A stretch of 62,850 nt of DNA, from NCBI GenBank assembly GCA_001801685.1, contig MGYJ01000052.1:1-62850 (forward strand), given 5' to 3'. Each line of letters starts with the position of its first letter. The stretch's first letter is position 1. The position numbers and the translations under genes are program-made. Below, one piece after another: positions 1 through 62,850 of this stretch. Source of the DNA: Gammaproteobacteria bacterium RIFCSPHIGHO2_12_FULL_63_22 (GTDB taxonomy: Bacteria > Pseudomonadota > Gammaproteobacteria > Xanthomonadales > Xanthomonadaceae). The notes beneath the pieces are model-generated. The model saw nothing but the letters and a program-made list of their open reading frames with translations, was not told the DNA's origin and searched no databases.

Positions 1-566
<566 letters not shown>

Positions 567-761
567 TTAGGCGCAAGCGCCTGTCGTAGTTGAGCAACAC
601 ATTCACGCAATTGCGCTTTTGTCCTACGGCAAGAGCAATGCACAGGCCAGCGTGCCCCGGTTACGTATGGCACAATCAATTTCAACGTTTTTGGTGATAG
701 TCACCAGAAGCGTCCCGATTTCGCAGCGCGGCTGCGGCTTTTTTCCCCCCTGAGGAGAACC

Positions 762-1406
762 ATGAAAAAACTGAACAAAGTGGCAATGCTGATTGCCTCC
801 GCAGCGCTCGCATCCGCCGCTGGCGCACAAACCGTTGACAACTGGAAGAACGGCACGAACGAGCTGGTCTGGAAGAACGGTACCAACGAACTCTGCTGGC
901 GCGATGCTTCCTGGACGCCCGCCACCGCCGCTGCTGGCTGTGACGGTGCCCTGGCTGCGCCTGCTCCCGCACCGGCCGCTGCTCCCGCTCCCGCTCCTGC
1001 AGCTGCAGCTGCAGCACCGGCGGCCAAGCCGGCACCGGCTCCAGCAGTTGCCTCCAAGGTGACCTACGCTGCCGATGCGTTCTTCGACTTCGACAAGGCA
1101 GTTCTGAAGCCCGAAGGCAAGGCCAAGCTGGACGATCTGGTCTCCAAGGTCAAGGGCATCAATCTGGAAGTCATCATTGCCGTGGGTCACACCGACGCCG
1201 TGGGCTCTGACGCCTACAACCAGAAACTGTCTGTGCGCCGTTCCGAAGCCGTGAAGGCTTACCTGGTGTCCAAGGGCATCGAAAAGAACCGTGTGTACAC
1301 CGAAGGCAAGGGCGAAAAGCAGCCTGTGGCTGACAACAAGACCAAGGAAGGCCGCGCCAAGAACCGTCGCGTGGAAATCGAAGTGGTCGGCACCCGCGCC
1401 AACTGA
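762..1406 (+). CDS. OmpA-family outer membrane protein, peptidoglycan-binding
   Basis: This 214-residue protein has a Sec signal peptide (about 1-22, ending AGA), a short segment with WKNGTNEL occurring twice in tandem (about 27-45), an Ala/Pro-rich linker (about 64-100) and a C-terminal OmpA domain. The domain carries the peptidoglycan-contacting HTDAVGSDAYNQKLSVRR motif and the terminal NRRVEIEV. It has no eight-stranded barrel, so it is probably a periplasmic or outer-membrane-anchored peptidoglycan linker as commonly found in Burkholderiales. GAGGAG lies 4 nt before the ATG. A strong terminator follows, so it is probably monocistronic and highly expressed. Confidence 0.9.
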   Translation: MKKLNKVAMLIASAALASAAGAQTVDNWKNGTNELVWKNGTNELCWRDASWTPATAAAGCDGALAAPAPAPAAAPAPAPAAAAAAPAAKPAPAPAVASKVTYAADAFFDFDKAVLKPEGKAKLDDLVSKVKGINLEVIIAVGHTDAVGSDAYNQKLSVRRSEAVKAYLVSKGIEKNRVYTEGKGEKQPVADNKTKEGRAKNRRVEIEVVGTRAN

Positions 1407-1466
1407 CAGGTTCTCCAATCTCTCAAGGTTCCGTTTGCGGGACTTTGATGAGATGGGTCCGTCAAG

Positions 1467-1501
1467 TCCCCGCCAGCGTCAAGCTGAGCGGGGATTTTTT
1501 T
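1467..1501 (+). terminator. Rho-independent terminator of the OmpA gene
   Basis: A 7-bp perfect stem TCCCCGC / GCGGGGA (1467-1473 with 1488-1494) is followed directly by seven T. It lies 60 bp after the OmpA-family stop codon. Confidence 0.85.
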
Positions 1502-1744
1502 GGGCGGTGAATTGTTTGTGCCGTATTGAACCCAGATTTCCCATTTGTGCTTGGGATGGCAACGAGGGCGGTTGCAGGCAGTTTGGTTCGCAAAGCCTGT
1601 AGCTTGGGCTACAGGCGACAAAGAGGGGCCAAAATGACCGCAAATGCACCACTGGCACTCAAGCAGCACCGAAGATGCATCTAATGGGTGAACGCTTTAC
1701 AGTACACGACATGTGGCGCGCTGTGGGCGCATTCGTGCACATGC
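1502..1744. other. Non-coding gap between OmpA terminator and sensor kinase 3' end
   Basis: I see no credible gene here. The only structure is a hairpin at 1595-1616 with a 9-bp stem GCCTGTAGC / GCTACAGGC and a 4-nt loop, lacking a T-tract. It may be a weak terminator for the convergent kinase operon or a small dispersed repeat. Confidence 0.5.
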
Positions 1745-3169
1745 TCAGGAATTCGGGGAAGGGGGGCATGCAGGCAAAGTTAGTGCAGCGCGTAAACCAC
1801 CCAATGGGGAATTGTCCAGTTCAACTTCTCCGCCATACAGACGCGCCAGATCGTCTGCGATGGACAAGCCCAAGCCCGAGCCAGGAATTTTCTCATCGGC
1901 ACGAACGCCTCGCTGCATGACGGCAATGCGTTGTGCAGGGCCAAGACCAGGGCCGTCATCGTCAATCAGGATCGTGAAGGTGGCGGGGGCAATGCGCGCA
2001 TGCACGCATACCTTTTGAGAGGCCCATTTGCAGGCGTTGTCCAGCAGGTTGCCCAGCATTTCCTGCAGATCCTGTGTTTCGCCGCGAAAGTTCAGTGATG
2101 CGGGAAGTGACTCGATGTCGAATTGAAGCTCTCGGTCGGCGTGGATACGGCGCATTACACGGACCAGTCCGTCCAGCACGGGTTGCAGTGGCGTCCTGCT
2201 GCCGGGAATGCGGTGGGAGGCGGCGGCCTGAGCATGGCCCAGGTGGTAATCGACGTGTTTGCGTGCAATGCCGACCTGCTCGGTCACCAGGCGAGCCAGC
2301 TCAGCCGTTGCGTCATCCTGGTGGGTATTGGCCGCATTGGCCAACACGCTCAAGGGGGTTTTGAGTGCATGGGCCAGGTTTCCCGCGTGCGCGCGGGCGC
2401 GCTCCACGACTTCCGCGTTGTGGCCCAGTACGGTATTGAACTCGTCGATCAGCGGCATGATCTCGCCCGGGAAATCGCCTTCCATACGCTGTGTTTCGCC
2501 GTTGTGCACTTTCGCCAGAGCTGTGCGCAGGCGGTGCAGTGGCGCCAGACCCACCAGTACCTGCACCAGTGCTGCCAGCACCAGCCCGGCACCCAGAATA
2601 CCCAGCGCCAGCCATAGAGTGCCGTTCAGACGGGCCACGGGCTCTTCCATGAAGCTTTCGTTGGCCGCCGCAATCAGGCGCAAAGAGCTGGATGTTGCAG
2701 TGGCGGAGTCTTCAAGGAGCACACTGCGCTCCACCATGCCAAGCATCTTGTCTTGAGGCCCCATCACCCGGTGCTGGTGAATTTCTCCGTTTTCAGGTGT
2801 GTCGGGAGGGACCTGCAATACATGGTCCCACAGTGACCGTGAGCGCAAGTACCCACGGGTGGGCGCAGCGATGGCGCTGGAAGGTGTGCTGACACGATCA
2901 ATTTGCCAGTAGTACCCAGAGTAAGGACGGCCCAGGCGGGGGTCGCTCATGGGCTGGCTGAGCATGGGGCGCCCTTGTGCATCCAGGGTGATGTGGGCGG
3001 TCAGTTGATCCAGGTGGGTGCGCAGTTCTGCATGAAACTGGTTTGACACATGCTGGCGGAACATGCTGCTCAGTCCCCAGCCAGCGATTGCAATGGAAGT
3101 GGCAATCCAGAACAGGGTGCCTGCCAGTAAACGAATCCGCAAAGACCTGCGCAGTTCCAGAAGCGTCAT
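1745..3169 (-). CDS. Two-component sensor histidine kinase (PhoQ/QseC-like)
   Basis: The 474-residue inner-membrane kinase has TM1 at about 13-35, a periplasmic sensor of about 140 residues and TM2 at about 183-208. A phospho-acceptor H-box follows in LAHALKTPLSVLANA (His267), then an N-box (LGNLLDNACKWA) and a G-box (DDGPGLG). The stop overlaps nothing upstream, while its start overlaps the stop of the response regulator gene (3166-3169), so the two are translationally coupled. The signal is unknown. The neighbouring PepSY protein and the divergent heme operon suggest a redox, metal or heme cue; that is inference. Confidence 0.92.
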   Translation of the reverse strand: MTLLELRRSLRIRLLAGTLFWIATSIAIAGWGLSSMFRQHVSNQFHAELRTHLDQLTAHITLDAQGRPMLSQPMSDPRLGRPYSGYYWQIDRVSTPSSAIAAPTRGYLRSRSLWDHVLQVPPDTPENGEIHQHRVMGPQDKMLGMVERSVLLEDSATATSSSLRLIAAANESFMEEPVARLNGTLWLALGILGAGLVLAALVQVLVGLAPLHRLRTALAKVHNGETQRMEGDFPGEIMPLIDEFNTVLGHNAEVVERARAHAGNLAHALKTPLSVLANAANTHQDDATAELARLVTEQVGIARKHVDYHLGHAQAAASHRIPGSRTPLQPVLDGLVRVMRRIHADRELQFDIESLPASLNFRGETQDLQEMLGNLLDNACKWASQKVCVHARIAPATFTILIDDDGPGLGPAQRIAVMQRGVRADEKIPGSGLGLSIADDLARLYGGEVELDNSPLGGLRAALTLPACPPSPNS

Positions 3170-3828
3170 GGGGGTGTGGTGAGGCGGTATCCCAGGCCAC
3201 GCACGGTTTCTATCAGGCCGGGAGGCAGTTTTTTGCGCAATCGCCCAATAAATACTTCGATCGTATTGGAGTCACGGTCAAAGTCCTGGGCGTAGAGATG
3301 TTCGACCAGATCGTGGCGCGAAATGATCTGGTCAGGGTGGTGCATCAAGTAAGCCAGAACGCGGTATTCGTGGCTGGTGAGCGCCAGGGCCTGGCCTGCC
3401 ACGGCGGCACGTTGATTGCGGGTGTCCAGCGTCAGTGGGCCGCACACCAGCTCTGCGCTGGCATGGCCGTGGGCTCGGCGGATCAATGCGCGCAGCCGTG
3501 CCAGCAGCTCCTCCATGTGAAAGGGCTTGGTCAGATAGTCGTCGGCCCCGGCGTCGATGCCGGCGACTTTTTCATGCCAGCCATCGCGCGCGGTCAGAAT
3601 CAGCACAGGCATTTTGCGGGCGGTGCTCCGCCATTTGCGCAATACCGAAATGCCGTCCATCTGGGGCAGGCCCAGGTCGAGCACCACGGCGTCATAAGGC
3701 TCGGTATCGCCCATGAAGTGGGCGTCGATGCCATTGCTGGCCAGATCGACAGCGTACCCGGCACTGCGCACGCCCTCGGCCAGTTGGGCCTGCAGCATCG
3801 GGTCATCTTCTACCAGCAGCACTCGCAT
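3166..3828 (-). CDS. OmpR/PhoP-family response regulator
   Basis: The 220-residue protein has a receiver domain with acidic pocket ED8-D9, phospho-acceptor Asp51 (VVLDLGLPQMDG) and conserved Lys in LTKPF. A C-terminal winged helix of the OmpR class follows (TSHEYRVLAYLMHH... and NTIEVFIGRLRKKL). It is cotranscribed with the kinase downstream and overlaps the PepSY gene upstream by an ATGA. A direct-repeat candidate binding site lies in front of the divergent cytochrome operon. Confidence 0.95.
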   Translation of the reverse strand: MRVLLVEDDPMLQAQLAEGVRSAGYAVDLASNGIDAHFMGDTEPYDAVVLDLGLPQMDGISVLRKWRSTARKMPVLILTARDGWHEKVAGIDAGADDYLTKPFHMEELLARLRALIRRAHGHASAELVCGPLTLDTRNQRAAVAGQALALTSHEYRVLAYLMHHPDQIISRHDLVEHLYAQDFDRDSNTIEVFIGRLRKKLPPGLIETVRGLGYRLTTPP

Positions 3829-4196
3829 CAGCGGTGATCTCCAGAGCCAGTGGGTGTCTGCCGGGCCTTTTCACTAATTAAGGTGCCATCGCGGGCATTG
3901 ATCTTGAGCTTGACCAGTGCCCCGCCTGTACGCACCAGCTTGATCTCGTAGATCCAGCGCTGCGTTCCCCCATGGCGTTTGTTCTCCAGTTCAACATCAA
4001 TGACCTGCCCCGGGTAATCGCGCTCCACCCGTTCAAGAATGCTCCGCAGCGGCAGCACTTCACCAGCATCCAGGGCTTTTCGCGCCCGGTCGTGGTCTTC
4101 GTCGGCCAGGCTGGTGCTGCTGAGGCACACCCAAAGAAGGGTGCCAAACAGCACACGCAGCATGACCTGGAGCGGATTGGAAATTCGGTTTTGCAT
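3828..4196 (-). CDS. PepSY-domain periplasmic protein
   Basis: This 122-residue protein has a signal peptide (cleavage likely after SLA, residue 31) and one PepSY-like domain, about 60-115, with the pattern IYEIKLVRTGGALVKLKINARDGTLIS. PepSY domains are small periplasmic modules often found beside two-component systems and flavocytochromes. It is the first gene of the operon with the response regulator (ATGA overlap at 3828) and may modulate the kinase sensor. The role is inference from context. Confidence 0.85.
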   Translation of the reverse strand: MQNRISNPLQVMLRVLFGTLLWVCLSSTSLADEDHDRARKALDAGEVLPLRSILERVERDYPGQVIDVELENKRHGGTQRWIYEIKLVRTGGALVKLKINARDGTLISEKARQTPTGSGDHR

Positions 4197-4271
4197 CGCG
4201 AAGACCCCGTTTTCTGAATTCCGTAGCCCGATTTATAGACGCGCTCACATGAATGCAGGATGAACAGCGGA

Positions 4272-4286
4272 TTCACGTTCCGTTCA
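4272..4286 (+). promoter_or_regulatory. Candidate response-regulator direct repeat in the divergent promoter region
   Basis: TTCA occurs at 4272 and again at 4283, an 11-bp offset (TTCACGTTCCGTTCA), about one helical turn apart as in PhoP/PmrA-type boxes. It lies 51-65 bp before the SHP-like cytochrome start and between the two divergent operons. No experimental support. Confidence 0.3.
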
Positions 4287-4336
4287 GACGACCTTGCGCA
4301 TAGTAACTCCCAGAACACATCCACCGAGGAGTTGCC

Positions 4337-4759
4337 ATGTACAAGAAACGAACGATCCACCTGCTTGCTGCCGCACTGGTGCTGGGCTTGTCCGGCCCAG
4401 GAATGGCCGGTCCACGAGAGAGCCAGATCAGCCAGTACGCAGGCACCGTCAAGGCGGCTGATCCTGCGTTTTCGGGGTTCTCGACAGAGCGGGGCAAGAC
4501 CCTGCACACGCAAACCTTCACAGGAGGAAAACCCGATACCCCCCGTTGCACCACCTGCCATGGCAAGGATACCCGTGCAGCAGGTCGCACTTTGGCGGGC
4601 AAACCGATTGATCCGGTGGCTGTGTCGGTGGCACCGGCGCGCTACACCGATCCCGCCAAGGTGGAGAAGTGGTTCAAGCGCAATTGCACCGAGGTTCTGG
4701 GCCGTGAATGCACGGCCCGGGAAAAAGGCGACTGGCTGACCTTCATGCTCAGCCAATGA
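4337..4759 (+). CDS. SHP-like monoheme c-type cytochrome (DUF1924)
   Basis: The 140-residue exported cytochrome has a signal peptide (about 1-24, ending GMA) and a single heme motif CTTCH (Cys71, Cys74, His75). A distal KRNC...GREC segment (Asn116, Cys117, Cys125) follows. It resembles the Sphaeroides heme protein family, in which an Asn is the unusual second heme ligand next to a disulfide and the ferrous heme can bind O2 or NO. That comparison is from memory of the family. GAGGAG precedes the ATG. It heads an operon with the diheme cytochrome 26 bp downstream, the same pairing as in SHP/DHC clusters. Confidence 0.8.
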   Translation: MYKKRTIHLLAAALVLGLSGPGMAGPRESQISQYAGTVKAADPAFSGFSTERGKTLHTQTFTGGKPDTPRCTTCHGKDTRAAGRTLAGKPIDPVAVSVAPARYTDPAKVEKWFKRNCTEVLGRECTAREKGDWLTFMLSQ

Positions 4760-4784
4760 CATCTGCAAACCCAAGGATCTGACC

Positions 4785-5276
4785 ATGAACATTCCCTACC
4801 GTCCGCTGGCCCTGGGCCTGCTGGTCATCGGTTTTTCCGCAATGGTGCTCAACCGTGCGCAAGCCGGAGGCAGCCATTTCTATCCGCCGGTCAGCAATGC
4901 CGTGGTGAAGGAGGAGTGCGGCAGTTGCCACCTCGCCTTTCCCCCTTCCATGCTTCCGTCCAGCGCCTGGATACGCATGATGGCTGACCTGAAGAACCAC
5001 TTTGGCGATGATGCCAGCATCGACCCGGAACTGGCCAAGCAGGTCACGCAGTACCTCGTGGCCAACGCTGCCGATGCGGAAGGGCGCCGGTACAGCGAGA
5101 AGCTGATGCGCGGCGTGACAGCCAGCCAGGCTCCTTTGCGCATCACAGAACTTCCCAAGTGGACCAGCGAGCACCGCAAAGTGCCTGCCTGGGAATGGAA
5201 GCACAAGGACGTACGGACCAAGGCCAACTGCGTGGCGTGCCATGCCGATGCCGAACAGGGCTATTTCAACGACTAA
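4785..5276 (+). CDS. Diheme cytochrome c (DHC-like)
   Basis: The 163-residue periplasmic protein has a signal peptide (about 1-27, ending AQA) and two heme-attachment motifs, CGSCH (45-49) and CVACH (149-153), at opposite ends. This matches the diheme cytochrome c that donates electrons to SHP in SHP/DHC operons. It lies between the SHP-like gene and a PepSY gene on the same strand. The membrane electron source is probably the flavocytochrome-like protein further down. The electron path is inference. Confidence 0.85.
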   Translation: MNIPYRPLALGLLVIGFSAMVLNRAQAGGSHFYPPVSNAVVKEECGSCHLAFPPSMLPSSAWIRMMADLKNHFGDDASIDPELAKQVTQYLVANAADAEGRRYSEKLMRGVTASQAPLRITELPKWTSEHRKVPAWEWKHKDVRTKANCVACHADAEQGYFND

Positions 5277-5313
5277 AACCCATTTTTCAACCGATTCAAC
5301 GGAGATTTGCACC

Positions 5314-5724
5314 ATGAAAATCGCAACCCTTCTCACCTCTCTGGCCCTTGGTGGTGTTATCGCTGTTGGAGGCGTTTGGCTGGCGCCGTCCATGGCCGGA
5401 GAACAACGCGTTCCAGCGGCGGTCGAACGCCAATGGCTCTCCATTGCCCAGGTCCACGACAAGCTGGAGGCTGCAGGCTTCCGAAATGTTGAAAAAATCG
5501 AACGTGAACGCGGAGGCTATGAGGCGCGCGCCACCGATCGCCAGGGGGATCGGGTCAAGCTGTACGTCAATCCACAGACCGGCGAGATCATGAACCAGCG
5601 CGGCGATGGCAAGCGCCACAACATGGGCTCCGAAGGGTCGCGCTCGTCGGCCGACTGCACCAAGCGCCGCTGCCGGGACGACTTGCCGTTGCAGCCCGCC
5701 ATTCCGGCATCCGCAGCGCGTTAG
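5314..5724 (+). CDS. PepSY-domain exported protein, C-terminus set by a MITE
   Basis: This 136-residue protein has a signal peptide (about 1-30, ending SMA) and one PepSY domain at about 45-95 (YEARATDRQGDRVKLYVNPQ, then TGEIMNQR). The ATG at 5314 is preceded by GGAGA. The tail after about residue 100 is basic, Ser/Cys-containing and not PepSY-like. The TAG stop at 5722-5724 is formed by the first bases of the inserted element at 5723-5991, so the original C-terminus has been lost or altered. It is the second PepSY protein of this locus. Confidence 0.75.
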   Translation: MKIATLLTSLALGGVIAVGGVWLAPSMAGEQRVPAAVERQWLSIAQVHDKLEAAGFRNVEKIERERGGYEARATDRQGDRVKLYVNPQTGEIMNQRGDGKRHNMGSEGSRSSADCTKRRCRDDLPLQPAIPASAAR

Positions 5725-5991
5725 AACGTGTTTGCGATCTCCCAGAGGTCGCGCAGCGGTCTTTGCGGGATGGGATGCAAGGCGCGGTGTGCAGTGGATA
5801 GCCCGGCTATCCACCAGCGCCGCAACGCCGCAGACCGCCCGCAAAGGCCACTGCCCTTCGGGTTGGAGCGAAATCGGACGATTGGAAGCCCCGGCTGCTT
5901 GCATGGGCACGAGCCCGTGCGGCGCACCCGAAGCATCCACTCATCCCGATTGCGCTCCAACGCGGCCCCTGCGAGATCGTAAACACGTTCT
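5723..5991. mobile_element. MITE-like non-coding element with 31-bp imperfect terminal inverted repeats
   Basis: The left end AGAACGTGTTTGCGATCTC (5723-5741) is the reverse complement of 5973-5991 with one mismatch. The inverted match extends to 31 bp with four mismatches. The 269-bp element has no plausible gene. Inside it are a perfect 9-bp-stem hairpin (5794-5814), surrounding longer imperfect pairing, and a second inverted pair (GTTGGAGCGAAATCGG near 5862 against the complement near 5947). I cannot define a clear target duplication. It fills the gap between the PepSY and flavocytochrome genes. Confidence 0.75.
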
Positions 5992-6050
5992 GAGAACCCC
6001 AGCCTGCGGTCGGCTTGGCCGCAGTTTCTTCATTGACCGGATTTTCTGCC

Positions 6051-7358
6051 ATGAAAACACTACTCGGTAGCCTGATGGCGCTGGTGGCCCTTGCCTGGGG
6101 CCTGGATTTCACCAGCGCGCCCCCCGTTGCAGGGGCCCATGTCCTGTGGATTGCCCGCCAGGAAACGCTGTACCTCAGCGGTCTGCTGTCGATTGCCATG
6201 ATGTCGCTGGCGATGGTCCTATCCACCCGTCCAGCCTGGCTCGAAGTCCCTCTCGGGGGCATGGACCGCATCTATCGCACGCACAAGTGGGCCGGGATTC
6301 TGGCCGTCTCCTTTGCCGCCGTGCATTGGCTGGTGGAGATGTCGAGCGATATTCTCAAGTCAACGATTGGCCGTGAAGGCCGCCTGCCGAAAGAAAAGTT
6401 CGTCGGTTTTCTGGAGGTCCTGCGTGACCTGGCAGAGGACATGGGCGAATGGGCCATTTACGCCCTGTTGTTCATGCTGGTGATCACGCTCTGGAAAAAA
6501 TTCCCTTACCGCACCTGGAGCCTTCTGCACCGGGCCATGCCCGTGCTGTACCTGATGCTGGCTTTCCATGCCGCGTTGCTGGCGCCTGCCGACTACTGGG
6601 CCCAACCCGTTGGGGGGCTGATGGCGGTGCTGCTTGCTGCGGGTGTTTATGGTGCCTTGCATTCGCTGCTCAACCGCATTGGCCGGTCTCGCGAGGCCCG
6701 GGGAGAAATCGTTGCCGTCGAACACCCTGCGCAGGATGTCACCACGGTGCACTGTCGTCTCGACCAGGGCTGGAAGGGCCATCGCCCAGGGCAATTTGCC
6801 TTTGTCACCTTTGACGACAAAGAGGGCGCTCACCCCTTCACCATCGCCAGTGCCGACCAGGGTGACCACACCATCCGCTTTCAGATCAAGGCGCTGGGGG
6901 ACTACACCGGGCAGCTCGGCCAGCGCCTGCAGGTTGGGCAAGCCGTGCGGGTCGAGGGGCCGTATGGTCGTTTTGATATGACCCGCCTCAATCGCCGTGC
7001 CCGGCAAATCTGGATTGCGGGAGGCATCGGTGTCACGCCGTTCCTGGCCTGGCTGGAATCCTTGCAGGCCCATCCGGAGACGGCGCCCACTGCCGATTTG
7101 CATTACTGCACCCGCGATCAGAGCACCGATGCCTTTGTTCCACGGCTGCAAGCGCTGTGTGCGGCGCTGCCGGGCATTCGTTTGCACATCCACGGCGCAC
7201 GCCAGGGTGGCACGCTCACAGCGCAATTGCTGGGCGAGGCAAAAAATGCCGAAATTTGGTTCTGCGGTCCCAGCGGACTGGCCGACACCTTGCGCAATGG
7301 CCTTCGTGCCATGGGGGGACGGCACCGGTTTCACCAGGAGGCCTTCGAGATGCGTTGA
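6051..7358 (+). CDS. Ferric-reductase-like transmembrane flavocytochrome (FAD/NAD(P)H oxidoreductase)
   Basis: The 435-residue protein starts with about six membrane helices carrying paired histidines suited to b-type heme (HKWAGILAVSFAAVH; HRAMPVLYLMLAFH). A ferredoxin-reductase-like module follows: FAD-binding HPFTIAS and GPYGRF, NAD(P)-binding IAGGIGVTPFLAWL and the terminal WFCGPSG. It probably moves electrons from cytosolic NAD(P)H across the membrane to the periplasmic cytochromes. This replaces the cytochrome b usually found in SHP/DHC operons. The start at 6051 puts a hydrophobic segment at the N-terminus. The MITE separates it from the genes upstream and could affect its expression. 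Confidence 0.85.
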   Translation: MKTLLGSLMALVALAWGLDFTSAPPVAGAHVLWIARQETLYLSGLLSIAMMSLAMVLSTRPAWLEVPLGGMDRIYRTHKWAGILAVSFAAVHWLVEMSSDILKSTIGREGRLPKEKFVGFLEVLRDLAEDMGEWAIYALLFMLVITLWKKFPYRTWSLLHRAMPVLYLMLAFHAALLAPADYWAQPVGGLMAVLLAAGVYGALHSLLNRIGRSREARGEIVAVEHPAQDVTTVHCRLDQGWKGHRPGQFAFVTFDDKEGAHPFTIASADQGDHTIRFQIKALGDYTGQLGQRLQVGQAVRVEGPYGRFDMTRLNRRARQIWIAGGIGVTPFLAWLESLQAHPETAPTADLHYCTRDQSTDAFVPRLQALCAALPGIRLHIHGARQGGTLTAQLLGEAKNAEIWFCGPSGLADTLRNGLRAMGGRHRFHQEAFEMR

Positions 7359-7494
7359 GCGATGGTGTAAACAGGGCACGGGGGTGGATAAGCCATGCCG
7401 CCAAGGAGTGACCCGCACGTGACAGGAAGGTGGGAGAAACCCGGGCCGCTCCACCGCAGTCCGGGTTCTAGACTGCAGCGCAAAGGATTTCATC

Positions 7495-9183
7495 ATGCAC
7501 GCGCACCACGCATTCTGGCCCCGCCGCCTTCCCCATTCCATCACCCCGCCCGCCACCTCGCTGTGGCACAACCTGGCCATCAGCGCGCTGCGCTACCCTG
7601 ACAAACCAGCCTTGGTGTTTTTTGGCAGCACGCTCAGCTACCGCGAACTGGCGCAAGGGGCCGAGCGGCTGGCCGCGCAACTGCATGCGCTGGGAGTGCA
7701 GCGCGGCGACCGGGTGGTGCTGTGCATGCAGAACTGCCCGCAACTGGTGCTGGCACATTTCGCCATCCTGCGCGCCAACGCGGTGGTGGTGCCGGTCAAT
7801 CCCATGAACCGGGCCGAGGAACTCAAGCACTACATCACCGACCCAGAGGCCCGCGTGGCCATCACCACGGCCGATCTGGCGCCTGAACTGGCCAAGGCCA
7901 GCAATGCCCTGCCTGCCGGGCAGAGGCTGGCGCATCTGGTGGCCACGCAGTTCACGGATGCTTTTGATGGGCAGGTAACCGGCGCGGATGCGCCCCCGGC
8001 TGCCTGGCACGACTGGCTCTGCAGCGCGTACCCGCTACCGGACCTCGATGGCGGCCAGGTGCACCCCTGGAACGACATGTTGGCATGCACCGGCGCACCG
8101 CCGGTGCATGGGGTGGGACCAAGTGACATGGCTGTATTGCCGTATACGAGCGGAACCACCGGTCTGCCCAAGGGGTGCATGCACCTGCACCGCAGCATCA
8201 TGCACAACGCCGTGGCCAGCGGCATGTGGGGCAATGCCTCGGCCGAGAACGTCACGCTGGCCGTTGTGCCCATGTTCCACATCACGGGCATGGTGAGCGT
8301 GATGCACTCCACCATTTATACCGGTGCGACCCTGGTGATCATGCCGCGCTGGGACCGCGACCTGGCGGGGCGACTGATCTCGCGCTGGAAAGCCACGTCC
8401 TGGACCAACATACCCACCATGGTCATCGACCTGCTGGCGAGCCCGAACTTTGCGCAGTATGACCTCTCCAGCCTGAACTACATCGGCGGCGGCGGTGCCG
8501 CCATGCCGCAAGCCGTGGCCCAGCGCCTGCTGGAGCAATATGGCCTGCGGTATGCCGAAGGCTATGGGTTGACGGAGACCGCAGCACCCTCGCACAGCAA
8601 CCCGCCCGACAACCCCAAGCAGCAATGCCTGGGCATTCCGTTCATGAGCACCGATGCCCGCGTGGTGGATCCCGATACCCTGCAGGAGATGCCTGTGGGC
8701 GAGCAGGGCGAGATCGTCATCCATGGCCCCGAGGTGTTCGATGGGTACTGGAAGCGCCCGGATGCGACGGAGGCGGCCTTTGTCGATATCGACGGCAAGC
8801 GCTTCTTCCGATCCGGCGATCTTGGGCACACGGACGAGGACGGCTATTTTTTCCTTACCGACCGGCTCAAGCGCATGATCAATGCCTCGGGCTTCAAGGT
8901 CTGGCCCGCAGAAGTGGAGGCACTGATGTTCCGCCATCCGGCCATCCAGGAGGCCTGCATCATCTCCATGCGCGACGCTTACCGGGGTGAGAGCGTGAAG
9001 GCCGTGGTGGTGCTGCGTGCCAGCCACAGTGAGACCACGGAGCAGGAGATCATTGACTGGTGCCGCGAGAACATGGCGGTCTACAAGGTGCCGCGCGTGG
9101 TGCAGTTTGTCGGTGCCCTGCCCAAGAGCGGCAGCGGCAAGGTGATGTGGCGCTTGCTGCAGGATGCGGAAAATCCGAAGTAG
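7495..9183 (+). CDS. Long-chain/aryl acyl-CoA synthetase (AMP-binding enzyme)
   Basis: This 562-residue adenylate-forming enzyme has the phosphate loop YTSGTTGLPKG (217-227), the GYGLTET motif, the SGDLG hinge region and the C-terminal catalytic lysine in SGSGKVMWR (Lys549). It activates a carboxylic acid to an acyl-AMP and then a CoA thioester. The substrate is not deducible, though overall form fits medium/long-chain fatty acyl-CoA ligases. It is separated by 136 bp from the flavocytochrome gene and converges on the split kinase gene. Confidence 0.9.
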   Translation: MHAHHAFWPRRLPHSITPPATSLWHNLAISALRYPDKPALVFFGSTLSYRELAQGAERLAAQLHALGVQRGDRVVLCMQNCPQLVLAHFAILRANAVVVPVNPMNRAEELKHYITDPEARVAITTADLAPELAKASNALPAGQRLAHLVATQFTDAFDGQVTGADAPPAAWHDWLCSAYPLPDLDGGQVHPWNDMLACTGAPPVHGVGPSDMAVLPYTSGTTGLPKGCMHLHRSIMHNAVASGMWGNASAENVTLAVVPMFHITGMVSVMHSTIYTGATLVIMPRWDRDLAGRLISRWKATSWTNIPTMVIDLLASPNFAQYDLSSLNYIGGGGAAMPQAVAQRLLEQYGLRYAEGYGLTETAAPSHSNPPDNPKQQCLGIPFMSTDARVVDPDTLQEMPVGEQGEIVIHGPEVFDGYWKRPDATEAAFVDIDGKRFFRSGDLGHTDEDGYFFLTDRLKRMINASGFKVWPAEVEALMFRHPAIQEACIISMRDAYRGESVKAVVVLRASHSETTEQEIIDWCRENMAVYKVPRVVQFVGALPKSGSGKVMWRLLQDAENPK

Positions 9184-9240
9184 ACCGCTTCTCCGGTACC
9201 GCTCTGCGCTGCACCTTTGAGCAGGTTGCCCCTGGGCACC

Positions 9241-11615
9241 TTACAGGGTGATGCCTTGGTTGGCCACTGCCACTTTCAGCTTGTCCATTGCGGTCACGAA
9301 ATCGAAATCGTCCACCGCATTGGCAAACGAGTCGTAATCGATCCCGAGTGCGGTGCGCAGCAGTCCTTCATTGTTGGCAACAAGCTGACCACTCGCGAAG
9401 TCGTCATGCTCAAAGTGATTGACCAGCTGGCGGCAGAGTTCGCTCAGGGAGTTCGCATTGCCACCCGTTGACGTGGGCGCCGTCTCCCCGGCAGGAATGC
9501 GTTTGCCCAATGCTTGGATCAGCATCACGAGATGATCGCCTGCTTCGCGCAGCAGTGGGCCCAAGGTTTGGGCGGGAGCACGTTGCTCGATGGCATGCTC
9601 GAGGAGCTGGGCCAGATCGCGCATACGCAGGGCACCTACCTGCGCAGATACGCCCTTGAGCGTGTGCGCCAGCCGTTTGGCAGTGTCCGTGTCGGAGTGG
9701 TCCAGTGCCTCATTCATGCGCGACAGCCAGTCTCGCTCTCCCTGCACAAATTTATGCAGTAGCGAAAGATAGAGTTTTTCACGGCCCATAGCCAGGTGCA
9801 GGCCGAGACGGGGATCGAATCCATCGATGCCGTCAAGGAATGTCAGCCCAGGGGACTGTTCCCTGGGTGCGCTGGTCTGGTTAGAGTTTTCTGCCGGGGA
9901 TCGCCTATATGGAGCGATCCATTGCAGCAGCTTGGCGGCCAGAACCTCCGGGTCAATCGGCTTGGTCATGTGGTCGTTCATGCCGGCCTCTAGGCAACGT
10001 TCACGGTCTCCCGTGAGCGCATTGGCCGTCATCGAGATGATGGGCAGGCGATCCTTTCCATGCAGCTGGCGAATTTCGCGTGTGGCAGCCAGGCCGTCGA
10101 GCACAGGCATCTGCATGTCCATCAGGACCGCGTCATATCGGCCGGACTGCACCTTGTCCACAGCAATGCGCCCGTTGGAGGCCACTTCCACTTCCAAGCC
10201 CAGATCGTGCAGGAATTCCGCGGCAACTTCCTGGTTGAGTTCGTTGTCCTCGACGAGCAGAACGCGAGCCCCCAGGATCACTGCCATCTCCGGTGCTGTC
10301 TGCTGAGCTTTCGCCCTGACGCCTGCCATGTGCTCCTGGCGCGTTGCAGCCAAGGCGTGCATGATGGTGTCAAACAACAGCGAAGGGTTGAGTGGTTTGG
10401 TCAGAATATCCTCAATACCTGCCTGCTCCGCGGACTTGTGGACTTCTTCCCGGCCGTGGGCTGTGATCATGATCATGTGTGGCAGCCTGGCCAGGGGTAG
10501 CTTGCGGATCTCGCGGGCGGTGGCGATTCCGTCCATGCCTGGCATCTGCCAGTCGAGGAACACGATTTCATAGGATTCATGCGCTGCCGAGGCACGCTGG
10601 ATCTCGGTCAATGCCGCCTTGCCTGAAGCCGCCAGCCCGACAGCGAAGGTCATGCTGCGCAGCATGTCTGCGATGACTTCTCGGGCAGAACTGTTGTCAT
10701 CCACGACCAGAACGCGTCGGCCACGCAGATCGGGATCGGGTACCAGGCTTCGTACTTCTTCCTCGCCCTTGCCCAGGCGCGCGGTGAACCAGAAGGTCGA
10801 GCCTTGACCCGGTTGACTTTCCACGCCGACGGTGCCCCCCATCATCTCTGCCAGGTGCTTGGCAATCGCCAGCCCCAGACCGGTGCCACCAAAACGGCGC
10901 GTGGTAGAGCTGTCGGCCTGCTGGAAACTCTGGAACAGGTGCTGCAGATGTTCCTCGGCGATGCCCGGCCCCGTGTCCTGGACCGAGAAATGCAGATCCA
11001 GCTCATGGTCGGTTTCCGAGGCCACCCGGACATGAAGCGCGATTTCGCCCCGGTCGGTGAATTTCACGGCATTGCTGGCGTAATTGATGAGCACCTGTCC
11101 GATGCGCAGGGGATCGCCAATCAGGTGGTTCGGAACATGGGGGGCTACATCCACGATCAATTCCAGGCCCTTGGCGGTGGCGCGATCGGCGATCAGGTTG
11201 ACGACGTTATCGAGCACCTTGTCGAGTTCAAAGTCGATGTGTTCGGTCGCCATCTTGCCCGCCTCGATCTTGGAAAAATCGAGGATGTCGTTGATGATGC
11301 CCAGCAGGTGCTTGCTGGCGTCCTGTATCTTGGTCAGGTACTGGCGCTGCCGTGTCGTCAGATCGGTCTTCAGGACCAGATGCGTCATGCCCATCACGGC
11401 GTTCATGGGCGTACGGATCTCATGGCTCATGTTGGCCAGGAAATCGGACTTGGTTCGTGCGGCTTCCTCAGCCAGTTCCTGGGCCTTGCGTATGGCTTGA
11501 ACGGCGGCGCGCTCTGTGGTGATGTCCTCAATGATGGCGACGACACCCTTGGACAACTGCATGGGATCAACGGCGCGCCCCGACATGCGCACCCAGAAGC
11601 GTGAGCCATCCTTGC
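9241..11615 (-). pseudogene. 3' part of prophage-split hybrid histidine kinase (HisKA-HATPase-REC-REC-HPt)
   Basis: This is the C-terminal fragment of the interrupted kinase. It holds the end of a PAS domain ([15 protein letters not shown]), a HisKA H-box ([18 protein letters not shown]), the catalytic ATPase domain, two receiver domains ([22 protein letters not shown]) and an HPt domain ([12 protein letters not shown]). That is the full set for a BarA-type phosphorelay. An open frame continues into prophage DNA to 11838, but those about 75 residues are phage sequence read by chance. Joined to 50250-53133 with one CCTTGC copy removed, the frame is restored as 1,751 codons. A soluble kinase fragment might still be made from an internal start. 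Confidence 0.93.
11610..11615 (+). repeat. Left copy of 6-bp target duplication (CCTTGC)
   Basis: CCTTGC directly precedes the prophage left terminus TGAATGAGAG. It matches the hexamer after the right terminus at 50250-50255. Confidence 0.9.
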
Positions 11616-11647
11616 TGAATGAGAGTGAGATAAAGAAAGAGAGAGTG

Positions 11648-11729
11648 GCGCGATAAATGGGATTTTCTGGCCCGGCACCGGGATGATGTGGCACAGAACT
11701 ATGCAAATCACTTTCCCTGCGCGAAACAT
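11648..11729 (+). promoter_or_regulatory. Left-end transposase binding sites (candidate)
   Basis: GCGCGATAAATG at 11648-11659 recurs inverted at the right end (50229-50240). A weaker relative, GCGCGAAACAT, is at 11719-11729. Sites of this kind near both termini are expected for MuA-like transposases. Confidence 0.6.
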
Positions 11730-11740
11730 CGAATCGAGAG

Positions 11741-11770
11741 AAAAAAGGCGCCAATTCGGCGCCTTTTTGT
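11741..11770. terminator. Bidirectional terminator at the end of the left late operon
   Basis: AAAAAGGCGCC / GGCGCCTTTTT forms an 11-bp stem around AATTC (about 11742-11767). It lies just after the virion morphogenesis gene on the minus strand, and the A and T tracts allow termination in both directions. It would also shield host sequence from late phage transcription. Confidence 0.8.
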
Positions 11771-11834
11771 TTTGCCCGGCAGACCGAGCATATGGCGGCG
11801 ATGATACCGCCGTACACAGGGCGCCATTGTCCCG

Positions 11835-12365
11835 TCACAGGTCTAGCAGAAGATCGTTGATGGCATCGACGATGATGGTGCTCTCTTCGGGATACAGGGA
11901 GCCATCCTGGCGCACCGGCAGGTACGGGCGCGCAGGAATTTCCACCTTCAGGCCCCGGCCTGCCTTACCGCCGAACTGGTGGATGGCTGCGTACTTTGGC
12001 CCAACCCCTACCGTGACCTGGTTGGCCGTGGCCTGCGCGACGATCTGGCGCCGCAGATCGCCCGATTCCCCGATCAGCGGCTTATTGCCCGCCAGGCGGC
12101 GCTCACCCGCTGCGTTGAGGTCGCCGCCCTTCTTACGGTAGGACTTGCCCAAGCGGGCGGAAAGAATGCCCAAGGTGGCAGGTGCGTTCGGCGTCCACTT
12201 TTCGCCATCGGGTCCGGTGCTGGTTTCAAAACGGCGCTTGGTGCGCTCCACGATGCCATCGCCGACGGCTTGCAGTGCAGGCTGCAGGTTTTTGGTGCGC
12301 TCGGCCATGCGCTGCAGAAGGGCCTGGACGGCCTGGTCTTGGACGGCAATGGTGAAGGTAGTCAT
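11835..12365 (-). CDS. Phage virion morphogenesis protein (Mu gpG-like)
   Basis: A 176-residue protein read from ATG 12365 ([14 protein letters not shown]). It has the family's basic middle region ([14 protein letters not shown]) and C-terminal [23 protein letters not shown]. Mu gpG and relatives act in head completion or head-tail joining. It is the last gene of the leftward late operon and follows the gpF gene, as in Mu. The longer open frame up to 12452 overlaps the tRNA-like element and is not needed. Confidence 0.85.
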
Positions 12366-12375
12366 AATTCGACCT

Positions 12376-12451
12376 GAGGCGGTTGTTTCCAATGGGAATG
12401 GTTGGGGGCTGCAAAGTCGCCATGATCCGGTTCGAATCCGGCGCCGCCTCA
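12376..12451 (+). tRNA. tRNA-like element (Cys-GCA-like, probably degenerate)
   Basis: The 76-nt stretch has a 7-bp acceptor stem GAGGCGG / CCGCCTC (12376-12382 with 12444-12450) and a textbook T-arm CCGGTTCGAATCCGG (12427-12441). A weak D-arm is possible at 12386-12399, and a TGCAAA run would place anticodon GCA. The anticodon stem is imperfect and the D/anticodon spacing irregular, and CCA is not encoded. It exactly fills the gap between the gpF stop and the gpG start, on the opposite strand. It could be a decayed phage tRNA or a tRNA-mimicking RNA. Confidence 0.42.
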
Positions 12452-13702
12452 CTTCTTGATGGTCAGCGGCATGTATTGACTGCCGTTCATGTCACCAGCG
12501 CCAATCACTCCCCCCGTCTGCACAAAGTTCGACACCAGGTGCGCGCGCACGCCGTCGAAGCGGCCTTTCATGTTGCGATTGACACGCACCACCAGCTTGC
12601 CCCAACGCTCGCCCAGTTCCACCGCGTAGATCAGTGCCTGGTCGTTCGTGTCCAGGTAGGGCTCGGCGACCTCCAGCAGGCGCGGCAGGTCGCGCCACAC
12701 CTCCAGTGGCAGTGCTGCGCCGCGTTCCGTCTTGGTGTCCCGGATCGCATGCAGCAGCTCGGTGTCGCGCATCCACACGCCAGCGTTCTCCAGCGTCACG
12801 CCGCGCTCAGCCATCGCTTGCACCGTCTCCGGCGCCACGGTATGCACTTGTGCCGTAGTGCCGCCCGCGCGCATGGCGCGAGCCGTGTCATCGACCAGGG
12901 CCTGCCACTGCTGCAGGCGCTCGGCCGCAAGCACCGGGCGCAGCTCCCGCCACATGGCCGCACCGATGGGCGCATCGAGGGCGAGCAACTTGTCGTCGAT
13001 GAACCGCTGCAGGGGCCAGTCGGCTGACGCGCCTGGCGCGTGGTCGAAGCCCTTGCCAATGCCGACCGGTGCGCCGGTCTTGGGGTCGATCTTGTCCCAC
13101 CCCTCGGGCGGCTCGCCCAGGCCGGCCCGCGCACTGGCCTCACCTTCGCGTCTGCTCACAGCCACGATGCGGCATTCGCACCCTATACCGTTGGGTGCGA
13201 AGTGCGTCTTGAAGAACGGATGATCGTGGTGCAGCGTAAGACCATGCCAGGCCAGGTGGTGCTCGCGCGGGTGCATCACCGTGTCGCTGTGCAAATAGCG
13301 CCAGAAAGGGCGCAGCCGCACATAGCCGGGCTCCAGCATCTGCTGGCGGCGCCCGGCTGCGTAGGAGGTGGCCATGTTCGTTTTGTAAATGACACGCGTC
13401 CGCCACGCCTCGCCTTCGGCCGTTCCTTCTCCGGTCCAGCCGGTCCATCCATGCTTGGCGACGATGGCTTTGAAGTCCCGCCGGAATGCCTCCAGGCCCA
13501 GACCATCGGTGGCGCGCTGCACCATGGCCGCTTGCAGATCAGCCACCAAATCGGCCTTGGCAGCTCCGGCGACCACGAATGCACGATCATGCGCGGCAGC
13601 GGCGATCTGCCCCCAGCGCTCGGTAGGCAAGGCCAGCTTGGCGCGCAGATAGGCGATCTGCGCGTCAAACGGCGTATTGAAGCCAAACGCAGCTTCAGGC
13701 AT
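12449..13702 (-). CDS. Phage head morphogenesis protein (Mu gpF-like minor head protein)
   Basis: A 417-residue protein from ATG 13702 (MPEAAFGFNTPF). It shows the Phage_Mu_F pattern, including RTRVIYKTNMATSYAAGRRQQ, WRYLHSDTVMHPREHH and the Cys-containing FFKTHFAPNGIGCECRI. The family has minor head roles at the portal/capsid junction. It overlaps the portal gene end by 8 bp, which supports this start over the longer open frame. The C-terminal part resembles a phage-barnase-EndoU-ColicinE5-like extension only loosely; I do not assign it. Confidence 0.88.
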   Translation of the reverse strand: MPEAAFGFNTPFDAQIAYLRAKLALPTERWGQIAAAAHDRAFVVAGAAKADLVADLQAAMVQRATDGLGLEAFRRDFKAIVAKHGWTGWTGEGTAEGEAWRTRVIYKTNMATSYAAGRRQQMLEPGYVRLRPFWRYLHSDTVMHPREHHLAWHGLTLHHDHPFFKTHFAPNGIGCECRIVAVSRREGEASARAGLGEPPEGWDKIDPKTGAPVGIGKGFDHAPGASADWPLQRFIDDKLLALDAPIGAAMWRELRPVLAAERLQQWQALVDDTARAMRAGGTTAQVHTVAPETVQAMAERGVTLENAGVWMRDTELLHAIRDTKTERGAALPLEVWRDLPRLLEVAEPYLDTNDQALIYAVELGERWGKLVVRVNRNMKGRFDGVRAHLVSNFVQTGGVIGAGDMNGSQYMPLTIKK

Positions 13703-15230
13703 CTGCGGCCTCGGCGCGGGCAGTGTCCATGCCCTTGAGTTCAGCCAGGGCAAAAGCGGCGGCCAGCAGGCGCGTGAGATCGGCGGTGTCGAGCGCGCCG
13801 TACTGTTTCAGGATCGCGGCGCGAACACCGTCCGCGCCTCCGGCCTGGCCGACGATGGTCTGCAGATCGTCCACCACACGCTGCCACTCTGGGGCGGCAG
13901 CGCGCTCCAGGGCGTCAGTCACTGCCGCGATGGGATCGGGCGCGCTGCCCTCGGCAAAGCTGGCGGGCCGGTCTTTGACAGCAGGGATGACGGCACCGAC
14001 GGCGGGGGTAAGCAGCGCTGGCGGGGTAGCTGCCTGGCGCTTGCGCCAGCCCTCGCCATACTTCGACCGCACCGTGTCTTCATCCAGCTCATAACCCATG
14101 TCGTAGATGATCTTGTCCGTCTCGGCCAGTGCCTTGGTGTCGTCTTCCTCCTTGATCTGACGATAGACGTGGCAGGGCTCAAAGCCGTTGAACTCACAAA
14201 TCCAGGCGATCAGGGTTTCATTGAGGGTCTCCGACAGCAGGTCGCTATCGGCCTGCGTCAAGTCTTGGCGCACATCCTGGCGTTCCTTGCTGGCTGCGGC
14301 CAGCGCGCCGCCCCCCGACCGGGCAGGTTCCTGGCCGGTAAGCACCTCGGCGATCCACTCGTCCATGTACTCGCACAGCTGCTGCTGTGTCGTCACATTG
14401 CCCGACAGCTTGGACTCCAGCAGCGCAATCTCCATGCCCTCGGGGGTCGCCAGATACCCATCGTTGCTCATCGCCCGCAGTGCCGCCACAAGGGTGCTCT
14501 TTTCCTGGTGACTGGCGTTGCGCGGGTATTTGCCATGCGGCGTGGGCGAGCCGAAGCGGTCACACAGCTTGTTCCAGGCCACGATACCCTTGCGCTTGAA
14601 GAACACCGGCCAGAACAGCTGCAATCCCAGCCCGGTGCCATAGGGGTTGTCATCCTCAGGGTTCACGCGGTGGGCGATGAATTTGCGCTCAGGCACCGCA
14701 ACGCCCTTGAGCATCGCCTCGCGGGTCAGCAGCTGCAGGCGCGGCGGGCTGTTCTCGTCGTCCTGCACATACACAAAGCGCCGCTGCGCCCGCTTCGGGG
14801 CCCGCAGCGGCACCACCAGGCCATCGCGGATGCCCCACACCACCTCGGCAATCGAATGCCCCGCCAGCAGCGCCTCCAGCAACTCGCTGCACAGCTTGTC
14901 GAACGAAAAGCCTTTCAGGATCTCGGTGACCTTGAGCGCGTCCTGCGTGGCCTTGGCGTGGTTCTTGGCGCGCGGCTCCACCTGCCACGGCTTGCCGATC
15001 AGCGCAAGCTGGCGCTTCTGCAGGCCGCCGAACACCTTGCCGTCCCGCCGCAGATCGCGGTACAGCTCCACACCGCCATTGCCACGCTCCAGCAGCAACG
15101 GATCATTGGTCCGCAGCACACCCATGTAGGCAACCTCGAACGGATCGCGCAAGCGGTTGGCAAACTCGGTGTGCAGCTCGGGCGCTGGCACGGCGGGCAC
15201 TGTGGCGCTGGGCAATTGCTTTTTAGCCAT
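13695..15230 (-). CDS. Phage portal protein (DUF935, Mu gp29-like)
   Basis: A 511-residue protein (start ATG 15230, MAKKQLPSATVPAV) of the DUF935 family that forms the portal of Mu-like phages, the ring through which DNA enters and leaves the head. Recognisable features include the N-terminal NRLRDPFEVAYMGVLRTNDP, FSFDKLCSELLEALLAGHS and NRLTPAR-type C-terminal helices. It lies between terminase and gpF, overlapping both, which is the canonical Mu order. Confidence 0.9.
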   Translation of the reverse strand: MAKKQLPSATVPAVPAPELHTEFANRLRDPFEVAYMGVLRTNDPLLLERGNGGVELYRDLRRDGKVFGGLQKRQLALIGKPWQVEPRAKNHAKATQDALKVTEILKGFSFDKLCSELLEALLAGHSIAEVVWGIRDGLVVPLRAPKRAQRRFVYVQDDENSPPRLQLLTREAMLKGVAVPERKFIAHRVNPEDDNPYGTGLGLQLFWPVFFKRKGIVAWNKLCDRFGSPTPHGKYPRNASHQEKSTLVAALRAMSNDGYLATPEGMEIALLESKLSGNVTTQQQLCEYMDEWIAEVLTGQEPARSGGGALAAASKERQDVRQDLTQADSDLLSETLNETLIAWICEFNGFEPCHVYRQIKEEDDTKALAETDKIIYDMGYELDEDTVRSKYGEGWRKRQAATPPALLTPAVGAVIPAVKDRPASFAEGSAPDPIAAVTDALERAAAPEWQRVVDDLQTIVGQAGGADGVRAAILKQYGALDTADLTRLLAAAFALAELKGMDTARAEAADA

Positions 15231-16647
15231 GGATGAAATCTCCCAACGGGGCACTGCTCTCGCGCGGGCCGCCGCTCATGAATTCGATCGGGGCAGCGGG
15301 ATTGCTGCCAGCGTGCAGAGCCAGTGCCAGCGCCCAAAACCGATCCGCGTGGCCGTTGACTGCACTGCTGTCATCGCCATCGGCCACGAAGCGAATGTTC
15401 CCAGCCGTGGTGGTGGTCTTTTGCACCTTGCGCAAGTCGGCGCGGATCTTGGCGTCCTCAGGAATCCGCACCTTGCGGTCTTCCATGGCGCCCTTGAGGG
15501 GGTAGGCAAGTGCCTCCTTGACCGGGCCTGTGAAGTTGACGGCCTCCACGCGGTGCTCGCCAAACTTGTCCTGGGCGTCATCGGCCCAGCCGATGCCCAG
15601 GCCAGTCGAGTCGATGCAAATGCGGTCGCAGATCTCGAACCAAGGCCACAACACGGCCTCCTGGGCGCTCTTGCGCATCTTCTCCATGACCTCAACGTGA
15701 CGTGTGTAGAACACATCGCCCAGCTGCTCGACCACCCAGAGCACGGTCAGATCCTTCTTGCGGCCGATGTCCACGCCTGCGAACAGACGGCCTTGGAACG
15801 GGCCTTCCAGGCCGCGCTGCCACATGGTGCCGCCCGAGTACTCGCAGGCCGTGATCAGGTTGTATTCCAGGAACTTGGCATCGTCGTCGGCCGGGATGCA
15901 CATGTATTCCTGGTCGAACGACTCCTCGTCGGCCGCGCCCGCCTTGACGAAGTCGAAATACTGCGCTTCGTCCATGGCCTGCTGCTCGGCGTCAAAGGGC
16001 AGGGCCTGCTGCAGCTTGAACAAGAAGCCTTGCTCTAGCGCATCCTGCAGGGTGACCCGGTGCAGACTGATCTTCTTGGGGTTACCGCCAAAGCGAGCCT
16101 CTCGCACCAGGTGGTTGAAAAAGCTGTGCGAGCCGCGATGCGTGCTGATGAGCTCCATGTTGCCGCCCCAGGTGATGCCAGGGTAGGCAATGGCCCACAT
16201 CTTGCGTTGCTCACGGTGCAGGGCAAATTCGTCCAGGACGCGGCTGCCCCGCTTGCCCGCCTGGGCGTCGGGGTTGCTGCTCATGCTGTGGATGCGCCGA
16301 CCGCTGGCGAACTGCAGCACGTAGGCGCTCAGCTTTTTCTCCTGGTCCAGCACCACCTCGCCGAGGTCATTGGCTGCCATGCCCATGATTCCGGCCCACA
16401 GCTTGCAGTCTTCGATGAACAAGCGTGCCTGGATGTCGTCTCGGCTGCTCACCCACTCGTCAAAGCGTGCTCCTTGCGCAGCGGCCCGTTCATCGGCACC
16501 GTAGGCGGTAGACCAGCTGATGCCGATCTGCCGTGACTTCTCCATGAGCTTGAGGCGAGATTCATCCTTGATCCAGCGACTCTGGAACGGCAGAAAAATC
16601 GCGTCGCGATCCTTCGGAATGCACTTGGCGCGGCCCTTGATTTTCAT
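15223..16647 (-). CDS. Phage terminase large subunit (Mu gp28-like)
   Basis: The 474-residue packaging motor has a Walker-A-like segment near residues 38-46 (SRQIGISWS) and Walker B SRVLDEFALH, followed by a nuclease domain. Acidic residues are in FAGVDIGRKKDLTVLW and RICIDSTGLGIGWADD. It cuts and translocates phage DNA into procapsids; Mu-type enzymes package host-flanked copies headful-wise. Its start overlaps the small-subunit-like gene by ATGA (16644-16647). Confidence 0.93.
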   Translation of the reverse strand: MKIKGRAKCIPKDRDAIFLPFQSRWIKDESRLKLMEKSRQIGISWSTAYGADERAAAQGARFDEWVSSRDDIQARLFIEDCKLWAGIMGMAANDLGEVVLDQEKKLSAYVLQFASGRRIHSMSSNPDAQAGKRGSRVLDEFALHREQRKMWAIAYPGITWGGNMELISTHRGSHSFFNHLVREARFGGNPKKISLHRVTLQDALEQGFLFKLQQALPFDAEQQAMDEAQYFDFVKAGAADEESFDQEYMCIPADDDAKFLEYNLITACEYSGGTMWQRGLEGPFQGRLFAGVDIGRKKDLTVLWVVEQLGDVFYTRHVEVMEKMRKSAQEAVLWPWFEICDRICIDSTGLGIGWADDAQDKFGEHRVEAVNFTGPVKEALAYPLKGAMEDRKVRIPEDAKIRADLRKVQKTTTTAGNIRFVADGDDSSAVNGHADRFWALALALHAGSNPAAPIEFMSGGPRESSAPLGDFIHG

Positions 16648-17195
16648 GACGGGTCGATCCCCAGCGTCTTGCGGATCTCGGCCTTCGTCGCAGCCGTCAC
16701 GCCGCCCTTGTTGGGCATGGCTTCCAGTTTGGCGCGCTGCTCTGCCAACATTGCCTGGCGCTCCTCCTGGCGCACCTGGCGCATCTTCAGCTCGATATCG
16801 ATATTCCCGCGCTTGGCGCCACTCAAGTCCTTCAAGGCACGCGCCATCACACGCACCTCCTCAGGCGACTTCACGCCCTCCGACTCGGCCATGTTATCCA
16901 GCGTGCGGTGTGCCACCGCCTCCAGCATCTGCGGCAACAGGCGCCCCACATCGCCATCGGGCTCCTTGCCAAACTGCTCCACCCACACACGCGCCATGGT
17001 CTGCGCCTTGACCATCTGGCGCATGCTCTCGCGCTCGCCCTTCACGTAGCGCGCCGTTGCCGAGCGCGAAACCTCCGCGCCCAACGCATGCAGCACTTCA
17101 GTGATCTCGTCAATGGTGCGGCCCTTGCGGATCAGGTCATGCACCTCCTGCAGGATGGCCGCATCCTGCTGGGCCACCGTGGACTTGCGGCCCAT
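16644..17195 (-). CDS. DUF3486 protein (Mu gp27-like, terminase small-subunit candidate)
   Basis: A 183-residue helical protein beginning MGRKSTVAQQDAA. It has an N-terminal helix-turn-helix-like section (IDEITEVLHALGAEVSRSATARYV) and a long charged C-terminal region. DUF3486 occurs directly before the Mu-type terminase large subunit and is generally taken to be the small subunit, though function is inferred from position. It is coupled to the large-subunit gene and lies 3 bp after gp26. Confidence 0.88.
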   Translation of the reverse strand: MGRKSTVAQQDAAILQEVHDLIRKGRTIDEITEVLHALGAEVSRSATARYVKGERESMRQMVKAQTMARVWVEQFGKEPDGDVGRLLPQMLEAVAHRTLDNMAESEGVKSPEEVRVMARALKDLSGAKRGNIDIELKMRQVRQEERQAMLAEQRAKLEAMPNKGGVTAATKAEIRKTLGIDPS

Positions 17196-17198
17196 GGC

Positions 17199-17504
17199 TC
17201 AGCCCGCCCTCGGGCGCTTCACACCCGGCACCGTGGCACGGCCACGCGCCGCATCCTCGCCGCGCGCCAGCAGCCTGGCAATGCGCACACCCGCCACATC
17301 GTCCACGCTGATCAGCCCTTGCTCATGGAGCCAGGCCAAATCGGTATGGATGCGGTCGGTAGACACCACATGCCCCAGGCGCTCCACCATCGAATGCAGC
17401 AAGAACTCATTGGCCGTGTAGGCCGCGCTCTCCAACAGCACACGCAATATCACCAGGCGCCGGTCTTCGGCCAAGTGGGCAGCAAAATCATTGGAAGTGG
17501 TCAT
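17199..17504 (-). CDS. Mu gp26-like phage protein (winged-helix-like)
   Basis: A 101-residue protein with the pattern RRLVILRVLLESAAYTANE followed by HVVSTDRIHTDLAWLHEQG and basic C-terminus, similar to the small ArsR-like/VpaChn25_0724-type proteins before DUF3486 in Mu-like phages. A DNA-binding role fits the fold but is not shown. It sits tightly between gp25-like and gp27-like genes. Confidence 0.78.
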   Translation of the reverse strand: MTTSNDFAAHLAEDRRLVILRVLLESAAYTANEFLLHSMVERLGHVVSTDRIHTDLAWLHEQGLISVDDVAGVRIARLLARGEDAARGRATVPGVKRPRAG

Positions 17505-17507
17505 GGC

Positions 17508-17849
17508 TTACTTCTTCAGCAGAAAGTCTTCAATCCGGTTCTGCGAAATGCGCACCGTCGTAATGTCCCGCTGGATGGCCTCTTGCGTGGCCTGCATCGC
17601 CTGCATATCGCCCTGCAGCTCCGACATCTGCTGCGGCGTCGGCATGTACTGAATCTTGGTTTCCAGCCGGTCCGTGCGGCTGTGCAGCAAAGCCATCTGC
17701 TTGGACATGCCTTCCTCCACCGCCTTGATGTGCACGGTGTTGTCCTTGTCGCGCGTAGCAATCCAGGTGTAAATTGCCGAGGCAATGGGCAGCACCACCA
17801 CGGCAATGATCTGCAGCCACAGGCCGATCGTTTGAGAATCAATATTCAT
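17508..17849 (-). CDS. DUF2730 protein (Mu gp25-like)
   Basis: A 113-residue protein from ATG 17849 (MNIDSQTIGLW). It has one N-terminal membrane helix (about 7-28) and a long coiled coil (about 38-110), ending in DFLLKK. DUF2730 members sit in the Mu late region between lysis genes and terminase; their function is unknown. The start overlaps the zinc-finger gene end by 11 bp. An upstream in-frame ATG at 17876 is less likely. Confidence 0.8.
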   Translation of the reverse strand: MNIDSQTIGLWLQIIAVVVLPIASAIYTWIATRDKDNTVHIKAVEEGMSKQMALLHSRTDRLETKIQYMPTPQQMSELQGDMQAMQATQEAIQRDITTVRISQNRIEDFLLKK

Positions 17850-18093
17850 ATCGTCCTTTTGCCCCTTGGGCTCCATGTGCCCTTTCGCTGCGCGCCTGGC
17901 ACACCACACACAACTGGCACCCCGGCACTGCGCGGCGGCGCGCCGCTGGAATGACACCATCACAATCGGCGCAGCACTCGGCTGAGTCGGCTACCGTCTT
18001 CCCTGCCAGGCCCGCGCGGCGGGCTTGATTGCGCAGGGCGTCCTGCAGCATCTCGGCCTCACGCGCCTGGGCGCGGTCGATGTCATCTACCAC
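17839..18093 (-). CDS. TraR/DksA-type C4 zinc-finger protein
   Basis: An 84-residue protein whose CADCDG...CQLCVVCQ cluster forms a four-cysteine zinc finger of the TraR/DksA family. The N-terminal helix MVDDIDRAQAREAEM carries the acidic tip typical of the group. TraR-like phage proteins bind in the RNA polymerase secondary channel and mimic DksA/ppGpp. This copy may adjust transcription during late growth. It overlaps Rz1 at its start and DUF2730 at its end. Confidence 0.87.
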   Translation of the reverse strand: MVDDIDRAQAREAEMLQDALRNQARRAGLAGKTVADSAECCADCDGVIPAARRRAVPGCQLCVVCQARSERAHGAQGAKGRYEY

Positions 18094-18355
18094 CCGCGTC
18101 CTCCGTGTCGAGCCAGTTCAAGAGGTCTGTCATGCGGCCGGCGCACTGGCCGTACAGGTCGTACATGGACTTGAGTTCAAGGGCGACCGGGTCCACCTGC
18201 TGCCCCCTCGGTGCCGGCGGAGGCGCCGGGCAGCGCACCGCGTATTCCGCTGGCACCGGCTTGGGCGGCGCGGTCACGGGCGGCTTCGAGGCTGCGCATG
18301 ACGCCAGAAGGAAACACGCAGTCAGCGCGATCAGAAGCCGTGGTGGTGAGGGCAT
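18083..18355 (-). CDS. Rz1-like outer-membrane spanin lipoprotein
   Basis: A 90-residue lipoprotein with signal and lipobox LLASC (cysteine about residue 18) followed by a Pro-rich segment (KPPVTAPPKPVPAEYAVRCPAPPPAPRG). This is the hallmark of Rz1. Its start lies inside the Rz gene in another frame. After holin and transglycosylase action, Rz and Rz1 fuse inner and outer membranes for the last lysis step. The longer frame upstream of 18355 is only the Rz shadow. Confidence 0.85.
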   Translation of the reverse strand: MPSPPRLLIALTACFLLASCAASKPPVTAPPKPVPAEYAVRCPAPPPAPRGQQVDPVALELKSMYDLYGQCAGRMTDLLNWLDTEDAGGR

Positions 18356-18614
18356 CGGCCATCTCCGTGGTAGTTTGGGTGTTGGCCTTTTCGAGCTGGG
18401 CCATGGCGGTGCGCATGCTGCGGCTGGCCGCGCCGGAGCGCTTGACCAGGTCGGCATGCGCCGAGAGCTGTTCGTTGACCGCTTCGAGCGCCTTGGAATC
18501 CTGGCGGCCTTTCTCCAAGGCCTTGCCCTGGTCCAGGCCGTAGCCATAGCCGCCGACTCCGGCGGTGATGGCGAGCAGCAGGCCGGCAACAGCCACGGTG
18601 GCGGCATTGCTCAT
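18177..18614 (-). CDS. Rz-like inner-membrane spanin
   Basis: The 145-residue protein starts MSNAATVAVAGLLLA. It has one N-terminal membrane helix (about 5-25) and a long periplasmic helical/coiled region rich in Glu, Lys, Ala and Gln. It follows the transglycosylase gene with ATGA overlap (18611-18614), and the Rz1 gene overlaps its 3' half in another frame (18177-18355). Together they form the two-component spanin. Confidence 0.85.
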   Translation of the reverse strand: MSNAATVAVAGLLLAITAGVGGYGYGLDQGKALEKGRQDSKALEAVNEQLSAHADLVKRSGAASRSMRTAMAQLEKANTQTTTEMADALTTTASDRADCVFPSGVMRSLEAARDRAAQAGASGIRGALPGASAGTEGAAGGPGRP

Positions 18615-19222
18615 AGCCCAGGCCCCCATTGCAGGTAGCGGGGCTGGATCACCACCAGGATGCGGCGGGGGTAGCCCAGGTTTTCAGTGCAGTGCACGGC
18701 CGCGCGGCGGGCTTTACCGCAGGCCGCGTCCACCTGGGATCGAGTTGGCTGCGCGAGCCCGGTACTCGCCGCCTCCCGTTGCCAGTGGCCAAGCCCGCCG
18801 TTGTAGGCACGCAGCGCAACCCACATGCGGTCGCGCGGCTGGTAGTAGGCTGGCGTGCGGTCGTACAGCCAGCGGTCATAGGTGACCAGGGCGCGCAGTG
18901 CCCAGGCCGGACTGAAGGGCTGCTGGGCCGCCAGCTCGGGGCTCTGCGTGGCGATCCAGCGCGTGGTGGCGGGCATGAACTGCGCCAGGCCCTGAGCGCC
19001 GACGTGCGAGACGGCGTCGGGGCGCCAGGCGCTCTCCTGGTGCACCTGGGCTGCGAACACAGCCACGGGCGCATCCAGACCCCAGGCGGCGTGCGCGGTG
19101 CGCACCAGCAGCGCGCGGTACTGCTGTGCGGCCTGCGGCACTTGCGCCTGGCTGCAGCTTGAGGCCACGGCAAGCGCCGCAGCGGCAAGCCAGCCCCATG
19201 CGGGGATGCGGGACCAGCGCAT
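18611..19222 (-). CDS. Lytic transglycosylase endolysin (SLT-like)
   Basis: A 203-residue protein with an N-terminal secretion or lipoprotein signal (AVASSC near residue 23) and a goose-lysozyme/SLT domain. It carries catalytic Glu63 in HQESAW and the flanking VGAQGLAQFMPAT and ALRAYNGG motifs. It cleaves the MurNAc-GlcNAc bond of murein. It serves as endolysin in a holin-endolysin-Rz-Rz1 cassette. The signal suggests export independent of the holin pore, as in some Mu-like phages. Confidence 0.9.
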   Translation of the reverse strand: MRWSRIPAWGWLAAAALAVASSCSQAQVPQAAQQYRALLVRTAHAAWGLDAPVAVFAAQVHQESAWRPDAVSHVGAQGLAQFMPATTRWIATQSPELAAQQPFSPAWALRALVTYDRWLYDRTPAYYQPRDRMWVALRAYNGGLGHWQREAASTGLAQPTRSQVDAACGKARRAAVHCTENLGYPRRILVVIQPRYLQWGPGL

Positions 19223-19587
19223 CAGAGCCCCGTGGCCATGGCAAGCATGGCAGCGCCCACGACCAAGGCGCGGCGCACCATGGCCCAGATGAAGACGGCC
19301 TCGTAGCCCGCGACGACGGGATAGTCCACGTCGCCCTCGGGCTCATCGGTGCCGTGGCGCCAGTCGCGGTGCAGGTAGCCGTCAGGGCGGGCGTAAGGAA
19401 AGAGTGTGCGGTCCAGCCAGTAGCCGACCACGGCGGCCAGCGCCAGGAGTGTGGCCTTGTAGAGCACTACCGGCAGCTGCACCGGTGAAACCACGGCAAT
19501 CACCGCCAGCAAGCCAGCGGCCAGCAACAAGAAAAGGCTGCTGCGCGGGGCGCGCAGCCACGGGGGGATGTAGGATTTGAGCGACAT
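19222..19587 (-). CDS. Putative holin
   Basis: The 121-residue membrane protein begins MSLKSYIPPWLRAPRS. It has two adjacent hydrophobic helices (about 16-35 and 42-60) and a third near the C-terminus (about 98-118). It precedes the endolysin and spanins. A second possible start, GTG at 19596, adds only Met-Pro-Cys. An 8-bp-stem hairpin (19588-19606) sits directly over the start region, so initiation is probably structure-controlled. Holin identity rests on position and topology. Confidence 0.75.
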   Translation of the reverse strand: MSLKSYIPPWLRAPRSSLFLLLAAGLLAVIAVVSPVQLPVVLYKATLLALAAVVGYWLDRTLFPYARPDGYLHRDWRHGTDEPEGDVDYPVVAGYEAVFIWAMVRRALVVGAAMLAMATGL

Positions 19588-19606
19588 GCACGGCACTTTG
19601 CCGTGC
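19588..19606 (-). promoter_or_regulatory. Hairpin over the holin start codon region
   Basis: GCACGGCA / TGCCGTGC (19588-19595 with 19599-19606) pair perfectly around a 3-nt loop, ending one base before the holin ATG and enclosing the alternative GTG start. No Shine-Dalgarno outside the stem is visible. Confidence 0.6.
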
Positions 19607-19625
19607 GCGCGCGAGCTTCAGTAAA

Positions 19626-19640
19626 TGGAGCGCGCCATTG
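19626..19640 (+). promoter_or_regulatory. Shared late-region element, left copy
   Basis: TGGAGCGCGCCATTG matches TGGCGCGCGCCATTG at 33894-33908 in 14 of 15 bases. It is near-palindromic and lies between the leftward lysis operon and the rightward gene at 19667. It is a candidate activator/operator site for late expression. Confidence 0.5.
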
Positions 19641-19666
19641 TTTGCAGCAGGCAGCAAAGGCGCACC

Positions 19667-19984
19667 ATGCGGAGCATGGAAACCATCAACATGCCTGCGG
19701 GGCGGCGCATTCCCCCGATCGATGCGCAGGCCCTGGCACGGGGCGACGCACAGGCGCTGGCCACGGCCATGGCGCACATGGCCGCCCGGCTGTACATGCG
19801 CGCTGGAAGCAACATCAAGCTGCCCATGGGGGCCGTGGACGCGGCCCTACTGCCCGCCCCGCAGGCCGCCCTGTTGGCAGCAGGCGTGGAGCTGTGCGAG
19901 CTACTGGCCGGCAGCCCGCAGGGTAGGCAGGCCTTGCGTGATTTCGGCTTTAAGCCAGTCTTTCAGCACGTCGAAGGTGAATGA
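19667..19984 (+). CDS. Small hypothetical phage protein
   Basis: A 105-residue protein (start MRSMETINMPAGRR) rich in Ala and Leu with amphipathic helices (PQAALLAAGVELCELLAG). I do not recognise the family. It is the only plus-strand gene in the left arm and overlaps the DUF2513 gene tail-to-tail by 84 bp, which is unusual. The start is supported because the shared 15-bp element lies exactly 26 nt upstream, as it does for the protease gene at 33935. The overlap keeps confidence moderate. Confidence 0.5.
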   Translation: MRSMETINMPAGRRIPPIDAQALARGDAQALATAMAHMAARLYMRAGSNIKLPMGAVDAALLPAPQAALLAAGVELCELLAGSPQGRQALRDFGFKPVFQHVEGE

Positions 19985-20269
19985 CATAGAGGGTTTCATC
20001 ACCTTGGCTTTGGCCTTGGCCCACAGCGAATCGTCCTGGATGGCGTCCACAAAATCGCAGCCGCTCCAGGTAAGGCGCTGAACGTATGCCCGCGTGGGAC
20101 CTGTGGTCTCGGAAACCAGTGCCTTGACCAGACCGGCCTCTTGCAGCCACATCACGTGCAGCGCAAAGACTTCGTTGTCCACATCTGGCAACCCCATGAG
20201 ATCGTCATCATGCGGCTGCTGTGCTGTGGTCAGAAGAATCCTGCGCGCCAAATCCATATCGCGTTTCAT
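19901..20269 (-). CDS. DUF2513-like phage protein
   Basis: A 122-residue protein starting MKRDMDLARRILL with the DUF2513 layout: an N-terminal helix, acidic loop, EVFALHVMWLQEAGLVKA, then LTWSGCDFVDAIQDDSLWAKAK. DUF2513 proteins are small phage/prophage proteins of unknown role, with a winged-helix-like look. The start codon overlaps the stop of the 66-residue gene upstream. The open frame extends further but without support. Confidence 0.8.
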   Translation of the reverse strand: MKRDMDLARRILLTTAQQPHDDDLMGLPDVDNEVFALHVMWLQEAGLVKALVSETTGPTRAYVQRLTWSGCDFVDAIQDDSLWAKAKAKVMKPSMSFTFDVLKDWLKAEITQGLPTLRAAGQ

Positions 20270-20466
20270 TTTTCTCCTTTCAAAAGCTCCACCACCCGCT
20301 GCGCGGCCTCGCTGTCGGCCAGTGCCTGCAGGTAACCGGCGCGGTACGCGGCCCACAGGCCTGCCTCCAGTGCATCCTGCAGCCCCAAGGTGGCAGAGGG
20401 CTGTGGCACGGTGTTGGGGCCGTGCGCCCACTGTTTGAACTGCTGCAAGAGTTGATCTTCGTCCAT
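20266..20466 (-). CDS. Small hypothetical protein (66 aa)
   Basis: A helical 66-residue protein beginning MDEDQLLQQFKQWAHG, with a repeated Ala/Leu pattern (LEAGLWAAYRAGYLQALA). It is translationally coupled to the DUF2513 gene by an ATGA overlap (20266-20269), which supports a real gene. No family is recognised. Confidence 0.65.
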   Translation of the reverse strand: MDEDQLLQQFKQWAHGPNTVPQPSATLGLQDALEAGLWAAYRAGYLQALADSEAAQRVVELLKGEK

Positions 20467-20552
20467 GTGTCACCCCATTTCCCAGTTTGCTGGCGCCTTG
20501 CCGGAGTGCGTCTTTGCAGCGGCCGCTTAGCTAGCGCAAAAACAGCAATGGC

Positions 20553-21734
20553 CTATGCCTGCACCTGCCCTGCACGCTTGAAATTCGCATCGTCTTTGCA
20601 GTACTCAAGGGCATCAAAAACAATGCCGGTGATCCGGGCCAAGTGCTCTGGTTGATTCAGCAGAATGCTGTCGCCTGCGCCAAGCTGGAGTCCTGCCCGC
20701 GCGATCTCTCGCTTGCGCTCATCGGTCAAAGGAACGCACACAAATATGCACGGTTGACGCTTCTCGGCCTGATACCTGAGCAGCCAGCGATTGACCTTGT
20801 TTTGGTAGAGCACCGTGTAGTAGCTCTCCGTGTCCTTCGCAGAGATGTCAGCGCTTTCTCCGAGGATCCCCTGCACCACTTCAAGCAGGCGACGCTCGGC
20901 ATACGTCGTCACGATGCGCGAATTTGTCGGGTCCACGATGTCTGCGGTTGCATCATTGGTTTCCTCGGGTTGCGGCATCGGTGCTACATCAACTCGCGGG
21001 GCCGATGGTGAGATTGGCTCAGCTTTGGCAGACAGCCCCGAGACCACCATATTGCTCACAGCCCGCTCCACTGCTTGCTTCACGATGGGAGCAATGCCGT
21101 CCAGAAAACGGGCGTTGAATTGGCGTTGCACATCGGCGCGGCCCGCTACGTATTTCACAAACTCTGCATCTGGCTCGCGCAGGCTCTGGCTGATCACATT
21201 GGTGAAGGCATTGAGGTACACCGTTTCTTCTGCCAGTGTGCGTAACGCATCGGGCTTGAACTCATCGTGTCGAAACCGGTGCAGGCGAGGAAGAAGCGCA
21301 ATTTCCATGTCCTCGAAGTCCACCGTCAGGAACGGCGCCGAGTCCATCATGTTCTTGTTGTTCAGGTCAGTGAAGAACCGCCACTCCCGGCCGTTGGTGA
21401 TAGCGCCAATGGTCACCTCGGGAGTCGCATTGAAGTACCGAGAAAGCTGTGGGCAATGATTGGTTAGATTCTCAGCATGAGCCTTGGCCTCAATGAACAT
21501 CACCGGCACGCCATGGCAGAACAATGCGTAGTCCACCCGCTCACTGGATTTCACGCCTGGGAAATCAGCTCCGTACTCTGCTTTGACTCGCGTCGGATCA
21601 AACGGGGAAAAGCCCAGAATATCAAGAAGCGGCAAAATCAGCGCCTGCTTGGTCGTCTCCTCGGTCGTGCAGTGCATGCCAACACCCTTCACATGCTCGG
21701 CATGCTTGCGTAGACGTTCAGTAAAGCTATCCAT
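20553..21734 (-). CDS. Stand-alone HsdR_N-type restriction nuclease-like protein
   Basis: A 393-residue protein resembling the N-terminal nuclease domain of type I restriction subunit R. It has Glu25/26 in TTEETTKQALILPLLDILG, Asp68 in SERVDYALF and the PD-(D/E)xK core IEAKAH (Glu82, Lys84), followed by LSRYFNATPEVTIGAITNG. It lacks the SF2 helicase of HsdR. The second half (about 265-380) is a separate domain I do not recognise. It is the third gene downstream of the repressor, visibly less GC-rich than the phage genes around it, and looks like an accessory (moron) defence gene. Confidence 0.8.
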   Translation of the reverse strand: MDSFTERLRKHAEHVKGVGMHCTTEETTKQALILPLLDILGFSPFDPTRVKAEYGADFPGVKSSERVDYALFCHGVPVMFIEAKAHAENLTNHCPQLSRYFNATPEVTIGAITNGREWRFFTDLNNKNMMDSAPFLTVDFEDMEIALLPRLHRFRHDEFKPDALRTLAEETVYLNAFTNVISQSLREPDAEFVKYVAGRADVQRQFNARFLDGIAPIVKQAVERAVSNMVVSGLSAKAEPISPSAPRVDVAPMPQPEETNDATADIVDPTNSRIVTTYAERRLLEVVQGILGESADISAKDTESYYTVLYQNKVNRWLLRYQAEKRQPCIFVCVPLTDERKREIARAGLQLGAGDSILLNQPEHLARITGIVFDALEYCKDDANFKRAGQVQA

Positions 21735-21789
21735 GGTCGCCCCCTCTCAATGGGTTGGGTTTAAAAATTGCGCCGTTCTATAGCGGCGG

Positions 21790-22296
21790 CTACTTCTGCA
21801 AATCCGCTTGCGTTTTCTCCACCCGTCTCGCCGTCACCTGCGGGAGGATGGTCGCCAGCAAGACAAATTTGGTCATGAAGATGTACGCAACACAGGTGCC
21901 GAACAGCAGAGCTGGCTTTAAGTAGGGCGAAGTCACCCTGAACATCGTCTCCACCAGCGCGATCACCAGAACGGTGGTCATAACGGCCATGCCAGCCCAG
22001 CCTGCAGTCAGGTCCAGTTTGCGCGCGTTGGACCTCAATCGCCTTGCCTGTTGGTCCCACACCAGCGATCCCACATTCCAGGCACGCGCAAGCTCCTGCG
22101 CGGTGAATCCGTGGTGCTCCATCAGTCGCTCCAGGTGATGGCGCACTTCCCGGCTGCAGTGGATACCCGTGTGCCGCTTGAAAGCCGCTTGCCGCTCGGA
22201 CTCCGGCTTTTCGGCGGGGACATGGATGTTGACTACATCCCGCCCGGCCACATCACCGTTCACCGTGCCAGAAAACTCCTGGTCGCGTGCGCTCAC
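21790..22296 (-). CDS. Two-TM membrane protein with N-terminal VAGRDVV motif
   Basis: The 168-residue protein has a Gly-rich N-terminal peptide NGDVAGRDVVNIHV (13-26), a charged helical cytosolic middle containing a helix-turn-helix-like stretch (MEHHGFTAQELARAWNVGSL) and two hydrophobic helices (about 96-118 and 124-150). It overlaps the repressor gene stop (22293-22296) and so should be made in the lysogen. The VAGRD[IV]V peptide also ends the repressor. No family name is assigned; superinfection exclusion or membrane effector is a guess from context. Confidence 0.65.
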   Translation of the reverse strand: MSARDQEFSGTVNGDVAGRDVVNIHVPAEKPESERQAAFKRHTGIHCSREVRHHLERLMEHHGFTAQELARAWNVGSLVWDQQARRLRSNARKLDLTAGWAGMAVMTTVLVIALVETMFRVTSPYLKPALLFGTCVAYIFMTKFVLLATILPQVTARRVEKTQADLQK

Positions 22297-22889
22297 CGTT
22301 TGCCCCCGCCTTTCACGATGTCACGGCCAGCCACGCCGCCTTTGGGCGCCTTGTGGAAAACCTGCTGCGAGCCTTCAAAGCTCTTTGCTGCAGCGGCCTT
22401 TTTTTTGTCGGCTTTGGGAGCTTCATTCCGTTTGAAATCCACTATTGGCAGACCGGAGGAAAGCAGAGCGGCTCTTTGAATCAAATCGGCTTTTGCTTCA
22501 AAGCTGCAGCGCCTATAGCTATTGAGCAACTGCTGCTCGTCGTCCGGAAGGGGCTTGCGCATCTGCTCTACCAGCGCCCCAGCTCGGTCGAGCTGCTCGG
22601 TAATAGTGCCGCCTTTATCAGCCCCAAAAGCCAACGCGGCTTCCAACTCGGCAATGGTTAACCGAACCACCGCGTCTTTCTTATCGCCCACCAGAACGTG
22701 AAGCACGTCTAAGTGCAGTTCGGGCCGCTTCGCCGCCAGCGCGTAGAGCTTCTCTTCCGGGAATGCGCCTCTCTTCTTGCGGTCCGAGAACGCTGCTTTT
22801 GTCAGCCCCAAAGCCGCAGCCACATCTTGGTCCGACGTCACCCCAAGTGCCTGCTTTAAACGCAGCAGCTGCTGATCGAAGTTTTCCAT
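22293..22889 (-). CDS. Phage c repressor (CI-type helix-turn-helix)
   Basis: A 198-residue repressor with an N-terminal HTH of the Phage_CI_repr type (ALGVTSDQDVAAALGLTKAAFSDRKKRG, followed by FPEEKLYALA), a helical middle and a low-complexity Lys/Ala tail. The tail ends in GGVAGRDIVKGG (residues 184-195). It is divergent from the early operon across a 93-bp operator region and should hold the phage in lysogeny. No peptidase catalytic dyad is obvious, so induction may not be by RecA-stimulated self-cleavage. Confidence 0.88.
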   Translation of the reverse strand: MENFDQQLLRLKQALGVTSDQDVAAALGLTKAAFSDRKKRGAFPEEKLYALAAKRPELHLDVLHVLVGDKKDAVVRLTIAELEAALAFGADKGGTITEQLDRAGALVEQMRKPLPDDEQQLLNSYRRCSFEAKADLIQRAALLSSGLPIVDFKRNEAPKADKKKAAAAKSFEGSQQVFHKAPKGGVAGRDIVKGGGKR

Positions 22890-22982
22890 AGTAATAACTT
22901 GACTAAATCAAGATTTCTTGACTAGAATTCACCAACAACACACAAACAACGGCAAACAAACTTTCTCACAGGAGCCACGGCA
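22890..22982. promoter_or_regulatory. Divergent repressor/early promoter and operator region
   Basis: A rightward promoter is visible: -35 TTGACT (22899-22904), 18-bp spacer, -10 TAGAAT (22923-22928). CTTGACT occurs twice (22898 and 22917), and the first copy is part of the inverted pair CTTGA...TCAAG (22898-22912). These AT-rich repeats are the probable repressor and Ner operators. Confidence 0.65.
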
Positions 22983-23177
22983 ATGACCCCCGACCAAATC
23001 AAGCAAAGGTTCCGCCAGCGTGGCGAAACCTTCAGCCAATGGGCGCGCGACAACGGCTACCCCGTCAACAAAGTGCTGCGCGTGCTCAACGGCTTTGAAA
23101 AAGGCCACTACGGCAAGGCCCACGAGATCGCTGTCAAGTTGGGCTTGAAGCCCAGCAGCGATGCCCCCCTGCAATGA
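22983..23177 (+). CDS. Ner-like early DNA-binding regulator
   Basis: A 64-residue protein (MTPDQIKQRFRQRGETFSQWARDNGY) with a helix-turn-helix and the characteristic VLNGFEKGHYGKAHEIAVKLGLK close. This is the BcepMu gp16-type small regulator found at the start of Mu-like early operons. It probably dampens early and repressor transcription by binding the shared operator. GAGCC precedes the ATG. Confidence 0.85.
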   Translation: MTPDQIKQRFRQRGETFSQWARDNGYPVNKVLRVLNGFEKGHYGKAHEIAVKLGLKPSSDAPLQ

Positions 23178-23292
23178 CGCCAGTGTACGCAATGACCTGT
23201 TACGCACTCTACCGGCTGCAAGCCTCTTTTGCCATGCGCAAACGCAGCATTTGTTTGCAGGCCGCTGCTGCATGCGGCCAAGGGGCCTTCCA

Positions 23293-23772
23293 ATGACGCG
23301 CCGCAATTGGAAGCGCTGGCAACCCGCCACCGTGCGCGACGCTCTGAAGGGCTGCAAAGACTTTGCCCTGGAGCGCCACAACCTGAGCGTGGAGCGCATA
23401 GCCGAGCGCATGGGCCTGGAAGACCACTGGGCGCTTTACAAGTGGATTGCCAACGGCCGCATGCCCCTGGTGCTGGTGCCCGCCTACGAGCACGCCTGCG
23501 GCATCAACCTGGTGGCCCGGTGGATGGCCGCCACCGACAGCAAATTGCTGGTGGACATACCCCACGGCCGCCAGGCCCAGCCCGCCGACATGGTGGAGCT
23601 GAACACCGGCTTTGCCCAGGCCCTGCAGTTGCTCACTGACTTCTACCAGGCAGACGGCAAGGCTGACCCCGCCGCCACCCTGGACGCCTTGCGCAACCAC
23701 CTGCAACAGGTAGCAGCCCATCACCACAACGTGGCCCAGTACGCCACACCTGAACTGGAGTTTGGAGCATGA
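23293..23772 (+). CDS. Early-region phage protein (HTH-like N-terminus)
   Basis: A 159-residue protein from ATG 23293 (MTRRNWKRWQPATVRDALKG). Residues about 30-65 (NLSVERIAERMGLEDHWALYKWI) look like an HTH that reads DNA, followed by a helical C-terminal part. Similar proteins follow the Ner-like gene in other Mu-like prophages, but the function is unknown to me. An in-frame extension upstream to 23161 lacks coding character. The stop overlaps the next gene's start. Confidence 0.72.
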   Translation: MTRRNWKRWQPATVRDALKGCKDFALERHNLSVERIAERMGLEDHWALYKWIANGRMPLVLVPAYEHACGINLVARWMAATDSKLLVDIPHGRQAQPADMVELNTGFAQALQLLTDFYQADGKADPAATLDALRNHLQQVAAHHHNVAQYATPELEFGA

Positions 23773-24056
23773 ACGCCCCCTACGACAACCTGGACGCCAT
23801 CGCCCTGGGCCTGCCCCTGCCCACGCCGGTGCAAAACGCTGCCCCGGCCGCCACGCCAGCGGCCCCCAGTGCCCAAGAGCAGGCCTTGCAATACGCCCTG
23901 GCCAAGCAAGTGCCTGACATGGCGCGCGGCTTCGCCATCCACACCAACTATGGCGACATCACCATCCCGCCCGGCTGGATGGCAGAGCGCATCCAGCGCC
24001 ATGTGGAGCGCTTGCTACAGGTCGAGTTGATGGCCACGCCGGAAGGTGCGGTATGA
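23769..24056 (+). CDS. Small hypothetical early protein (95 aa)
   Basis: The protein has a Pro/Ala-rich N-terminal half and an ordered C-terminal half (FAIHTNYGDITIPPGWMAERIQ). It is linked by ATGA overlaps to both neighbours, which supports expression. I do not recognise it. Confidence 0.65.
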   Translation: MNAPYDNLDAIALGLPLPTPVQNAAPAATPAAPSAQEQALQYALAKQVPDMARGFAIHTNYGDITIPPGWMAERIQRHVERLLQVELMATPEGAV

Positions 24057-24391
24057 CCGAGAAAACCTACCCCCTGGCAGGCCCCATCCGCAAGACCTGC
24101 GATCTGTTTCGCCTGTTGGCCGGCCACGAGGTGCTGGGCCTGGCCCCGGGCGAGATCGCCAAGGGCCTGGGCGTGCCGCCCAGCTGGGTGAGCCAGAACC
24201 TGCCCGCGCTGGAGGCCGAAACCGGCTTTGTCGAGCGCGTGGAGGGCACCAACCGCTGGCGCCTGGGCGTGCCTTTTGTGCGCATCGCCGTCACCGTGGG
24301 CGCCAACCTCAACCAGGCACAGCGCCGCCTGACCGAGCTCAGCCAGCGCTACGCCGTGCCCGCCGACCAGATGGACCGCTATTCCCTGTAA
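24053..24391 (+). CDS. IclR-like winged-helix DNA-binding protein
   Basis: A 112-residue protein with an N-terminal winged helix: RLLAGHEVLGLAPGEIAKGLGVPPSWVSQ (HTH about 21-50), then the wing FVERVEGTNRWRLG. It has no effector-binding domain, so it is a minimal phage regulator. It is encoded in the early operon right before DUF3102. Targets are unknown. Confidence 0.78.
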   Translation: MTEKTYPLAGPIRKTCDLFRLLAGHEVLGLAPGEIAKGLGVPPSWVSQNLPALEAETGFVERVEGTNRWRLGVPFVRIAVTVGANLNQAQRRLTELSQRYAVPADQMDRYSL

Positions 24392-24418
24392 CCCAACCCA
24401 AGAACCTGCAACACCGTT

Positions 24419-25315
24419 ATGGCCAACAAACCCACCCCCGCACCCAAGAGCAAAGAAGTCGCCGTTGAAATGGCGGCCATCGAGCAGACCATGGCCGCCG
24501 CCAACCAGTTGGCAGTGGCAACGCTGGAGCAGAACGAGCGCGTCGGCGCGCTGGCCCTGCAGCTCAATTACCAAGGCAGCACCGACCCTGGTGCGCTGGA
24601 GAATTCGGCACGCGATGCCATCAAGCGTATCGGCATGGCCATCTTCGAGTTGGGCGCCTACCTGCTCTTGCTCAAGGAGGGTTGTGCGCATGGCGAATTC
24701 ATGCCAGTGCTGGAGCGCTTGGGCATCAACCAGCACTCCGCCAACAAGTACATGGCCGTCACGCAGCGCTTCGCAAATTCGTCGACGTCGACGAATTTGG
24801 AGAAGCTGGGTTTCTCCAAGATGGCCGAACTGCTGCCCCTGGAAGATGACCAGGTGGACGAGCTGGCAAGCGATGGCCAGACCGGCGAACTATCTCTCGA
24901 TGACGTCTCGCGCATGTCCGTTCGGGAACTGCGCGCCGCCGTGCGCAAAGAGCGCGCCGAAGCGGCCAAGCAAAAAAGCCAGGTCGATCGCCTCACGGCC
25001 GTCAACACCGAGCTGCACGAAGAGGCGCGCCTCATCAAGCGCCTACCCGCCAGCGAAGAGCTCAAGCGCACCCAGCGCGAGGCGGCCAACATCCAAGCCG
25101 AGGCCATGGGGCTGATTCAGGGCGGGGTGCGCCATGCACTCATCGCCCTCAACAACTGCGAGCAGGACCAAAGCCTTTTCATGGCGGGCATGGTGGGCCA
25201 GCTCATCAGCGAGTTGGCCACCCTGCGTGACGAGTTCAGCCTGCCCGAGGTGGGTGGAACCCCCGAGTGGGAGCGCTGGGCGCAAGCGCAGGGCGCTGCA
25301 GCAAAGGCCAACTGA
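24419..25315 (+). CDS. DUF3102 early phage protein
   Basis: A 298-residue protein. Residues about 60-135 fit DUF3102 (IFELGAYLLLLKEGCAHGEFMPVLERLGINQHSANKY), a helical ParB/KfrA-like region. A long coiled coil follows (about 165-225). The family is common just before the transposase in Mu-like phages, function unknown. Its gene holds a perfect 26-bp palindrome (24774-24799), which might be a binding site for this or another phage protein. Confidence 0.82.
   Translation: MANKPTPAPKSKEVAVEMAAIEQTMAAANQLAVATLEQNERVGALALQLNYQGSTDPGALENSARDAIKRIGMAIFELGAYLLLLKEGCAHGEFMPVLERLGINQHSANKYMAVTQRFANSSTSTNLEKLGFSKMAELLPLEDDQVDELASDGQTGELSLDDVSRMSVRELRAAVRKERAEAAKQKSQVDRLTAVNTELHEEARLIKRLPASEELKRTQREAANIQAEAMGLIQGGVRHALIALNNCEQDQSLFMAGMVGQLISELATLRDEFSLPEVGGTPEWERWAQAQGAAAKAN
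24774..24799. repeat. 26-bp perfect palindrome inside the DUF3102 gene
   Basis: Each 13-base half-site is CAAATTCGTCGAC, and the two halves join without a spacer. It is read as part of the segment FANSSTSTNLEK. A palindrome this long is very unlikely by chance in a window of this size. Confidence 0.85.
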
Positions 25316-25335
25316 TCCACCCACGCGCCGCACCC

Positions 25336-27093
25336 ATGAGCCCCACCCTCACCCCCGCGCTGATCGAAGCGCTGCAGGATGTGCACCGCCGCGCTGCCGC
25401 CGCAGGCCACGGTGGCAAAGGGGCTGTGTACGCACAGGCCAGCCAGCACCTGGGCCTGCCACGCGCCACGCTCATGCGCCGCCTCAAGGAAACCATCGTG
25501 AAACCTCAACGCAAGCGCCGCAGCGATGCAGGTGCCACCAGCCTGTCCCTGGCCGACGCGCAGCGCCTGTCCGCGCAGATGATGCAGGGCTACCGGGGCA
25601 ATGACAAATCCATCCAGGCGCTGAACCTGTCGCTGGAGCAACTGCGCGCCGAGAACCCCCTGTTTGCCAGCGTGACCGACCCCGCAACGGGCGAGACGCG
25701 CCAGCTCTCCGAGTCTGCCTGTGCCCGCGCGCTGCGCCTGTATGCGTTGCACCCCGACCAGCTCAACGCCCCGGCCCCAGTGCAGCAACTTGCCAGCGAC
25801 CACCCCAACGACGTGTGGCAGATCGACGCCTCCATCAGCACATTGTTTTATGTGCCCGAAGGCGGCGTGGCCACCATGGACAAGGCCGTTTACTACAAGA
25901 ACAAGCCCGAGAACTTCGAGAAGATCAAACGCCAGCGCCTAACGCGCTACGTGCTCACCGACCACTGCAGTGGCGCCATTTTTGTGCACTACGTGGCCGG
26001 GGGCGAGAGCACGGTGAATATGGCCGAGGCGTTCCTGGCCGCCATCGAGCCGCGTCCGGGGCAGCAGATGTACGGCGTGCCTTTCCATTTGATGATGGAC
26101 CCCGGCAGCGCCGGTGTGGGTGGCGCCTTTGGCAACCTGATGCGCCGCCTTCAGGTGACCCCGGTGGTCAACCAGGCGGGCAACGCGCGCGCCAAGGGCC
26201 AGGTGGAAAACGCCCACAACCTGGTAGAAACCAACTTCGAGAGCGGCTTCAAGTTCACCCACGTGCCGTCCATTGACTGGATCAATGAGAAGGCGCAGAT
26301 GTGGATGCGCTACTACAACAGTGTGCGCAAGCACGGCCGCCATGGCCTGACCCGCTGGGCCAAGTGGCTGGAGATAACCCAGCAGCAGTTGCGCCTGGTG
26401 GACGCTGCCCTGGCGCGCGAGTTGCTCACCCACGCGCCCGAATCGCCAAAGGTAGACCGCAACCTGTGCGTGCGCTTCGATGGCCGCGTGTGGGACGTCA
26501 GCACCGTGCCCGGTGTGCTGGTGGGTGGCAATGTGGACATCACCTTCAATCCCTTTGACCGCAGCGTGGCCCTCGTGGTGGAGCACGACGCACAGGGGCA
26601 CGAACTGCTGCTGCCTGTGCCCGAGGCCAAAGAGGGCGCGCACGGATTCCGCGAAGGGGCCGCCCGCATTGCCCGCGAAATGAAGTCGCTGCCCGACACC
26701 GTGGCGGTAACCAACCGCAAGCTGATGGAGCGCCTGGCCATGGGCGCTGACACCGACGAAGCTGCCGCCGCTGCGCGCAAGGCCAAGGCACTGCCATTTG
26801 GCGGCACGCACGACCCCTACAAGCACCACGAGCAGTCACTGCCCGCCGCCACCGTGCTGCCACGCCGTGGCACTGAGCTAGCTGCCATCACCCGCGTGGC
26901 CCAGGCCGCGCCCGCGCTGCTGACCCACTTTGAAGCCGCCCGGGCCCTGGCCACCAAGGGCGTGGCCATGTCGCCCGAGCTGGTGGGCACGCTCAAGAAC
27001 CTGCACAAAGACGGCGTGCCGGAAACCGAAATCGACGCCCTGGCCGCCCGCCTGACGGTGCGTGCTGGCCTGCGCATGGTGGGAGGTGCCTGA
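25336..27093 (+). CDS. Mu-type DDE transposase (MuA-like)
   Basis: A 585-residue transposase from ATG 25336 (MSPTLTPALIEAL). The N-terminal HTH region is short; the rve catalytic core has Asp154 (WQIDASIS), Asp245 (HLMMDPGSAG) and Glu281 (KGQVENAHN), a D-x90-D-x35-E pattern. The C-terminal part contains the Mu transposase beta-barrel-like section (LCVRFDGRVWDVSTVPG). It carries out strand transfer for integration and replicative transposition. The next gene is its ATPase partner. The frame opens earlier, inside the DUF3102 gene, without support. Confidence 0.95.
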   Translation: MSPTLTPALIEALQDVHRRAAAAGHGGKGAVYAQASQHLGLPRATLMRRLKETIVKPQRKRRSDAGATSLSLADAQRLSAQMMQGYRGNDKSIQALNLSLEQLRAENPLFASVTDPATGETRQLSESACARALRLYALHPDQLNAPAPVQQLASDHPNDVWQIDASISTLFYVPEGGVATMDKAVYYKNKPENFEKIKRQRLTRYVLTDHCSGAIFVHYVAGGESTVNMAEAFLAAIEPRPGQQMYGVPFHLMMDPGSAGVGGAFGNLMRRLQVTPVVNQAGNARAKGQVENAHNLVETNFESGFKFTHVPSIDWINEKAQMWMRYYNSVRKHGRHGLTRWAKWLEITQQQLRLVDAALARELLTHAPESPKVDRNLCVRFDGRVWDVSTVPGVLVGGNVDITFNPFDRSVALVVEHDAQGHELLLPVPEAKEGAHGFREGAARIAREMKSLPDTVAVTNRKLMERLAMGADTDEAAAAARKAKALPFGGTHDPYKHHEQSLPAATVLPRRGTELAAITRVAQAAPALLTHFEAARALATKGVAMSPELVGTLKNLHKDGVPETEIDALAARLTVRAGLRMVGGA

Positions 27094-27094
27094 A

Positions 27095-28126
27095 ATGGTG
27101 CGCATCCATAGCCCCGTGGCCCGCCTGCGCGTGCCCCTGCCCAAAGAAGTTGGCCCCGTCGGGTTGCACCCCGCCGAGGCCGCCCCCGTGAACCCAGAAC
27201 CAACCGAACCCAAGGAGGAAGAACCGATGTTACTTCGCAATGAAACCCTGTCCCCCGCCGCGCGCAAGCACTTCAAGCTGCTGCGCAACCCGTTTGTGGA
27301 CGACATCCAGAGCCGCGCCGATGTGTTTGCCAGCCAGCACGGCCGCTACGTGCGCGCCGCGCTGCTCGACGCTGCCATCAACCACGGCTTTGTGGCCATC
27401 GTGGGCGAGAGCGGCAGCGGCAAGAGCACGCTGCGTGAAGACCTGGAGGAGCGCATCCGCGAGGAGCGCCGGCCCATCATCGCCATCAAGCCCTACGTGC
27501 TGGCCATGGAGCCCAACGATACGCGCGGCAAGCCCATGAAGGCGGGGCAGATCGCCGAGAGCATTGCCCGCACCCTGGCGCCCAACGTGCAGCTCAAGAG
27601 CAGCCCCGACGCCCGTTACCGCCAGGTGCACGAGCTGCTCAAGAGCAGCCGGGCTGCGGGCTACTCGCACCTGCTTGTGATCGAGGAGGCGCACCGCATG
27701 CCGCTGCCCACGCTCAAGCACCTCAAGAACTTCATGGAGCTCAAGGACGGCCTGCGCCGCCTGCTGGGCGTGTGCCTGATCGGCCAGCCCGAGCTGCGCC
27801 TGCTGCTGAGCGAGCAAAACCCCGAGGTGCGCGAGATCGTGCAGCGCTGCGAGCAAATCACCATGGAGCCGCTCGATAGCGACCTGGAGGGCTACCTGGT
27901 GCACAAGTTCGAGCGCGCCGGCCTGGCCCTGGCCGACGTGCTGGAGGCCGACGCCCTGGACGCGATCCGCGCCCGACTCATCAGCATGCCGCGCGGCGGC
28001 CGCGTGAGCGATGCCGTCAGCGTGTGCTACCCGCTGGTGGTCAACAACCTGGTGTGCCGCGCGCTCAACGCTGCGGCTGCCGTGGGCTTCCCCAAGGTGG
28101 ACGCCCAGGTCATCGGGGGGTGCTGA
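27095..28126 (+). CDS. MuB-like AAA ATPase (transposition target-selection protein)
   Basis: A 343-residue ATPase with Walker A GESGSGKST (about 104-112), Walker B LLVIEEAH and a sensor region, of the ExeA/TnpB-like AAA type. It should bind target DNA, stimulate the transposase and give target immunity, as MuB does. ATG 27095 has GGGAGGT before it. A second in-frame ATG at 27227 is preceded by AAGGAGG and would give a 299-residue form starting MLLRNETLSP. The start 1 bp after the transposase stop indicates coupling. Confidence 0.92.
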   Translation: MVRIHSPVARLRVPLPKEVGPVGLHPAEAAPVNPEPTEPKEEEPMLLRNETLSPAARKHFKLLRNPFVDDIQSRADVFASQHGRYVRAALLDAAINHGFVAIVGESGSGKSTLREDLEERIREERRPIIAIKPYVLAMEPNDTRGKPMKAGQIAESIARTLAPNVQLKSSPDARYRQVHELLKSSRAAGYSHLLVIEEAHRMPLPTLKHLKNFMELKDGLRRLLGVCLIGQPELRLLLSEQNPEVREIVQRCEQITMEPLDSDLEGYLVHKFERAGLALADVLEADALDAIRARLISMPRGGRVSDAVSVCYPLVVNNLVCRALNAAAAVGFPKVDAQVIGGC

Positions 28127-28129
28127 GCC

Positions 28130-28312
28130 ATGCACAGCTACCACATCACCATCACCATGCCCGACGGCTCCCAGGGGTGCCACTGCGACCTGTTCCCGCA
28201 CGGCGCCGCTGCAGCACTGTGCGTGGCCGACTTGTTTCCGCAGGCCTGCCGTATCGATGTGCTCCGCCTGACCACCGTGTTGCTGCGCGGCAATCGCAAG
28301 GAGGCGGCATGA
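28130..28312 (+). CDS. Small hypothetical protein (60 aa)
   Basis: This small protein begins MHSYHITITMPDGSQG and has a beta-rich start and cysteines at 17 and 19. It starts 3 bp after the ATPase stop and overlaps the next gene by ATGA, which argues that it is translated. Function unknown. Confidence 0.6.
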   Translation: MHSYHITITMPDGSQGCHCDLFPHGAAAALCVADLFPQACRIDVLRLTTVLLRGNRKEAA

Positions 28313-28599
28313 CCCCCCGCACTTGTCACGAGCTGGGCGTGTGCCAGGGGTGCACGCCCCCATGCCAGCACACCTGCCAGCACCCAGGCACGGCGCAGGG
28401 CGGCCATGGCGTGAACACCGCCCACCTGCAGCCCGGTGGCTTTTACTTTGCCCCTGGCGCCATTGAGCATGGGCCGGGCCGCAGCAAACGCCTGGCACCC
28501 TGGCAGCGCTTGGTGCTGGACTGCGCTGCCGTGCTGGCCGTTGCTGGCCTGCTGGGCTTTTGTGCAGGCTACCTGCAGGTGAAGGGATGGCCCCTGTGA
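28309..28599 (+). CDS. Cys-rich single-TM hypothetical protein (96 aa)
   Basis: The first 30 residues contain six cysteines (CHELGVCQGCTPPCQHTCQH), suggesting metal binding. A C-terminal helix (about 70-92, LVLDCAAVLAVAGLLGFCAG) should cross the membrane. GGAGGCGGC precedes the start. No known family; it overlaps both neighbours. Confidence 0.6.
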   Translation: MTPRTCHELGVCQGCTPPCQHTCQHPGTAQGGHGVNTAHLQPGGFYFAPGAIEHGPGRSKRLAPWQRLVLDCAAVLAVAGLLGFCAGYLQVKGWPL

Positions 28600-29192
28600 G
28601 TGCAGACCTGTCTTGCCCTGTGTGCGGCTCCGAGCTGGATCTGGCCGTGCTGTTTGCCCATGAGCATGACCAGCGCACGCTGGCCCGGCTGTTGGCCGTC
28701 AGCATTCCGCTGGGGCCGCGCGTGCTGCAGTACGTGAGCCTTTTCACCCCGCCCAAGCAGCGCCTGACCTCCGCCAAGAAGATCAAGCTCATCCTGCAGT
28801 TGCTGCCCGACCTGGAGCGCCAGGCCATTGCCCACAAGGGGCGTGAATGGGCGGTTCCCCTGGCCGCCTGGGCGCAGGCCATTGACCAGATGCTGGCCGC
28901 GCGCGACGCGGGCCGCCTGGAGCTGCCCATGAAGGGCCACGGCTACCTGCACGCCATTTTGGCGGGCATGGCCGATAAGGCCGAGGCCACGCATGAGCAG
29001 GCACGCGAGCAGCAACTGCGCACCGGCCCCCGCGCCGCCACCACCCACGGCCCCGCCAGCGTGGCCGCCCTGGTACAGCAGGCCCAGCCTGCCGCCGCCA
29101 CCCGGCCTGCGCCTGCAGCGCCCCAGCCGGGCATGTCCCCCACCGTGCGCGCCATGCGCGAACAGATCGAAAAGAAGAAAGGCATGCAATGA
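28587..29192 (+). CDS. Early phage protein with N-terminal CPVC motif
   Basis: A 201-residue protein with CPVCGSELD near the start (a half zinc knuckle), a helical block (TLARLLAVSIPLGPRVLQYV, then PPKQRLTSAKKIKLILQLLP) and a Pro/Ala-rich tail ending in a basic helix. Proteins of this form recur in Mu-like early regions; I know of no assigned function. The start sits inside the preceding gene, with AAGGG before the ATG. Confidence 0.68.
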   Translation: MAPVSADLSCPVCGSELDLAVLFAHEHDQRTLARLLAVSIPLGPRVLQYVSLFTPPKQRLTSAKKIKLILQLLPDLERQAIAHKGREWAVPLAAWAQAIDQMLAARDAGRLELPMKGHGYLHAILAGMADKAEATHEQAREQQLRTGPRAATTHGPASVAALVQQAQPAAATRPAPAAPQPGMSPTVRAMREQIEKKKGMQ

Positions 29193-29572
29193 GCCGTAAA
29201 TCTGCCCTGTGCGCGCAAAGCGCAGCCGTTGTGGCCCACCTCAAGCAGCACGGCGCCGCCACCCTGGCCGAGCTGCTGGGTCACTTCCCGGCCGATGGCC
29301 GCAGCAAGCTGCGCAAGCGCTTGTCGAACCTGTACGACGGCAACTGGCTCGACATCGCCTGGTCGGCCAGCGGCGAAATGCTGTGGCTTGTTGCCCCCCG
29401 GGCGCGGGCCGCACAGCCCGCACTGCCGCAGCCCGTGAACAGCCCGCCCGTGTTGGTGCCGCCCCGGCGCATCAACGTGATGGTGGGCGACTACGAGCCC
29501 CGTCCGATGCTGCCCGCGCGCCCCGGCGCACTCGACTACCAGCGCTACGCCAGCCAGGGCGTGCGTTGCTGA
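29189..29572 (+). CDS. Small winged-helix-like phage protein
   Basis: A 127-residue protein whose N-terminal half (AAVVAHLKQHGAATLAELLG, then RSKLRKRLSNLYDGNWLDIAW) fits a winged helix controlling local transcription or DNA binding. The C-terminal half is Pro-rich and probably disordered. It overlaps the previous stop by ATGA. Confidence 0.65.
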   Translation: MSRKSALCAQSAAVVAHLKQHGAATLAELLGHFPADGRSKLRKRLSNLYDGNWLDIAWSASGEMLWLVAPRARAAQPALPQPVNSPPVLVPPRRINVMVGDYEPRPMLPARPGALDYQRYASQGVRC

Positions 29573-29585
29573 GAAGGGGATGCAC

Positions 29586-29828
29586 ATGCCGACACCATCA
29601 GCCCAAAACCAGCACCGCGACGACGTGACCGCGCTCGCCCACCGCATGGTCGAGATCGTGAGCGAGCAGCAAACGCACCAGGTGGCCCTGGAAGCCCTGA
29701 TAAGCGCCTACGTCTCGGTGGCCGTGTGCCACCCCTGCTGCGCCCAAAAGGCCGCCGATGTGGCTCGCAAGGCGGCTGGCGTCATCGAGAACCACGCCAC
29801 GCCACCGGGCGCACAACACGTTCACTGA
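29586..29828 (+). CDS. Small hypothetical protein (80 aa)
   Basis: An 80-residue helical protein (DDVTALAHRMVEIVSEQQTH) with CHPCCAQ near residue 55. GAAGGGG lies 7 nt before ATG 29586, which favours this start over the ATG at 29580. Function unknown. Confidence 0.58.
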   Translation: MPTPSAQNQHRDDVTALAHRMVEIVSEQQTHQVALEALISAYVSVAVCHPCCAQKAADVARKAAGVIENHATPPGAQHVH

Positions 29829-29841
29829 AAGGAGCCCAAAC

Positions 29842-30462
29842 ATGGCAAACGAAAACACCATCCCCCCCGGCTACTGGAAAAACGCCGCCGGCAACCTCAT
29901 CCCCGAGTCCAAGGTGAAGGACATCGACAAGTTGCGCCACCAGGTCGTCACCGACTTGTGCCAGATGGCCAAGCAGCGCCGCGACGGCCTGGCCGAGTTC
30001 AAGCTCAAGGCTATGCAGGAAGTGGCTGCGCTGGTATCCACCAGCATGGAGCAATACGGCGTCAAGAGCGGCGGCGAGAAGGGCAACGTAACGCTCACCA
30101 GCTTCGACGGCAAGTACAAGCTGGTGCGCCAGATGCAGGACCGCATTGTGTTTGGCGAACAACTCATGGCCGCCAAGGCGCTGATCGACGAATGCGTGCA
30201 GGAGTGGAGCCAGGACGCGAACGACAACATGCGCGTGCTGGTGAATCACGCCTTCCAGACCGACAAGGAAGGAAAGATCAATACCGGCCGAGTGCTGGGC
30301 CTGCGCAGCCTTGCCATTACAGACGAAGCCTGGCAGCAGGCCATGCAGGCCATTGCCGACAGCATGCAGACGGCCAGCACCACGCCCTATGTGCGCTTCT
30401 ACGAGCGTGACGAGGGCACGGGTGAGTACAAGGCGATCAGCCTGGATGTGGCGGCGGTATGA
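29842..30462 (+). CDS. DUF3164 family phage protein
   Basis: A 206-residue protein beginning MANENTIPPGYWKNAAGNLIPES, a clear DUF3164 start, with the family middle VTLTSFDGKYKLVRQMQDRI and C-terminal NTGRVLGLRSLAI. Members are conserved in Mu-like early regions near gam/gemA. Some are mis-named sulfate transporters; there is no membrane segment here. Role unknown, probably DNA-related. GAAAGGAG precedes the start. Confidence 0.88.
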   Translation: MANENTIPPGYWKNAAGNLIPESKVKDIDKLRHQVVTDLCQMAKQRRDGLAEFKLKAMQEVAALVSTSMEQYGVKSGGEKGNVTLTSFDGKYKLVRQMQDRIVFGEQLMAAKALIDECVQEWSQDANDNMRVLVNHAFQTDKEGKINTGRVLGLRSLAITDEAWQQAMQAIADSMQTASTTPYVRFYERDEGTGEYKAISLDVAAV

Positions 30463-30845
30463 GCAACATCACTACCTACCGCGTGGCTGCTGCCTCGTTC
30501 AGCGATGCCGAGGTCACCTTGCAGGTTGACCTCGACGTGCTGACGCCAGCACTCGCAGCAGAGATCAACAACTTCTGGTCGCACCCCAAGGATCGCCTGC
30601 AGGCCGAAGACGGCGACGTTGTGCGCGCGGTCGTCCGCATGTTCGGTGAGGCTGCGATCCGCCACTTCATGGCCGACGGCGGGGCGAGCTTCGGCCCGTG
30701 CCCGTGGGGCGACCGCCAGATGACGGCGGAAGTGCTCAAGGCCCAGGTGGAGGGCTGGCCTGACATCGACGGCTTGGGCATCGGGATCGTGGGGGCGGAG
30801 GTTTCTGCCGTGGGCTATCACGATGTGACGCTGGAGGCGGTATGA
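30459..30845 (+). CDS. DUF2528-like phage protein
   Basis: A 128-residue protein (MSNITTYRVAAASFSDAEVTLQVD) with the DUF2528-type run LAAEINNFWS and RLQAEDGDVVRAVVRMFGEAA. Function unknown. It overlaps DUF3164 at its start and the next gene at its end by ATGA. Confidence 0.72.
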   Translation: MSNITTYRVAAASFSDAEVTLQVDLDVLTPALAAEINNFWSHPKDRLQAEDGDVVRAVVRMFGEAAIRHFMADGGASFGPCPWGDRQMTAEVLKAQVEGWPDIDGLGIGIVGAEVSAVGYHDVTLEAV

Positions 30846-31090
30846 GCGCAACGCCTGACACCTGCCCGAACCAGCTTCAGGTCAACACAAACGGTGCCTG
30901 GAAGAACGTGATGACGTTCGGCCACGGAGAAGAAGCCATGGAGCGTGTGAAGCAAGCGGCGCAGGCTCTGCACGAGGTATCGCCGGGCACGGCCTGGCGC
31001 ATCACCACCACGCACAACAACCCGCCGACGGTGCTGGCCCATTTGGGCAAGAACACCTATGGCCTTTGGGTCAACCGCCCGCACGACTGA
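30842..31090 (+). CDS. Small hypothetical protein (82 aa)
   Basis: A compact alpha/beta 82-residue protein (LQVNTNGAWKNVMTFGHGEE ... WRITTTHNNPPTVLAHLG), looking like a small dsRBD-sized fold. Coupled to the gene before; 17 bp before rdgC. No family recognised. Confidence 0.6.
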   Translation: MSATPDTCPNQLQVNTNGAWKNVMTFGHGEEAMERVKQAAQALHEVSPGTAWRITTTHNNPPTVLAHLGKNTYGLWVNRPHD

Positions 31091-31107
31091 CCCCACCAGG
31101 AGCATTC

Positions 31108-32025
31108 ATGTTCAAGAACCTCATCATCTACCGCACCAGTCCCCTGGCCTTCACGCTCGACCAGCTCGAAGCGGCCCTGCAGAAAGCGCCCTTCATCGAA
31201 TGCGGCGCCACCCAGGAGAAATCCATGGGCTGGGTACCACCACGCGGCGAAGCGCACGGTGCGCTGGTTGAATCCATCGGCGGGCAGTGGATTGCCCGGC
31301 TGATGATCGAAACCAAGGCCGTCCCCGGCGATGCGCTGGTGCGCAAGGTCAAGGAGAAGGCCGAGCGCATCGAGCAGGAAACCGGCCGCAAGCCCGGCAA
31401 GAAGGAAAGCCGCGAGCTCAAGGAAGAGGCGCGGCTGGATCTGCTGCCCATGGCTTTCACCAAACGAGGCACGACTTGGGTGTGGATTGACCCGCAGACG
31501 TGCACCCTGGTGATCGACACCAGCAGCCAGGCCCGCGCTGACGAGGTGGTGAGCACGCTGGTGGAGGTGCTGCATACACCAGGCTATTTCTTGGCGCTGC
31601 TGAACACCAAGACCGCGCCCCAGGCCGCCATGGCGCACTGGCTCAAAGAGCAGGAGCCGCCGGAATGCTTCACCGTGGACCGCGAGTGCGAGCTCAAGAG
31701 CCAGGGTGAGGACAAGGCCGTGGTGCGCTATGCCAACCATCCGCTGGACATCCAGGAGGTGCTGGACCACATCAACGCCGGGCTGCTGCCCACGCGCCTG
31801 GCGCTGACCTGGGATGACCGCGTCTCCTTCACGCTCACGCAACAGCTGCAAGTCAAGGGCATCCGGTTTCTGGATTCAGTGTTCGAGAGCCAGCAGGCTG
31901 ACGAAGGTGGGTTTGATGCCGACGTGGCCATTGCCACGGGCGAGCTGGGCAAGCTGATTCCTGACCTGGTCACAGCCCTGGACGGCGAGGCTGGGGCCGC
32001 ATCCATGCAAGGTGAGGATGAATGA
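31108..32025 (+). CDS. rdgC: Phage-borne recombination-associated protein RdgC
   Basis: This 305-residue protein begins MFKNLIIYRTSPLAFTLDQL and shows the RdgC signatures SMGWVPPRGEAHGALV, KKESRELKEEARLDLLPMAF and VWIDPQTCTLVIDTSS, with full family length. RdgC forms a ring around duplex DNA and limits RecA filament action. In the phage it could protect ends or transposition intermediates, or suppress SOS-linked recombination. CCAGGAG lies before the ATG. The frame overlaps the next gene by ATGA. Confidence 0.93.
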   Translation: MFKNLIIYRTSPLAFTLDQLEAALQKAPFIECGATQEKSMGWVPPRGEAHGALVESIGGQWIARLMIETKAVPGDALVRKVKEKAERIEQETGRKPGKKESRELKEEARLDLLPMAFTKRGTTWVWIDPQTCTLVIDTSSQARADEVVSTLVEVLHTPGYFLALLNTKTAPQAAMAHWLKEQEPPECFTVDRECELKSQGEDKAVVRYANHPLDIQEVLDHINAGLLPTRLALTWDDRVSFTLTQQLQVKGIRFLDSVFESQQADEGGFDADVAIATGELGKLIPDLVTALDGEAGAASMQGEDE

Positions 32026-32531
32026 TGGCCCTGAAATACCCCGCAAACGCGCCACCAGCCCCGGCGAAACCTCCGAAACAGCGCGGTGATACCAGCGGTG
32101 CGGGTGTGGCTGCAAAGCCCTTGGCGGGGCTGTCTTGCCTGCCGCCGGATTTGCGGGCTTTTTTGCGCAACCGGTCGGTGACCGAGATTGCCGAGCTGCT
32201 GCAACTGGGCAAGGGCACGGCCAGCCGGATCAAGCGCGGCATTTACCCCCATGCACCCAACAAGCTGCTCAAGCGCTGGGAGGCCGTCCGGGCGGCTGGC
32301 GCCGTGCCAGTGGGTACGTGGGCGCTGCGCCGGGTGATGGCGGACGCCACGGTGCATGAGGCCGTGCTGTGGGGCGGCGTACTGTACGGCGGTGCCGGGC
32401 TGTTTGGCATGCGAGGGCGCCAGATCGCCGTGGCCCCCACGTCCGATGGCGGCCTGCTGGCGCAAACGCTCGATCTGCCTCCCCAGCGCCTGCCGCTGTT
32501 GCCGATCGGCGAAGCTGGGGGCACCGCCTGA
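32022..32531 (+). CDS. Hypothetical phage protein with HTH-like segment
   Basis: A 169-residue protein. Residues about 45-75 (LRAFLRNRSVTEIAELLQLGKGTASRIKRG) form a convincing helix-turn-helix. The rest is a disordered Pro-rich N-terminus and an Ala/Gly-rich C-terminal part. It may be a phage regulator. Start MMALK overlaps the rdgC stop. Confidence 0.65.
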   Translation: MMALKYPANAPPAPAKPPKQRGDTSGAGVAAKPLAGLSCLPPDLRAFLRNRSVTEIAELLQLGKGTASRIKRGIYPHAPNKLLKRWEAVRAAGAVPVGTWALRRVMADATVHEAVLWGGVLYGGAGLFGMRGRQIAVAPTSDGGLLAQTLDLPPQRLPLLPIGEAGGTA

Positions 32532-32773
32532 TGCGCGCCGCCCTCGCCATCGAAACCGCCGCCGCCGTCTTCGGCATGCTGGGCGCCGCACTGCTGGCCA
32601 GCGCCGTGCACCCGGGCCTTGGGTTCGCGGCGTTCCTGGTCAGCAATGTGGGCTGGCTGGCCTTCAGCGCCGCGCACGGCCACTGGCGCATGTTCGCGCA
32701 GCAATGCGTCTTTCTGCTCACCAGCTTGGTGGGCTTGTGGAACTGGTGGCTCAGTCCGCTGGCGCGGGGGTGA
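32531..32773 (+). CDS. Small three-helix membrane protein
   Basis: An 80-residue protein with about three membrane segments: AAAVFGMLGAALLASA; GFAAFLVSNVGWLAFSA; FAQQCVFLLTSLVGLWNWW. The last two resemble PnuC/small transporter helices. Function unknown; start overlaps the previous stop (TGATG). Confidence 0.65.
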   Translation: MRAALAIETAAAVFGMLGAALLASAVHPGLGFAAFLVSNVGWLAFSAAHGHWRMFAQQCVFLLTSLVGLWNWWLSPLARG

Positions 32774-32776
32774 ACG

Positions 32777-32956
32777 ATGAACTGGCCCGCTATCGAACTC
32801 CGCTGGAAGGCAAACGTGCTGATTGCCGCTGACCGTCGCGCCAGAGGCGACATTGCGGGCGCCGAAAGACTTGAAGCTTGGAATCGCTCTTTCGTGCGTT
32901 GCTGCGAGATCTTCTGCGGCAAACCGCAAGGCGCATTTTATGGAATGCAGCCATGA
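32777..32956 (+). CDS. Small basic hypothetical protein (59 aa)
   Basis: The ORF MNWPAIELRWKANVLIAADR...KPQGAFYGMQP is 59 residues, just under common ORF cut-offs. It begins 3 bp after the membrane protein stop and ends in an ATGA shared with gemA (32953-32956). Its tight fit in the operon and codon use suggest a real gene. It contains a Cys-Cys pair and is basic. Confidence 0.6.
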   Translation: MNWPAIELRWKANVLIAADRRARGDIAGAERLEAWNRSFVRCCEIFCGKPQGAFYGMQP

Positions 32957-33405
32957 CGAGAAACAATCACACCGCCGCCATCCACGTCCTCAAGTCCAAG
33001 CTGCAGCTGCAGGACGACGACTACCGTGCGCTGCTGGTCCAGCTCACCGGCAAGGCCAGCAGCAAGGGCATGACGGCCTCCGAGCAGGCCCATGTGCGCG
33101 ACCACCTGCAGCGCCTGGCCGAGCGCATGGGCGTTGCCCAGCCCACCACGCGCCGCCGCCCGCTGACGCGCGAGCAGTTCGACCAGGTCAAGAAATCTGC
33201 CAGCCCGCGCGAGCGGAAGGTGTGGGCGCTGTGGAACCAGTTGGCCCGCGATGGTGTGCTGCACAACCCAAGCCGCGCCGCGCTCAACGCCTGGGTGGAG
33301 CGCACCGTGCATGTGAGCGCGCTGGGCTTTTGCACCAGCGCCCAGCTCGACACCTTGATTGAGGCGCTCAAGGCCTGGCAACAACGTGGAGGTGAGCATG
33401 GTTGA
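32953..33405 (+). CDS. gemA: GemA-like protein (DUF1018, Mu gp16-type)
   Basis: A 150-residue protein (MTRNNHTAAIHVLKSKLQLQDDDYRALL) with the family pattern MTASEQAHVRDHLQRLAERMG and C-terminal LGFCTSAQLDTLIEALKAW. Mu GemA alters expression and supercoiling of host genes during infection; its mechanism is poorly known. It directly precedes mor, overlapping it by 8 bp, exactly as in Mu. Confidence 0.9.
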   Translation: MTRNNHTAAIHVLKSKLQLQDDDYRALLVQLTGKASSKGMTASEQAHVRDHLQRLAERMGVAQPTTRRRPLTREQFDQVKKSASPRERKVWALWNQLARDGVLHNPSRAALNAWVERTVHVSALGFCTSAQLDTLIEALKAWQQRGGEHG

Positions 33406-33823
33406 AATGTTCGAGCGCATTGATTTGAGCCAGCTGACGCAAGAGCAGCTTGCCCCGCTGGAGGCGCTGATGACGCCGGACTGGCCAGACGTGTGGCGCA
33501 GCTTCGCCACCAGCCTGTTTGTCACGCTGATTTCGGCACCGGGCGCGTCTGCCGTGCCCGCTTCATCGCTGGCCAGCCTGGCCGTGGCGCAAACTCTCGG
33601 CCTGGCGCAAGACGAAGGCGGCACACAGCCATACATACCGGTGGGCGCTGACATGATGAACAGCGCCCGCGCTCGTCGTGTGCTCGATCTGCTCGGCCAG
33701 GGCATGCCGTATAAAGACGTGGCAGACACCACCGGCATCACCGCCAGCCGTGTGCGTAACATTGAGCGTGCCTGGCGCCGCGAGCAGATCGCACTGCGCC
33801 AGCGCCCGCTGCCCTGGGACTGA
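33398..33823 (+). CDS. mor: Mor-type middle/late transcription activator
   Basis: The 141-residue protein has an N-terminal dimerisation part and a C-terminal helix-turn-helix (YKDVADTTGITASRVRNIERAWRRE). The TQPYIPVG strand seen in Mor/C proteins lies between them. Mor binds dyad sites as a dimer and recruits RNA polymerase. No second paralog (C) is found, so this one protein may drive all late transcription, including both copies of the shared element. A terminator follows. Confidence 0.9.
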   Translation: MVEMFERIDLSQLTQEQLAPLEALMTPDWPDVWRSFATSLFVTLISAPGASAVPASSLASLAVAQTLGLAQDEGGTQPYIPVGADMMNSARARRVLDLLGQGMPYKDVADTTGITASRVRNIERAWRREQIALRQRPLPWD

Positions 33824-33849
33824 CGCCAGCAGCCGAAAGCTATTGAAAG

Positions 33850-33880
33850 GCCCCGTTCGCGCACGCGACGGGGCTTTTTT
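33850..33880 (+). terminator. Terminator after mor
   Basis: GCCCCGT / ACGGGGC (33850-33856 with 33868-33874), extended inside by CGCG pairing, then six T. It separates the early operon from the late operon beginning at 33935. Confidence 0.88.
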
Positions 33881-33893
33881 GCATCTGAATATG

Positions 33894-33908
33894 TGGCGCG
33901 CGCCATTG
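33894..33908 (+). promoter_or_regulatory. Shared late-region element, right copy
   Basis: TGGCGCGCGCCATTG lies between the mor terminator and the protease gene, 26 nt before the ATG at 33935. It matches the left copy at 19626-19640 in 14 of 15 bases. The first 12 bases are a perfect palindrome. Confidence 0.55.
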
Positions 33909-33934
33909 GAGCGAAATGCGGGGTTCGCGCGACC

Positions 33935-34984
33935 ATGCGGCCCATGCCTTCCAAAGCACCCGCTCCTCACACCCCCGCACTTCCAGCGGGCATCGAAGTC
34001 TTTCGCGCTGGCACCCGCACGGCCGACGACGGCAGCGTGCACACCATCACCGCGTCTGACCTGGCCGCCGCTGCCGCCGCCTATGACCCGGCAGTGCATG
34101 AGGCACCGCACACGGTGGGCCACCCGCAGAACAACGCACCTGCGTACGGCTGGATCGAACGCTTTGCCGTGCAGGACGGCGTGCTGCAGATCGCCGCCAG
34201 TAAGCAGGTGGAGCCGCAGTTCGCCGAACTGGTCTCCAGCGGCCGCATCAAGAAGCGCTCCATGAGCTTCTACCACCCCAAAGACTCCAGCAACCCCAAG
34301 CCCGGCATCTGGTACCCCCGCCATGTGGCTTGGCTGGGCGCGCAGCCGCCAGCTGTAAAGGGGCTCAAAGACGTGAACTTTTCCGAAGGCGACGCCAAAG
34401 GCGCCGTCTGCTTTTCAGAGCCCACAACCACCACCGAACCGTCAACACAGGAGCCCGACGACATGAGCAAAGAACTGCAAGCCCAGTTGGACGAAGTCAA
34501 CACCAAGCTGGCCGCCGAAAAAGCTGCCCGCGAAAAGGCCGAGGCCACCGCTGCCGAGGCCAAAAAGAAGGCCGACGCTGCGCAGGCTGAATCCGCATCC
34601 TTCGCAGAATCCGCCCGTGCAAGCCGCAAAGCGGGTTTCGTCTCGTTCGCGGATGCCCAGGTGGAGGCTGGCCGCCTGCTGCCCAAAGACAAAGAAATGG
34701 CCGTGGCCACGCTCGAAGCATTGGCCGACGCTCAGCCCGTGGAATTCTCGGAGGGCGATACCACGCGCAAGGTCAGCCCAGCGCAGTGGTTCCAGGACTT
34801 GTTCGCCAGCGCCAAACCCGTCGTGAACTTTGGCGAGTTCGCGGGCGGCCGCGTCCCGCAAGACGGTGCCGCCAAAGGCAAGAGCGATGCCGAGATCGAC
34901 AAGGCCGCGCAGGCATACATGCGCCAGCACAAGGTGAACTACGCCGAGGCACTCACGGCCGTGACCACCTCGTTCACGAGCTGA
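33935..34984 (+). CDS. Phage prohead protease with fused scaffold (Mu gpI-like)
   Basis: A 349-residue protein. The N-terminal part (IEVFRAGTRTADDGSVHTIT, YDPAVHEAPHTVGHP, then SSGRIKKRSMSFY) is the Mu-I protease fold. The C-terminal part is a charged coiled coil (about 180-230) ending in an assembly domain. It matures the procapsid by cutting scaffold and capsid proteins. ATG 33944 is an alternative start. In Mu this gene follows G; here it follows mor because the lysis-to-G block is elsewhere. Confidence 0.88.
   Translation: MRPMPSKAPAPHTPALPAGIEVFRAGTRTADDGSVHTITASDLAAAAAAYDPAVHEAPHTVGHPQNNAPAYGWIERFAVQDGVLQIAASKQVEPQFAELVSSGRIKKRSMSFYHPKDSSNPKPGIWYPRHVAWLGAQPPAVKGLKDVNFSEGDAKGAVCFSEPTTTTEPSTQEPDDMSKELQAQLDEVNTKLAAEKAAREKAEATAAEAKKKADAAQAESASFAESARASRKAGFVSFADAQVEAGRLLPKDKEMAVATLEALADAQPVEFSEGDTTRKVSPAQWFQDLFASAKPVVNFGEFAGGRVPQDGAAKGKSDAEIDKAAQAYMRQHKVNYAEALTAVTTSFTS
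34463..34984 (+). CDS. Nested scaffold protein from an internal start (Mu gpZ-like)
   Basis: ATG 34463 (MSKELQAQLDEVNTK), in frame within the protease gene, is preceded at 9 nt by AGGAG, a better ribosome site than at the full-length start. It would release the 173-residue coiled-coil domain alone as a scaffold, as the nested Z of Mu does. Inference from sequence layout. Confidence 0.6.
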   Translation: MSKELQAQLDEVNTKLAAEKAAREKAEATAAEAKKKADAAQAESASFAESARASRKAGFVSFADAQVEAGRLLPKDKEMAVATLEALADAQPVEFSEGDTTRKVSPAQWFQDLFASAKPVVNFGEFAGGRVPQDGAAKGKSDAEIDKAAQAYMRQHKVNYAEALTAVTTSFTS

Positions 34985-35018
34985 TCCACCCCCATCCAAC
35001 CGCCAAGGACGCACCACC

Positions 35019-35984
35019 ATGACGATGACCGCCGCCGAGATCCGGCTCAAGCAAAACCCCATTCTCACCAACCTGCTGCTGGGCCTGGGCCAGGGCACTA
35101 TGATCGCCGAGCGCCTGTTTCCGCGCCTTCCGCAGGCGCTGTCCAGCGTCACGCTGGCGCAACTGGGCGACGAACGCCTGCGCCGCTACAACCTGCGCCG
35201 CGCGCCGGGTGCGCCCACCAAGCGGGTTCACATCAAGTACGACGGCAAGACCTACGCCGTAGACCAGTACAGCGTGGAAGTGCCCCTGCCGCGCGAGCTG
35301 CTGCGCGAGGCCGACGATAGCCGCAAGCTCAACGTGGGCAACTACCTGGACATCAGCCGCATCGCCATGGCCACGGCCAACGACGTGCTGGGCCTGGACT
35401 ACGAAATCGAGGTGGCCACGCTGGCCACCACGGCGGGCACTTACGCAGCGGGCCACGTGCTGGCCCTGGCCGGTGGCACGAAGTGGAGCGCCGCCACGGG
35501 CACACCGGTCACCGACATCCTGGCCGCGGCCGATGTGATCCGCAAGAAGATCGGCAAGCGGCCCAACCGCCTGACGCTCTCGGCCGATGCCTTCTCCGCG
35601 CTGCGCACCAACGCCGAAGTGAAGGGCTACCTGCCCAGCACGAATCTGGGCCCGGCCTCTATCGAGCAGCTCAAGACGATCCTGAACCTTGCAGAGATCG
35701 TCGTGGGCGATGCGGTGTGGATCGATGAGACCGACACCGGCCGCGATGTGTGGGGCAACAACGCCATCTTGGCCTACGTGCCCAACATCGGGGGCAGCGG
35801 CAGTGCAGACATCAGCCTGGCCGAGCCCGGCTTCGGTTTCACCAACGTGATCGAAGGCCACCCCTTTGCCGAGGCGCCGTACTACGACAACGGCCTCAAG
35901 AGCTGGGTGTACGGGGCCACGTTCGAGCGCCGCCCCAACGTGGCCTACAACACCGCCGCCTTCCTGTTCACCAATCCGAAGTAA
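35019..35984 (+). CDS. Major capsid protein
   Basis: A 321-residue protein (MTMTAAEIRLKQNPILTNLLLG) with an HK97-fold-like pattern: N-terminal arm, then VPLPRELLREADDSRKLNVGN, an A-domain ADVIRKKIGKRPNRLTLSADAF and the closing GFTNVIEGHPFAEAPYYDNG. It would build the icosahedral head. Similar capsid proteins occur in B3-like and other siphovirus genomes; it is not a close Mu gpT relative by eye. It follows protease/scaffold by 34 bp. Confidence 0.9.
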   Translation: MTMTAAEIRLKQNPILTNLLLGLGQGTMIAERLFPRLPQALSSVTLAQLGDERLRRYNLRRAPGAPTKRVHIKYDGKTYAVDQYSVEVPLPRELLREADDSRKLNVGNYLDISRIAMATANDVLGLDYEIEVATLATTAGTYAAGHVLALAGGTKWSAATGTPVTDILAAADVIRKKIGKRPNRLTLSADAFSALRTNAEVKGYLPSTNLGPASIEQLKTILNLAEIVVGDAVWIDETDTGRDVWGNNAILAYVPNIGGSGSADISLAEPGFGFTNVIEGHPFAEAPYYDNGLKSWVYGATFERRPNVAYNTAAFLFTNPK

Positions 35985-36076
35985 CAACCGTAGAGCGCGT
36001 GGGCCAGCAATGGCCTGGAGACGCCCCGCAGGCTTCCGTCCTGCGGGGCCATCCGAACCACCCGAAGGAATCCGAC

Positions 36077-36460
36077 ATGCAGAAAAACTTGATTGCGCTC
36101 GTCGCCCTGGCCGTCATCAGCGGCGGCGCACGCCAAACCATCGAGCCGGGGGAGCCCGTACCCGAGCTGACGCCCCACGACGAGCGAGAGCTGATCGCCT
36201 CGGGCGCCATCCAGGATCTGGATGCAGTGGCCGCGCAGGAAAAGTGGGACGCCAAGACCGAAGCCGCCGCGCGCGCCGTATTCGACCGGGCGCGTGCCGA
36301 TGTGGCCGCTGATGTGGCTTCGCGCACAGCGCCCGAAGCCGAACCCGCAGGCGATGCCGCCGCCGGCCAGGGCAGCACTGGCGCCCCGGATGCGGCCGAT
36401 GCCGATTCCGCCGGTGCCCGGCCCACCGCCAAGACCGCTGCCAGCCGCAAGCGCGCCTGA
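36077..36460 (+). CDS. Hypothetical head-region protein
   Basis: A 127-residue protein: a short hydrophobic start (MQKNLIALVALAVISGG), a region TPHDERELIASGAIQDLDAVAAQE and a disordered Ala/Pro/Asp-rich C-terminus ending RKRA. It sits between capsid and DUF2190 genes. GAAGGAATCCGAC precedes the ATG. Likely a minor head-associated protein; function unknown. Confidence 0.7.
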   Translation: MQKNLIALVALAVISGGARQTIEPGEPVPELTPHDERELIASGAIQDLDAVAAQEKWDAKTEAAARAVFDRARADVAADVASRTAPEAEPAGDAAAGQGSTGAPDAADADSAGARPTAKTAASRKRA

Positions 36461-36485
36461 TCACCAAGTCCCAAGGAGCTGAAAC

Positions 36486-36860
36486 ATGCCATCGCAAAAC
36501 AACACCGGCCGCCAGTTCGACAAGACGCACGCCGTCACCCTGGTGGCGACCGCCGCGCTCGCTGCCCACCGCTTCGCCGCCTATGACGGCGGCTACCCCA
36601 CCATCGCCGGTGGCGCCAAGGACTGCCAGGGCGTCACCGAGACGGCCGCCGAGATCGGCGATGCCGTGAGCGTCGTCACCGGCTACAGCTACCTGGTCGA
36701 GGCAGAGGCTGCCATCGCCTTCGGCGCCTACGTGAAGGTGGGCACTGATGGCAAGGCCGTCACCGGCAGCGCCGCCGACCACTGCGGCCGCGCCCTGGGC
36801 GCCGCCACCCAGGCCGGGCAGCTCATCGAGGTGCAGCTCTACAAGCACGTGCACGCCTGA
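36486..36860 (+). CDS. DUF2190 capsid decoration (cement) protein
   Basis: A 124-residue beta-rich protein (VTLVATAALAAHRFAAYDGG... GVTETAAEIGDAVSVVTGYSYLVEAEA) of the DUF2190 type. Such proteins bind the outside of expanded HK97-type capsids and stabilise them. Its place right after capsid genes agrees. AAGGAGCTGAAAC precedes the start. Confidence 0.85.
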   Translation: MPSQNNTGRQFDKTHAVTLVATAALAAHRFAAYDGGYPTIAGGAKDCQGVTETAAEIGDAVSVVTGYSYLVEAEAAIAFGAYVKVGTDGKAVTGSAADHCGRALGAATQAGQLIEVQLYKHVHA

Positions 36861-36869
36861 TCGCCCAGC

Positions 36870-37367
36870 ATGCCCGTGCTCCGCTACGCCACCGTTGCCG
36901 ACATGCTCGCCCGCTTCAGCGAGGCCGAGCTGGCCCAGCTCACCGATCCCGATGGTGCGGCCGTCAACGCAGCTCGCATCGAGACGAAGCTGGATGACGC
37001 CCAGGCCACCATCGACGGCTGGATTGGCCAGGTCTACCGCCTGCCATTGCTGGGCTGCGCCAAGCCCCTGACGGTGCCCGGTGGCGAGCCCGAGCGCGTG
37101 GCACCGCCCCAGCTGGTGCGCATTGCGTGCGACCTGGCGCGCTTCTGGTTGCGCGACGCTGTGCAGGAGGACTCGGACGTGTACCGCCGCTACCAGGCCG
37201 CCATGGCCGAACTCAAAGCCATCGCCGAAGGCCGCGCCCTGCTGTCCTGCCCCTGGGGCGGCAGCGCGGGTGACCTGGTCACCACTGACGCGCAGCAAGG
37301 TGGCGGCGAGGTGCTGTTCGGGTTCAGTGCCCGTGCAGTCACCGACGACAGCCTGCGCGGCTTCTGA
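36870..37367 (+). CDS. DUF1320 head-tail connector protein (Mu gp36-like)
   Basis: A 165-residue protein with the DUF1320 start (RYATVADMLARFSEAELAQLTD) and helical core (ARIETKLDDAQATIDGWIGQVYRLPL). The family belongs to head-tail adaptors. It is encoded between cement and tail terminator genes, as in Mu-like phages. Confidence 0.88.
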   Translation: MPVLRYATVADMLARFSEAELAQLTDPDGAAVNAARIETKLDDAQATIDGWIGQVYRLPLLGCAKPLTVPGGEPERVAPPQLVRIACDLARFWLRDAVQEDSDVYRRYQAAMAELKAIAEGRALLSCPWGGSAGDLVTTDAQQGGGEVLFGFSARAVTDDSLRGF

Positions 37368-37377
37368 GGGAGCCGCC

Positions 37378-37806
37378 ATGGATCTGGATTTTGTGATTGG
37401 CCGCCTCAAGGCCGCAACCACCGGCTTCAAGGCCATAGGCGGCGCAGCAGACATGGATGCAGCCCTGGCTGGCGCCGTGACCGTGCCGTCGGCCTTTGTG
37501 ATCCCGCTGGCGGATCAGGCCAGCGAACAAGCCCACACCGGCACGTACGACGAAACCGACCTGAACGAGTTTGGCGTGGTGTTGGCCGTCTCCAACCTGC
37601 GTGATACGCGCGGCGCAGCAGCCCTGGCCACCTTGGCCCCCATCCGGGCGCAAGTGCGTGGGGCGTTGGCGGGCTGGGTACCCGACGAAGACACCGGAGA
37701 GCCCGTCACCAAGGTGCGCGGGCAGTTGTTGCGCTTCGATGGCGATGGGCGGCTGTGGTGGATCGACCGATTCGTTTGGAAATCTTTTTACAGGAGCAAC
37801 CCGTGA
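37378..37806 (+). CDS. Tail terminator-like protein (Mu gp37-type)
   Basis: A 142-residue protein (MDLDFVIGRLKAATTGFKAIGG) with the tail-terminator layout, including PSAFVIPLADQA, FGVVLAVSNLRDTRGAAALATL and the closing LWWIDRFVWKSFYR. It would cap the growing tail tube and dock to the connector. It follows DUF1320 directly and overlaps the next gene. Confidence 0.82.
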   Translation: MDLDFVIGRLKAATTGFKAIGGAADMDAALAGAVTVPSAFVIPLADQASEQAHTGTYDETDLNEFGVVLAVSNLRDTRGAAALATLAPIRAQVRGALAGWVPDEDTGEPVTKVRGQLLRFDGDGRLWWIDRFVWKSFYRSNP

Positions 37807-38030
37807 GAAAAGCCGATGCCAAAGCAACCGACACCACGGCCCAAGAAGCGGCCACGCCGACGTCCAACGCCGCCGACGTCACCGGAGCCACCCCCGCGGT
37901 TCAGCCCACCCAGGCCACCCCGCGCGCGCCGGATGACTTCCACGGTCAAGGTGGCCTCTACCGCATGAAGGACGGCCAGCGGGTGCTGGTCGCCCAAACC
38001 CAACCTGAAACCACCAAGGAGCGCAAATGA
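37803..38030 (+). CDS. Small tail-region protein (75 aa, GTG start)
   Basis: GTG 37803 with CAGGAG seven bases upstream gives a 75-residue protein (MRKADAKATDTTAQEA). It has a disordered Thr/Ala/Pro N-terminus and a small C-terminal section (FHGQGGLYRMKDGQRVLV). The start overlaps the terminator-protein stop by 4 bp. Similar short proteins sit before the tail tube gene in B3-like phages. Confidence 0.65.
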   Translation: MRKADAKATDTTAQEAATPTSNAADVTGATPAVQPTQATPRAPDDFHGQGGLYRMKDGQRVLVAQTQPETTKERK

Positions 38031-38959
38031 GCACCCCCAAATTCATCAAGAAAATGGCCGTCCTGGTGGCCATTGAGACCATCGTGGGCACCATTGTTGT
38101 GCCCGTGGCAGCCGACGCCATCGAGGTGTCTGACGTCACCCTCACTCCCATCGAAGGCGACGAGGTGGACCAGGGCGTGATCAAGCCGTACTTCGGTGCG
38201 TCGGAGACGACCATGGTCACCCTGTACCGCAAGATCGCCTTCAGCGTCGGTTTTGCAGGCGTGGCCGCCGCTGGCGACCTGCCGGGCTGGAGCACGCTTT
38301 TGCGTGCCTGCGCTGCCAGCGCGACGAACACCCCGGCCACCGAGACCGTTTTCGCGCCGATCACGGATGGCATCGAGAGCGTCACGATCTACGCCGTGGT
38401 GGACAAGCTGCTCTACAAGATGGCGGGTGCCCGTGCCAATGCCAAGGCAGCAGTGGACGCCAAGCAGATCCCGAAGTGGCAGTTCGAATTCACCGGGGCA
38501 TTCTTCCCGGTAGAAGACGTAGGCGCCATGCCAGCGGTCAGCTACGTGAAGTTCGTGCGCCCGCTGGGCGTGAACAAGCTCAACACCACGCTGAGTCTGG
38601 ACGGCTACAACGCTGCGGCCAGCAGCTTCCAGTTTGATTTCGGCAACCAGGTGGTCAAGGATGACTTGATGAACGTGGACACGACCGAGATCACCGGCCG
38701 CACGTCCACGGGCAGCGTCACGTTCCGCAACACCAGCGTGGCCACCAAGAACTGGGTCGAGATGGCCCGCGTGAGCGCCAAGGTACCGCTTGTTCTTAAG
38801 CACGGTCAGGGCGCCACCAACACCGTCTCCATCGCCGCGCCGCTGGCCCAGATCGGCAAGCCCACCTTTGGCGAGCAGAACGGCATTCAGATGATCACCG
38901 TGCCCCTGCGCTTCATCCCCAGCGATGCGGGCAACGACGAGTGGTCCATCACGGTCTGA
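38027..38959 (+). CDS. Major tail tube protein
   Basis: This 310-residue protein (MSTPKFIKKMAVLVAIETIVG) has the siphovirus tail-tube pattern: beta-rich core, VSDVTLTPIEGDEVDQGVIKPYFG early and VPLRFIPSDAGNDEWSI at the end. No sheath gene accompanies it, so the tail should be non-contractile. It lies before the G/GT chaperone pair and tape measure, the usual order. Confidence 0.87.
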   Translation: MSTPKFIKKMAVLVAIETIVGTIVVPVAADAIEVSDVTLTPIEGDEVDQGVIKPYFGASETTMVTLYRKIAFSVGFAGVAAAGDLPGWSTLLRACAASATNTPATETVFAPITDGIESVTIYAVVDKLLYKMAGARANAKAAVDAKQIPKWQFEFTGAFFPVEDVGAMPAVSYVKFVRPLGVNKLNTTLSLDGYNAAASSFQFDFGNQVVKDDLMNVDTTEITGRTSTGSVTFRNTSVATKNWVEMARVSAKVPLVLKHGQGATNTVSIAAPLAQIGKPTFGEQNGIQMITVPLRFIPSDAGNDEWSITV

Positions 38960-39023
38960 CGCCACCGCCAGCCCAGTAACGCCTTTCACCCACAGCAACA
39001 CCATTTCTTTAAAGGATCACTCC

Positions 39024-39407
39024 ATGTCCGTCGTTCTCGCATCCGTCGCCTTCTGGGCCGGCGCCCAGCTCATCCTGGTGGGCGACCTCGGCAAGACCGA
39101 AGTCGTTGATTTCAAGGCGCGCTTCAAGCGCCTCAAGACCAGCGAGCGCAAGCAGCTCGAAGCCGATCTGGCCGACAAGAAGATCACCGACAAGGAGTTC
39201 CTTGACCGCCTGCTGGTGGACTGGGACCTCAAGGACAAGACGGGCACCGCAGTCATCCATTCCGAGAAGCAACGCGAGGAACTGGTGGAAGACTGGGACG
39301 GGTTCGAGGCTGCGCTGGTCCAGGCGTACTTTGAGAACGGCCGCAAAGCACGGGAGGCGGCAGAAGTGGCAAAAAACTCCGAGCTGCCGTCCGCCACCAC
39401 TACCTGA
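39024..39407 (+). CDS. Tail assembly chaperone (G-like, unshifted product)
   Basis: A 127-residue mostly helical protein (VVDFKARFKRLKTSERKQLE) ending in SELPSATTT. It corresponds to the short product of the lambda-type G/GT system, which binds the tape measure during tail assembly. AAAGGATCACTCC precedes the ATG. Near its end an A AAA AAC heptamer permits a -1 shift into the T-like frame. Confidence 0.8.
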   Translation: MSVVLASVAFWAGAQLILVGDLGKTEVVDFKARFKRLKTSERKQLEADLADKKITDKEFLDRLLVDWDLKDKTGTAVIHSEKQREELVEDWDGFEAALVQAYFENGRKAREAAEVAKNSELPSATTT

Positions 39408-39775
39408 GTGCGGGGGGCGGCGAGGCCAACACCGAGGAAGAAGACGCCGACCTGCGCGCCCAGTGGCAGCAGCTCGGCGCCGATCCCGACAAGGCCATGC
39501 AGGCGGCCCAGGTGGCCCGAACGGAAGAGGCCGAGCAGGCCGGGGACTTTGAGCTGCCGCCCGAGCAATGGCGGGCGTGGGAAGTGTTCACCGCCTGCGA
39601 GCGCAACTGGCGCGTACTCATCGGCATTGGCCTGGTGCACTACGACGGCATCGACAACACCGCCATGCAGTCGGCCATGCACATGCTGGGGGTGAAGCGA
39701 AAGCACCAGCGCAACGTGTTCTGGATGGTCCGCGTGCTCGAAGGCGAGGCGCGCAAGTTTCTCAACCAACGGTAA
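39024..39775 (+). CDS. Tail assembly chaperone GT fusion by -1 frameshift at 39371-39377
   Basis: Reading through the slippery site in the -1 frame continues KKLRAAVRHHYLSAGGGEAN... for 132 residues to 39775, giving about 250 residues in all. The T-like part includes ELPPEQWRAWEVFTACERNW and HMLGVKRKHQRNVFWMVRVL. The downstream frame has no good start codon or ribosome site of its own. The layout equals lambda gpG/gpGT and relatives. Confidence 0.78.
39371..39377 (+). other. -1 ribosomal frameshift slippery site
   Basis: A AAA AAC in the G frame (codons AAA 39372-39374 and AAC 39375-39377) is a classical X XXY YYZ heptamer. It is followed by the T-like open frame in the -1 register. The unshifted frame stops at 39407. 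Confidence 0.8.
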
Positions 39776-39833
39776 GGACGGAATCGATGCGCCAGTGTGT
39801 AGCCCGGGAAAGCGCAGCGCACCCAGGGGGCAT

Positions 39834-39989
39834 TCACCCCAGTAGCCACCCCAGCAGCGCCGTGGCCCCAAGCACCTGCAGGCGCCCCGTGCCTGCAGCG
39901 CGCGCGGCGCGCCCCAACAGCACCCAAGCCATGGCGGCAAAACCGGCCACGGTTATTAGGCCCACCAGATTCATGAATGCGTTCGACAT
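39834..39989 (-). CDS. Possible small membrane protein (51 aa), opposite strand
   Basis: MSNAFMNLVGLITVAGFAAM leads into a two-hydrophobic-segment peptide (residues about 8-25 and 38-51) on the minus strand between chaperone and tape measure genes, which are plus. No clear ribosome site. The hydrophobicity is unusual for an antisense shadow, and no plus gene covers this gap, but evidence is thin. Confidence 0.35.
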   Translation of the reverse strand: MSNAFMNLVGLITVAGFAAMAWVLLGRAARAAGTGRLQVLGATALLGWLLG

Positions 39990-40010
39990 GCGCGCAAGCG
40001 TAGCACGGGT

Positions 40011-43000
40011 ATGGCCATCATCAACACCGTAGCCATCAAGCTCTTCCTGGACGGCGTGCCCGGCGTTCAGGCGGGGCTGAACAACGTCAAGGGTGGCCTG
40101 GGCCAGGTGGGCCAGCAGGCAGGCGCCGCATCGGGCGGGGCAGACCGTCTGTCGGCCGCGCTGGGGCGCGTGGCCCACTATGGCCTGGCAGGGGGCGGGC
40201 TGTACGCCCTGGTGCGCACCGCCCAAGGCGTGGGCACGGCGTTGTTTGACGCCAGTGCCAGCGCCCAGCGCCTGTCAACGCAGCTGAACTTTGCCACCAG
40301 CGGGCGTGGTGCGCAGGAGATGGCCTTTGTCTCGGGCGTGGCACAGCGCCTGGGTCTGGAACTGCAAAGCACGGCGCAGGCCTACGCGGGGTTTGCATCG
40401 GCCGCGCGTGGCACGGCCCTGGAGGGTGCAGGCGCGCGCCAGGTGTTCGAGGGCATCGCCAAGGCCAGCGCCGTCATGGGCCTGAGCACCGAACAAAGCA
40501 GCGGCGCGCTGCTGGCAGTGCAGCAGATGATGAGCAAGGGCGTGGTCAGTGCCGAAGAGTTCCGGGGCCAGTTGGGCGAGCGCATGCCCATCGCCCTGCA
40601 GGCCGGGGCGAATGCCTTAGGGGTGACCACGGCCGAGTTCAGCAAGCTGCTGGAGACGGGCCAGATCGTGGCGCAAGACTTTTTGCCCAAGTTCTCTGCC
40701 GCCATCACCGAGATGCTGGGCGACAGCGTGGAGCAAGCGGCCAACCGGCTCGATGCCTCTACCGCCCGCATGGGCAACGCCTGGGACAGGCTCAAGAGAA
40801 CCGTGGGCGACAGCGGTGTCTCGCAGGCTATTGCCAATGAAGCCACAGGCATCGGCAACTACCTCACCAGCATCACCGACGCCATGGACCGGGCCAAGGC
40901 ATCGGGCGCGGGCATGTCCCAGCAGTTGCTGACCGGCCTGGGGCAGGTCATTGCACGGGCGCCGTTCGATGCGCTATCCACCGCTGGCAACCTACTCAAC
41001 GGCACGCTCAACACGCTGTCACTCGGCGCGCTGGACCTCAACACCCGCATCAACCTGCTGCCCGCCGCTCTCGACACCAGCGCGCAGCAAGCCCTGGCCC
41101 TGGGGCGCGACCTGGTCGCCGCCGAGGCCGAGCTCAAACGCCTCAAGGACAGCGGCGCCGACACGGCGCCCAACTTCTATGTGCGCAACAGCTACTTTGA
41201 GGCGCTCAAGCTGACCAAAGAGCTGCGCGCAGCAAAGCAAGCCCAAGACGCGCTGAAAAATGCCGCCAGCGGCACGGGCGGCGGCCGAGGCACCGTAAAC
41301 CCCGCTACGGTGGGCGAGCTGGCCGCGCAGCAGGCCCGGCTCAAGGCCGACGCCGACGCCTTCCTGCTCAAACAGTCGGGCGTGCCAGACAGCTACCTCA
41401 AGGACATGACGGAGCTGATCCGCCTGAACCAGGCGGGCGCGATAGTGGGCCAGGCATACACCCAAGCCCTGGCCCGCCAGCAGGCCGTGCTGCTCAAGAA
41501 GACGGACACCACGCAAGGTGCGGTGGCGGCCCAGAAGACACTGCAATCGGCCTACGAATCGTTCTTGACCGGCCTGCATCAAAAGCTGGCAGCCCAGCAG
41601 CAGGAGCTGGCCACGGGCGCCAAGGTCAGCGAAGCGGACCAGTTGCGCATCAGGCTGCAGGAGATGCTGGGCACATCGCTCAAGGGCCTGGGGGCGGAGC
41701 AGCGCAAGGTGCTTGAGCTGGGCCTGCAGGAGCTGGCCGTGGGCGAAAAACTCGCCCAGCAATACAGGCAGGCGTCCGAGCTTGCGAATGCGCGTGCCGA
41801 TGCCCGCCGCCAGGAGTCGCAAGGCATCGCCCAGTGGCTGGCAGAGCAGGAGGCCGCCGCGCAAAAAGGCCTGGCCGATGTGCGCCAGCGGATCAACGCC
41901 CTGACCATGGAAGAAGACGCCGCCCGCCTGGCAGCCAGCACCAATGTGTCGCTGGCCGAGGCCGTGGAACTGGTCGCCATTGCCCGCTTGCAAGAGGCGC
42001 AGGCCGCCAAATTCCACGAGGGCAGTGAAGGCTGGAAGGCCATCGAACGCGAGATTGCCGCCCGGCGCGAGCTGCTGGGCCTGGTGCGCGGCAAGGAGAC
42101 CCGTGAAGGCATCAAGAAGACCGCCGACGAGGCAGAGAAAGAACTCAAGCGCGTCACCGAGCAGTACGAGCAGGGCCTGACCAACGCCGCCATGCAGGGC
42201 GGCAAGAGCCTGCGCGAATACATCCGGGGCATGCTGCGCACCACCGCCTTCCGCATTGTGCTCGACCCCATCATGAAGCCGCTGGCCGGCTTCCTTGCGG
42301 GTGCCACCGGCACCGGCAGTGCGGCCGCGTCGCAGGGCGGCGGCGTCATGGGCACGGCCAACCTGTTGTCGTCGGCCTACTCGGCGCTCACCACTGGGGT
42401 CTCCAGCAGCATCGCGGCGGGCTTCGCCAAGCTGGCGGGCAGCAGCTTCGGCCAGGCCATCGGCCTGTCCAACCCGGGCGCCATCGTGGGCAACAACCCC
42501 AGCGCCTTTGTCCCGGCCGGCGGGCAGCTGACGGAGCTGGGCCAATCCCTCAGCACTGGTCTTGGCATGCTGGGTAACGGCCTGGCGGGCTATGGCATCA
42601 GCTCGGCCATCTCCAACGGGTACACGACGGGCGGCAACACCGTCAACGTGCTGTCGGGCATTGCCAGCGCTTTCTTCGGCCCCCTTGCGGGCGTGGTGGG
42701 CGGCCTTATCAACCGGGCTTTTGGCCGCAAGCTCAAGGACACGGGGATCGAGGGCACCATCGGCGGCAGCGCCGGGTTTGAGGGCAACAGCTACCAGTTC
42801 TACAAAGGCGGGTGGTTGCGCAGCGACAAGACTGTGCGCGGCGATCTCGACGCGGGCGTGGACAAGAGCCTGGACACGGCCGTCAAGCAAATGCAGCTGT
42901 CCATGGCGGGCCTGGCCACGTCCATCGGCGCACCCACGGAGGCCATCAGCAGTTTCAGCCAAGCGATCAAGGTGTCGTTCAATGGGTTGGACGAAGCGGG

Positions 43001-45839
43001 TATCCAGGAGAAGGTCAAGGAGGCGCTGGCCGACTACAACGAAGGCCTGGCCAGCGCCTTCATCGCCAGTGTGGACCGCAGCGAGCTGCCCAAGTGGGTG
43101 GACCGCCTCATGGGCAATGTGGACGCCAGCGCCGTCGAGCGCCTGCAGGCCATCGCAGACTACCCGGCCAAGCTGCTGCAGAGCTTCGGCACCAGCCGCG
43201 ACCAGCTCGCCCAGCTCTACGCTGAGGGCCTTGCCCGTGGCGACACCGCCGCCGCAGGCGAGGCCGTGGCCAACAGCCTGGTGGCCAGCATCGAAGCGAG
43301 CATGCTGGGCAACGCCAGCGCCCAGGTGTTCGACATCGTCAACCAGGGCATCGTCACCCCGATGCTCGACGCCATCGTGCTCGGCCAGAACGTCTCGCAA
43401 GCCCTGTCCGAGGCCAGCATCCAGAAGACCATCGCGCGCGCCAAGGAAACCGCCGCCGCTTTTGCCGAGCTGTGGAACAACGCCGAGTTCACCGCCGCGC
43501 TCGAAGACATCCGCACCACCGTGGGCAGCGCCTTGGGCCAGGCGGGCAGCGCGATGGAATACATCCCGCGCTACACCAGCGCCTTGACCGATGCCGCCGC
43601 CGCTGCCCGCAGTGCCGAGCAAGCCGAGCGCAAACGCATCGCCGCGCTGCACGAGTCCGCGCGCACGATCGTTGAAACCCAGCAGGGCGCGCTCGATGCG
43701 CTCAAGCGCAGCATGCAGGAAGCCGCCATCGTGCAGCGCGGCGGCATGATCGGCTCGCTGGCCGTGACGGCCCAGGAAGCCGAGGCCGCCCAGCAGTTCA
43801 CCACCGCTCTCGGAGACGCCACCGGCGCGCTGGCCGAGCTGGAGAACCTGGGCCTGGCCGATGAGCTGTCGGGCTACACGGCCGAGATCGGCAAGATCGT
43901 GCAGGAAACCAAATCCCTGCTGGCAACCCAAGTCGCCAGCAGCCGCCTCTTGGCTGGCAATGCCCAGGGCGCGCTCGATGCCCTGATGAGCGCCAGCACG
44001 CTGGCGTACAAAGATTTCATGGACGTTGGCGGGCGCGAAGGCTTCAATGCCGGCGCGTTCAATGCCCAGTGGGCAAAGGAGCAGGCCCGTGCGGCGCAGC
44101 AGCTGGGCAACGAGGCCAGCGCCAATGCGCTGCGGGTGCAGGACGTGCGCAGCGTGTTGGGAGCGCTGAGCCAGGAGCTGTACAGCCCCGAATTGCTGCG
44201 CCCGGTGTACCTGGGCATCCGCGATGCCATTGTCGAAGCCAGCGGCACCGTGGGCAGCTACGTCGTGCGCGACTCGGTCGATGCCTTCGCACGCACCCTG
44301 GCCGAGATCCAGAACGTGCAGGGGTACCAGGCATCCGGCCCCGGTCTCGCCAGCGTGTATGCCGCCCAGCGCGGCCTGGCGGCCGCAAGCACCGGGGGCT
44401 TTGCACGGGGGCAGTGGCAGATGGGCGCCGACGTGGTCGCCTACGGCCAGGCACTCGACCGGCTTGATGGGGCGCTGTCCAGCGGCAAAATCACCGCAGG
44501 CGAATACACGGGTGCGCTCACGGCCCTCAACGACGCTGCAGGCGGCGCAGCCGAGCTGCTGGGCGACGTGGCCGCCCAGGCCGACCGGGCCGCGTCCATG
44601 CAGCGCGAGCTGGGCCGTGTGGGGCTGGAGAGCGTCAGCTACTACTTTGGCAGCGTCACCAAGATGGCGGCCGACCTTGCTGCACAGGCCAGCGCGGCGG
44701 CAGAACCTATTGCCTTGGCCACCGAAGCCATTGGCCGCATGAACAGCGTGAGCGCGGCCTTTGGCGACAGTGCACGCGCTGCGATCTCGGGCTATGGCGG
44801 TGATGACCGCGAGTCGCGTTACATGCTCTCGCAGATGCGCCAGGAAGGGTCTTCCACCCGCGACGCCCTGCTGGTGGCCAGCGCCGCAGGCATCGCGGCC
44901 CAGGTGATGACCACAGCCGATGCTGCACGCGTGGCCCAGTCCCTGGCAACGCAGGACGCCTTCGCCGACATGACGGCCGCAGGCATCCGGGACGCCGCCC
45001 TCCTGCTCGACGGTCTCTCGGCCTACGACCCGGCCGCCTTCGAGCGCTCATTCCTGCGCATGAATGCCGCCCTGGCGGCGGGCGACCTGACCGAGCAGCA
45101 GTACACCACGCTCTACAACAAGGCACTCGACGTGTTCGAGGGCGCCGATGAAGCCGCGCGCGACCTTGCGGACTCGTTCAAGCGCGTCACCGAGTCCGCC
45201 ATCGACCTGGCCGACGCGCTGCTGCGCGACAACGGCGTCAACACCTTGACGGCGGGCCAGACCCTGGAAGAGATGCAGCGGCAGTACGCCGAATCGCTGG
45301 CTGGTGCTCAGGCAAACGAAGCCGGTGCCTACAGCAAGTACGAGGCCGTCACGCGGGCCATGCTGGACCGCAACCTGTATGCCACGACGGCCGACTACGA
45401 AGCCGCGTTCGCCACGGCTGTGCGCGATTCGCGCCTGCTCGGCGCCATGCAGACCGCCCAGCCTGGCGCCGCTGCCGCCGAGGAAGAGGCCAAGCGCCTG
45501 CGCCTGGTCGGCGTGCCCGCGTTCGACGTGGGCACGAACTACCTGCCCAGCGACATGCTGGCCCTGGTGCACCAGGGCGAGCGCATCGTGCCCGCAGCAG
45601 ACAACCGCGAACTGATGCGCCTGGTGGGCGGCGGCGCGGTCGGCAATGAGCAGGTACTCGAACTGTTGCGCCGCATCCTCCAAGCCATCGAGAGCCAGGA
45701 TGGCGGGGGCAGTGCCGCCGGTGGGCACCCGCTGGAGCGCACGCTCGGCTCCATCCGCCGGGACATCTCCGACATGCTCAACGGCGGCCTGGACGTGGTC
45801 GTCAAGAACGTGGTGCAGACCACGGCAGCGGGGGCCTGA
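40011..45839 (+). CDS. Tail tape measure protein
   Basis: A 1,942-residue protein, the largest in the phage. The N-terminal third has the tape-measure domain (FDASASAQRLSTQLNFATSG, QMMSKGVVSAEEFRGQLGER). Central coiled-coil and Gly/Ala-rich hydrophobic segments follow, and a C-terminal end contains the common VPAFDVGTNYLPSDMLALVH motif. It sets tail length and helps DNA entry. At about 0.15 nm per residue the tail could be up to roughly 290 nm, long for a 38.6-kb phage. A very long antisense open frame is a codon-bias artefact. Confidence 0.95.
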   Translation: MAIINTVAIKLFLDGVPGVQAGLNNVKGGLGQVGQQAGAASGGADRLSAALGRVAHYGLAGGGLYALVRTAQGVGTALFDASASAQRLSTQLNFATSGRGAQEMAFVSGVAQRLGLELQSTAQAYAGFASAARGTALEGAGARQVFEGIAKASAVMGLSTEQSSGALLAVQQMMSKGVVSAEEFRGQLGERMPIALQAGANALGVTTAEFSKLLETGQIVAQDFLPKFSAAITEMLGDSVEQAANRLDASTARMGNAWDRLKRTVGDSGVSQAIANEATGIGNYLTSITDAMDRAKASGAGMSQQLLTGLGQVIARAPFDALSTAGNLLNGTLNTLSLGALDLNTRINLLPAALDTSAQQALALGRDLVAAEAELKRLKDSGADTAPNFYVRNSYFEALKLTKELRAAKQAQDALKNAASGTGGGRGTVNPATVGELAAQQARLKADADAFLLKQSGVPDSYLKDMTELIRLNQAGAIVGQAYTQALARQQAVLLKKTDTTQGAVAAQKTLQSAYESFLTGLHQKLAAQQQELATGAKVSEADQLRIRLQEMLGTSLKGLGAEQRKVLELGLQELAVGEKLAQQYRQASELANARADARRQESQGIAQWLAEQEAAAQKGLADVRQRINALTMEEDAARLAASTNVSLAEAVELVAIARLQEAQAAKFHEGSEGWKAIEREIAARRELLGLVRGKETREGIKKTADEAEKELKRVTEQYEQGLTNAAMQGGKSLREYIRGMLRTTAFRIVLDPIMKPLAGFLAGATGTGSAAASQGGGVMGTANLLSSAYSALTTGVSSSIAAGFAKLAGSSFGQAIGLSNPGAIVGNNPSAFVPAGGQLTELGQSLSTGLGMLGNGLAGYGISSAISNGYTTGGNTVNVLSGIASAFFGPLAGVVGGLINRAFGRKLKDTGIEGTIGGSAGFEGNSYQFYKGGWLRSDKTVRGDLDAGVDKSLDTAVKQMQLSMAGLATSIGAPTEAISSFSQAIKVSFNGLDEAGIQEKVKEALADYNEGLASAFIASVDRSELPKWVDRLMGNVDASAVERLQAIADYPAKLLQSFGTSRDQLAQLYAEGLARGDTAAAGEAVANSLVASIEASMLGNASAQVFDIVNQGIVTPMLDAIVLGQNVSQALSEASIQKTIARAKETAAAFAELWNNAEFTAALEDIRTTVGSALGQAGSAMEYIPRYTSALTDAAAAARSAEQAERKRIAALHESARTIVETQQGALDALKRSMQEAAIVQRGGMIGSLAVTAQEAEAAQQFTTALGDATGALAELENLGLADELSGYTAEIGKIVQETKSLLATQVASSRLLAGNAQGALDALMSASTLAYKDFMDVGGREGFNAGAFNAQWAKEQARAAQQLGNEASANALRVQDVRSVLGALSQELYSPELLRPVYLGIRDAIVEASGTVGSYVVRDSVDAFARTLAEIQNVQGYQASGPGLASVYAAQRGLAAASTGGFARGQWQMGADVVAYGQALDRLDGALSSGKITAGEYTGALTALNDAAGGAAELLGDVAAQADRAASMQRELGRVGLESVSYYFGSVTKMAADLAAQASAAAEPIALATEAIGRMNSVSAAFGDSARAAISGYGGDDRESRYMLSQMRQEGSSTRDALLVASAAGIAAQVMTTADAARVAQSLATQDAFADMTAAGIRDAALLLDGLSAYDPAAFERSFLRMNAALAAGDLTEQQYTTLYNKALDVFEGADEAARDLADSFKRVTESAIDLADALLRDNGVNTLTAGQTLEEMQRQYAESLAGAQANEAGAYSKYEAVTRAMLDRNLYATTADYEAAFATAVRDSRLLGAMQTAQPGAAAAEEEAKRLRLVGVPAFDVGTNYLPSDMLALVHQGERIVPAADNRELMRLVGGGAVGNEQVLELLRRILQAIESQDGGGSAAGGHPLERTLGSIRRDISDMLNGGLDVVVKNVVQTTAAGA

Positions 45840-45840
45840 G

Positions 45841-46731
45841 ATGCAATACGTCTGGCCCATTGCCCTGACCGACGCCGAGATCGTCTCGCTGCCCGAGGCG
45901 GAAACCCAGCCGCTGTACGCCGCTGGCACGACCTACGCGTTTGATGCCATGGTGCGCCACCAGCACCAGCTCTACAAGAGCCTGCAGGCCGGGAACCTGG
46001 GCCATACGCCTGGTGCTGTCGGCTCCACGGAATGGTGGCTCCCGCAAGGCCCGACGAATGGCTATGCGCTGCTCGACGGCAAACTGTCGACCGCCACAGT
46101 GCGCGTGGGCGGCATCACCCTGGTCGCCGAGCCCGCCAGCGGCGTCACGGGCCTGGTGCTGCTGCGCTGCGCGGGCGCCACGGCCGTGCATGTGACCGTG
46201 ACGCTGGGCGCGATCACGCTCTACGACCTCAGCTTCGACATGCTCGACAGCGGCGAGATCGGCGACTGGTGGGATTACTACTACGGGGAATGGAACGAGC
46301 GCTCGGAGCTGGTGCTGACCGATCTGCCCGGCATTCCTGGCGCGCGCATCACCGTGAACGTGCAGGGCAGCGGCAGCGTGTCGCTGGGCATGCTGGTGCT
46401 GGGCCAGGTGGTGGACCTGGGCGAGGCGCAGTGGTCTCCCGAGATCGGCGCCGACGACTTCTCGCGCGTGGACGCCGACCCGCTGGGGGAGACCGAAATC
46501 ACCAAGCGCGGCTACGCCAAGACCTTCAGCGTGACCTGCGAAGCGCCCCTCGCGCAGCTCGACCGCATCGCCCGCGCCCTCACGCGGGTGCTGTCGGTGC
46601 CCGTGGTCTGGATTGCCGCAGGCGGGCGTTTCGACGCCCTCATCGTCTACGGCCTCGGGTCGTGGCGGCTGCGCCCCGCGAACGCAAAGAAGCTCTACGG
46701 ACAGCTCGACATCAAAGGATTCAAACAATGA
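45841..46731 (+). CDS. Distal tail/baseplate protein
   Basis: A 296-residue protein starting MQYVWPIALTDAEIVSLPEA. An N-terminal section (YAFDAMVRHQHQLYKSLQAG, then NLGHTP and TEWWLP) resembles small carbohydrate-binding modules of phage tails. The rest is beta-rich, with GEIGDWWDYYYGEW and ERSELVLTDLPGIPGARI. It lies 1 bp after the tape measure gene, where distal tail proteins are encoded. Exact family not recognised. Confidence 0.68.
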   Translation: MQYVWPIALTDAEIVSLPEAETQPLYAAGTTYAFDAMVRHQHQLYKSLQAGNLGHTPGAVGSTEWWLPQGPTNGYALLDGKLSTATVRVGGITLVAEPASGVTGLVLLRCAGATAVHVTVTLGAITLYDLSFDMLDSGEIGDWWDYYYGEWNERSELVLTDLPGIPGARITVNVQGSGSVSLGMLVLGQVVDLGEAQWSPEIGADDFSRVDADPLGETEITKRGYAKTFSVTCEAPLAQLDRIARALTRVLSVPVVWIAAGGRFDALIVYGLGSWRLRPANAKKLYGQLDIKGFKQ

Positions 46732-47618
46732 GCTACACCATCACCCTGCGCCCCGTGGCGCCCGACATTCCCGATCCGTTGGACCGGGCCACCTTCCGGC
46801 AGCGTGCCTTCCCCTGGAACCAGTGGCAGAAGGCCGACAGCATCGCGGCCAACACCCAGATCACGCAGATCGCGGGCATGGCCGACGATGCCGCCTACGC
46901 CGCAACGCTGGCGACCACGGCCAAGGGCCAGGCCGAGACGGCCGCCAGCGCGGCCAGCGCCCAGGCCGCCACTGCTGCAGGGCATGCCGCCAGCGCCCAG
47001 GCCAATGCGGATGCGTTGGCAGGCGCCACGGTGAACCTGGCCATCCCTTCGATGGAGGATGTGGCCGACCCGCAGGGCGACCTGCAGGGATCACCCAGTT
47101 ACACCTTGCCCGCCAGCGCCGATGGCGCCATGCGCGTGCTGGAGCGCCTGGGGCTGTTCGTCTACCGCGCAGCGGCCACGGACCCGGCTGATGGTGAGAC
47201 CTGCATCGCTCCATCGACCGGTGTAGGCCGCTGGCTGCTGCAGCTGCCCTCGTTCGAGTTCGTGATGGGTCGCCTGGCCGGGGTGGAGCTGGCCTGGCTC
47301 GATGGCCGCCTGCGCACGGCCGAGGCGCAACTTGCCAGCGCCAACATGCGCGCACTGCATGCCTCGGCATCGCTGGACTTCCCGAGCATTGCGGCCACCA
47401 CCGGCACGGCCACGCTGACGGTTTCCGTGCCAGGTGCATCGGCGGGGGACCGTGTCGCTCTCGCGCCGCCTGCGGTGCTTCCTGCCGGGCTGATTCCGAT
47501 GGCTGCCGTCACGGCGGCCGACACCGTGAGCCTGACCCTCTTGAACCACACGGCGGCCGCCATTGACCCGGCCGCTATGACCTGGGGCGTGACCGTCCTC
47601 AAAGCCAACTGGAGCTGA
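46728..47618 (+). CDS. Tail fibre-like protein with Ala-rich coiled section
   Basis: A 296-residue protein with a globular N-terminus (PVAPDIPDPLDRATFRQRAF), an Ala/Gln heptad-like segment (about 55-100) suited to a trimeric stalk, and a beta-rich C-terminus. ATGA overlap with the gene before. It probably links baseplate and receptor-binding protein; assignment is by position and composition. Confidence 0.68.
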   Translation: MSYTITLRPVAPDIPDPLDRATFRQRAFPWNQWQKADSIAANTQITQIAGMADDAAYAATLATTAKGQAETAASAASAQAATAAGHAASAQANADALAGATVNLAIPSMEDVADPQGDLQGSPSYTLPASADGAMRVLERLGLFVYRAAATDPADGETCIAPSTGVGRWLLQLPSFEFVMGRLAGVELAWLDGRLRTAEAQLASANMRALHASASLDFPSIAATTGTATLTVSVPGASAGDRVALAPPAVLPAGLIPMAAVTAADTVSLTLLNHTAAAIDPAAMTWGVTVLKANWS

Positions 47619-47621
47619 CCC

Positions 47622-48623
47622 ATGTACATCAAGGCTGATCGCATTCTTTCGGGCATCACGGGCGGGGCCATCAACAGCGCCCAACTGCAGGCGCTGCTGG
47701 CCGACCCCGGCTACCTCGGGGCGTTTCGCTCGGGCATTCTCTACAGCCCGCCCCGGCGTGACGTGCTGCTCGCTTCGCCCCAGGCGGCTGCGGTGGTGGC
47801 GGGCTCTGCCCTGGCCGTGGCTGAACTGCTGGGTAAAAGCTCGCTACTCACGGCGGTGCTGGCCGACAGCAGTTGGTTCGCCGCGCTGGTGTGCAGCCCC
47901 ACTGCCGTACCGTTGGTCTATGCCAGCGCGACCGGCATCGCTACTCTCTTTGGCGCCGACCGCAAGGCGGTGTTTGCACCGCACGCCGCACAGATGACCC
48001 TCAGCGGGTCGGAGGTGACCGCCTGGCGCGACTATGTCGGTGCCACTCAGCTATGGGGTGGTGCCGCAGGCGCGCGGCCGACGTTCGACGGACCGGCCCC
48101 CAATGGCTTTACATCGGTGGCGTTTGATGGGGTCAACGACGCTCTGAGTGCTGGCCCATCCGGGCTATTTGCAGCGGCAGCAACAACATTCTATGTGGTG
48201 GTGCGGCCGACGACGATGACGTCCGACCGTGTCTGGATCGCTGAAGGCGGCGCAGGGGGCGGGTACATCGGCTCCAGCGGAACCGGAGGCGTTTTGCAGG
48301 CGTATTCCGGTGGCACTTATAACTTTGCTGCCCCGCATGTGCCCACCGCGAACACCTGGCAGCTTTACCGACTGCGCAAGGACAGCGGCAGCTTGTACAT
48401 CAAGCGCAACAGCTCGGCGGAGGTGTCGGCTGGAGCGATGACTTTCAACGCTGGGGCGCAACCACTGATTGTGGGTCACCGTCTCAACGGAAGTTCGGTG
48501 CCTGAGCGCTTCTTTGCGGGCCAGATCGCCGAGATCGTCAACCTGGGCAAGTCAGCGGGCGATGCGGACGCCGACAACATCCGCATCACAGAGCTGCTGC
48601 GCAGCAAGTACGCCCTCTGGTAA
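47622..48623 (+). CDS. Receptor-binding tail protein with LamG/concanavalin-like domain
   Basis: A 333-residue protein. The first 110 residues are helical and Ala-rich; the C-terminal 210 residues form a jelly-roll pattern (SVAFDGVNDALSAG ... TTFYVVVRPTTMTSDRVWIA ... GQIAEIVNLGKSAGDADADN), as in LamG/concanavalin lectin-like folds of phage spikes. It is the likely host-recognition protein. Its position near the end of the tail operon fits. Confidence 0.72.
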   Translation: MYIKADRILSGITGGAINSAQLQALLADPGYLGAFRSGILYSPPRRDVLLASPQAAAVVAGSALAVAELLGKSSLLTAVLADSSWFAALVCSPTAVPLVYASATGIATLFGADRKAVFAPHAAQMTLSGSEVTAWRDYVGATQLWGGAAGARPTFDGPAPNGFTSVAFDGVNDALSAGPSGLFAAAATTFYVVVRPTTMTSDRVWIAEGGAGGGYIGSSGTGGVLQAYSGGTYNFAAPHVPTANTWQLYRLRKDSGSLYIKRNSSAEVSAGAMTFNAGAQPLIVGHRLNGSSVPERFFAGQIAEIVNLGKSAGDADADNIRITELLRSKYALW

Positions 48624-48633
48624 GGAGCACGCC

Positions 48634-49056
48634 GTGAACATGAACTTCGACGTGTACCAGGGCGAGACCCTGATCTATTCGACCGACGCACCTGCGCACC
48701 AGGTGGCGTTGCGCGAGGGTGAGGGCGTGGCCGAGCATGGCAGCGCTGCGATCCTTTCGCCCGAGGCCTGGGCCGCGCTGCAGGCGGCGAGCCAGGCCCA
48801 GGCCGATGCGCCAAAGTCCGCCACCCGCGCTCAGGGCAAGGCCGCACTGATCCAGGCGGGCTACTGGCAGGGCGTGCTGGCGTTCGTGGCCTCCATTGGG
48901 GATGAGACCCAACGGGCACTGGCTGAGGTGGCGTTGCATGACACCCAGGAGTGGCAGCGCAGCAGCCCGTTCTTGAATGCCGCCGCTGCGGGCCTGGGCA
49001 TCACCGACGAGCAGCTCGATGCGCTGTTTGTCGCTGCGAGGGAGATACAGCTTTAA
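48634..49056 (+). CDS. Small tail fibre-associated protein
   Basis: A 140-residue protein from GTG 48634 with AAGGAG six bases upstream. It has a beta-rich start (FDVYQGETLIYSTDAPAHQVALREG) and a helical C-terminus (GKAALIQAGYWQGVLAFVAS; LGITDEQLDALFVAAREIQL). Such proteins may be fibre assembly factors. ATG 48640 is the alternative start, with poorer spacing. Function not certain. Confidence 0.66.
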   Translation: MNMNFDVYQGETLIYSTDAPAHQVALREGEGVAEHGSAAILSPEAWAALQAASQAQADAPKSATRAQGKAALIQAGYWQGVLAFVASIGDETQRALAEVALHDTQEWQRSSPFLNAAAAGLGITDEQLDALFVAAREIQL

Positions 49057-49203
49057 AGAAAAAAGACGGGCGACCCCTGCCGGTGCGCGAACACCGGCAA
49101 CAGCCCCAACCTGCAGATCAAACCTGCAAGCCGGCAAGGCCCGCCACCCTGTACAGAGTGCGGCGAGTCTATCGGAAGTTTCACCCATGGAAACAGGCTT
49201 GCA

Positions 49204-49410
49204 ATGGAAGAAATCAGATGTGGCGCATGCCGCCGTAAGTTGGCCGAGGGCATCTACATCGCCCTCACTATCAAGTGCCCCCGCTGCGGGGCCATCAATT
49301 CATTGAGGGCCGCGAGCCCCCCACTAGAGCGCCAGGGAGCGTCGGTAAATGGACTACACCATGACGACGCCCATCATTCCCTGGATCGGCGGCAAGCGCC
49401 GCCTCGTTGA
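49204..49410 (+). CDS. com: Com-like zinc-finger translational regulator
   Basis: A 68-residue protein: MEEIRCGACRRKLAEGIYIA then TIKCPRCGAINSLRA, a four-cysteine zinc ribbon exactly as in Mu Com. Mu Com opens an mRNA stem-loop to allow translation of the overlapping mom gene. Here the overlapping gene (from 49349) is an adenine methylase. The C-terminal tail is encoded by the overlap. An in-frame Cys-rich stretch lies upstream without a usual start codon. Confidence 0.87.
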   Translation: MEEIRCGACRRKLAEGIYIALTIKCPRCGAINSLRAASPPLERQGASVNGLHHDDAHHSLDRRQAPPR

Positions 49411-50152
49411 CCTGCTGCTGAGCAGGTTTCCCCCTCATAGCTGCTACGTCGAGGTGTTCGCAGGTGGCGCTGCCGTGTTCTTCGCCCGGCATCCTGCCGA
49501 CGTCGAGGTGCTGAACGACGTCAACGGCGACCTGGTCAACCTCTACCGGGTGGTGACCCACCACCTGGAAGAGTTCGTCCGCCAGTTCAAATGGGCGCTC
49601 ACCAGCCGCCAGGTGTTCAAGTGGCTGCAGGAAACCCGGCCGGAAACGCTCACCGACGTGCAGCGTGCGGCCCGCTTCTTCTACCTCCAGCAGCAGAGCT
49701 TCGGCGGCAAGGTGGCCGGGCAGACCTTCGGCACCGCCACCACGGCGCCAGCGATCAACCTCCTGCGGATCGAGGAGAACCTGTCGGCCGCGCACCTGCG
49801 CCTGGCGTCGGGCACCTACATCGAGAACCTCGATTGGGCGGCTTGCATCGACCGCTACGACCGGCCGCACACGCTGTTCTACCTCGACCCCCCTTATTGG
49901 GAGACGGAAGGCTATGGGGTGCCGTTCCCCTGGGAGCAGTACGTGGCCATGGCAGCAAAGCTCAAGGCCATCAATGGCAAAGCAGTGGTGAGCATCAATG
50001 ACCACCCGGCGATCAGGGAGTGCTTCGCGGGGTTCGATATGGAGGCGCTGAAGCTGGACTACACCGTTGGCGGCGGAGCGAAGCGGGTAGAGCGTGGGGA
50101 ACTGGTGATCTACAGCTGGGACCGCCAGGCCGAGCCTGCGGGGTTGTTCTAA
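49349..50152 (+). CDS. Dam-type DNA N6-adenine methyltransferase (D12 class)
   Basis: A 267-residue enzyme with the SAM-binding motif IPWIGGKRRLVDLLL, YVEVFAGGAAVFF and the catalytic DPPYWET motif (about 190). D12-class enzymes methylate adenine N6, often in GATC; specificity is not deducible. It stands where mom lies in Mu and overlaps com by 62 bp, so it is probably under Com translational control and protects phage DNA from host restriction. ATG 49361 is an alternative start. Confidence 0.9.
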   Translation: MDYTMTTPIIPWIGGKRRLVDLLLSRFPPHSCYVEVFAGGAAVFFARHPADVEVLNDVNGDLVNLYRVVTHHLEEFVRQFKWALTSRQVFKWLQETRPETLTDVQRAARFFYLQQQSFGGKVAGQTFGTATTAPAINLLRIEENLSAAHLRLASGTYIENLDWAACIDRYDRPHTLFYLDPPYWETEGYGVPFPWEQYVAMAAKLKAINGKAVVSINDHPAIRECFAGFDMEALKLDYTVGGGAKRVERGELVIYSWDRQAEPAGLF

Positions 50153-50205
50153 TCGTGTTGTCTGTAGTGCAATTTCGTTTCACCAGAGACAATTCACGCA
50201 TCAAC

Positions 50206-50240
50206 CATTTATCGCAACGCTGCAGGCGCATTTATCGCGC
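50206..50240 (-). promoter_or_regulatory. Right-end transposase binding sites (candidate)
   Basis: CATTTATCGC occurs at 50206-50215 and, as CATTTATCGCGC, at 50229-50240. These are inverted copies of the GCGCGATAAATG site at the left end. They lie within 45 bp of the prophage right terminus. Confidence 0.6.
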
Positions 50241-50249
50241 CGCGCTTCA

Positions 50250-50255
50250 CCTTGC
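50250..50255 (+). repeat. Right copy of 6-bp target duplication (CCTTGC)
   Basis: It follows the prophage right terminus GCGCTTCA (ending 50249) and equals 11610-11615. Confidence 0.9.
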
Positions 50256-53133
50256 GTACCATTTCCAGTTCGCGGTGATCGGTATCACCCTGCCTGACGG
50301 CGGCGTAGCCTTCGTTGCCCACCAGCGCATAGGATTCTTCATCGGGGTACCAGATGCGTGCCGACTGGCCGATCTGCTCACCATAGGCGTAGCCCAGAAG
50401 CTCATCCATGCGGTGGTTGCAACGCACGATGCGGCGGTCCTTGATGAGCACGATGCCAGCGCCTGCAGAGTCGAACAGGGCATTCTGTTCCTGGATGGCG
50501 GCTGTCAGTTCGGTCGTGCGCTGCACCACCTGCTGCTCCAGGCTGTTCCGGTAGGCATCGAGTTCGTCGCTCATCCGTTTCTTTTCGGTCACGTCCTCCT
50601 TGATTGCCAGGTAGTGCGTAACCTTGCCGTCGGCCTGTCGGACCGGCGCGATGATGGCGTGCTCCACGTACTCACTGCCATTCTTGCGCGTGTTGTAGAG
50701 GTCGCCGCGCCAGGGCTTCCCCTGGGTCAGCGTGGCCCACATGTCCTGGTATGTGGCCAAGGGGGTTTTCCCCGACTGCAGCAAGCGGGGGTTGGCGCCA
50801 ATGGCTTCATCCCATGTGTATCCGGTGTTCTGGATGAACGCCTGGTTCACATACTCGATGTTTGCGTCGAGGTTGGTGATGACAATGCTCTCTGGGCTCT
50901 GGTCCACGGCCAGGGAGAGTTTCCGCAGTCGATCTTCGATTCGGCGCTGCTCCGTGACGTTTTCCTTGACGGCGACATACTGGCAGACCTTGCCATCCTC
51001 GCCGCGAATCGGCGCGATGGTGGTGGCATGGATCTGTTCGCTGCCATCCTTGGCACGGTTGATCAATTCACCCGTCCAGGTCTTGCCGGCAGTCAGGGCG
51101 TGCCACATGGCGTCATAGGTGGTGGCAGGGGTTTTACCGGACTTGAGCATCCGGGGATTGCGGCCCAGGATTTCTTCACGGCTGTAGCCGGTGATGCGGC
51201 TGAAGGCATCATTGACATAGATCGTATCGGCCGCCAGGTTGGTGATGAGCACGGTGTTGGGGCTCTGTTCGACAGCGAGAGACAGCATGCGGATACGCGT
51301 CGCCGCATCCTTTTCAGCAGTGATGTCACGCCAGGCGCTGACAAAGTAATCGCGCCCTTTTTGCCTGATGACATGCACATTCAGATGCACGTCGATGAGG
51401 CTGCCATCCTTGCACCGATGCAGGTTGTCGAGTTCCGCTCGTCCGGAGGTTGCGAGATCATGCGCGAAGATGGTCAGTTCTTCTGGAGAGAGCTGTCCCT
51501 GGATATCCGTAACGCGCATGGTCAGCATTTCGTCACGGCTATAGCCGAGCATGTGGCAGCTGGCATCATTGGCTTCTACGAATCGCAATGTTTCTGCATC
51601 GACCAGTTCGATGGCCAGTGGTGCCTTGTCGAGGATCGCCAAGCGCAAGGCCCGGCTGTCGGCTTCGGTTGCCAGACTCTCGCCGCGCTTAACCGATGCT
51701 TCGATGCGTGCTGCGATGGCCTCCAGCATGGAGCGTTCCTCGGCGAGGAAGGGCTGGCCGGCATCGTTGGGCAGCGGCTTGGCATAGATGACGCAGATCG
51801 TGGCGGCCTCGCTGTTGCGACCGGTGAATTCTGCGCACAGATGTAGCCCATCAGCACGTTCGCCAAAGTGCCTGCTGCCACATGTGATTGCGGCGACGGC
51901 AAGATCGGGAAAGCGCATTGCGGCGGGTAGGCGCGCAACAATCGCTCCAAGCAGCGTGTCAATATCGAGATCGTTGCGTTCGCACAGGCTCGATACGTCA
52001 TAGAGGCAGGCGAGTTCTTTGATTCGTTCATCGAGCAAGTACTTGGCGGCTCGCAGTTGATCTGTCTGTTGTTGGAGCAATTCTTCTGCTTGCTGGCGCG
52101 CATCCACCATGGCATTGAAAGTGGTTGCCAGGGTGGTAATTTCACGCAGTCCTGTCACGTTCGCCCGAACGGAGAAATTGCCGACCTGGATGGCTTGGGC
52201 CGTGCGGCTGAGCGCGTTGAGTGGGCGTGTGATGCGTTGTGCAACGCGCGCAACAATGGCCAATAAAACGATCAGCAAGCCAACGGAAAACGAAATGATG
52301 CGCATGGCATCGTGCAGCGCGGCAGTGTGAATGCCCTCTGACGGGATGGCGACGAAGGCCAGCAGTCCGAATTCCGGCAGCGATTTGACGGCGTAATCAC
52401 GCCGGATGCCATCGGTTGCTGTCGCTTCGAACATGCCGTTGCGGACCTGCAGCACACGCTTGGAAGCCTCGTCCTGCAGATGGCTGCCTATTTCGTCGGC
52501 ATTCATGTTGCGCCAGATCAGGGCGCCGTCATCGTTCATGAAGCCATAGAGAGAGCCCTGCGGGAGATGCTCTGTGGGAAACATGGGGTCGAAGGCGGTG
52601 ATGCCGATGGTGACGGCGATCGAGCCGAGCATGCGGCCTTCTGGAAGATCACTTGCGCGCAAGGGCTGGCTGACGATGAGCACCTGCTTGCCGACAATCG
52701 GTCCGAAAAATGGCTCCCCGACGCTGAAACGTTGTTCTTTCAGCAGGTGCTGAAACCAGGGCCTGGTCGCTGCACTGGGCGGCTTGCCTGGTGCAAAGGG
52801 CAACGCCGAGCAGATCAGGGCTCCGGATAGATCGGTGGTCACAATGTTGGCGTATTCCTGATGCATCGCCAGCAGATGCTTGAGTCCCGGATCGCAATGT
52901 TCCGGGTCCAGCAGAGCCGACGTTGACAGCGAGGCCAGGTAGTCAAGTCGGTGGCGGAGGTTGCCAAGCTGGGTGCGGACGTTGGTTGCCAGTATTTCGG
53001 ACTCGATCTTGAGGAGGGTGTGGGCATCCTTTTTTGTATGCTCGAAATTCTGCTGGATGCTGTACGCCAGCAAGGCTGTCAGCGGCAGTACCACGGCCGC
53101 AACAATGAGGATGAGGTAGCTGCGAATCCTCAT
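50250..53133 (-). pseudogene. 5' part of prophage-split hybrid histidine kinase (CACHE-HAMP-GAF-PASx4)
   Basis: This is the N-terminal fragment of the same gene: TM1 (about 5-24), a periplasmic dCACHE-like sensor, TM2 (about 285-305), HAMP (QRITRPLNALSRTAQAIQVG), a GAF-like domain, then PAS domains (SPNTVLITNLAADTIYVNDA; SPESIVITNLDANIEYVNQA; SAGAGIVLIKDRRIVRCNHR). The frame runs 13 codons into phage DNA and stops at 50209. The junction RELEMVRK here joins DGSRFW at 11609. Without its kinase core this product cannot autophosphorylate. It overlaps the HD-GYP gene by ATGA. Confidence 0.93.
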
Positions 53134-54302
53134 GGTGCAGGTTTATCTGCTTCGGCATCGGCGAAGCGCGTGGCGATTTCTGCGAAGCGTTCTTGGCAAG
53201 CCAGGTAGGCATCGACCACGTCCGGATCGAAATGTGTGCTGCGTCCTTCGGTGATGATTTGCGTGGCCTGGTCGATGGTCATGGGTTTTTTGTAAACGCG
53301 GCGGCAGGTCAGTGCATCAAATACGTCGGCCAGAGCCATCAGTCGCCCCGCTGCAGGGATGGCGTCTCCGGCCAGTCCTGCCGGGTAACCACTGCCATCC
53401 CACTTTTCGTGGTGGGACAATGCGATCTCACGGGCTACCTGCAGGAACGCAAAGGCGCCCGAAGCCTGGGCGGCCATGCCGACATCGGCTGCGGCCAGCG
53501 CATCCTGCATGGCTTTGCTGATGGCGTCGGCGCCAATGGCGGCGTGGGTCTTCATGACTTCAAATTCCTCCGGCGTCAGCCGTCCGGGCTTGAGCAGGAT
53601 GGCGTCGGGAATTCCAACCTTGCCCAGGTCGTGCAACGGAGCCGCCTTGACCACCCTCTCCAGGCGGCCAGAGGCCAGTGCATCCTGAAAGCGCTCGTGG
53701 TGCTCCAGCTGGTATGCCAGAAGTTCGACATAGGCCTGGGTGCGCAGGATGTGGTGGCCCGTGTCGGTGTCTCGCGCTTCGGCCAGGCACGCCAGCGCAC
53801 GCATGCTGAGGTCCTGTATCAGCAGGTTCTCGCTCATGCGCCGAGCCACCTCGCGTTCCAGCCATTCGTTCTGGTTGGCCAGGCGGTCGCGTGCGTGTTT
53901 GAGTTCAAGGTGCGCGCGCACCCGGGCCAGAACGATGGCCGGCTGGATGGGTTTCGTGATGTAGTCCACCGCTCCGAGCGCCAGGCCATGCTCCTCGCTC
54001 TCCGTGCTGTCCATGGCGGTGACGAAGATCACGGGGATGTTGCGTGTTTCCTTCTCGGCATGGAGTCTGCGCAATACCTCGTAGCCATCCATGCCGGGCA
54101 TCATCACGTCGAGCAGGATGATGTCTGGGCGCGGGTCCGAATGGACTGCGCGCAGGGCGCGTTCACCTGAATTGGCCGCGCGCACGGCGTAATAAGGCTG
54201 CAGCAGTTCGCCCAGTATGGTGATGTTCTGGGGCGTGTCGTCCACGATGAGGACCGTTTGCCTTTGGTGGGCTTCGTTCTCGGCAGCCACGCTTGCGTTC
54301 AT
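53130..54302 (-). CDS. Response regulator with HD-GYP c-di-GMP phosphodiesterase domain
   Basis: A protein of about 390 residues from ATG 54302 (MNASVAAENEAHQ); the frame is open to 54392. A receiver domain has its phospho-acceptor in IILLDVMMPGMDG. The HD-GYP domain carries HDLGKVGIP, HHEKWDGSGYP and ALADVFDALTCRR, all the key residues for c-di-GMP hydrolysis. It is translationally coupled to the split kinase and was most likely its phosphorylation partner. With the kinase broken, its control is probably lost. Confidence 0.92.
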   Translation of the reverse strand: MNASVAAENEAHQRQTVLIVDDTPQNITILGELLQPYYAVRAANSGERALRAVHSDPRPDIILLDVMMPGMDGYEVLRRLHAEKETRNIPVIFVTAMDSTESEEHGLALGAVDYITKPIQPAIVLARVRAHLELKHARDRLANQNEWLEREVARRMSENLLIQDLSMRALACLAEARDTDTGHHILRTQAYVELLAYQLEHHERFQDALASGRLERVVKAAPLHDLGKVGIPDAILLKPGRLTPEEFEVMKTHAAIGADAISKAMQDALAAADVGMAAQASGAFAFLQVAREIALSHHEKWDGSGYPAGLAGDAIPAAGRLMALADVFDALTCRRVYKKPMTIDQATQIITEGRSTHFDPDVVDAYLACQERFAEIATRFADAEADKPAP

Positions 54303-54429
54303 CGTTTCATTCTCGGTGGGCTCCCTGGCATCTGCGGATGTGGGGGCAAGGGATGTGGGCGATGTCGTTGAATGCATGTGCGCGCATCCCACTCGGCGGT
54401 GGACCTGTCTGGGCCTTGAGTGCGTGTAT

Positions 54430-54807
54430 TCAGCTCCCGGAGGTCGTTGGCGCCGTGAGTTCAGCCAGATCGCGCTCCAGCAGGGAGGGGGCGCCCAACT
54501 GCAGCTCGATCAGGCGGCGCAGGTGCGTCACGCTGTCGAGGTCGATGCTGCGGCACAGCAGCCCGGCGAAATGACCTTCAACATGCGCCACTTCGGCCGA
54601 CATGGCGATGTGGTCGCTGGTGCTGGTCAGTGGCACTGTCAACTGGCACATGGTGCCGGCGGGCAATATGACACCGGGCGCAAGGGCCACCAAGGCCCCT
54701 TTGAGCGACAGGTCGAGTACCTGAGCGCTGTAGGTGCTGCTGGCCGTGGTGAGTTGTGCTGGCGCATCAAAGGTCACTCGGATGAAGTGGCGTCGTTCGT
54801 GGGGCAT
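54430..54807 (-). CDS. PilZ-domain protein (c-di-GMP receptor)
   Basis: The 125-residue protein begins MPHERRHFIRVTFDAPAQL, with the PilZ RRxxxR binding motif (RRHFIR), and continues with VLDLSLKGALVAL (D/NxSxxG motif). Such stand-alone PilZ proteins bind c-di-GMP and act on motility or envelope partners. It is upstream of the HD-GYP regulator on the same strand with a 127-bp gap. Confidence 0.88.
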   Translation of the reverse strand: MPHERRHFIRVTFDAPAQLTTASSTYSAQVLDLSLKGALVALAPGVILPAGTMCQLTVPLTSTSDHIAMSAEVAHVEGHFAGLLCRSIDLDSVTHLRRLIELQLGAPSLLERDLAELTAPTTSGS

Positions 54808-55163
54808 GGCGTCTGACGAGGGGCGGTGGTTTGGCCTTCATGCTACACGCAGGCCCATGACCAGGGAGTATTTCTGTTGAATATTGTTACAAATGGCATG
54901 GTGGCAGCGGCAGCATTGCGGCAGAAGATGCCGCTTTCTCTGGCCGCGTGTGCGTAAGCAACGGCATCCCAGCGGCGGCAGGGCTGGATTAGGAAAGGCA
55001 TTTTTGTTCGTATTATTTGCTATTAAAATAATAGCTATTTGCGCTTGATGGAAAAGCCTTGGAGGCTATTTTTACTAAAGAATTTATTTACTACTTTGTC
55101 CTACGCGGCAAAGGGTGTAAAGGGGCAAAAATCCGTGATGCCTATTCGCTTCAAGGATTTTTG
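54808..55163. other. AT-rich intergenic region, no gene seen
   Basis: The stretch between the PilZ gene and the divergent secreted-protein gene becomes strongly AT-rich from about 55000. It contains a dispersed repeat copy (55019-55073), including the hairpin GCTATTA / TAATAGC. It should also hold promoters for the two flanking genes. I see no coding potential. Confidence 0.55.
55019..55073 (+). repeat. Comamonadaceae-type intergenic repeat, copy A
   Basis: The core ATAGCTATTTGCGCTTGATG (from 55031), continuing to about 55073, matches in type the copy at 58630-58671 on the other strand. A 7-bp-stem hairpin precedes it. Similar ATAGCT...GCGCTTG...AAGC elements are, from memory, common between Acidovorax-group genes. 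Confidence 0.6.
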
Positions 55164-55646
55164 ATGAAATACACACTGCGCTTCTTGGGGGCTGCAGCCG
55201 TACTGCTCTGCACCGCAGCCGGAGCCGTCCATGCACAGACCTATGTGAATGCCACGGTGGGGGGTGAACTGGCTCCCGGCGTCTATGGCCGCATCCAGAT
55301 TGGCAATGCACCGCCGCCACCTCTGCTGTACCCACAGCCGGTCGTGATCCACCAGCCTGCTGTCGTTTTACCGCGTTCACCGATTTACCTTTATGTGCCT
55401 CCGGGGCATGCCAAGAACTGGCGCAAGCATTGCGCGCGCTACAACGCATGCAGCCAGCCCGTCTATTTTGTTCAGGAGCCGCCCCGCCGTGCAGCACCAG
55501 GAGCACCCGGATGGGGGTCGGCAGGGCCGCACCGCAATGATGGCAAGGGACATGGCAGGCAGCATGAGCCTCGGTATGACAACCGCTCTGACCACGGCCC
55601 GGGCAATGGTCGGGGCCAGGGACGCGGCAACAAGCACCGTGACTGA
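55164..55646 (+). CDS. Exported basic hypothetical protein (Burkholderiales type)
   Basis: A 160-residue protein with signal peptide (about 1-25, ending VHA), a Pro-rich middle, the phrase YLYVPPGHAKNWRKHCARYN and two cysteines, then a disordered His/Gly/Arg/Asn-rich tail (NDGKGHGRQHEPRYDNRSDH). Proteins with this VPPGHAKNW motif are known to me only as hypothetical in Comamonadaceae. Periplasmic; function unknown. Confidence 0.8.
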   Translation: MKYTLRFLGAAAVLLCTAAGAVHAQTYVNATVGGELAPGVYGRIQIGNAPPPPLLYPQPVVIHQPAVVLPRSPIYLYVPPGHAKNWRKHCARYNACSQPVYFVQEPPRRAAPGAPGWGSAGPHRNDGKGHGRQHEPRYDNRSDHGPGNGRGQGRGNKHRD

Positions 55647-55861
55647 GAAGAGGCGGGTGTCGGGTAGGTGTTTCGCATGGCATGTTGCTGGCGGAGGGAT
55701 GCAGCCCGATTCACTGGGAGATGCGCTGGGCAGCAGGGGCATGAAAGCGTCTTATCGAGAAGAGCGGGCGTTGCACCGCGCTACACTGATGAGCACATGC
55801 TGGCTTGTCCGGAGGCATACCGGGCGGGGGCTGTTCCAATCAACCTAAGGAGAGTTCATCC

Positions 55862-56299
55862 ATGTTCAAGCACATTCTGGTCCCCGTGGACGGTTCCCCC
55901 ACCTCGATGCTTGCAGTGTCCAAGGCCTCTGGTCTGGCCAAAACCTTTGGCAGCAGCGTCACCATCCTGTATGTGATTGATCCGTACCCCTTCACGGGTG
56001 TGGGCGCCGATTTCGCCTACGGTCAGGCCCAGTACCTCAGCGCTGCCACAGCCGAAGCCAACACCGCCCTGGATGCCGCCAAGAAGGCCATGCAGGACGC
56101 AGGCGTGGAAGCTGCCACCGTGGTGGGCGAAGGCCATGCCGTGCAGGAAGGCATCGCGCGCGCTCTCGACAGCACGGGGGCAGACCTCATTGTCATGGGC
56201 TCGCATGGCCGCCGTGGCATCGAGAAGTTGGTGCTGGGCAGCGTCACGCAGCGTGTGCTGGGACTGGTGCATGTGCCGGTGCTCGTCGTGCGCGACTGA
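55862..56299 (+). CDS. Universal stress protein (UspA family)
   Basis: A 145-residue single-domain Usp: MFKHILVPVDGSPTSMLAV at the start and the ATP-binding signature GSHGRRGIEKLVLGS (G-2x-G-9x-G-S) near the end. It probably binds ATP and acts in stress survival. TAAGGAG lies before the ATG. A bidirectional terminator follows. Single gene. Confidence 0.93.
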   Translation: MFKHILVPVDGSPTSMLAVSKASGLAKTFGSSVTILYVIDPYPFTGVGADFAYGQAQYLSAATAEANTALDAAKKAMQDAGVEAATVVGEGHAVQEGIARALDSTGADLIVMGSHGRRGIEKLVLGSVTQRVLGLVHVPVLVVRD

Positions 56300-56316
56300 T
56301 CGCCCCACCTGTCGCA

Positions 56317-56346
56317 GCAAAAAGGCTCCCTCGGGAGCCTTTTTGC
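56317..56346. terminator. Bidirectional terminator between usp and Bug-receptor genes
   Basis: GCAAAAAGGCTCCC / GGGAGCCTTTTTGC pair over 14 bp around a two-base centre (56317-56346). Both genes point into it. Confidence 0.88.
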
Positions 56347-56362
56347 TGCACGGTGCGCGGGC

Positions 56363-57346
56363 TTATTCGATCTTTGCGCCTGAGGCTTCGACGATGCCTT
56401 TCCACTTGGCGTAGTCGGTCTTGAGCAGTGCGTCGAACTGGGCCGGCGTGAGGGCCAGCGGCTCGGCGCCCTGGGCCTGAATGGCGGCTTTCATGTCGGC
56501 TGTGGCCAGCAGTTTGTTGACTTCGGTGTTCAGCGTGGCCACCACGCCAGCCGGGGTGCCCGCCGGGGCGAACAGGCCATACCAGGTGCTCACGTCAAAG
56601 TCCTTGAAGCCAGACTCTGCCACCGTGGACACGTTGGGCAGAGAGGAGCTGCGCTGGGCCGATGTCACAGCCAGCGGGCGCAGTTTGCCCGCCTTGATCT
56701 GGCCCATGGCCGAGGGCAGGGACGATACCAGCAGGTCCACATTGCCCGCCAGTGCGTCCATCAGCGCCGGATTGGAGCCCTTGTAGGGGATGTGGCTGAG
56801 CTTGATGCCGGCGGCCTTCTCAAACAGGTCACCCGCCAGGTGGATGGATGTGCCGTTGCCGGGCGAGCCATAGGTGATGGTGCCGGGTGCGGCCTTGGCG
56901 GCGGTCACCACGTCGGCCAGCGTCTTGTACTTGCTGTTGACGCTGGTGGCGATGATCACCGGCGTGTAGGCCACATGGGCCACGGCCGTGAGATCCTTGG
57001 TGGGGTCCCAGGGCAGATTCTTGTAGAGCCAGGGGCCGATGACCAGGTTGTCTTTCTGGCCCATCACGATGTCGTAGCCCGTGGGCGCGGCCTTCACGGC
57101 TTCGCCGATGCCGATGGTGCCGCCGGCGCCCCCTTTGTTGTCAGCCACCACGGTCCACTTGTTGGCCTCGGTGAGCTTGGTGGCCACCAGGCGCGAGAGG
57201 ATGTCGGTGCCGCCCCCGGGCGGAAAGGGCACGATCAGGCGGATGGGCTTGGTGGGGTAGGCCGCAGTTGGCGCGGGCGCCTGGGCATGCGCCGTGGTGC
57301 CCACGGCAAAAGCGAGCGCAGTGAATGAAAGCAGTTTGCGAATCAT
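56363..57346 (-). CDS. Tripartite tricarboxylate transporter (Bug/TctC) substrate-binding protein
   Basis: A 327-residue periplasmic receptor (start MIRKLLSFTALAFAVG; signal to about HA-Q21). It has the family motifs YPTKPIRLIVPFPPGGGTDILSR..., VDNKGGAGGTIG-type loop (VVADNKGGAGG) and SIHLAGDLFEKAAG. Bug proteins bind carboxylates or other small solutes for TctAB-type permeases; none is encoded nearby, as is common for orphan Bug genes. It follows the thiolase gene on the same strand with a 63-bp gap. Confidence 0.92.
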   Translation of the reverse strand: MIRKLLSFTALAFAVGTTAHAQAPAPTAAYPTKPIRLIVPFPPGGGTDILSRLVATKLTEANKWTVVADNKGGAGGTIGIGEAVKAAPTGYDIVMGQKDNLVIGPWLYKNLPWDPTKDLTAVAHVAYTPVIIATSVNSKYKTLADVVTAAKAAPGTITYGSPGNGTSIHLAGDLFEKAAGIKLSHIPYKGSNPALMDALAGNVDLLVSSLPSAMGQIKAGKLRPLAVTSAQRSSSLPNVSTVAESGFKDFDVSTWYGLFAPAGTPAGVVATLNTEVNKLLATADMKAAIQAQGAEPLALTPAQFDALLKTDYAKWKGIVEASGAKIE

Positions 57347-57409
57347 GGGGTTCGGGTCTCTGTCAAGTCGGGAAAAGGGCGGCATGGCGGGCCGCCCGGG
57401 GCGAGGGAA

Positions 57410-58594
57410 TTACATGCGTTCAAAAATCGCGGCAATGCCCTGGCCGCCGCCGATGCACATCGTCACCAGCGCGTAGCGGCCCTGGATGCGCTGCAGCTCA
57501 TGGATGGCCTTCACGGTGATCAATGCGCCGGTAGCGCCGATGGGGTGGCCCAGCGAGATACCCGAGCCGTTGGGGTTGACCTTGGCCGGGTCCAGGCCCA
57601 GGTCGCGCGTGACGGCGCAGGCCTGGGCGGCAAAGGCCTCGTTGGCCTCGATGACGTCCAGGTCGTTCACCGTCAGTCCGGCCTTCTTCAGCGCCAGCTG
57701 CGTGGCGGGGACGGGGCCGATGCCCATGTACTTGGGGTCCACACCCGCGTGGGCATAGGCCACCAGGCGCGCCAGCGGTTTGGCGCCCCGGGCCTGCGCA
57801 GCCTGCGCGTCCATCAGCACCACGGCGGCGGCGGCGTCGTTGATGCCCGAGGCATTGCCCGCCGTCACCGTGCCGTTTTCCTTGATGAACACGGGCTTGA
57901 GCTTGGCCAGGTCTTCCATGGTGGCGCCGGGGCGGAAGTGCTCGTCGGTGGCGTACAGCACGTCACCCTTTTTGCTCTTGAGCGTGACGGGCACGATCTG
58001 GTCCTTGAACACGCCCGACTGCGTGGCGCGTTCGGCGCGGTTGTGGCTCTCCACGGCCAGGCGGTCCTGGTCTTCGCGGGTGATGCCCCACTTGGCGGCA
58101 ATGTTCTCGGCGGTCACGCCCATGTGGATGTTGTGGAACGGGTCGTGCAGCGCGCCGATCATCATGTCCACCATCTTGGTGTCACCCATGCGTGCGCCCC
58201 AGCGCATGTTCAGGCTGGCAAAGGGCACACGGCTCATGACTTCGGCGCCGGCGCCAATCGCCACGTCGGCGTCGCCCAGCTGGATGCTCTGCGCTGCCGA
58301 CACGATGGCCTGCAGGCCCGAACCGCACAGGCGGTTGACGTTGAACGCGGGCGTGCCCTCGGCGCAGCCACCGTTGATGGCGGCCACGCGCGAGAGGTAC
58401 ATGTCTTTGGGCTCGGTGTTGACCACGTGGCCGAACACCACATGGCCCACGTCTTTGCCCTGCACGTTGGCGCGGGCGAGCGACTCGCGCACGACGAGTG
58501 CGCCCAGTTCGGTCGGGGGAATGTCCTTCAGGCTGCCGCCAAAGGTGCCAATGGCGGTGCGCACTGCGCTGACGACGACGACTTCACGGGTCAT
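57410..58594 (-). CDS. Acetyl-CoA acetyltransferase / beta-ketothiolase
   Basis: A 394-residue thiolase with nucleophile Cys90 (NRLCGSGLQA), His350 (SLGHPIGATGA) and Cys380 (CIGGGQG). It is biosynthetic/degradative type II, condensing or cleaving acetoacetyl-CoA, for PHB synthesis or fatty-acid/ketone breakdown. AAGGAG precedes the ATG. The position between a Bug receptor and an SDR suggests a carbon-storage or acid-utilisation role, but substrate is not certain. Confidence 0.93.
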   Translation of the reverse strand: MTREVVVVSAVRTAIGTFGGSLKDIPPTELGALVVRESLARANVQGKDVGHVVFGHVVNTEPKDMYLSRVAAINGGCAEGTPAFNVNRLCGSGLQAIVSAAQSIQLGDADVAIGAGAEVMSRVPFASLNMRWGARMGDTKMVDMMIGALHDPFHNIHMGVTAENIAAKWGITREDQDRLAVESHNRAERATQSGVFKDQIVPVTLKSKKGDVLYATDEHFRPGATMEDLAKLKPVFIKENGTVTAGNASGINDAAAAVVLMDAQAAQARGAKPLARLVAYAHAGVDPKYMGIGPVPATQLALKKAGLTVNDLDVIEANEAFAAQACAVTRDLGLDPAKVNPNGSGISLGHPIGATGALITVKAIHELQRIQGRYALVTMCIGGGQGIAAIFERM

Positions 58595-58629
58595 GAAAAA
58601 CTCCTTGGGTGGATGAAAAAATATGAATG

Positions 58630-58671
58630 AAATAAGGCTCTATGGCTTGCCAGTCAAGCGCTGATAGCTAT
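58630..58671 (-). repeat. Comamonadaceae-type intergenic repeat, copy B
   Basis: On the minus strand this reads ATAGCTATCAGCGCTTGACT... and matches copy A at 55031-55073 over about 42 bp with scattered differences. It lies between the thiolase and SDR genes. Confidence 0.55.
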
Positions 58672-58693
58672 GAAAACATGAGTGAATGACATT

Positions 58694-59452
58694 TCATGCG
58701 TCGCGCACGTCGGCTACCGGGTTGGCGCCGAAGTCTGGGCGGTCCAGCCAGGCCAGCACGCGGGCGGCAGCATCGGGTGCGCTGCTGAGTTGGCCGCTGT
58801 TCTGGAGCTGGGCGAAGTTCTGTACATCGGGGAAGGCGTCGGGGTGGGCGGCACGCAGTTGCACCTGCATGTCGGTGTCGATCACGCCCGGCGCCAGCGA
58901 GCACACCCGGGCCCCGTGGGGCTTGCGTTCTTCGTCCAGCGCCATGCAGCGCGTGAAATGGTCCATACCGGCCTTGGCCGCGCAATAGGCAGCCTGCGAA
59001 GCCATGGGGCGGCGCCCCAGGCCGGAGGAAATGTTGAGCACTTTGCGTGGCACGTTCCAGCCCTCGGTGGTGCCCAGGAAAGCGGCGCACAGCAGCAGGG
59101 GGGCTTCCAGCCCCACGCGCAGCGCTGTGGCCAGGTCGCCCGGTGCGCTGGCCGAGAGCGGTGCGATCGGCGGAATCACGCCCGCGTTGTTGATCAGGGT
59201 GGCGCTGGCAAAGCCGCCCTGGGGAACGTCCCGCAGCCAGTCGCGCAGGCGCTGGGCGGCCGTCTCGGCGTGGGCCAGGTCCTGCTCCCACTGCAGCAGT
59301 GTCGTGCCCTGGGCGGCAGCTTCGTTGGCCAGGGAGGGGTTGGAGCGGCGCGACAGGCACAGCAGCGTATGGCCGGGGCGCAGCAACTGGCGCGCCATGG
59401 CCAGCCCCATGCCGCGCGAGGCACCGGTCAGGATGGTGAGGTGTTGAGGCAT
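58694..59452 (-). CDS. Short-chain dehydrogenase/reductase
   Basis: A 252-residue SDR from ATG 59452 (MPQHLTILTGASRGMG). It has the cofactor motif TGASRGMG (9-16), NNAG (88-91), catalytic Ser142/143 and YxxxK (Tyr156, Lys160). It reduces or oxidises a carbonyl using NAD(P)(H); substrate unknown. The extra N-terminal open frame to 59914 lacks coding character. It is upstream of the thiolase on the same strand, separated by repeat copy B. Confidence 0.9.
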   Translation of the reverse strand: MPQHLTILTGASRGMGLAMARQLLRPGHTLLCLSRRSNPSLANEAAAQGTTLLQWEQDLAHAETAAQRLRDWLRDVPQGGFASATLINNAGVIPPIAPLSASAPGDLATALRVGLEAPLLLCAAFLGTTEGWNVPRKVLNISSGLGRRPMASQAAYCAAKAGMDHFTRCMALDEERKPHGARVCSLAPGVIDTDMQVQLRAAHPDAFPDVQNFAQLQNSGQLSSAPDAAARVLAWLDRPDFGANPVADVRDA

Positions 59453-59744
59453 TCCAGGATGGTACTCGCCCGCGTGCCTGGGCCTGGGCATGCAGGGGAC
59501 AGGCTGCATGTGGGCGCGCATTGCGGGGACCGGGCCGATGTCAGGGTTTCCAATATCGGGTGCGTGCGGTGGCGGTGGCATAGTCTTGACCAGAGACACA
59601 TCCTGGATGCGGGAGAGAGGGTTTGATGCGCGGCTACAGAAGCGGATTGCGGGATTTCCAGACCATTGCAGCAGGCGCTGCCGTGGCAGCACTGCCGCAC
59701 AACAGGGGCGATGCAGGTGCCATGCCATCGGCCCGGCGTGAATC

Positions 59745-60731
59745 ATGGATGACGTAGATCTCAACAAGAATCGGCTGGAACTGGCCCTGGAAGCCGCCGG
59801 GCTGGACCTGTGGGAGAACGATCTGGTCACCGGGGCGGTGACCCTCAAGGCGAGCAAGACGTTCGCTGAACTGGGTTTTGACGAGCATGAAATCGCGGCG
59901 GATGTGCAAGGCATCTTCGGGCTGGTTCATCCCGATGACCGGGCCAAGGTGCAGCAAGCGATTGATGACCACCTTTCGGGCCGCACACCGCAGTATCGCT
60001 GTGAGTTCCGGCTGCGCTCCAAAGGGGGCGCATGGGTCTGGTACGCCAATTACGGCCGCATCATGGACGGCCAGAGCAGCACGCCGGGCAGGCGCCTGAT
60101 CGGGGTGACGTTCAACATCGACGACCGCAAGCGCAAGGAAGACGAGATTGAACAGATCAACCGCCAGTTGACCGAACAGAACATCCTGCTCCAGCAACTC
60201 AATGCCACGCTGGCCCTGCTGGCAGCCAACGACTCGCTGACCGGACTCTCCAACCGGCGGACCCTGATGGAACTGGGTGTGAACGAATGCAGGCGCGCGC
60301 AGCGGTTTGGGCACCCGCTGTCCGTGCTGGTGGTCGATATCGATCTTTTCAAGGCAGTCAACGATGCCTGGGGCCATCTGGCGGGAGACCGCGTGATCTG
60401 CGCAGTCGCCCAGGCCTGCCTGGTGCGAACGCGCAATGGGGTGGACACCGTGGCGCGCTATGGGGGCGAGGAGTTCGTACTGGTGCTGCCGGAAACCGAC
60501 AGCCCGGATGCGCTGCGCCTGGCCGAATCGCTGCGCCATGCGGTGGCGGCGCTGCAGGTGGCCGTCAACGACGAGGGGGCCAGGGCCAGCGTCACTGTCA
60601 GCATCGGTGTGGCGACGTTGCACCCGGGGGACGATTTTTCCTTCGAGGACTTGGTCAACCGGGCCGATAAGGCGCTTTACCAGGCCAAGGAGACAGGGCG
60701 GAACAACGTGCAATCGTGCGTGCCACATTGA
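59745..60731 (+). CDS. PAS-GGDEF diguanylate cyclase
   Basis: A 328-residue soluble protein: a PAS domain (about 10-125, ending RRLIGVTFNIDDRKR), a short coiled coil, then a GGDEF domain with active-site GGEEF (240-244). The inhibitory I-site RxxD is absent (NGVD at 231-234). It makes c-di-GMP in response to a PAS-sensed signal. It converges on the RluA-type gene. Confidence 0.92.
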   Translation: MDDVDLNKNRLELALEAAGLDLWENDLVTGAVTLKASKTFAELGFDEHEIAADVQGIFGLVHPDDRAKVQQAIDDHLSGRTPQYRCEFRLRSKGGAWVWYANYGRIMDGQSSTPGRRLIGVTFNIDDRKRKEDEIEQINRQLTEQNILLQQLNATLALLAANDSLTGLSNRRTLMELGVNECRRAQRFGHPLSVLVVDIDLFKAVNDAWGHLAGDRVICAVAQACLVRTRNGVDTVARYGGEEFVLVLPETDSPDALRLAESLRHAVAALQVAVNDEGARASVTVSIGVATLHPGDDFSFEDLVNRADKALYQAKETGRNNVQSCVPH

Positions 60732-60783
60732 CCCCGTTTTTCCATCCGGTGCACCTGTGGGGCGCCAGATTGAAGAATGCGGC

Positions 60784-61464
60784 TCAGAACGGTGCAGGCA
60801 ATGAAAACTCGATGTTCTGCCCAGTGCCGGGATGCTCGAAGGCCAGCCAGGCGGCATGCAGCAGCAGCCGGGGGGATTGTGTGCGGGTACAGGCATCGCC
60901 GTACAGCGCGTCGCCCAGTATGGCGTGGCCCACAGCGGCGAGGTGCACGCGCAACTGGTGCGTGCGCCCGGTGACGGGTTCCAGTTCGATGCGTGTGGTG
61001 TGGGTTGCGTCATCGTGCGCCAGCACGCGCCAGCGCGTCAGGCTGGGTTTGCCGTGCACGGGGTCGATCACCCGCAACGGGCGGCGTTCCCAGTCGGCGG
61101 CGATGGGCAGGTTGATTTCGGCCCAGGCCCCATTCTCTGGGGCCACCATGTGCCCGGTCACGACGGCCTGATAGCGCTTGCGCACCTGGCGCAGCTCGAA
61201 AGCGCGGCCCAGGCGGCGCTGCACATCGGGGGTGCGGGCCATCAGCACCAGGCCCGAGGTGGCCTGGTCCAGCCGGTGCACGACCAGGGCTTGTGGCCAG
61301 CGCTCCTGTGCGCGGCGGCTCAGGCAATCCTGTTTGTCCGGACCCCGCCCGGGAACGCACAGCAGCCCGGAGGGCTTGGCCAGCACGAGCAGGTCTTCAT
61401 CCGCATGGAGGCAGTCCACTTCATCGGCCCCTGCCGCCATCCCGTATGCATCACCGGGTGCCAT
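60784..61464 (-). CDS. RluA-family pseudouridine synthase
   Basis: A 226-residue enzyme from ATG 61464 (MAPGDAYGMAAG). The catalytic HRLDQATSGL motif places the nucleophile at Asp66, and the family motifs KRYQAVVTGH and GRTHQLRVHL are visible. It isomerises uridine in rRNA or tRNA. The gene starts 14 bp inside the end of the upstream sensor kinase gene. Confidence 0.9.
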   Translation of the reverse strand: MAPGDAYGMAAGADEVDCLHADEDLLVLAKPSGLLCVPGRGPDKQDCLSRRAQERWPQALVVHRLDQATSGLVLMARTPDVQRRLGRAFELRQVRKRYQAVVTGHMVAPENGAWAEINLPIAADWERRPLRVIDPVHGKPSLTRWRVLAHDDATHTTRIELEPVTGRTHQLRVHLAAVGHAILGDALYGDACTRTQSPRLLLHAAWLAFEHPGTGQNIEFSLPAPF

Positions 61465-62850
61465 TGACCAGACGGTCCACGGTGTCGCACAGTTCCTGTA
61501 CGTCATTGGGCTTGTGGATCAGCGCGCGCGCGCCCGCAGCCAGGGCGGCCTGCTCGATCTCGGCCGTGACATGGCCCGAGGCCAGTGCCACGGGCAGGTC
61601 GGGACGGATGGTGCGCACCTCCTGCAGCAGGTCCACGCCTGAGTAGCCCGGCATGTTGTAGTCGGTCACGAGCAGGTGGTAGTCGTACGGCGCTGCACGC
61701 AGGGCATCGGCGGCCGCGTGTGGGTCGTTGAAGCCGCTCACCTGATAGCCACGCCGGCGCAGCAGACGCTGCACCAGGAACACCAGGGCCTGGTCGTCAT
61801 CCACATACATGACGTGGTAGCCGTGCCCCTGGGGCACATGGGCTGCGGCTGGGCTGGATGCAGGTGCATGCATTTCCGCCGCCGGAACCGATGCCTCGGC
61901 CAGCGGGAAATACAGCGTGAAGCGGCTGCCCCGGCCCGGTGTGCTGTGCACGTCCACCGCACCCGCGTGCGTGCGCATCACACCGTGCACCACGGACAGG
62001 CCCAGCCCCGTGCCCTGGCCCACCGGCTTGGTGGTGAAGAAGGGCTCGAACACGCGTTCCAGCGTGGCGGCGTCCATGCCAGGTCCGTTGTCCTGCACCG
62101 TGATGGCCACGTAGTCGCCTGCGGGCAACCCCAACCGCTCGCACAGGCGCTGGTCGGGTCGGGCGAGCACCGCATCAACCTGGACTGTGCCCCGGGCAAC
62201 CCCGATGGCGTGGATGGCGTTGGTGCACAGGTTCAGCAGGGCCTGTTCGACCTGGGTGGGGTCGGCCAGCACGGGCGGCAAGCCCTTGGGCAGATGCATG
62301 TGCAGGTCGATGGCGGGCGGCAGCGTCACGCGCAGCAGCCGCTCGGTGTCGTGCATGACCTCGGCCACGGGCACGGCGGTGCGCCGGGGTGGCTCGTTGC
62401 GGCTGAAGGTGAGGATCTGGCGCACCAGATCGCGCGCGCGGCGCCCGGCTTTTTCGATCTCCAGCAGGCTCTCCAGCGCGGGTGAGCCTGCACCGCAGTC
62501 GGCCTTGGCCAGTTCCACGTTGCCCAGGATGGCGCCCAGGATGTTGTTGAAATCGTGCGCGATACCGCCGGCCATGGTGCCCACGGCCTGCATCTTGTGC
62601 GACTCGCGCAGTTGCGCCTCCAGCTCGGTGCGATGCGCCTCGGCTTTCTTGCGGCCCGTGAGGTCGCGCGCGAACACCGTGGTGGTCTCGCCCTCGGCGT
62701 GGCGCTCGAATGAGACGCTGACCTCCACCGCCAGCTCCTTGCCACTGGCGGTGAGCGCCGTCATCTCGCCCAGCAGGGCCTGGGTGGTGAGCTGGGCAAA
62801 GGCCAGGGCCTGGGCGGCATCGGGTAGAAAGCGCTCCAGCGGACTGCCCA
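61451..62850 (-). CDS. PAS/histidine kinase/receiver protein (5' end outside window)
   Basis: The minus-strand frame is open to the window edge, at least 465 codons. It has the end of a PAS domain (SPLERFLPDAAQALAFAQLT), an H-box in GTMAGGIAHDFNNILGAILG, N-box LLNLCTNAIHAIG, G-box QDNGPGMD and GQGTGLGLSVVHG, then a C-terminal receiver (YVDDDQALVFLVQ; VTDYNMPGYSGVDLL). The H-box marks the NtrB/PAS-HWE-like HDFNN class. The ATG at 62764 is internal and not the real start. Confidence 0.9.
   Translation of the reverse strand, partial: GSPLERFLPDAAQALAFAQLTTQALLGEMTALTASGKELAVEVSVSFERHAEGETTTVFARDLTGRKKAEAHRTELEAQLRESHKMQAVGTMAGGIAHDFNNILGAILGNVELAKADCGAGSPALESLLEIEKAGRRARDLVRQILTFSRNEPPRRTAVPVAEVMHDTERLLRVTLPPAIDLHMHLPKGLPPVLADPTQVEQALLNLCTNAIHAIGVARGTVQVDAVLARPDQRLCERLGLPAGDYVAITVQDNGPGMDAATLERVFEPFFTTKPVGQGTGLGLSVVHGVMRTHAGAVDVHSTPGRGSRFTLYFPLAEASVPAAEMHAPASSPAAAHVPQGHGYHVMYVDDDQALVFLVQRLLRRRGYQVSGFNDPHAAADALRAAPYDYHLLVTDYNMPGYSGVDLLQEVRTIRPDLPVALASGHVTAEIEQAALAAGARALIHKPNDVQELCDTVDRLVNGTR

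What the first reader, a model, noticed from the sequence alone, without database searches (positions are those of the whole stretch)
9241..53133. Mu-like prophage precisely splits a 1,750-residue hybrid kinase
Seen directly: CCTTGC flanks TG...CA termini (11616 and 50249). Removing the prophage and one hexamer joins RELEMVRK to DGSRFW in frame, giving exactly 5,253 nt (1,751 codons) for a CACHE-HAMP-GAF-PASx4-HisKA-REC-REC-HPt protein. The lysogen therefore lacks a phosphorelay kinase whose gene is coupled to an HD-GYP c-di-GMP phosphodiesterase. Integration may change biofilm or motility, and excision is expected to restore the gene rarely if at all.
Basis: partly seen in the sequence, partly recalled or inferred. 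Interest (0 to 1): 0.7.

Follow-up and report, generated by a model that had tools for sequence, protein, structure and literature searches.

The report
Jumping prophage splits a sensor kinase
A transposing bacterial virus of the B3 type has landed inside a large sensor-kinase gene and cut it in two, which is ordinary for such viruses, although this virus carries its gene blocks in an unusual order.

Summary
CCTTGC (11610-11615, 50250-50255) flanks a 38,634-bp prophage (11616-50249) beginning TG and ending CA. Leaving out the prophage and one hexamer gives one open frame of 5,253 nt, 1,750 residues plus stop. Two Burkholderiales records hold the gene unbroken, aligned without gap across the break and preceded by a REC-HD-GYP gene. 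L015 aligns from residue 1; L016 only from residue 284.

The hexamer is a true target duplication. The ends carry GCGATAAATG-type sites and resemble those of Pseudomonas phage B3. Both IMG/VR relatives with both ends readable have 6-bp duplications. B3 makes 6-bp and Mu 5-bp duplications (PMC8705779, passages), so "Mu-like" should read "B3-type".

Loss of the full-length kinase is well supported; effects on c-di-GMP, biofilm or motility are untested. Such insertion mutations are ordinary for B3-like phages (PMC4777764). By-products: an arm layout absent from 32 of 32 compared phage records (25 phages), and an IMG/VR record that counts the kinase's front part as viral.

The parts
50250..53133 (-). 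5' part of the split hybrid kinase: dCache, HAMP, PAS repeats (codons 1-961); the frame reads 41 nt on into the phage and stops at 50209
9241..11615 (-). 3' part of the split kinase: end of the fourth PAS region, HisKA, HATPase_c, REC, REC, Hpt; the frame is open further into the phage, to a GTG at 11838
11610..11615 (.). left copy of the 6-bp target duplication CCTTGC
50250..50255 (.). right copy of the 6-bp target duplication CCTTGC
11616..50249 (.). B3-type transposable prophage, 38,634 bp, TG...CA ends
11616..11662 (+). left end with sites at offsets 11 (GAGATAAAGA) and 34 (GCGATAAATG)
50206..50249 (-). right end with GCGATAAATG sites at offsets 11 and 34
11742..11768 (-). hairpin with a T run, probable terminator between the leftward phage operon and the kinase 3' part
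   Evidence: -19.9 kcal/mol, z -2.75, 1 of 200 shuffles folds as well; not listed by the simple scan
11835..19596 (-). leftward arm: neck, F-like head protein, portal, TerL, TerS, phrog_436 protein, spanin, endolysin, holin
22293..22889 (-). CI-type repressor helix-turn-helix protein
22983..32531 (+). early arm: regulators, transposase A (25267-27093), transposition ATPase B (27062-28126), recombination-associated exonuclease (31066-32025)
33893..50152 (+). head protease, major head protein, scaffold, head-tail adaptor, tape measure (40011-45839), downstream ORFs, DNA methyltransferase (49349-50152)
53130..54392 (-). REC-HD-GYP protein (HHEKWDGSGYP), overlaps the kinase start by 4 bp; uncut and upstream of the insertion

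Best explanation
A B3-type transposable phage (DDE transposase A with ATPase B) integrated by transposition into the fourth PAS region of a membrane hybrid histidine kinase. Staggered cuts 6 bp apart, filled in afterwards, left CCTTGC on both sides. The cell can still make the upstream REC-HD-GYP protein and perhaps a sensor fragment that ends 13 residues into the phage. The catalytic part (HisKA, HATPase, REC, REC, Hpt) is cut off from sensor and promoter and lies behind a probable phage terminator, so the full-length phosphorelay kinase is absent. Shown: the split, the ends, the duplication, an unbroken orthologue. Inferred: the mechanism of integration, loss of kinase function, any effect on the HD-GYP partner.
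For: In-frame join without stop; unbroken orthologues aligned without gap across the break, L015 and, from residue 284, L016; REC-HD-GYP neighbour in both; transposase phrog_310 and ATPase phrog_296; transposase 41.3% identical over 97% to B3-group phage PM105; ends like those of B3; 6-bp duplications in both IMG/VR relatives that could be tested; B3 makes 6-bp and Mu 5-bp duplications (PMC8705779, passages); B3-like phages integrate at random sites and cause mutations (PMC4777764, whole text).
Against: None of the 26 other genomes of the genus shows an orthologue (several of these genomes are incomplete), and in a sample of 395 family genomes only the window's own passes E<=1e-120, so there is no intact copy in a close relative. 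The comparison rests on one full and one partial orthologue at 54-65% identity, both with a longer PAS region. The 3' frame stays open about 220 nt into the phage, so expression of a soluble kinase fragment cannot be excluded. The terminator was seen by folding but not by the pattern scan.
Confidence: 0.93

Rival explanations
1. The two parts act as separate genes: the 3' part is expressed from the phage left end as a soluble hybrid kinase, so the insertion rewires rather than removes the relay.
For: The kinase frame is open to a GTG at 11838 inside the phage, and the leftward phage operon points at it.
Against: A hairpin with a T run lies between them at 11742-11768; the simple scan found no minus-strand promoter-like site in 11400-12500.
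Confidence: 0.05
2. The insertion is a reversible switch kept by selection, with the phage leaving precisely to restore the kinase.
For: Both parts are free of stops and frameshifts, so exact loss would leave an open frame.
Against: Intact parts are also expected after a recent insertion; among the 40 window ORFs scanned with PHROGs the only integration and excision families were transposition proteins (some short ORFs were not scanned); the relatives sit in other places, so the site is not a dedicated one.
Confidence: 0.02

Closest known systems
Pseudomonas phage B3 and B3-group transposable siphophages
   Same: Transposase A and ATPase B, TG...CA ends with like sites, 6-bp duplication (PMC8705779), about 38-39 kb, two opposed arms around regulators, TerL 71% identical to B3
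   Different: No megablast match in the phage collection for the first 24,885 of 38,634 bp (the rest was not tried); the block from early genes to neck gene is turned round between the ends, so the neck gene, not the early genes, lies next to the left end
Escherichia phage Mu
   Same: Transposing phage plan with an A/B transposition pair and TG...CA ends (recalled, and PMC8705779)
   Different: 6-bp instead of 5-bp duplication; no record named Mu among the organism counts of the 58 transposase hits (that Mu is in the collection was not checked)
Leptospira transposable prophages (PMC8705779, passages read)
   Same: 6-bp duplications; TerS-TerL-portal block separated from other structural genes in some groups
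   Different: Those carry a tail sheath and infect a distant host; the exact layout here was not compared with theirs

Membership tests
B3-type transposable phage | DDE transposase A with ATPase B | tested here: met
   phrog_310 E=2.6e-88, phrog_296 E=1.6e-54; 41.3% over 97% to PM105
B3-type transposable phage | TG...CA ends and 6-bp target duplication | tested here: met
   rule from PMC8705779
B3-type transposable phage | 36-39 kb genome | tested here: met
   38,634 bp
B3-type transposable phage | two arms transcribed apart from a regulatory centre | tested here: met
Genus Beetrevirus (B3 itself) | early operon next to the left end, late genes on one strand | tested here: not met
   neck at the left end; TerL/portal minus, protease/major head protein plus; B3 annotation
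B3-type transposable phage | flexible non-contractile tail | tested here: inconclusive
   tape measure found and no sheath among the ORFs scanned; ORFs 46032-47618 and 47622-48623 had no PHROG hit
B3-type transposable phage | particles with host DNA at the phage ends, replication by transposition | not testable with these tools
   needs induction and sequencing
Phage Mu | 5-bp target duplication | tested here: not met
   6 bp here and in two relatives
Hybrid histidine kinase with two REC and Hpt | HisKA, HATPase_c, two REC, Hpt behind a sensor in one unbroken gene | tested here: not met
   all these domains are present, but the gene is split in this genome; unbroken in L015 and L016

The most novel reading that the evidence does not exclude
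The prophage belongs to a lineage of B3-type phages in which the whole block from early genes through lysis and packaging to the neck gene is inverted between otherwise B3-like left and right ends, so that late genes are split between two opposed operons: a third arm layout beside those of Mu and B3.
Probability: 0.55. Interest if true: 0.35.

Novelty: new member of a known kind. Interest (0 to 1): 0.25.

Why it matters
It is a clean, base-exact case of a transposable phage removing a signalling gene, and it shows that a public virus record counts 2,884 bp of bacterial kinase as phage. The split-arm layout bears on how transposable phages time late transcription and which gene order their packaging requires.

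Tried and rejected
Rejected: a 5-bp duplication with one chance base (the end sites, the B3 ends and two relatives fix TG/CA with 6 bp). Rejected: the two parts as ancestral separate genes (L015 and L016 are single frames; the other nine of the 11 loci are partial or other PAS-type matches and say nothing either way).

Led nowhere: megablast of part of the prophage in phages; megablast of the kinase 3' part in plasmids (3 records, short stretches); DNA search of the genus for the 5' part (four other genomes with short weak matches); a guess at the host genus in a paper search. A looser end motif in 26 long loci gave only single-site matches in L049, L053, L056 and L100, without the second site, and none was taken as an end; stricter two-site patterns gave nothing in 13 Burkholderiaceae-group loci and nothing in nine terminal stretches of IMG/VR records.

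Literature: searches (no paper) gave listings with starts of abstracts. Read: PMC4777764 whole text; passages of PMC8705779, PMC5977238 and PMC4378225. In what I saw nothing described this insertion or this exact layout; Braid et al. 2004 on B3 was not read, and most subscription papers are not held.

Full report
Observation. The window reads GAGCCAT-CCTTGC-TGAATGAG at the left and GCGCTTCA-CCTTGC-GTACC at the right. The prophage is therefore 11616-50249, 38,634 bp. The flanks with one hexamer give 5,253 nt on the minus strand, 1,750 residues and one terminal stop. Pfam finds dCache (just under its cut-off), HAMP and PAS repeats in the 5' part, and HisKA, HATPase_c, two REC and Hpt in the 3' part. 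No GAF domain was reported. The histidine of the SHEIRTP motif (the phosphorylated one, by recall) is residue 1024, and the break is at codon 962.

Intact gene elsewhere. A scan of named genomes with the first 1,012 residues gave 11 loci. L015 (Burkholderiales bacterium RIFCSPLOWO2_12_FULL_65_40) is a full orthologue: one frame of 1,882 codons, aligned in two overlapping pieces covering residues 1-1749 at 62-65% identity. L016 (Burkholderiaceae bacterium RC261) is one frame of 1,804 codons, aligned only from residue 284 on (54-57%), and has no dCache or HAMP hit, so its sensor end differs. Both align without gap across the break, both have five PAS_9 stretches, and both are preceded by a REC-HD-GYP gene, as here (53130-54392, overlap 4 bp, motif HHEKWDGSGYP). 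The other nine loci are partial or other PAS-type matches. In the genus, 25 of 26 other genomes have some match at E<=0.001, but the best is 39% over 252 residues. In a sample of 395 family genomes only the window's own passes E<=1e-120. The gene is therefore rare, and I found no close sister with an empty site.

Phage type. PHROGs identify transposase A, ATPase B, lysis genes, both terminase subunits, portal, head protease, major head protein and tape measure among 40 ORFs scanned, and Pfam a CI-type repressor. The transposase matches 58 phage records, 51 of them of Pseudomonas phages; the 15 listed lie at 40.0-44.5% identity. The large terminase is 71% identical to that of B3. The ends of this prophage and of B3 are alike on both sides. 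PMC8705779 (passages) states that Mu makes 5-bp and B3 6-bp duplications and that TG-CA ends are usual. Of 13 IMG/VR records with a related transposase (one of them, L047, is this prophage) I fetched 20 terminal stretches, at least one per record. The left-end motif with both sites was found in five other records (G398, G399, G400, G403, G406) and the right-end motif in two (G399, G400); in seven other records no end was recognised. Both records with both ends have 6-bp duplications, GGCTGG and ATCTTG. In G400 the two flanks, read apart, carry LigD primase and DNA-ligase domains, so that phage too probably splits a gene. In G399 the left flank is FmdA/AmdA-like and the right flank had no Pfam hit. 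There is no sign of a preference for kinases, and PMC4777764 (whole text) says that B3-like phages integrate at random sites and cause mutations.

Working. Transposition into the fourth PAS region separates sensor and catalytic parts. The 5' frame ends 13 residues into the phage. The 3' part lies behind a hairpin with a T run at 11742-11768, which would stop the leftward phage operon; the simple scan did not list it. The REC-HD-GYP gene lies upstream and is uncut. Loss of the full-length kinase is a strong inference. What this does to c-di-GMP is open, because phosphotransfer from this kinase to the REC-HD-GYP protein is assumed only from the gene pair. Both parts are free of stops, which suggests a recent event. 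The transposition region occurs once in the genome.

Layout. In B3 the early genes face the left end and the late genes run to the right; PMC5977238 (passages) calls this an inversion of the early operon relative to Mu-like order. Here, with B3-like ends in place, the neck gene faces the left end, packaging and lysis genes run left, and early genes, protease, major head protein and tail genes run right. Of the loci that hold both TerL and protease, the prophage's own record L047 and the relatives L052, L053 and L056 show opposite strands; in G399 the neck gene and the protease are also opposed. Of records listed in both (60 of 62 records shown; 60 of 172 shown), 32 of 32 (25 distinct phages; 7 are RefSeq duplicates) have both genes on one strand. 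[quoted passage not shown]

Verdict. The phage should be called B3-type. The phenotype claim is untested. The insertion is ordinary behaviour for such a phage; the layout is the more unusual part.

Noticed in passing
window 11835-53133 (IMGVR_UViG_2710723518_000021, L047, L094): The IMG/VR record of this prophage lacks 219 bp of the true left end and includes 2,884 bp of the host kinase as viral sequence.
   Followed up: yes
window 11835-50152; L052, L053, L056: Lysis, packaging and neck genes lie on the strand opposite to protease, major head protein and tail genes, unlike B3 and 32 of 32 phage records listed in both searches.
   Followed up: partly
window 46032-48623: Two ORFs (528 and 333 aa) after the tape measure have no PHROG hit; the second has a weak lectin-like Pfam match under its cut-off. 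The stretch is short compared with the tail region of B3, so the tail tip may be of another type.
   Followed up: no
genome G000: The genome is 4.26 Mb while the 26 other genomes of its genus are listed at 1.5-3.3 Mb (some incomplete), and among them only it holds this kinase.
   Followed up: no
L073, L074: The right-end DNA methyltransferase is 91% identical in two IMG/VR relatives (G407, G401), each match listed with one TAA inside.
   Followed up: no
window 20553-21734: An endonuclease-family ORF (phrog_4225) lies between the lysis genes and the repressor, on the minus strand.
   Followed up: no
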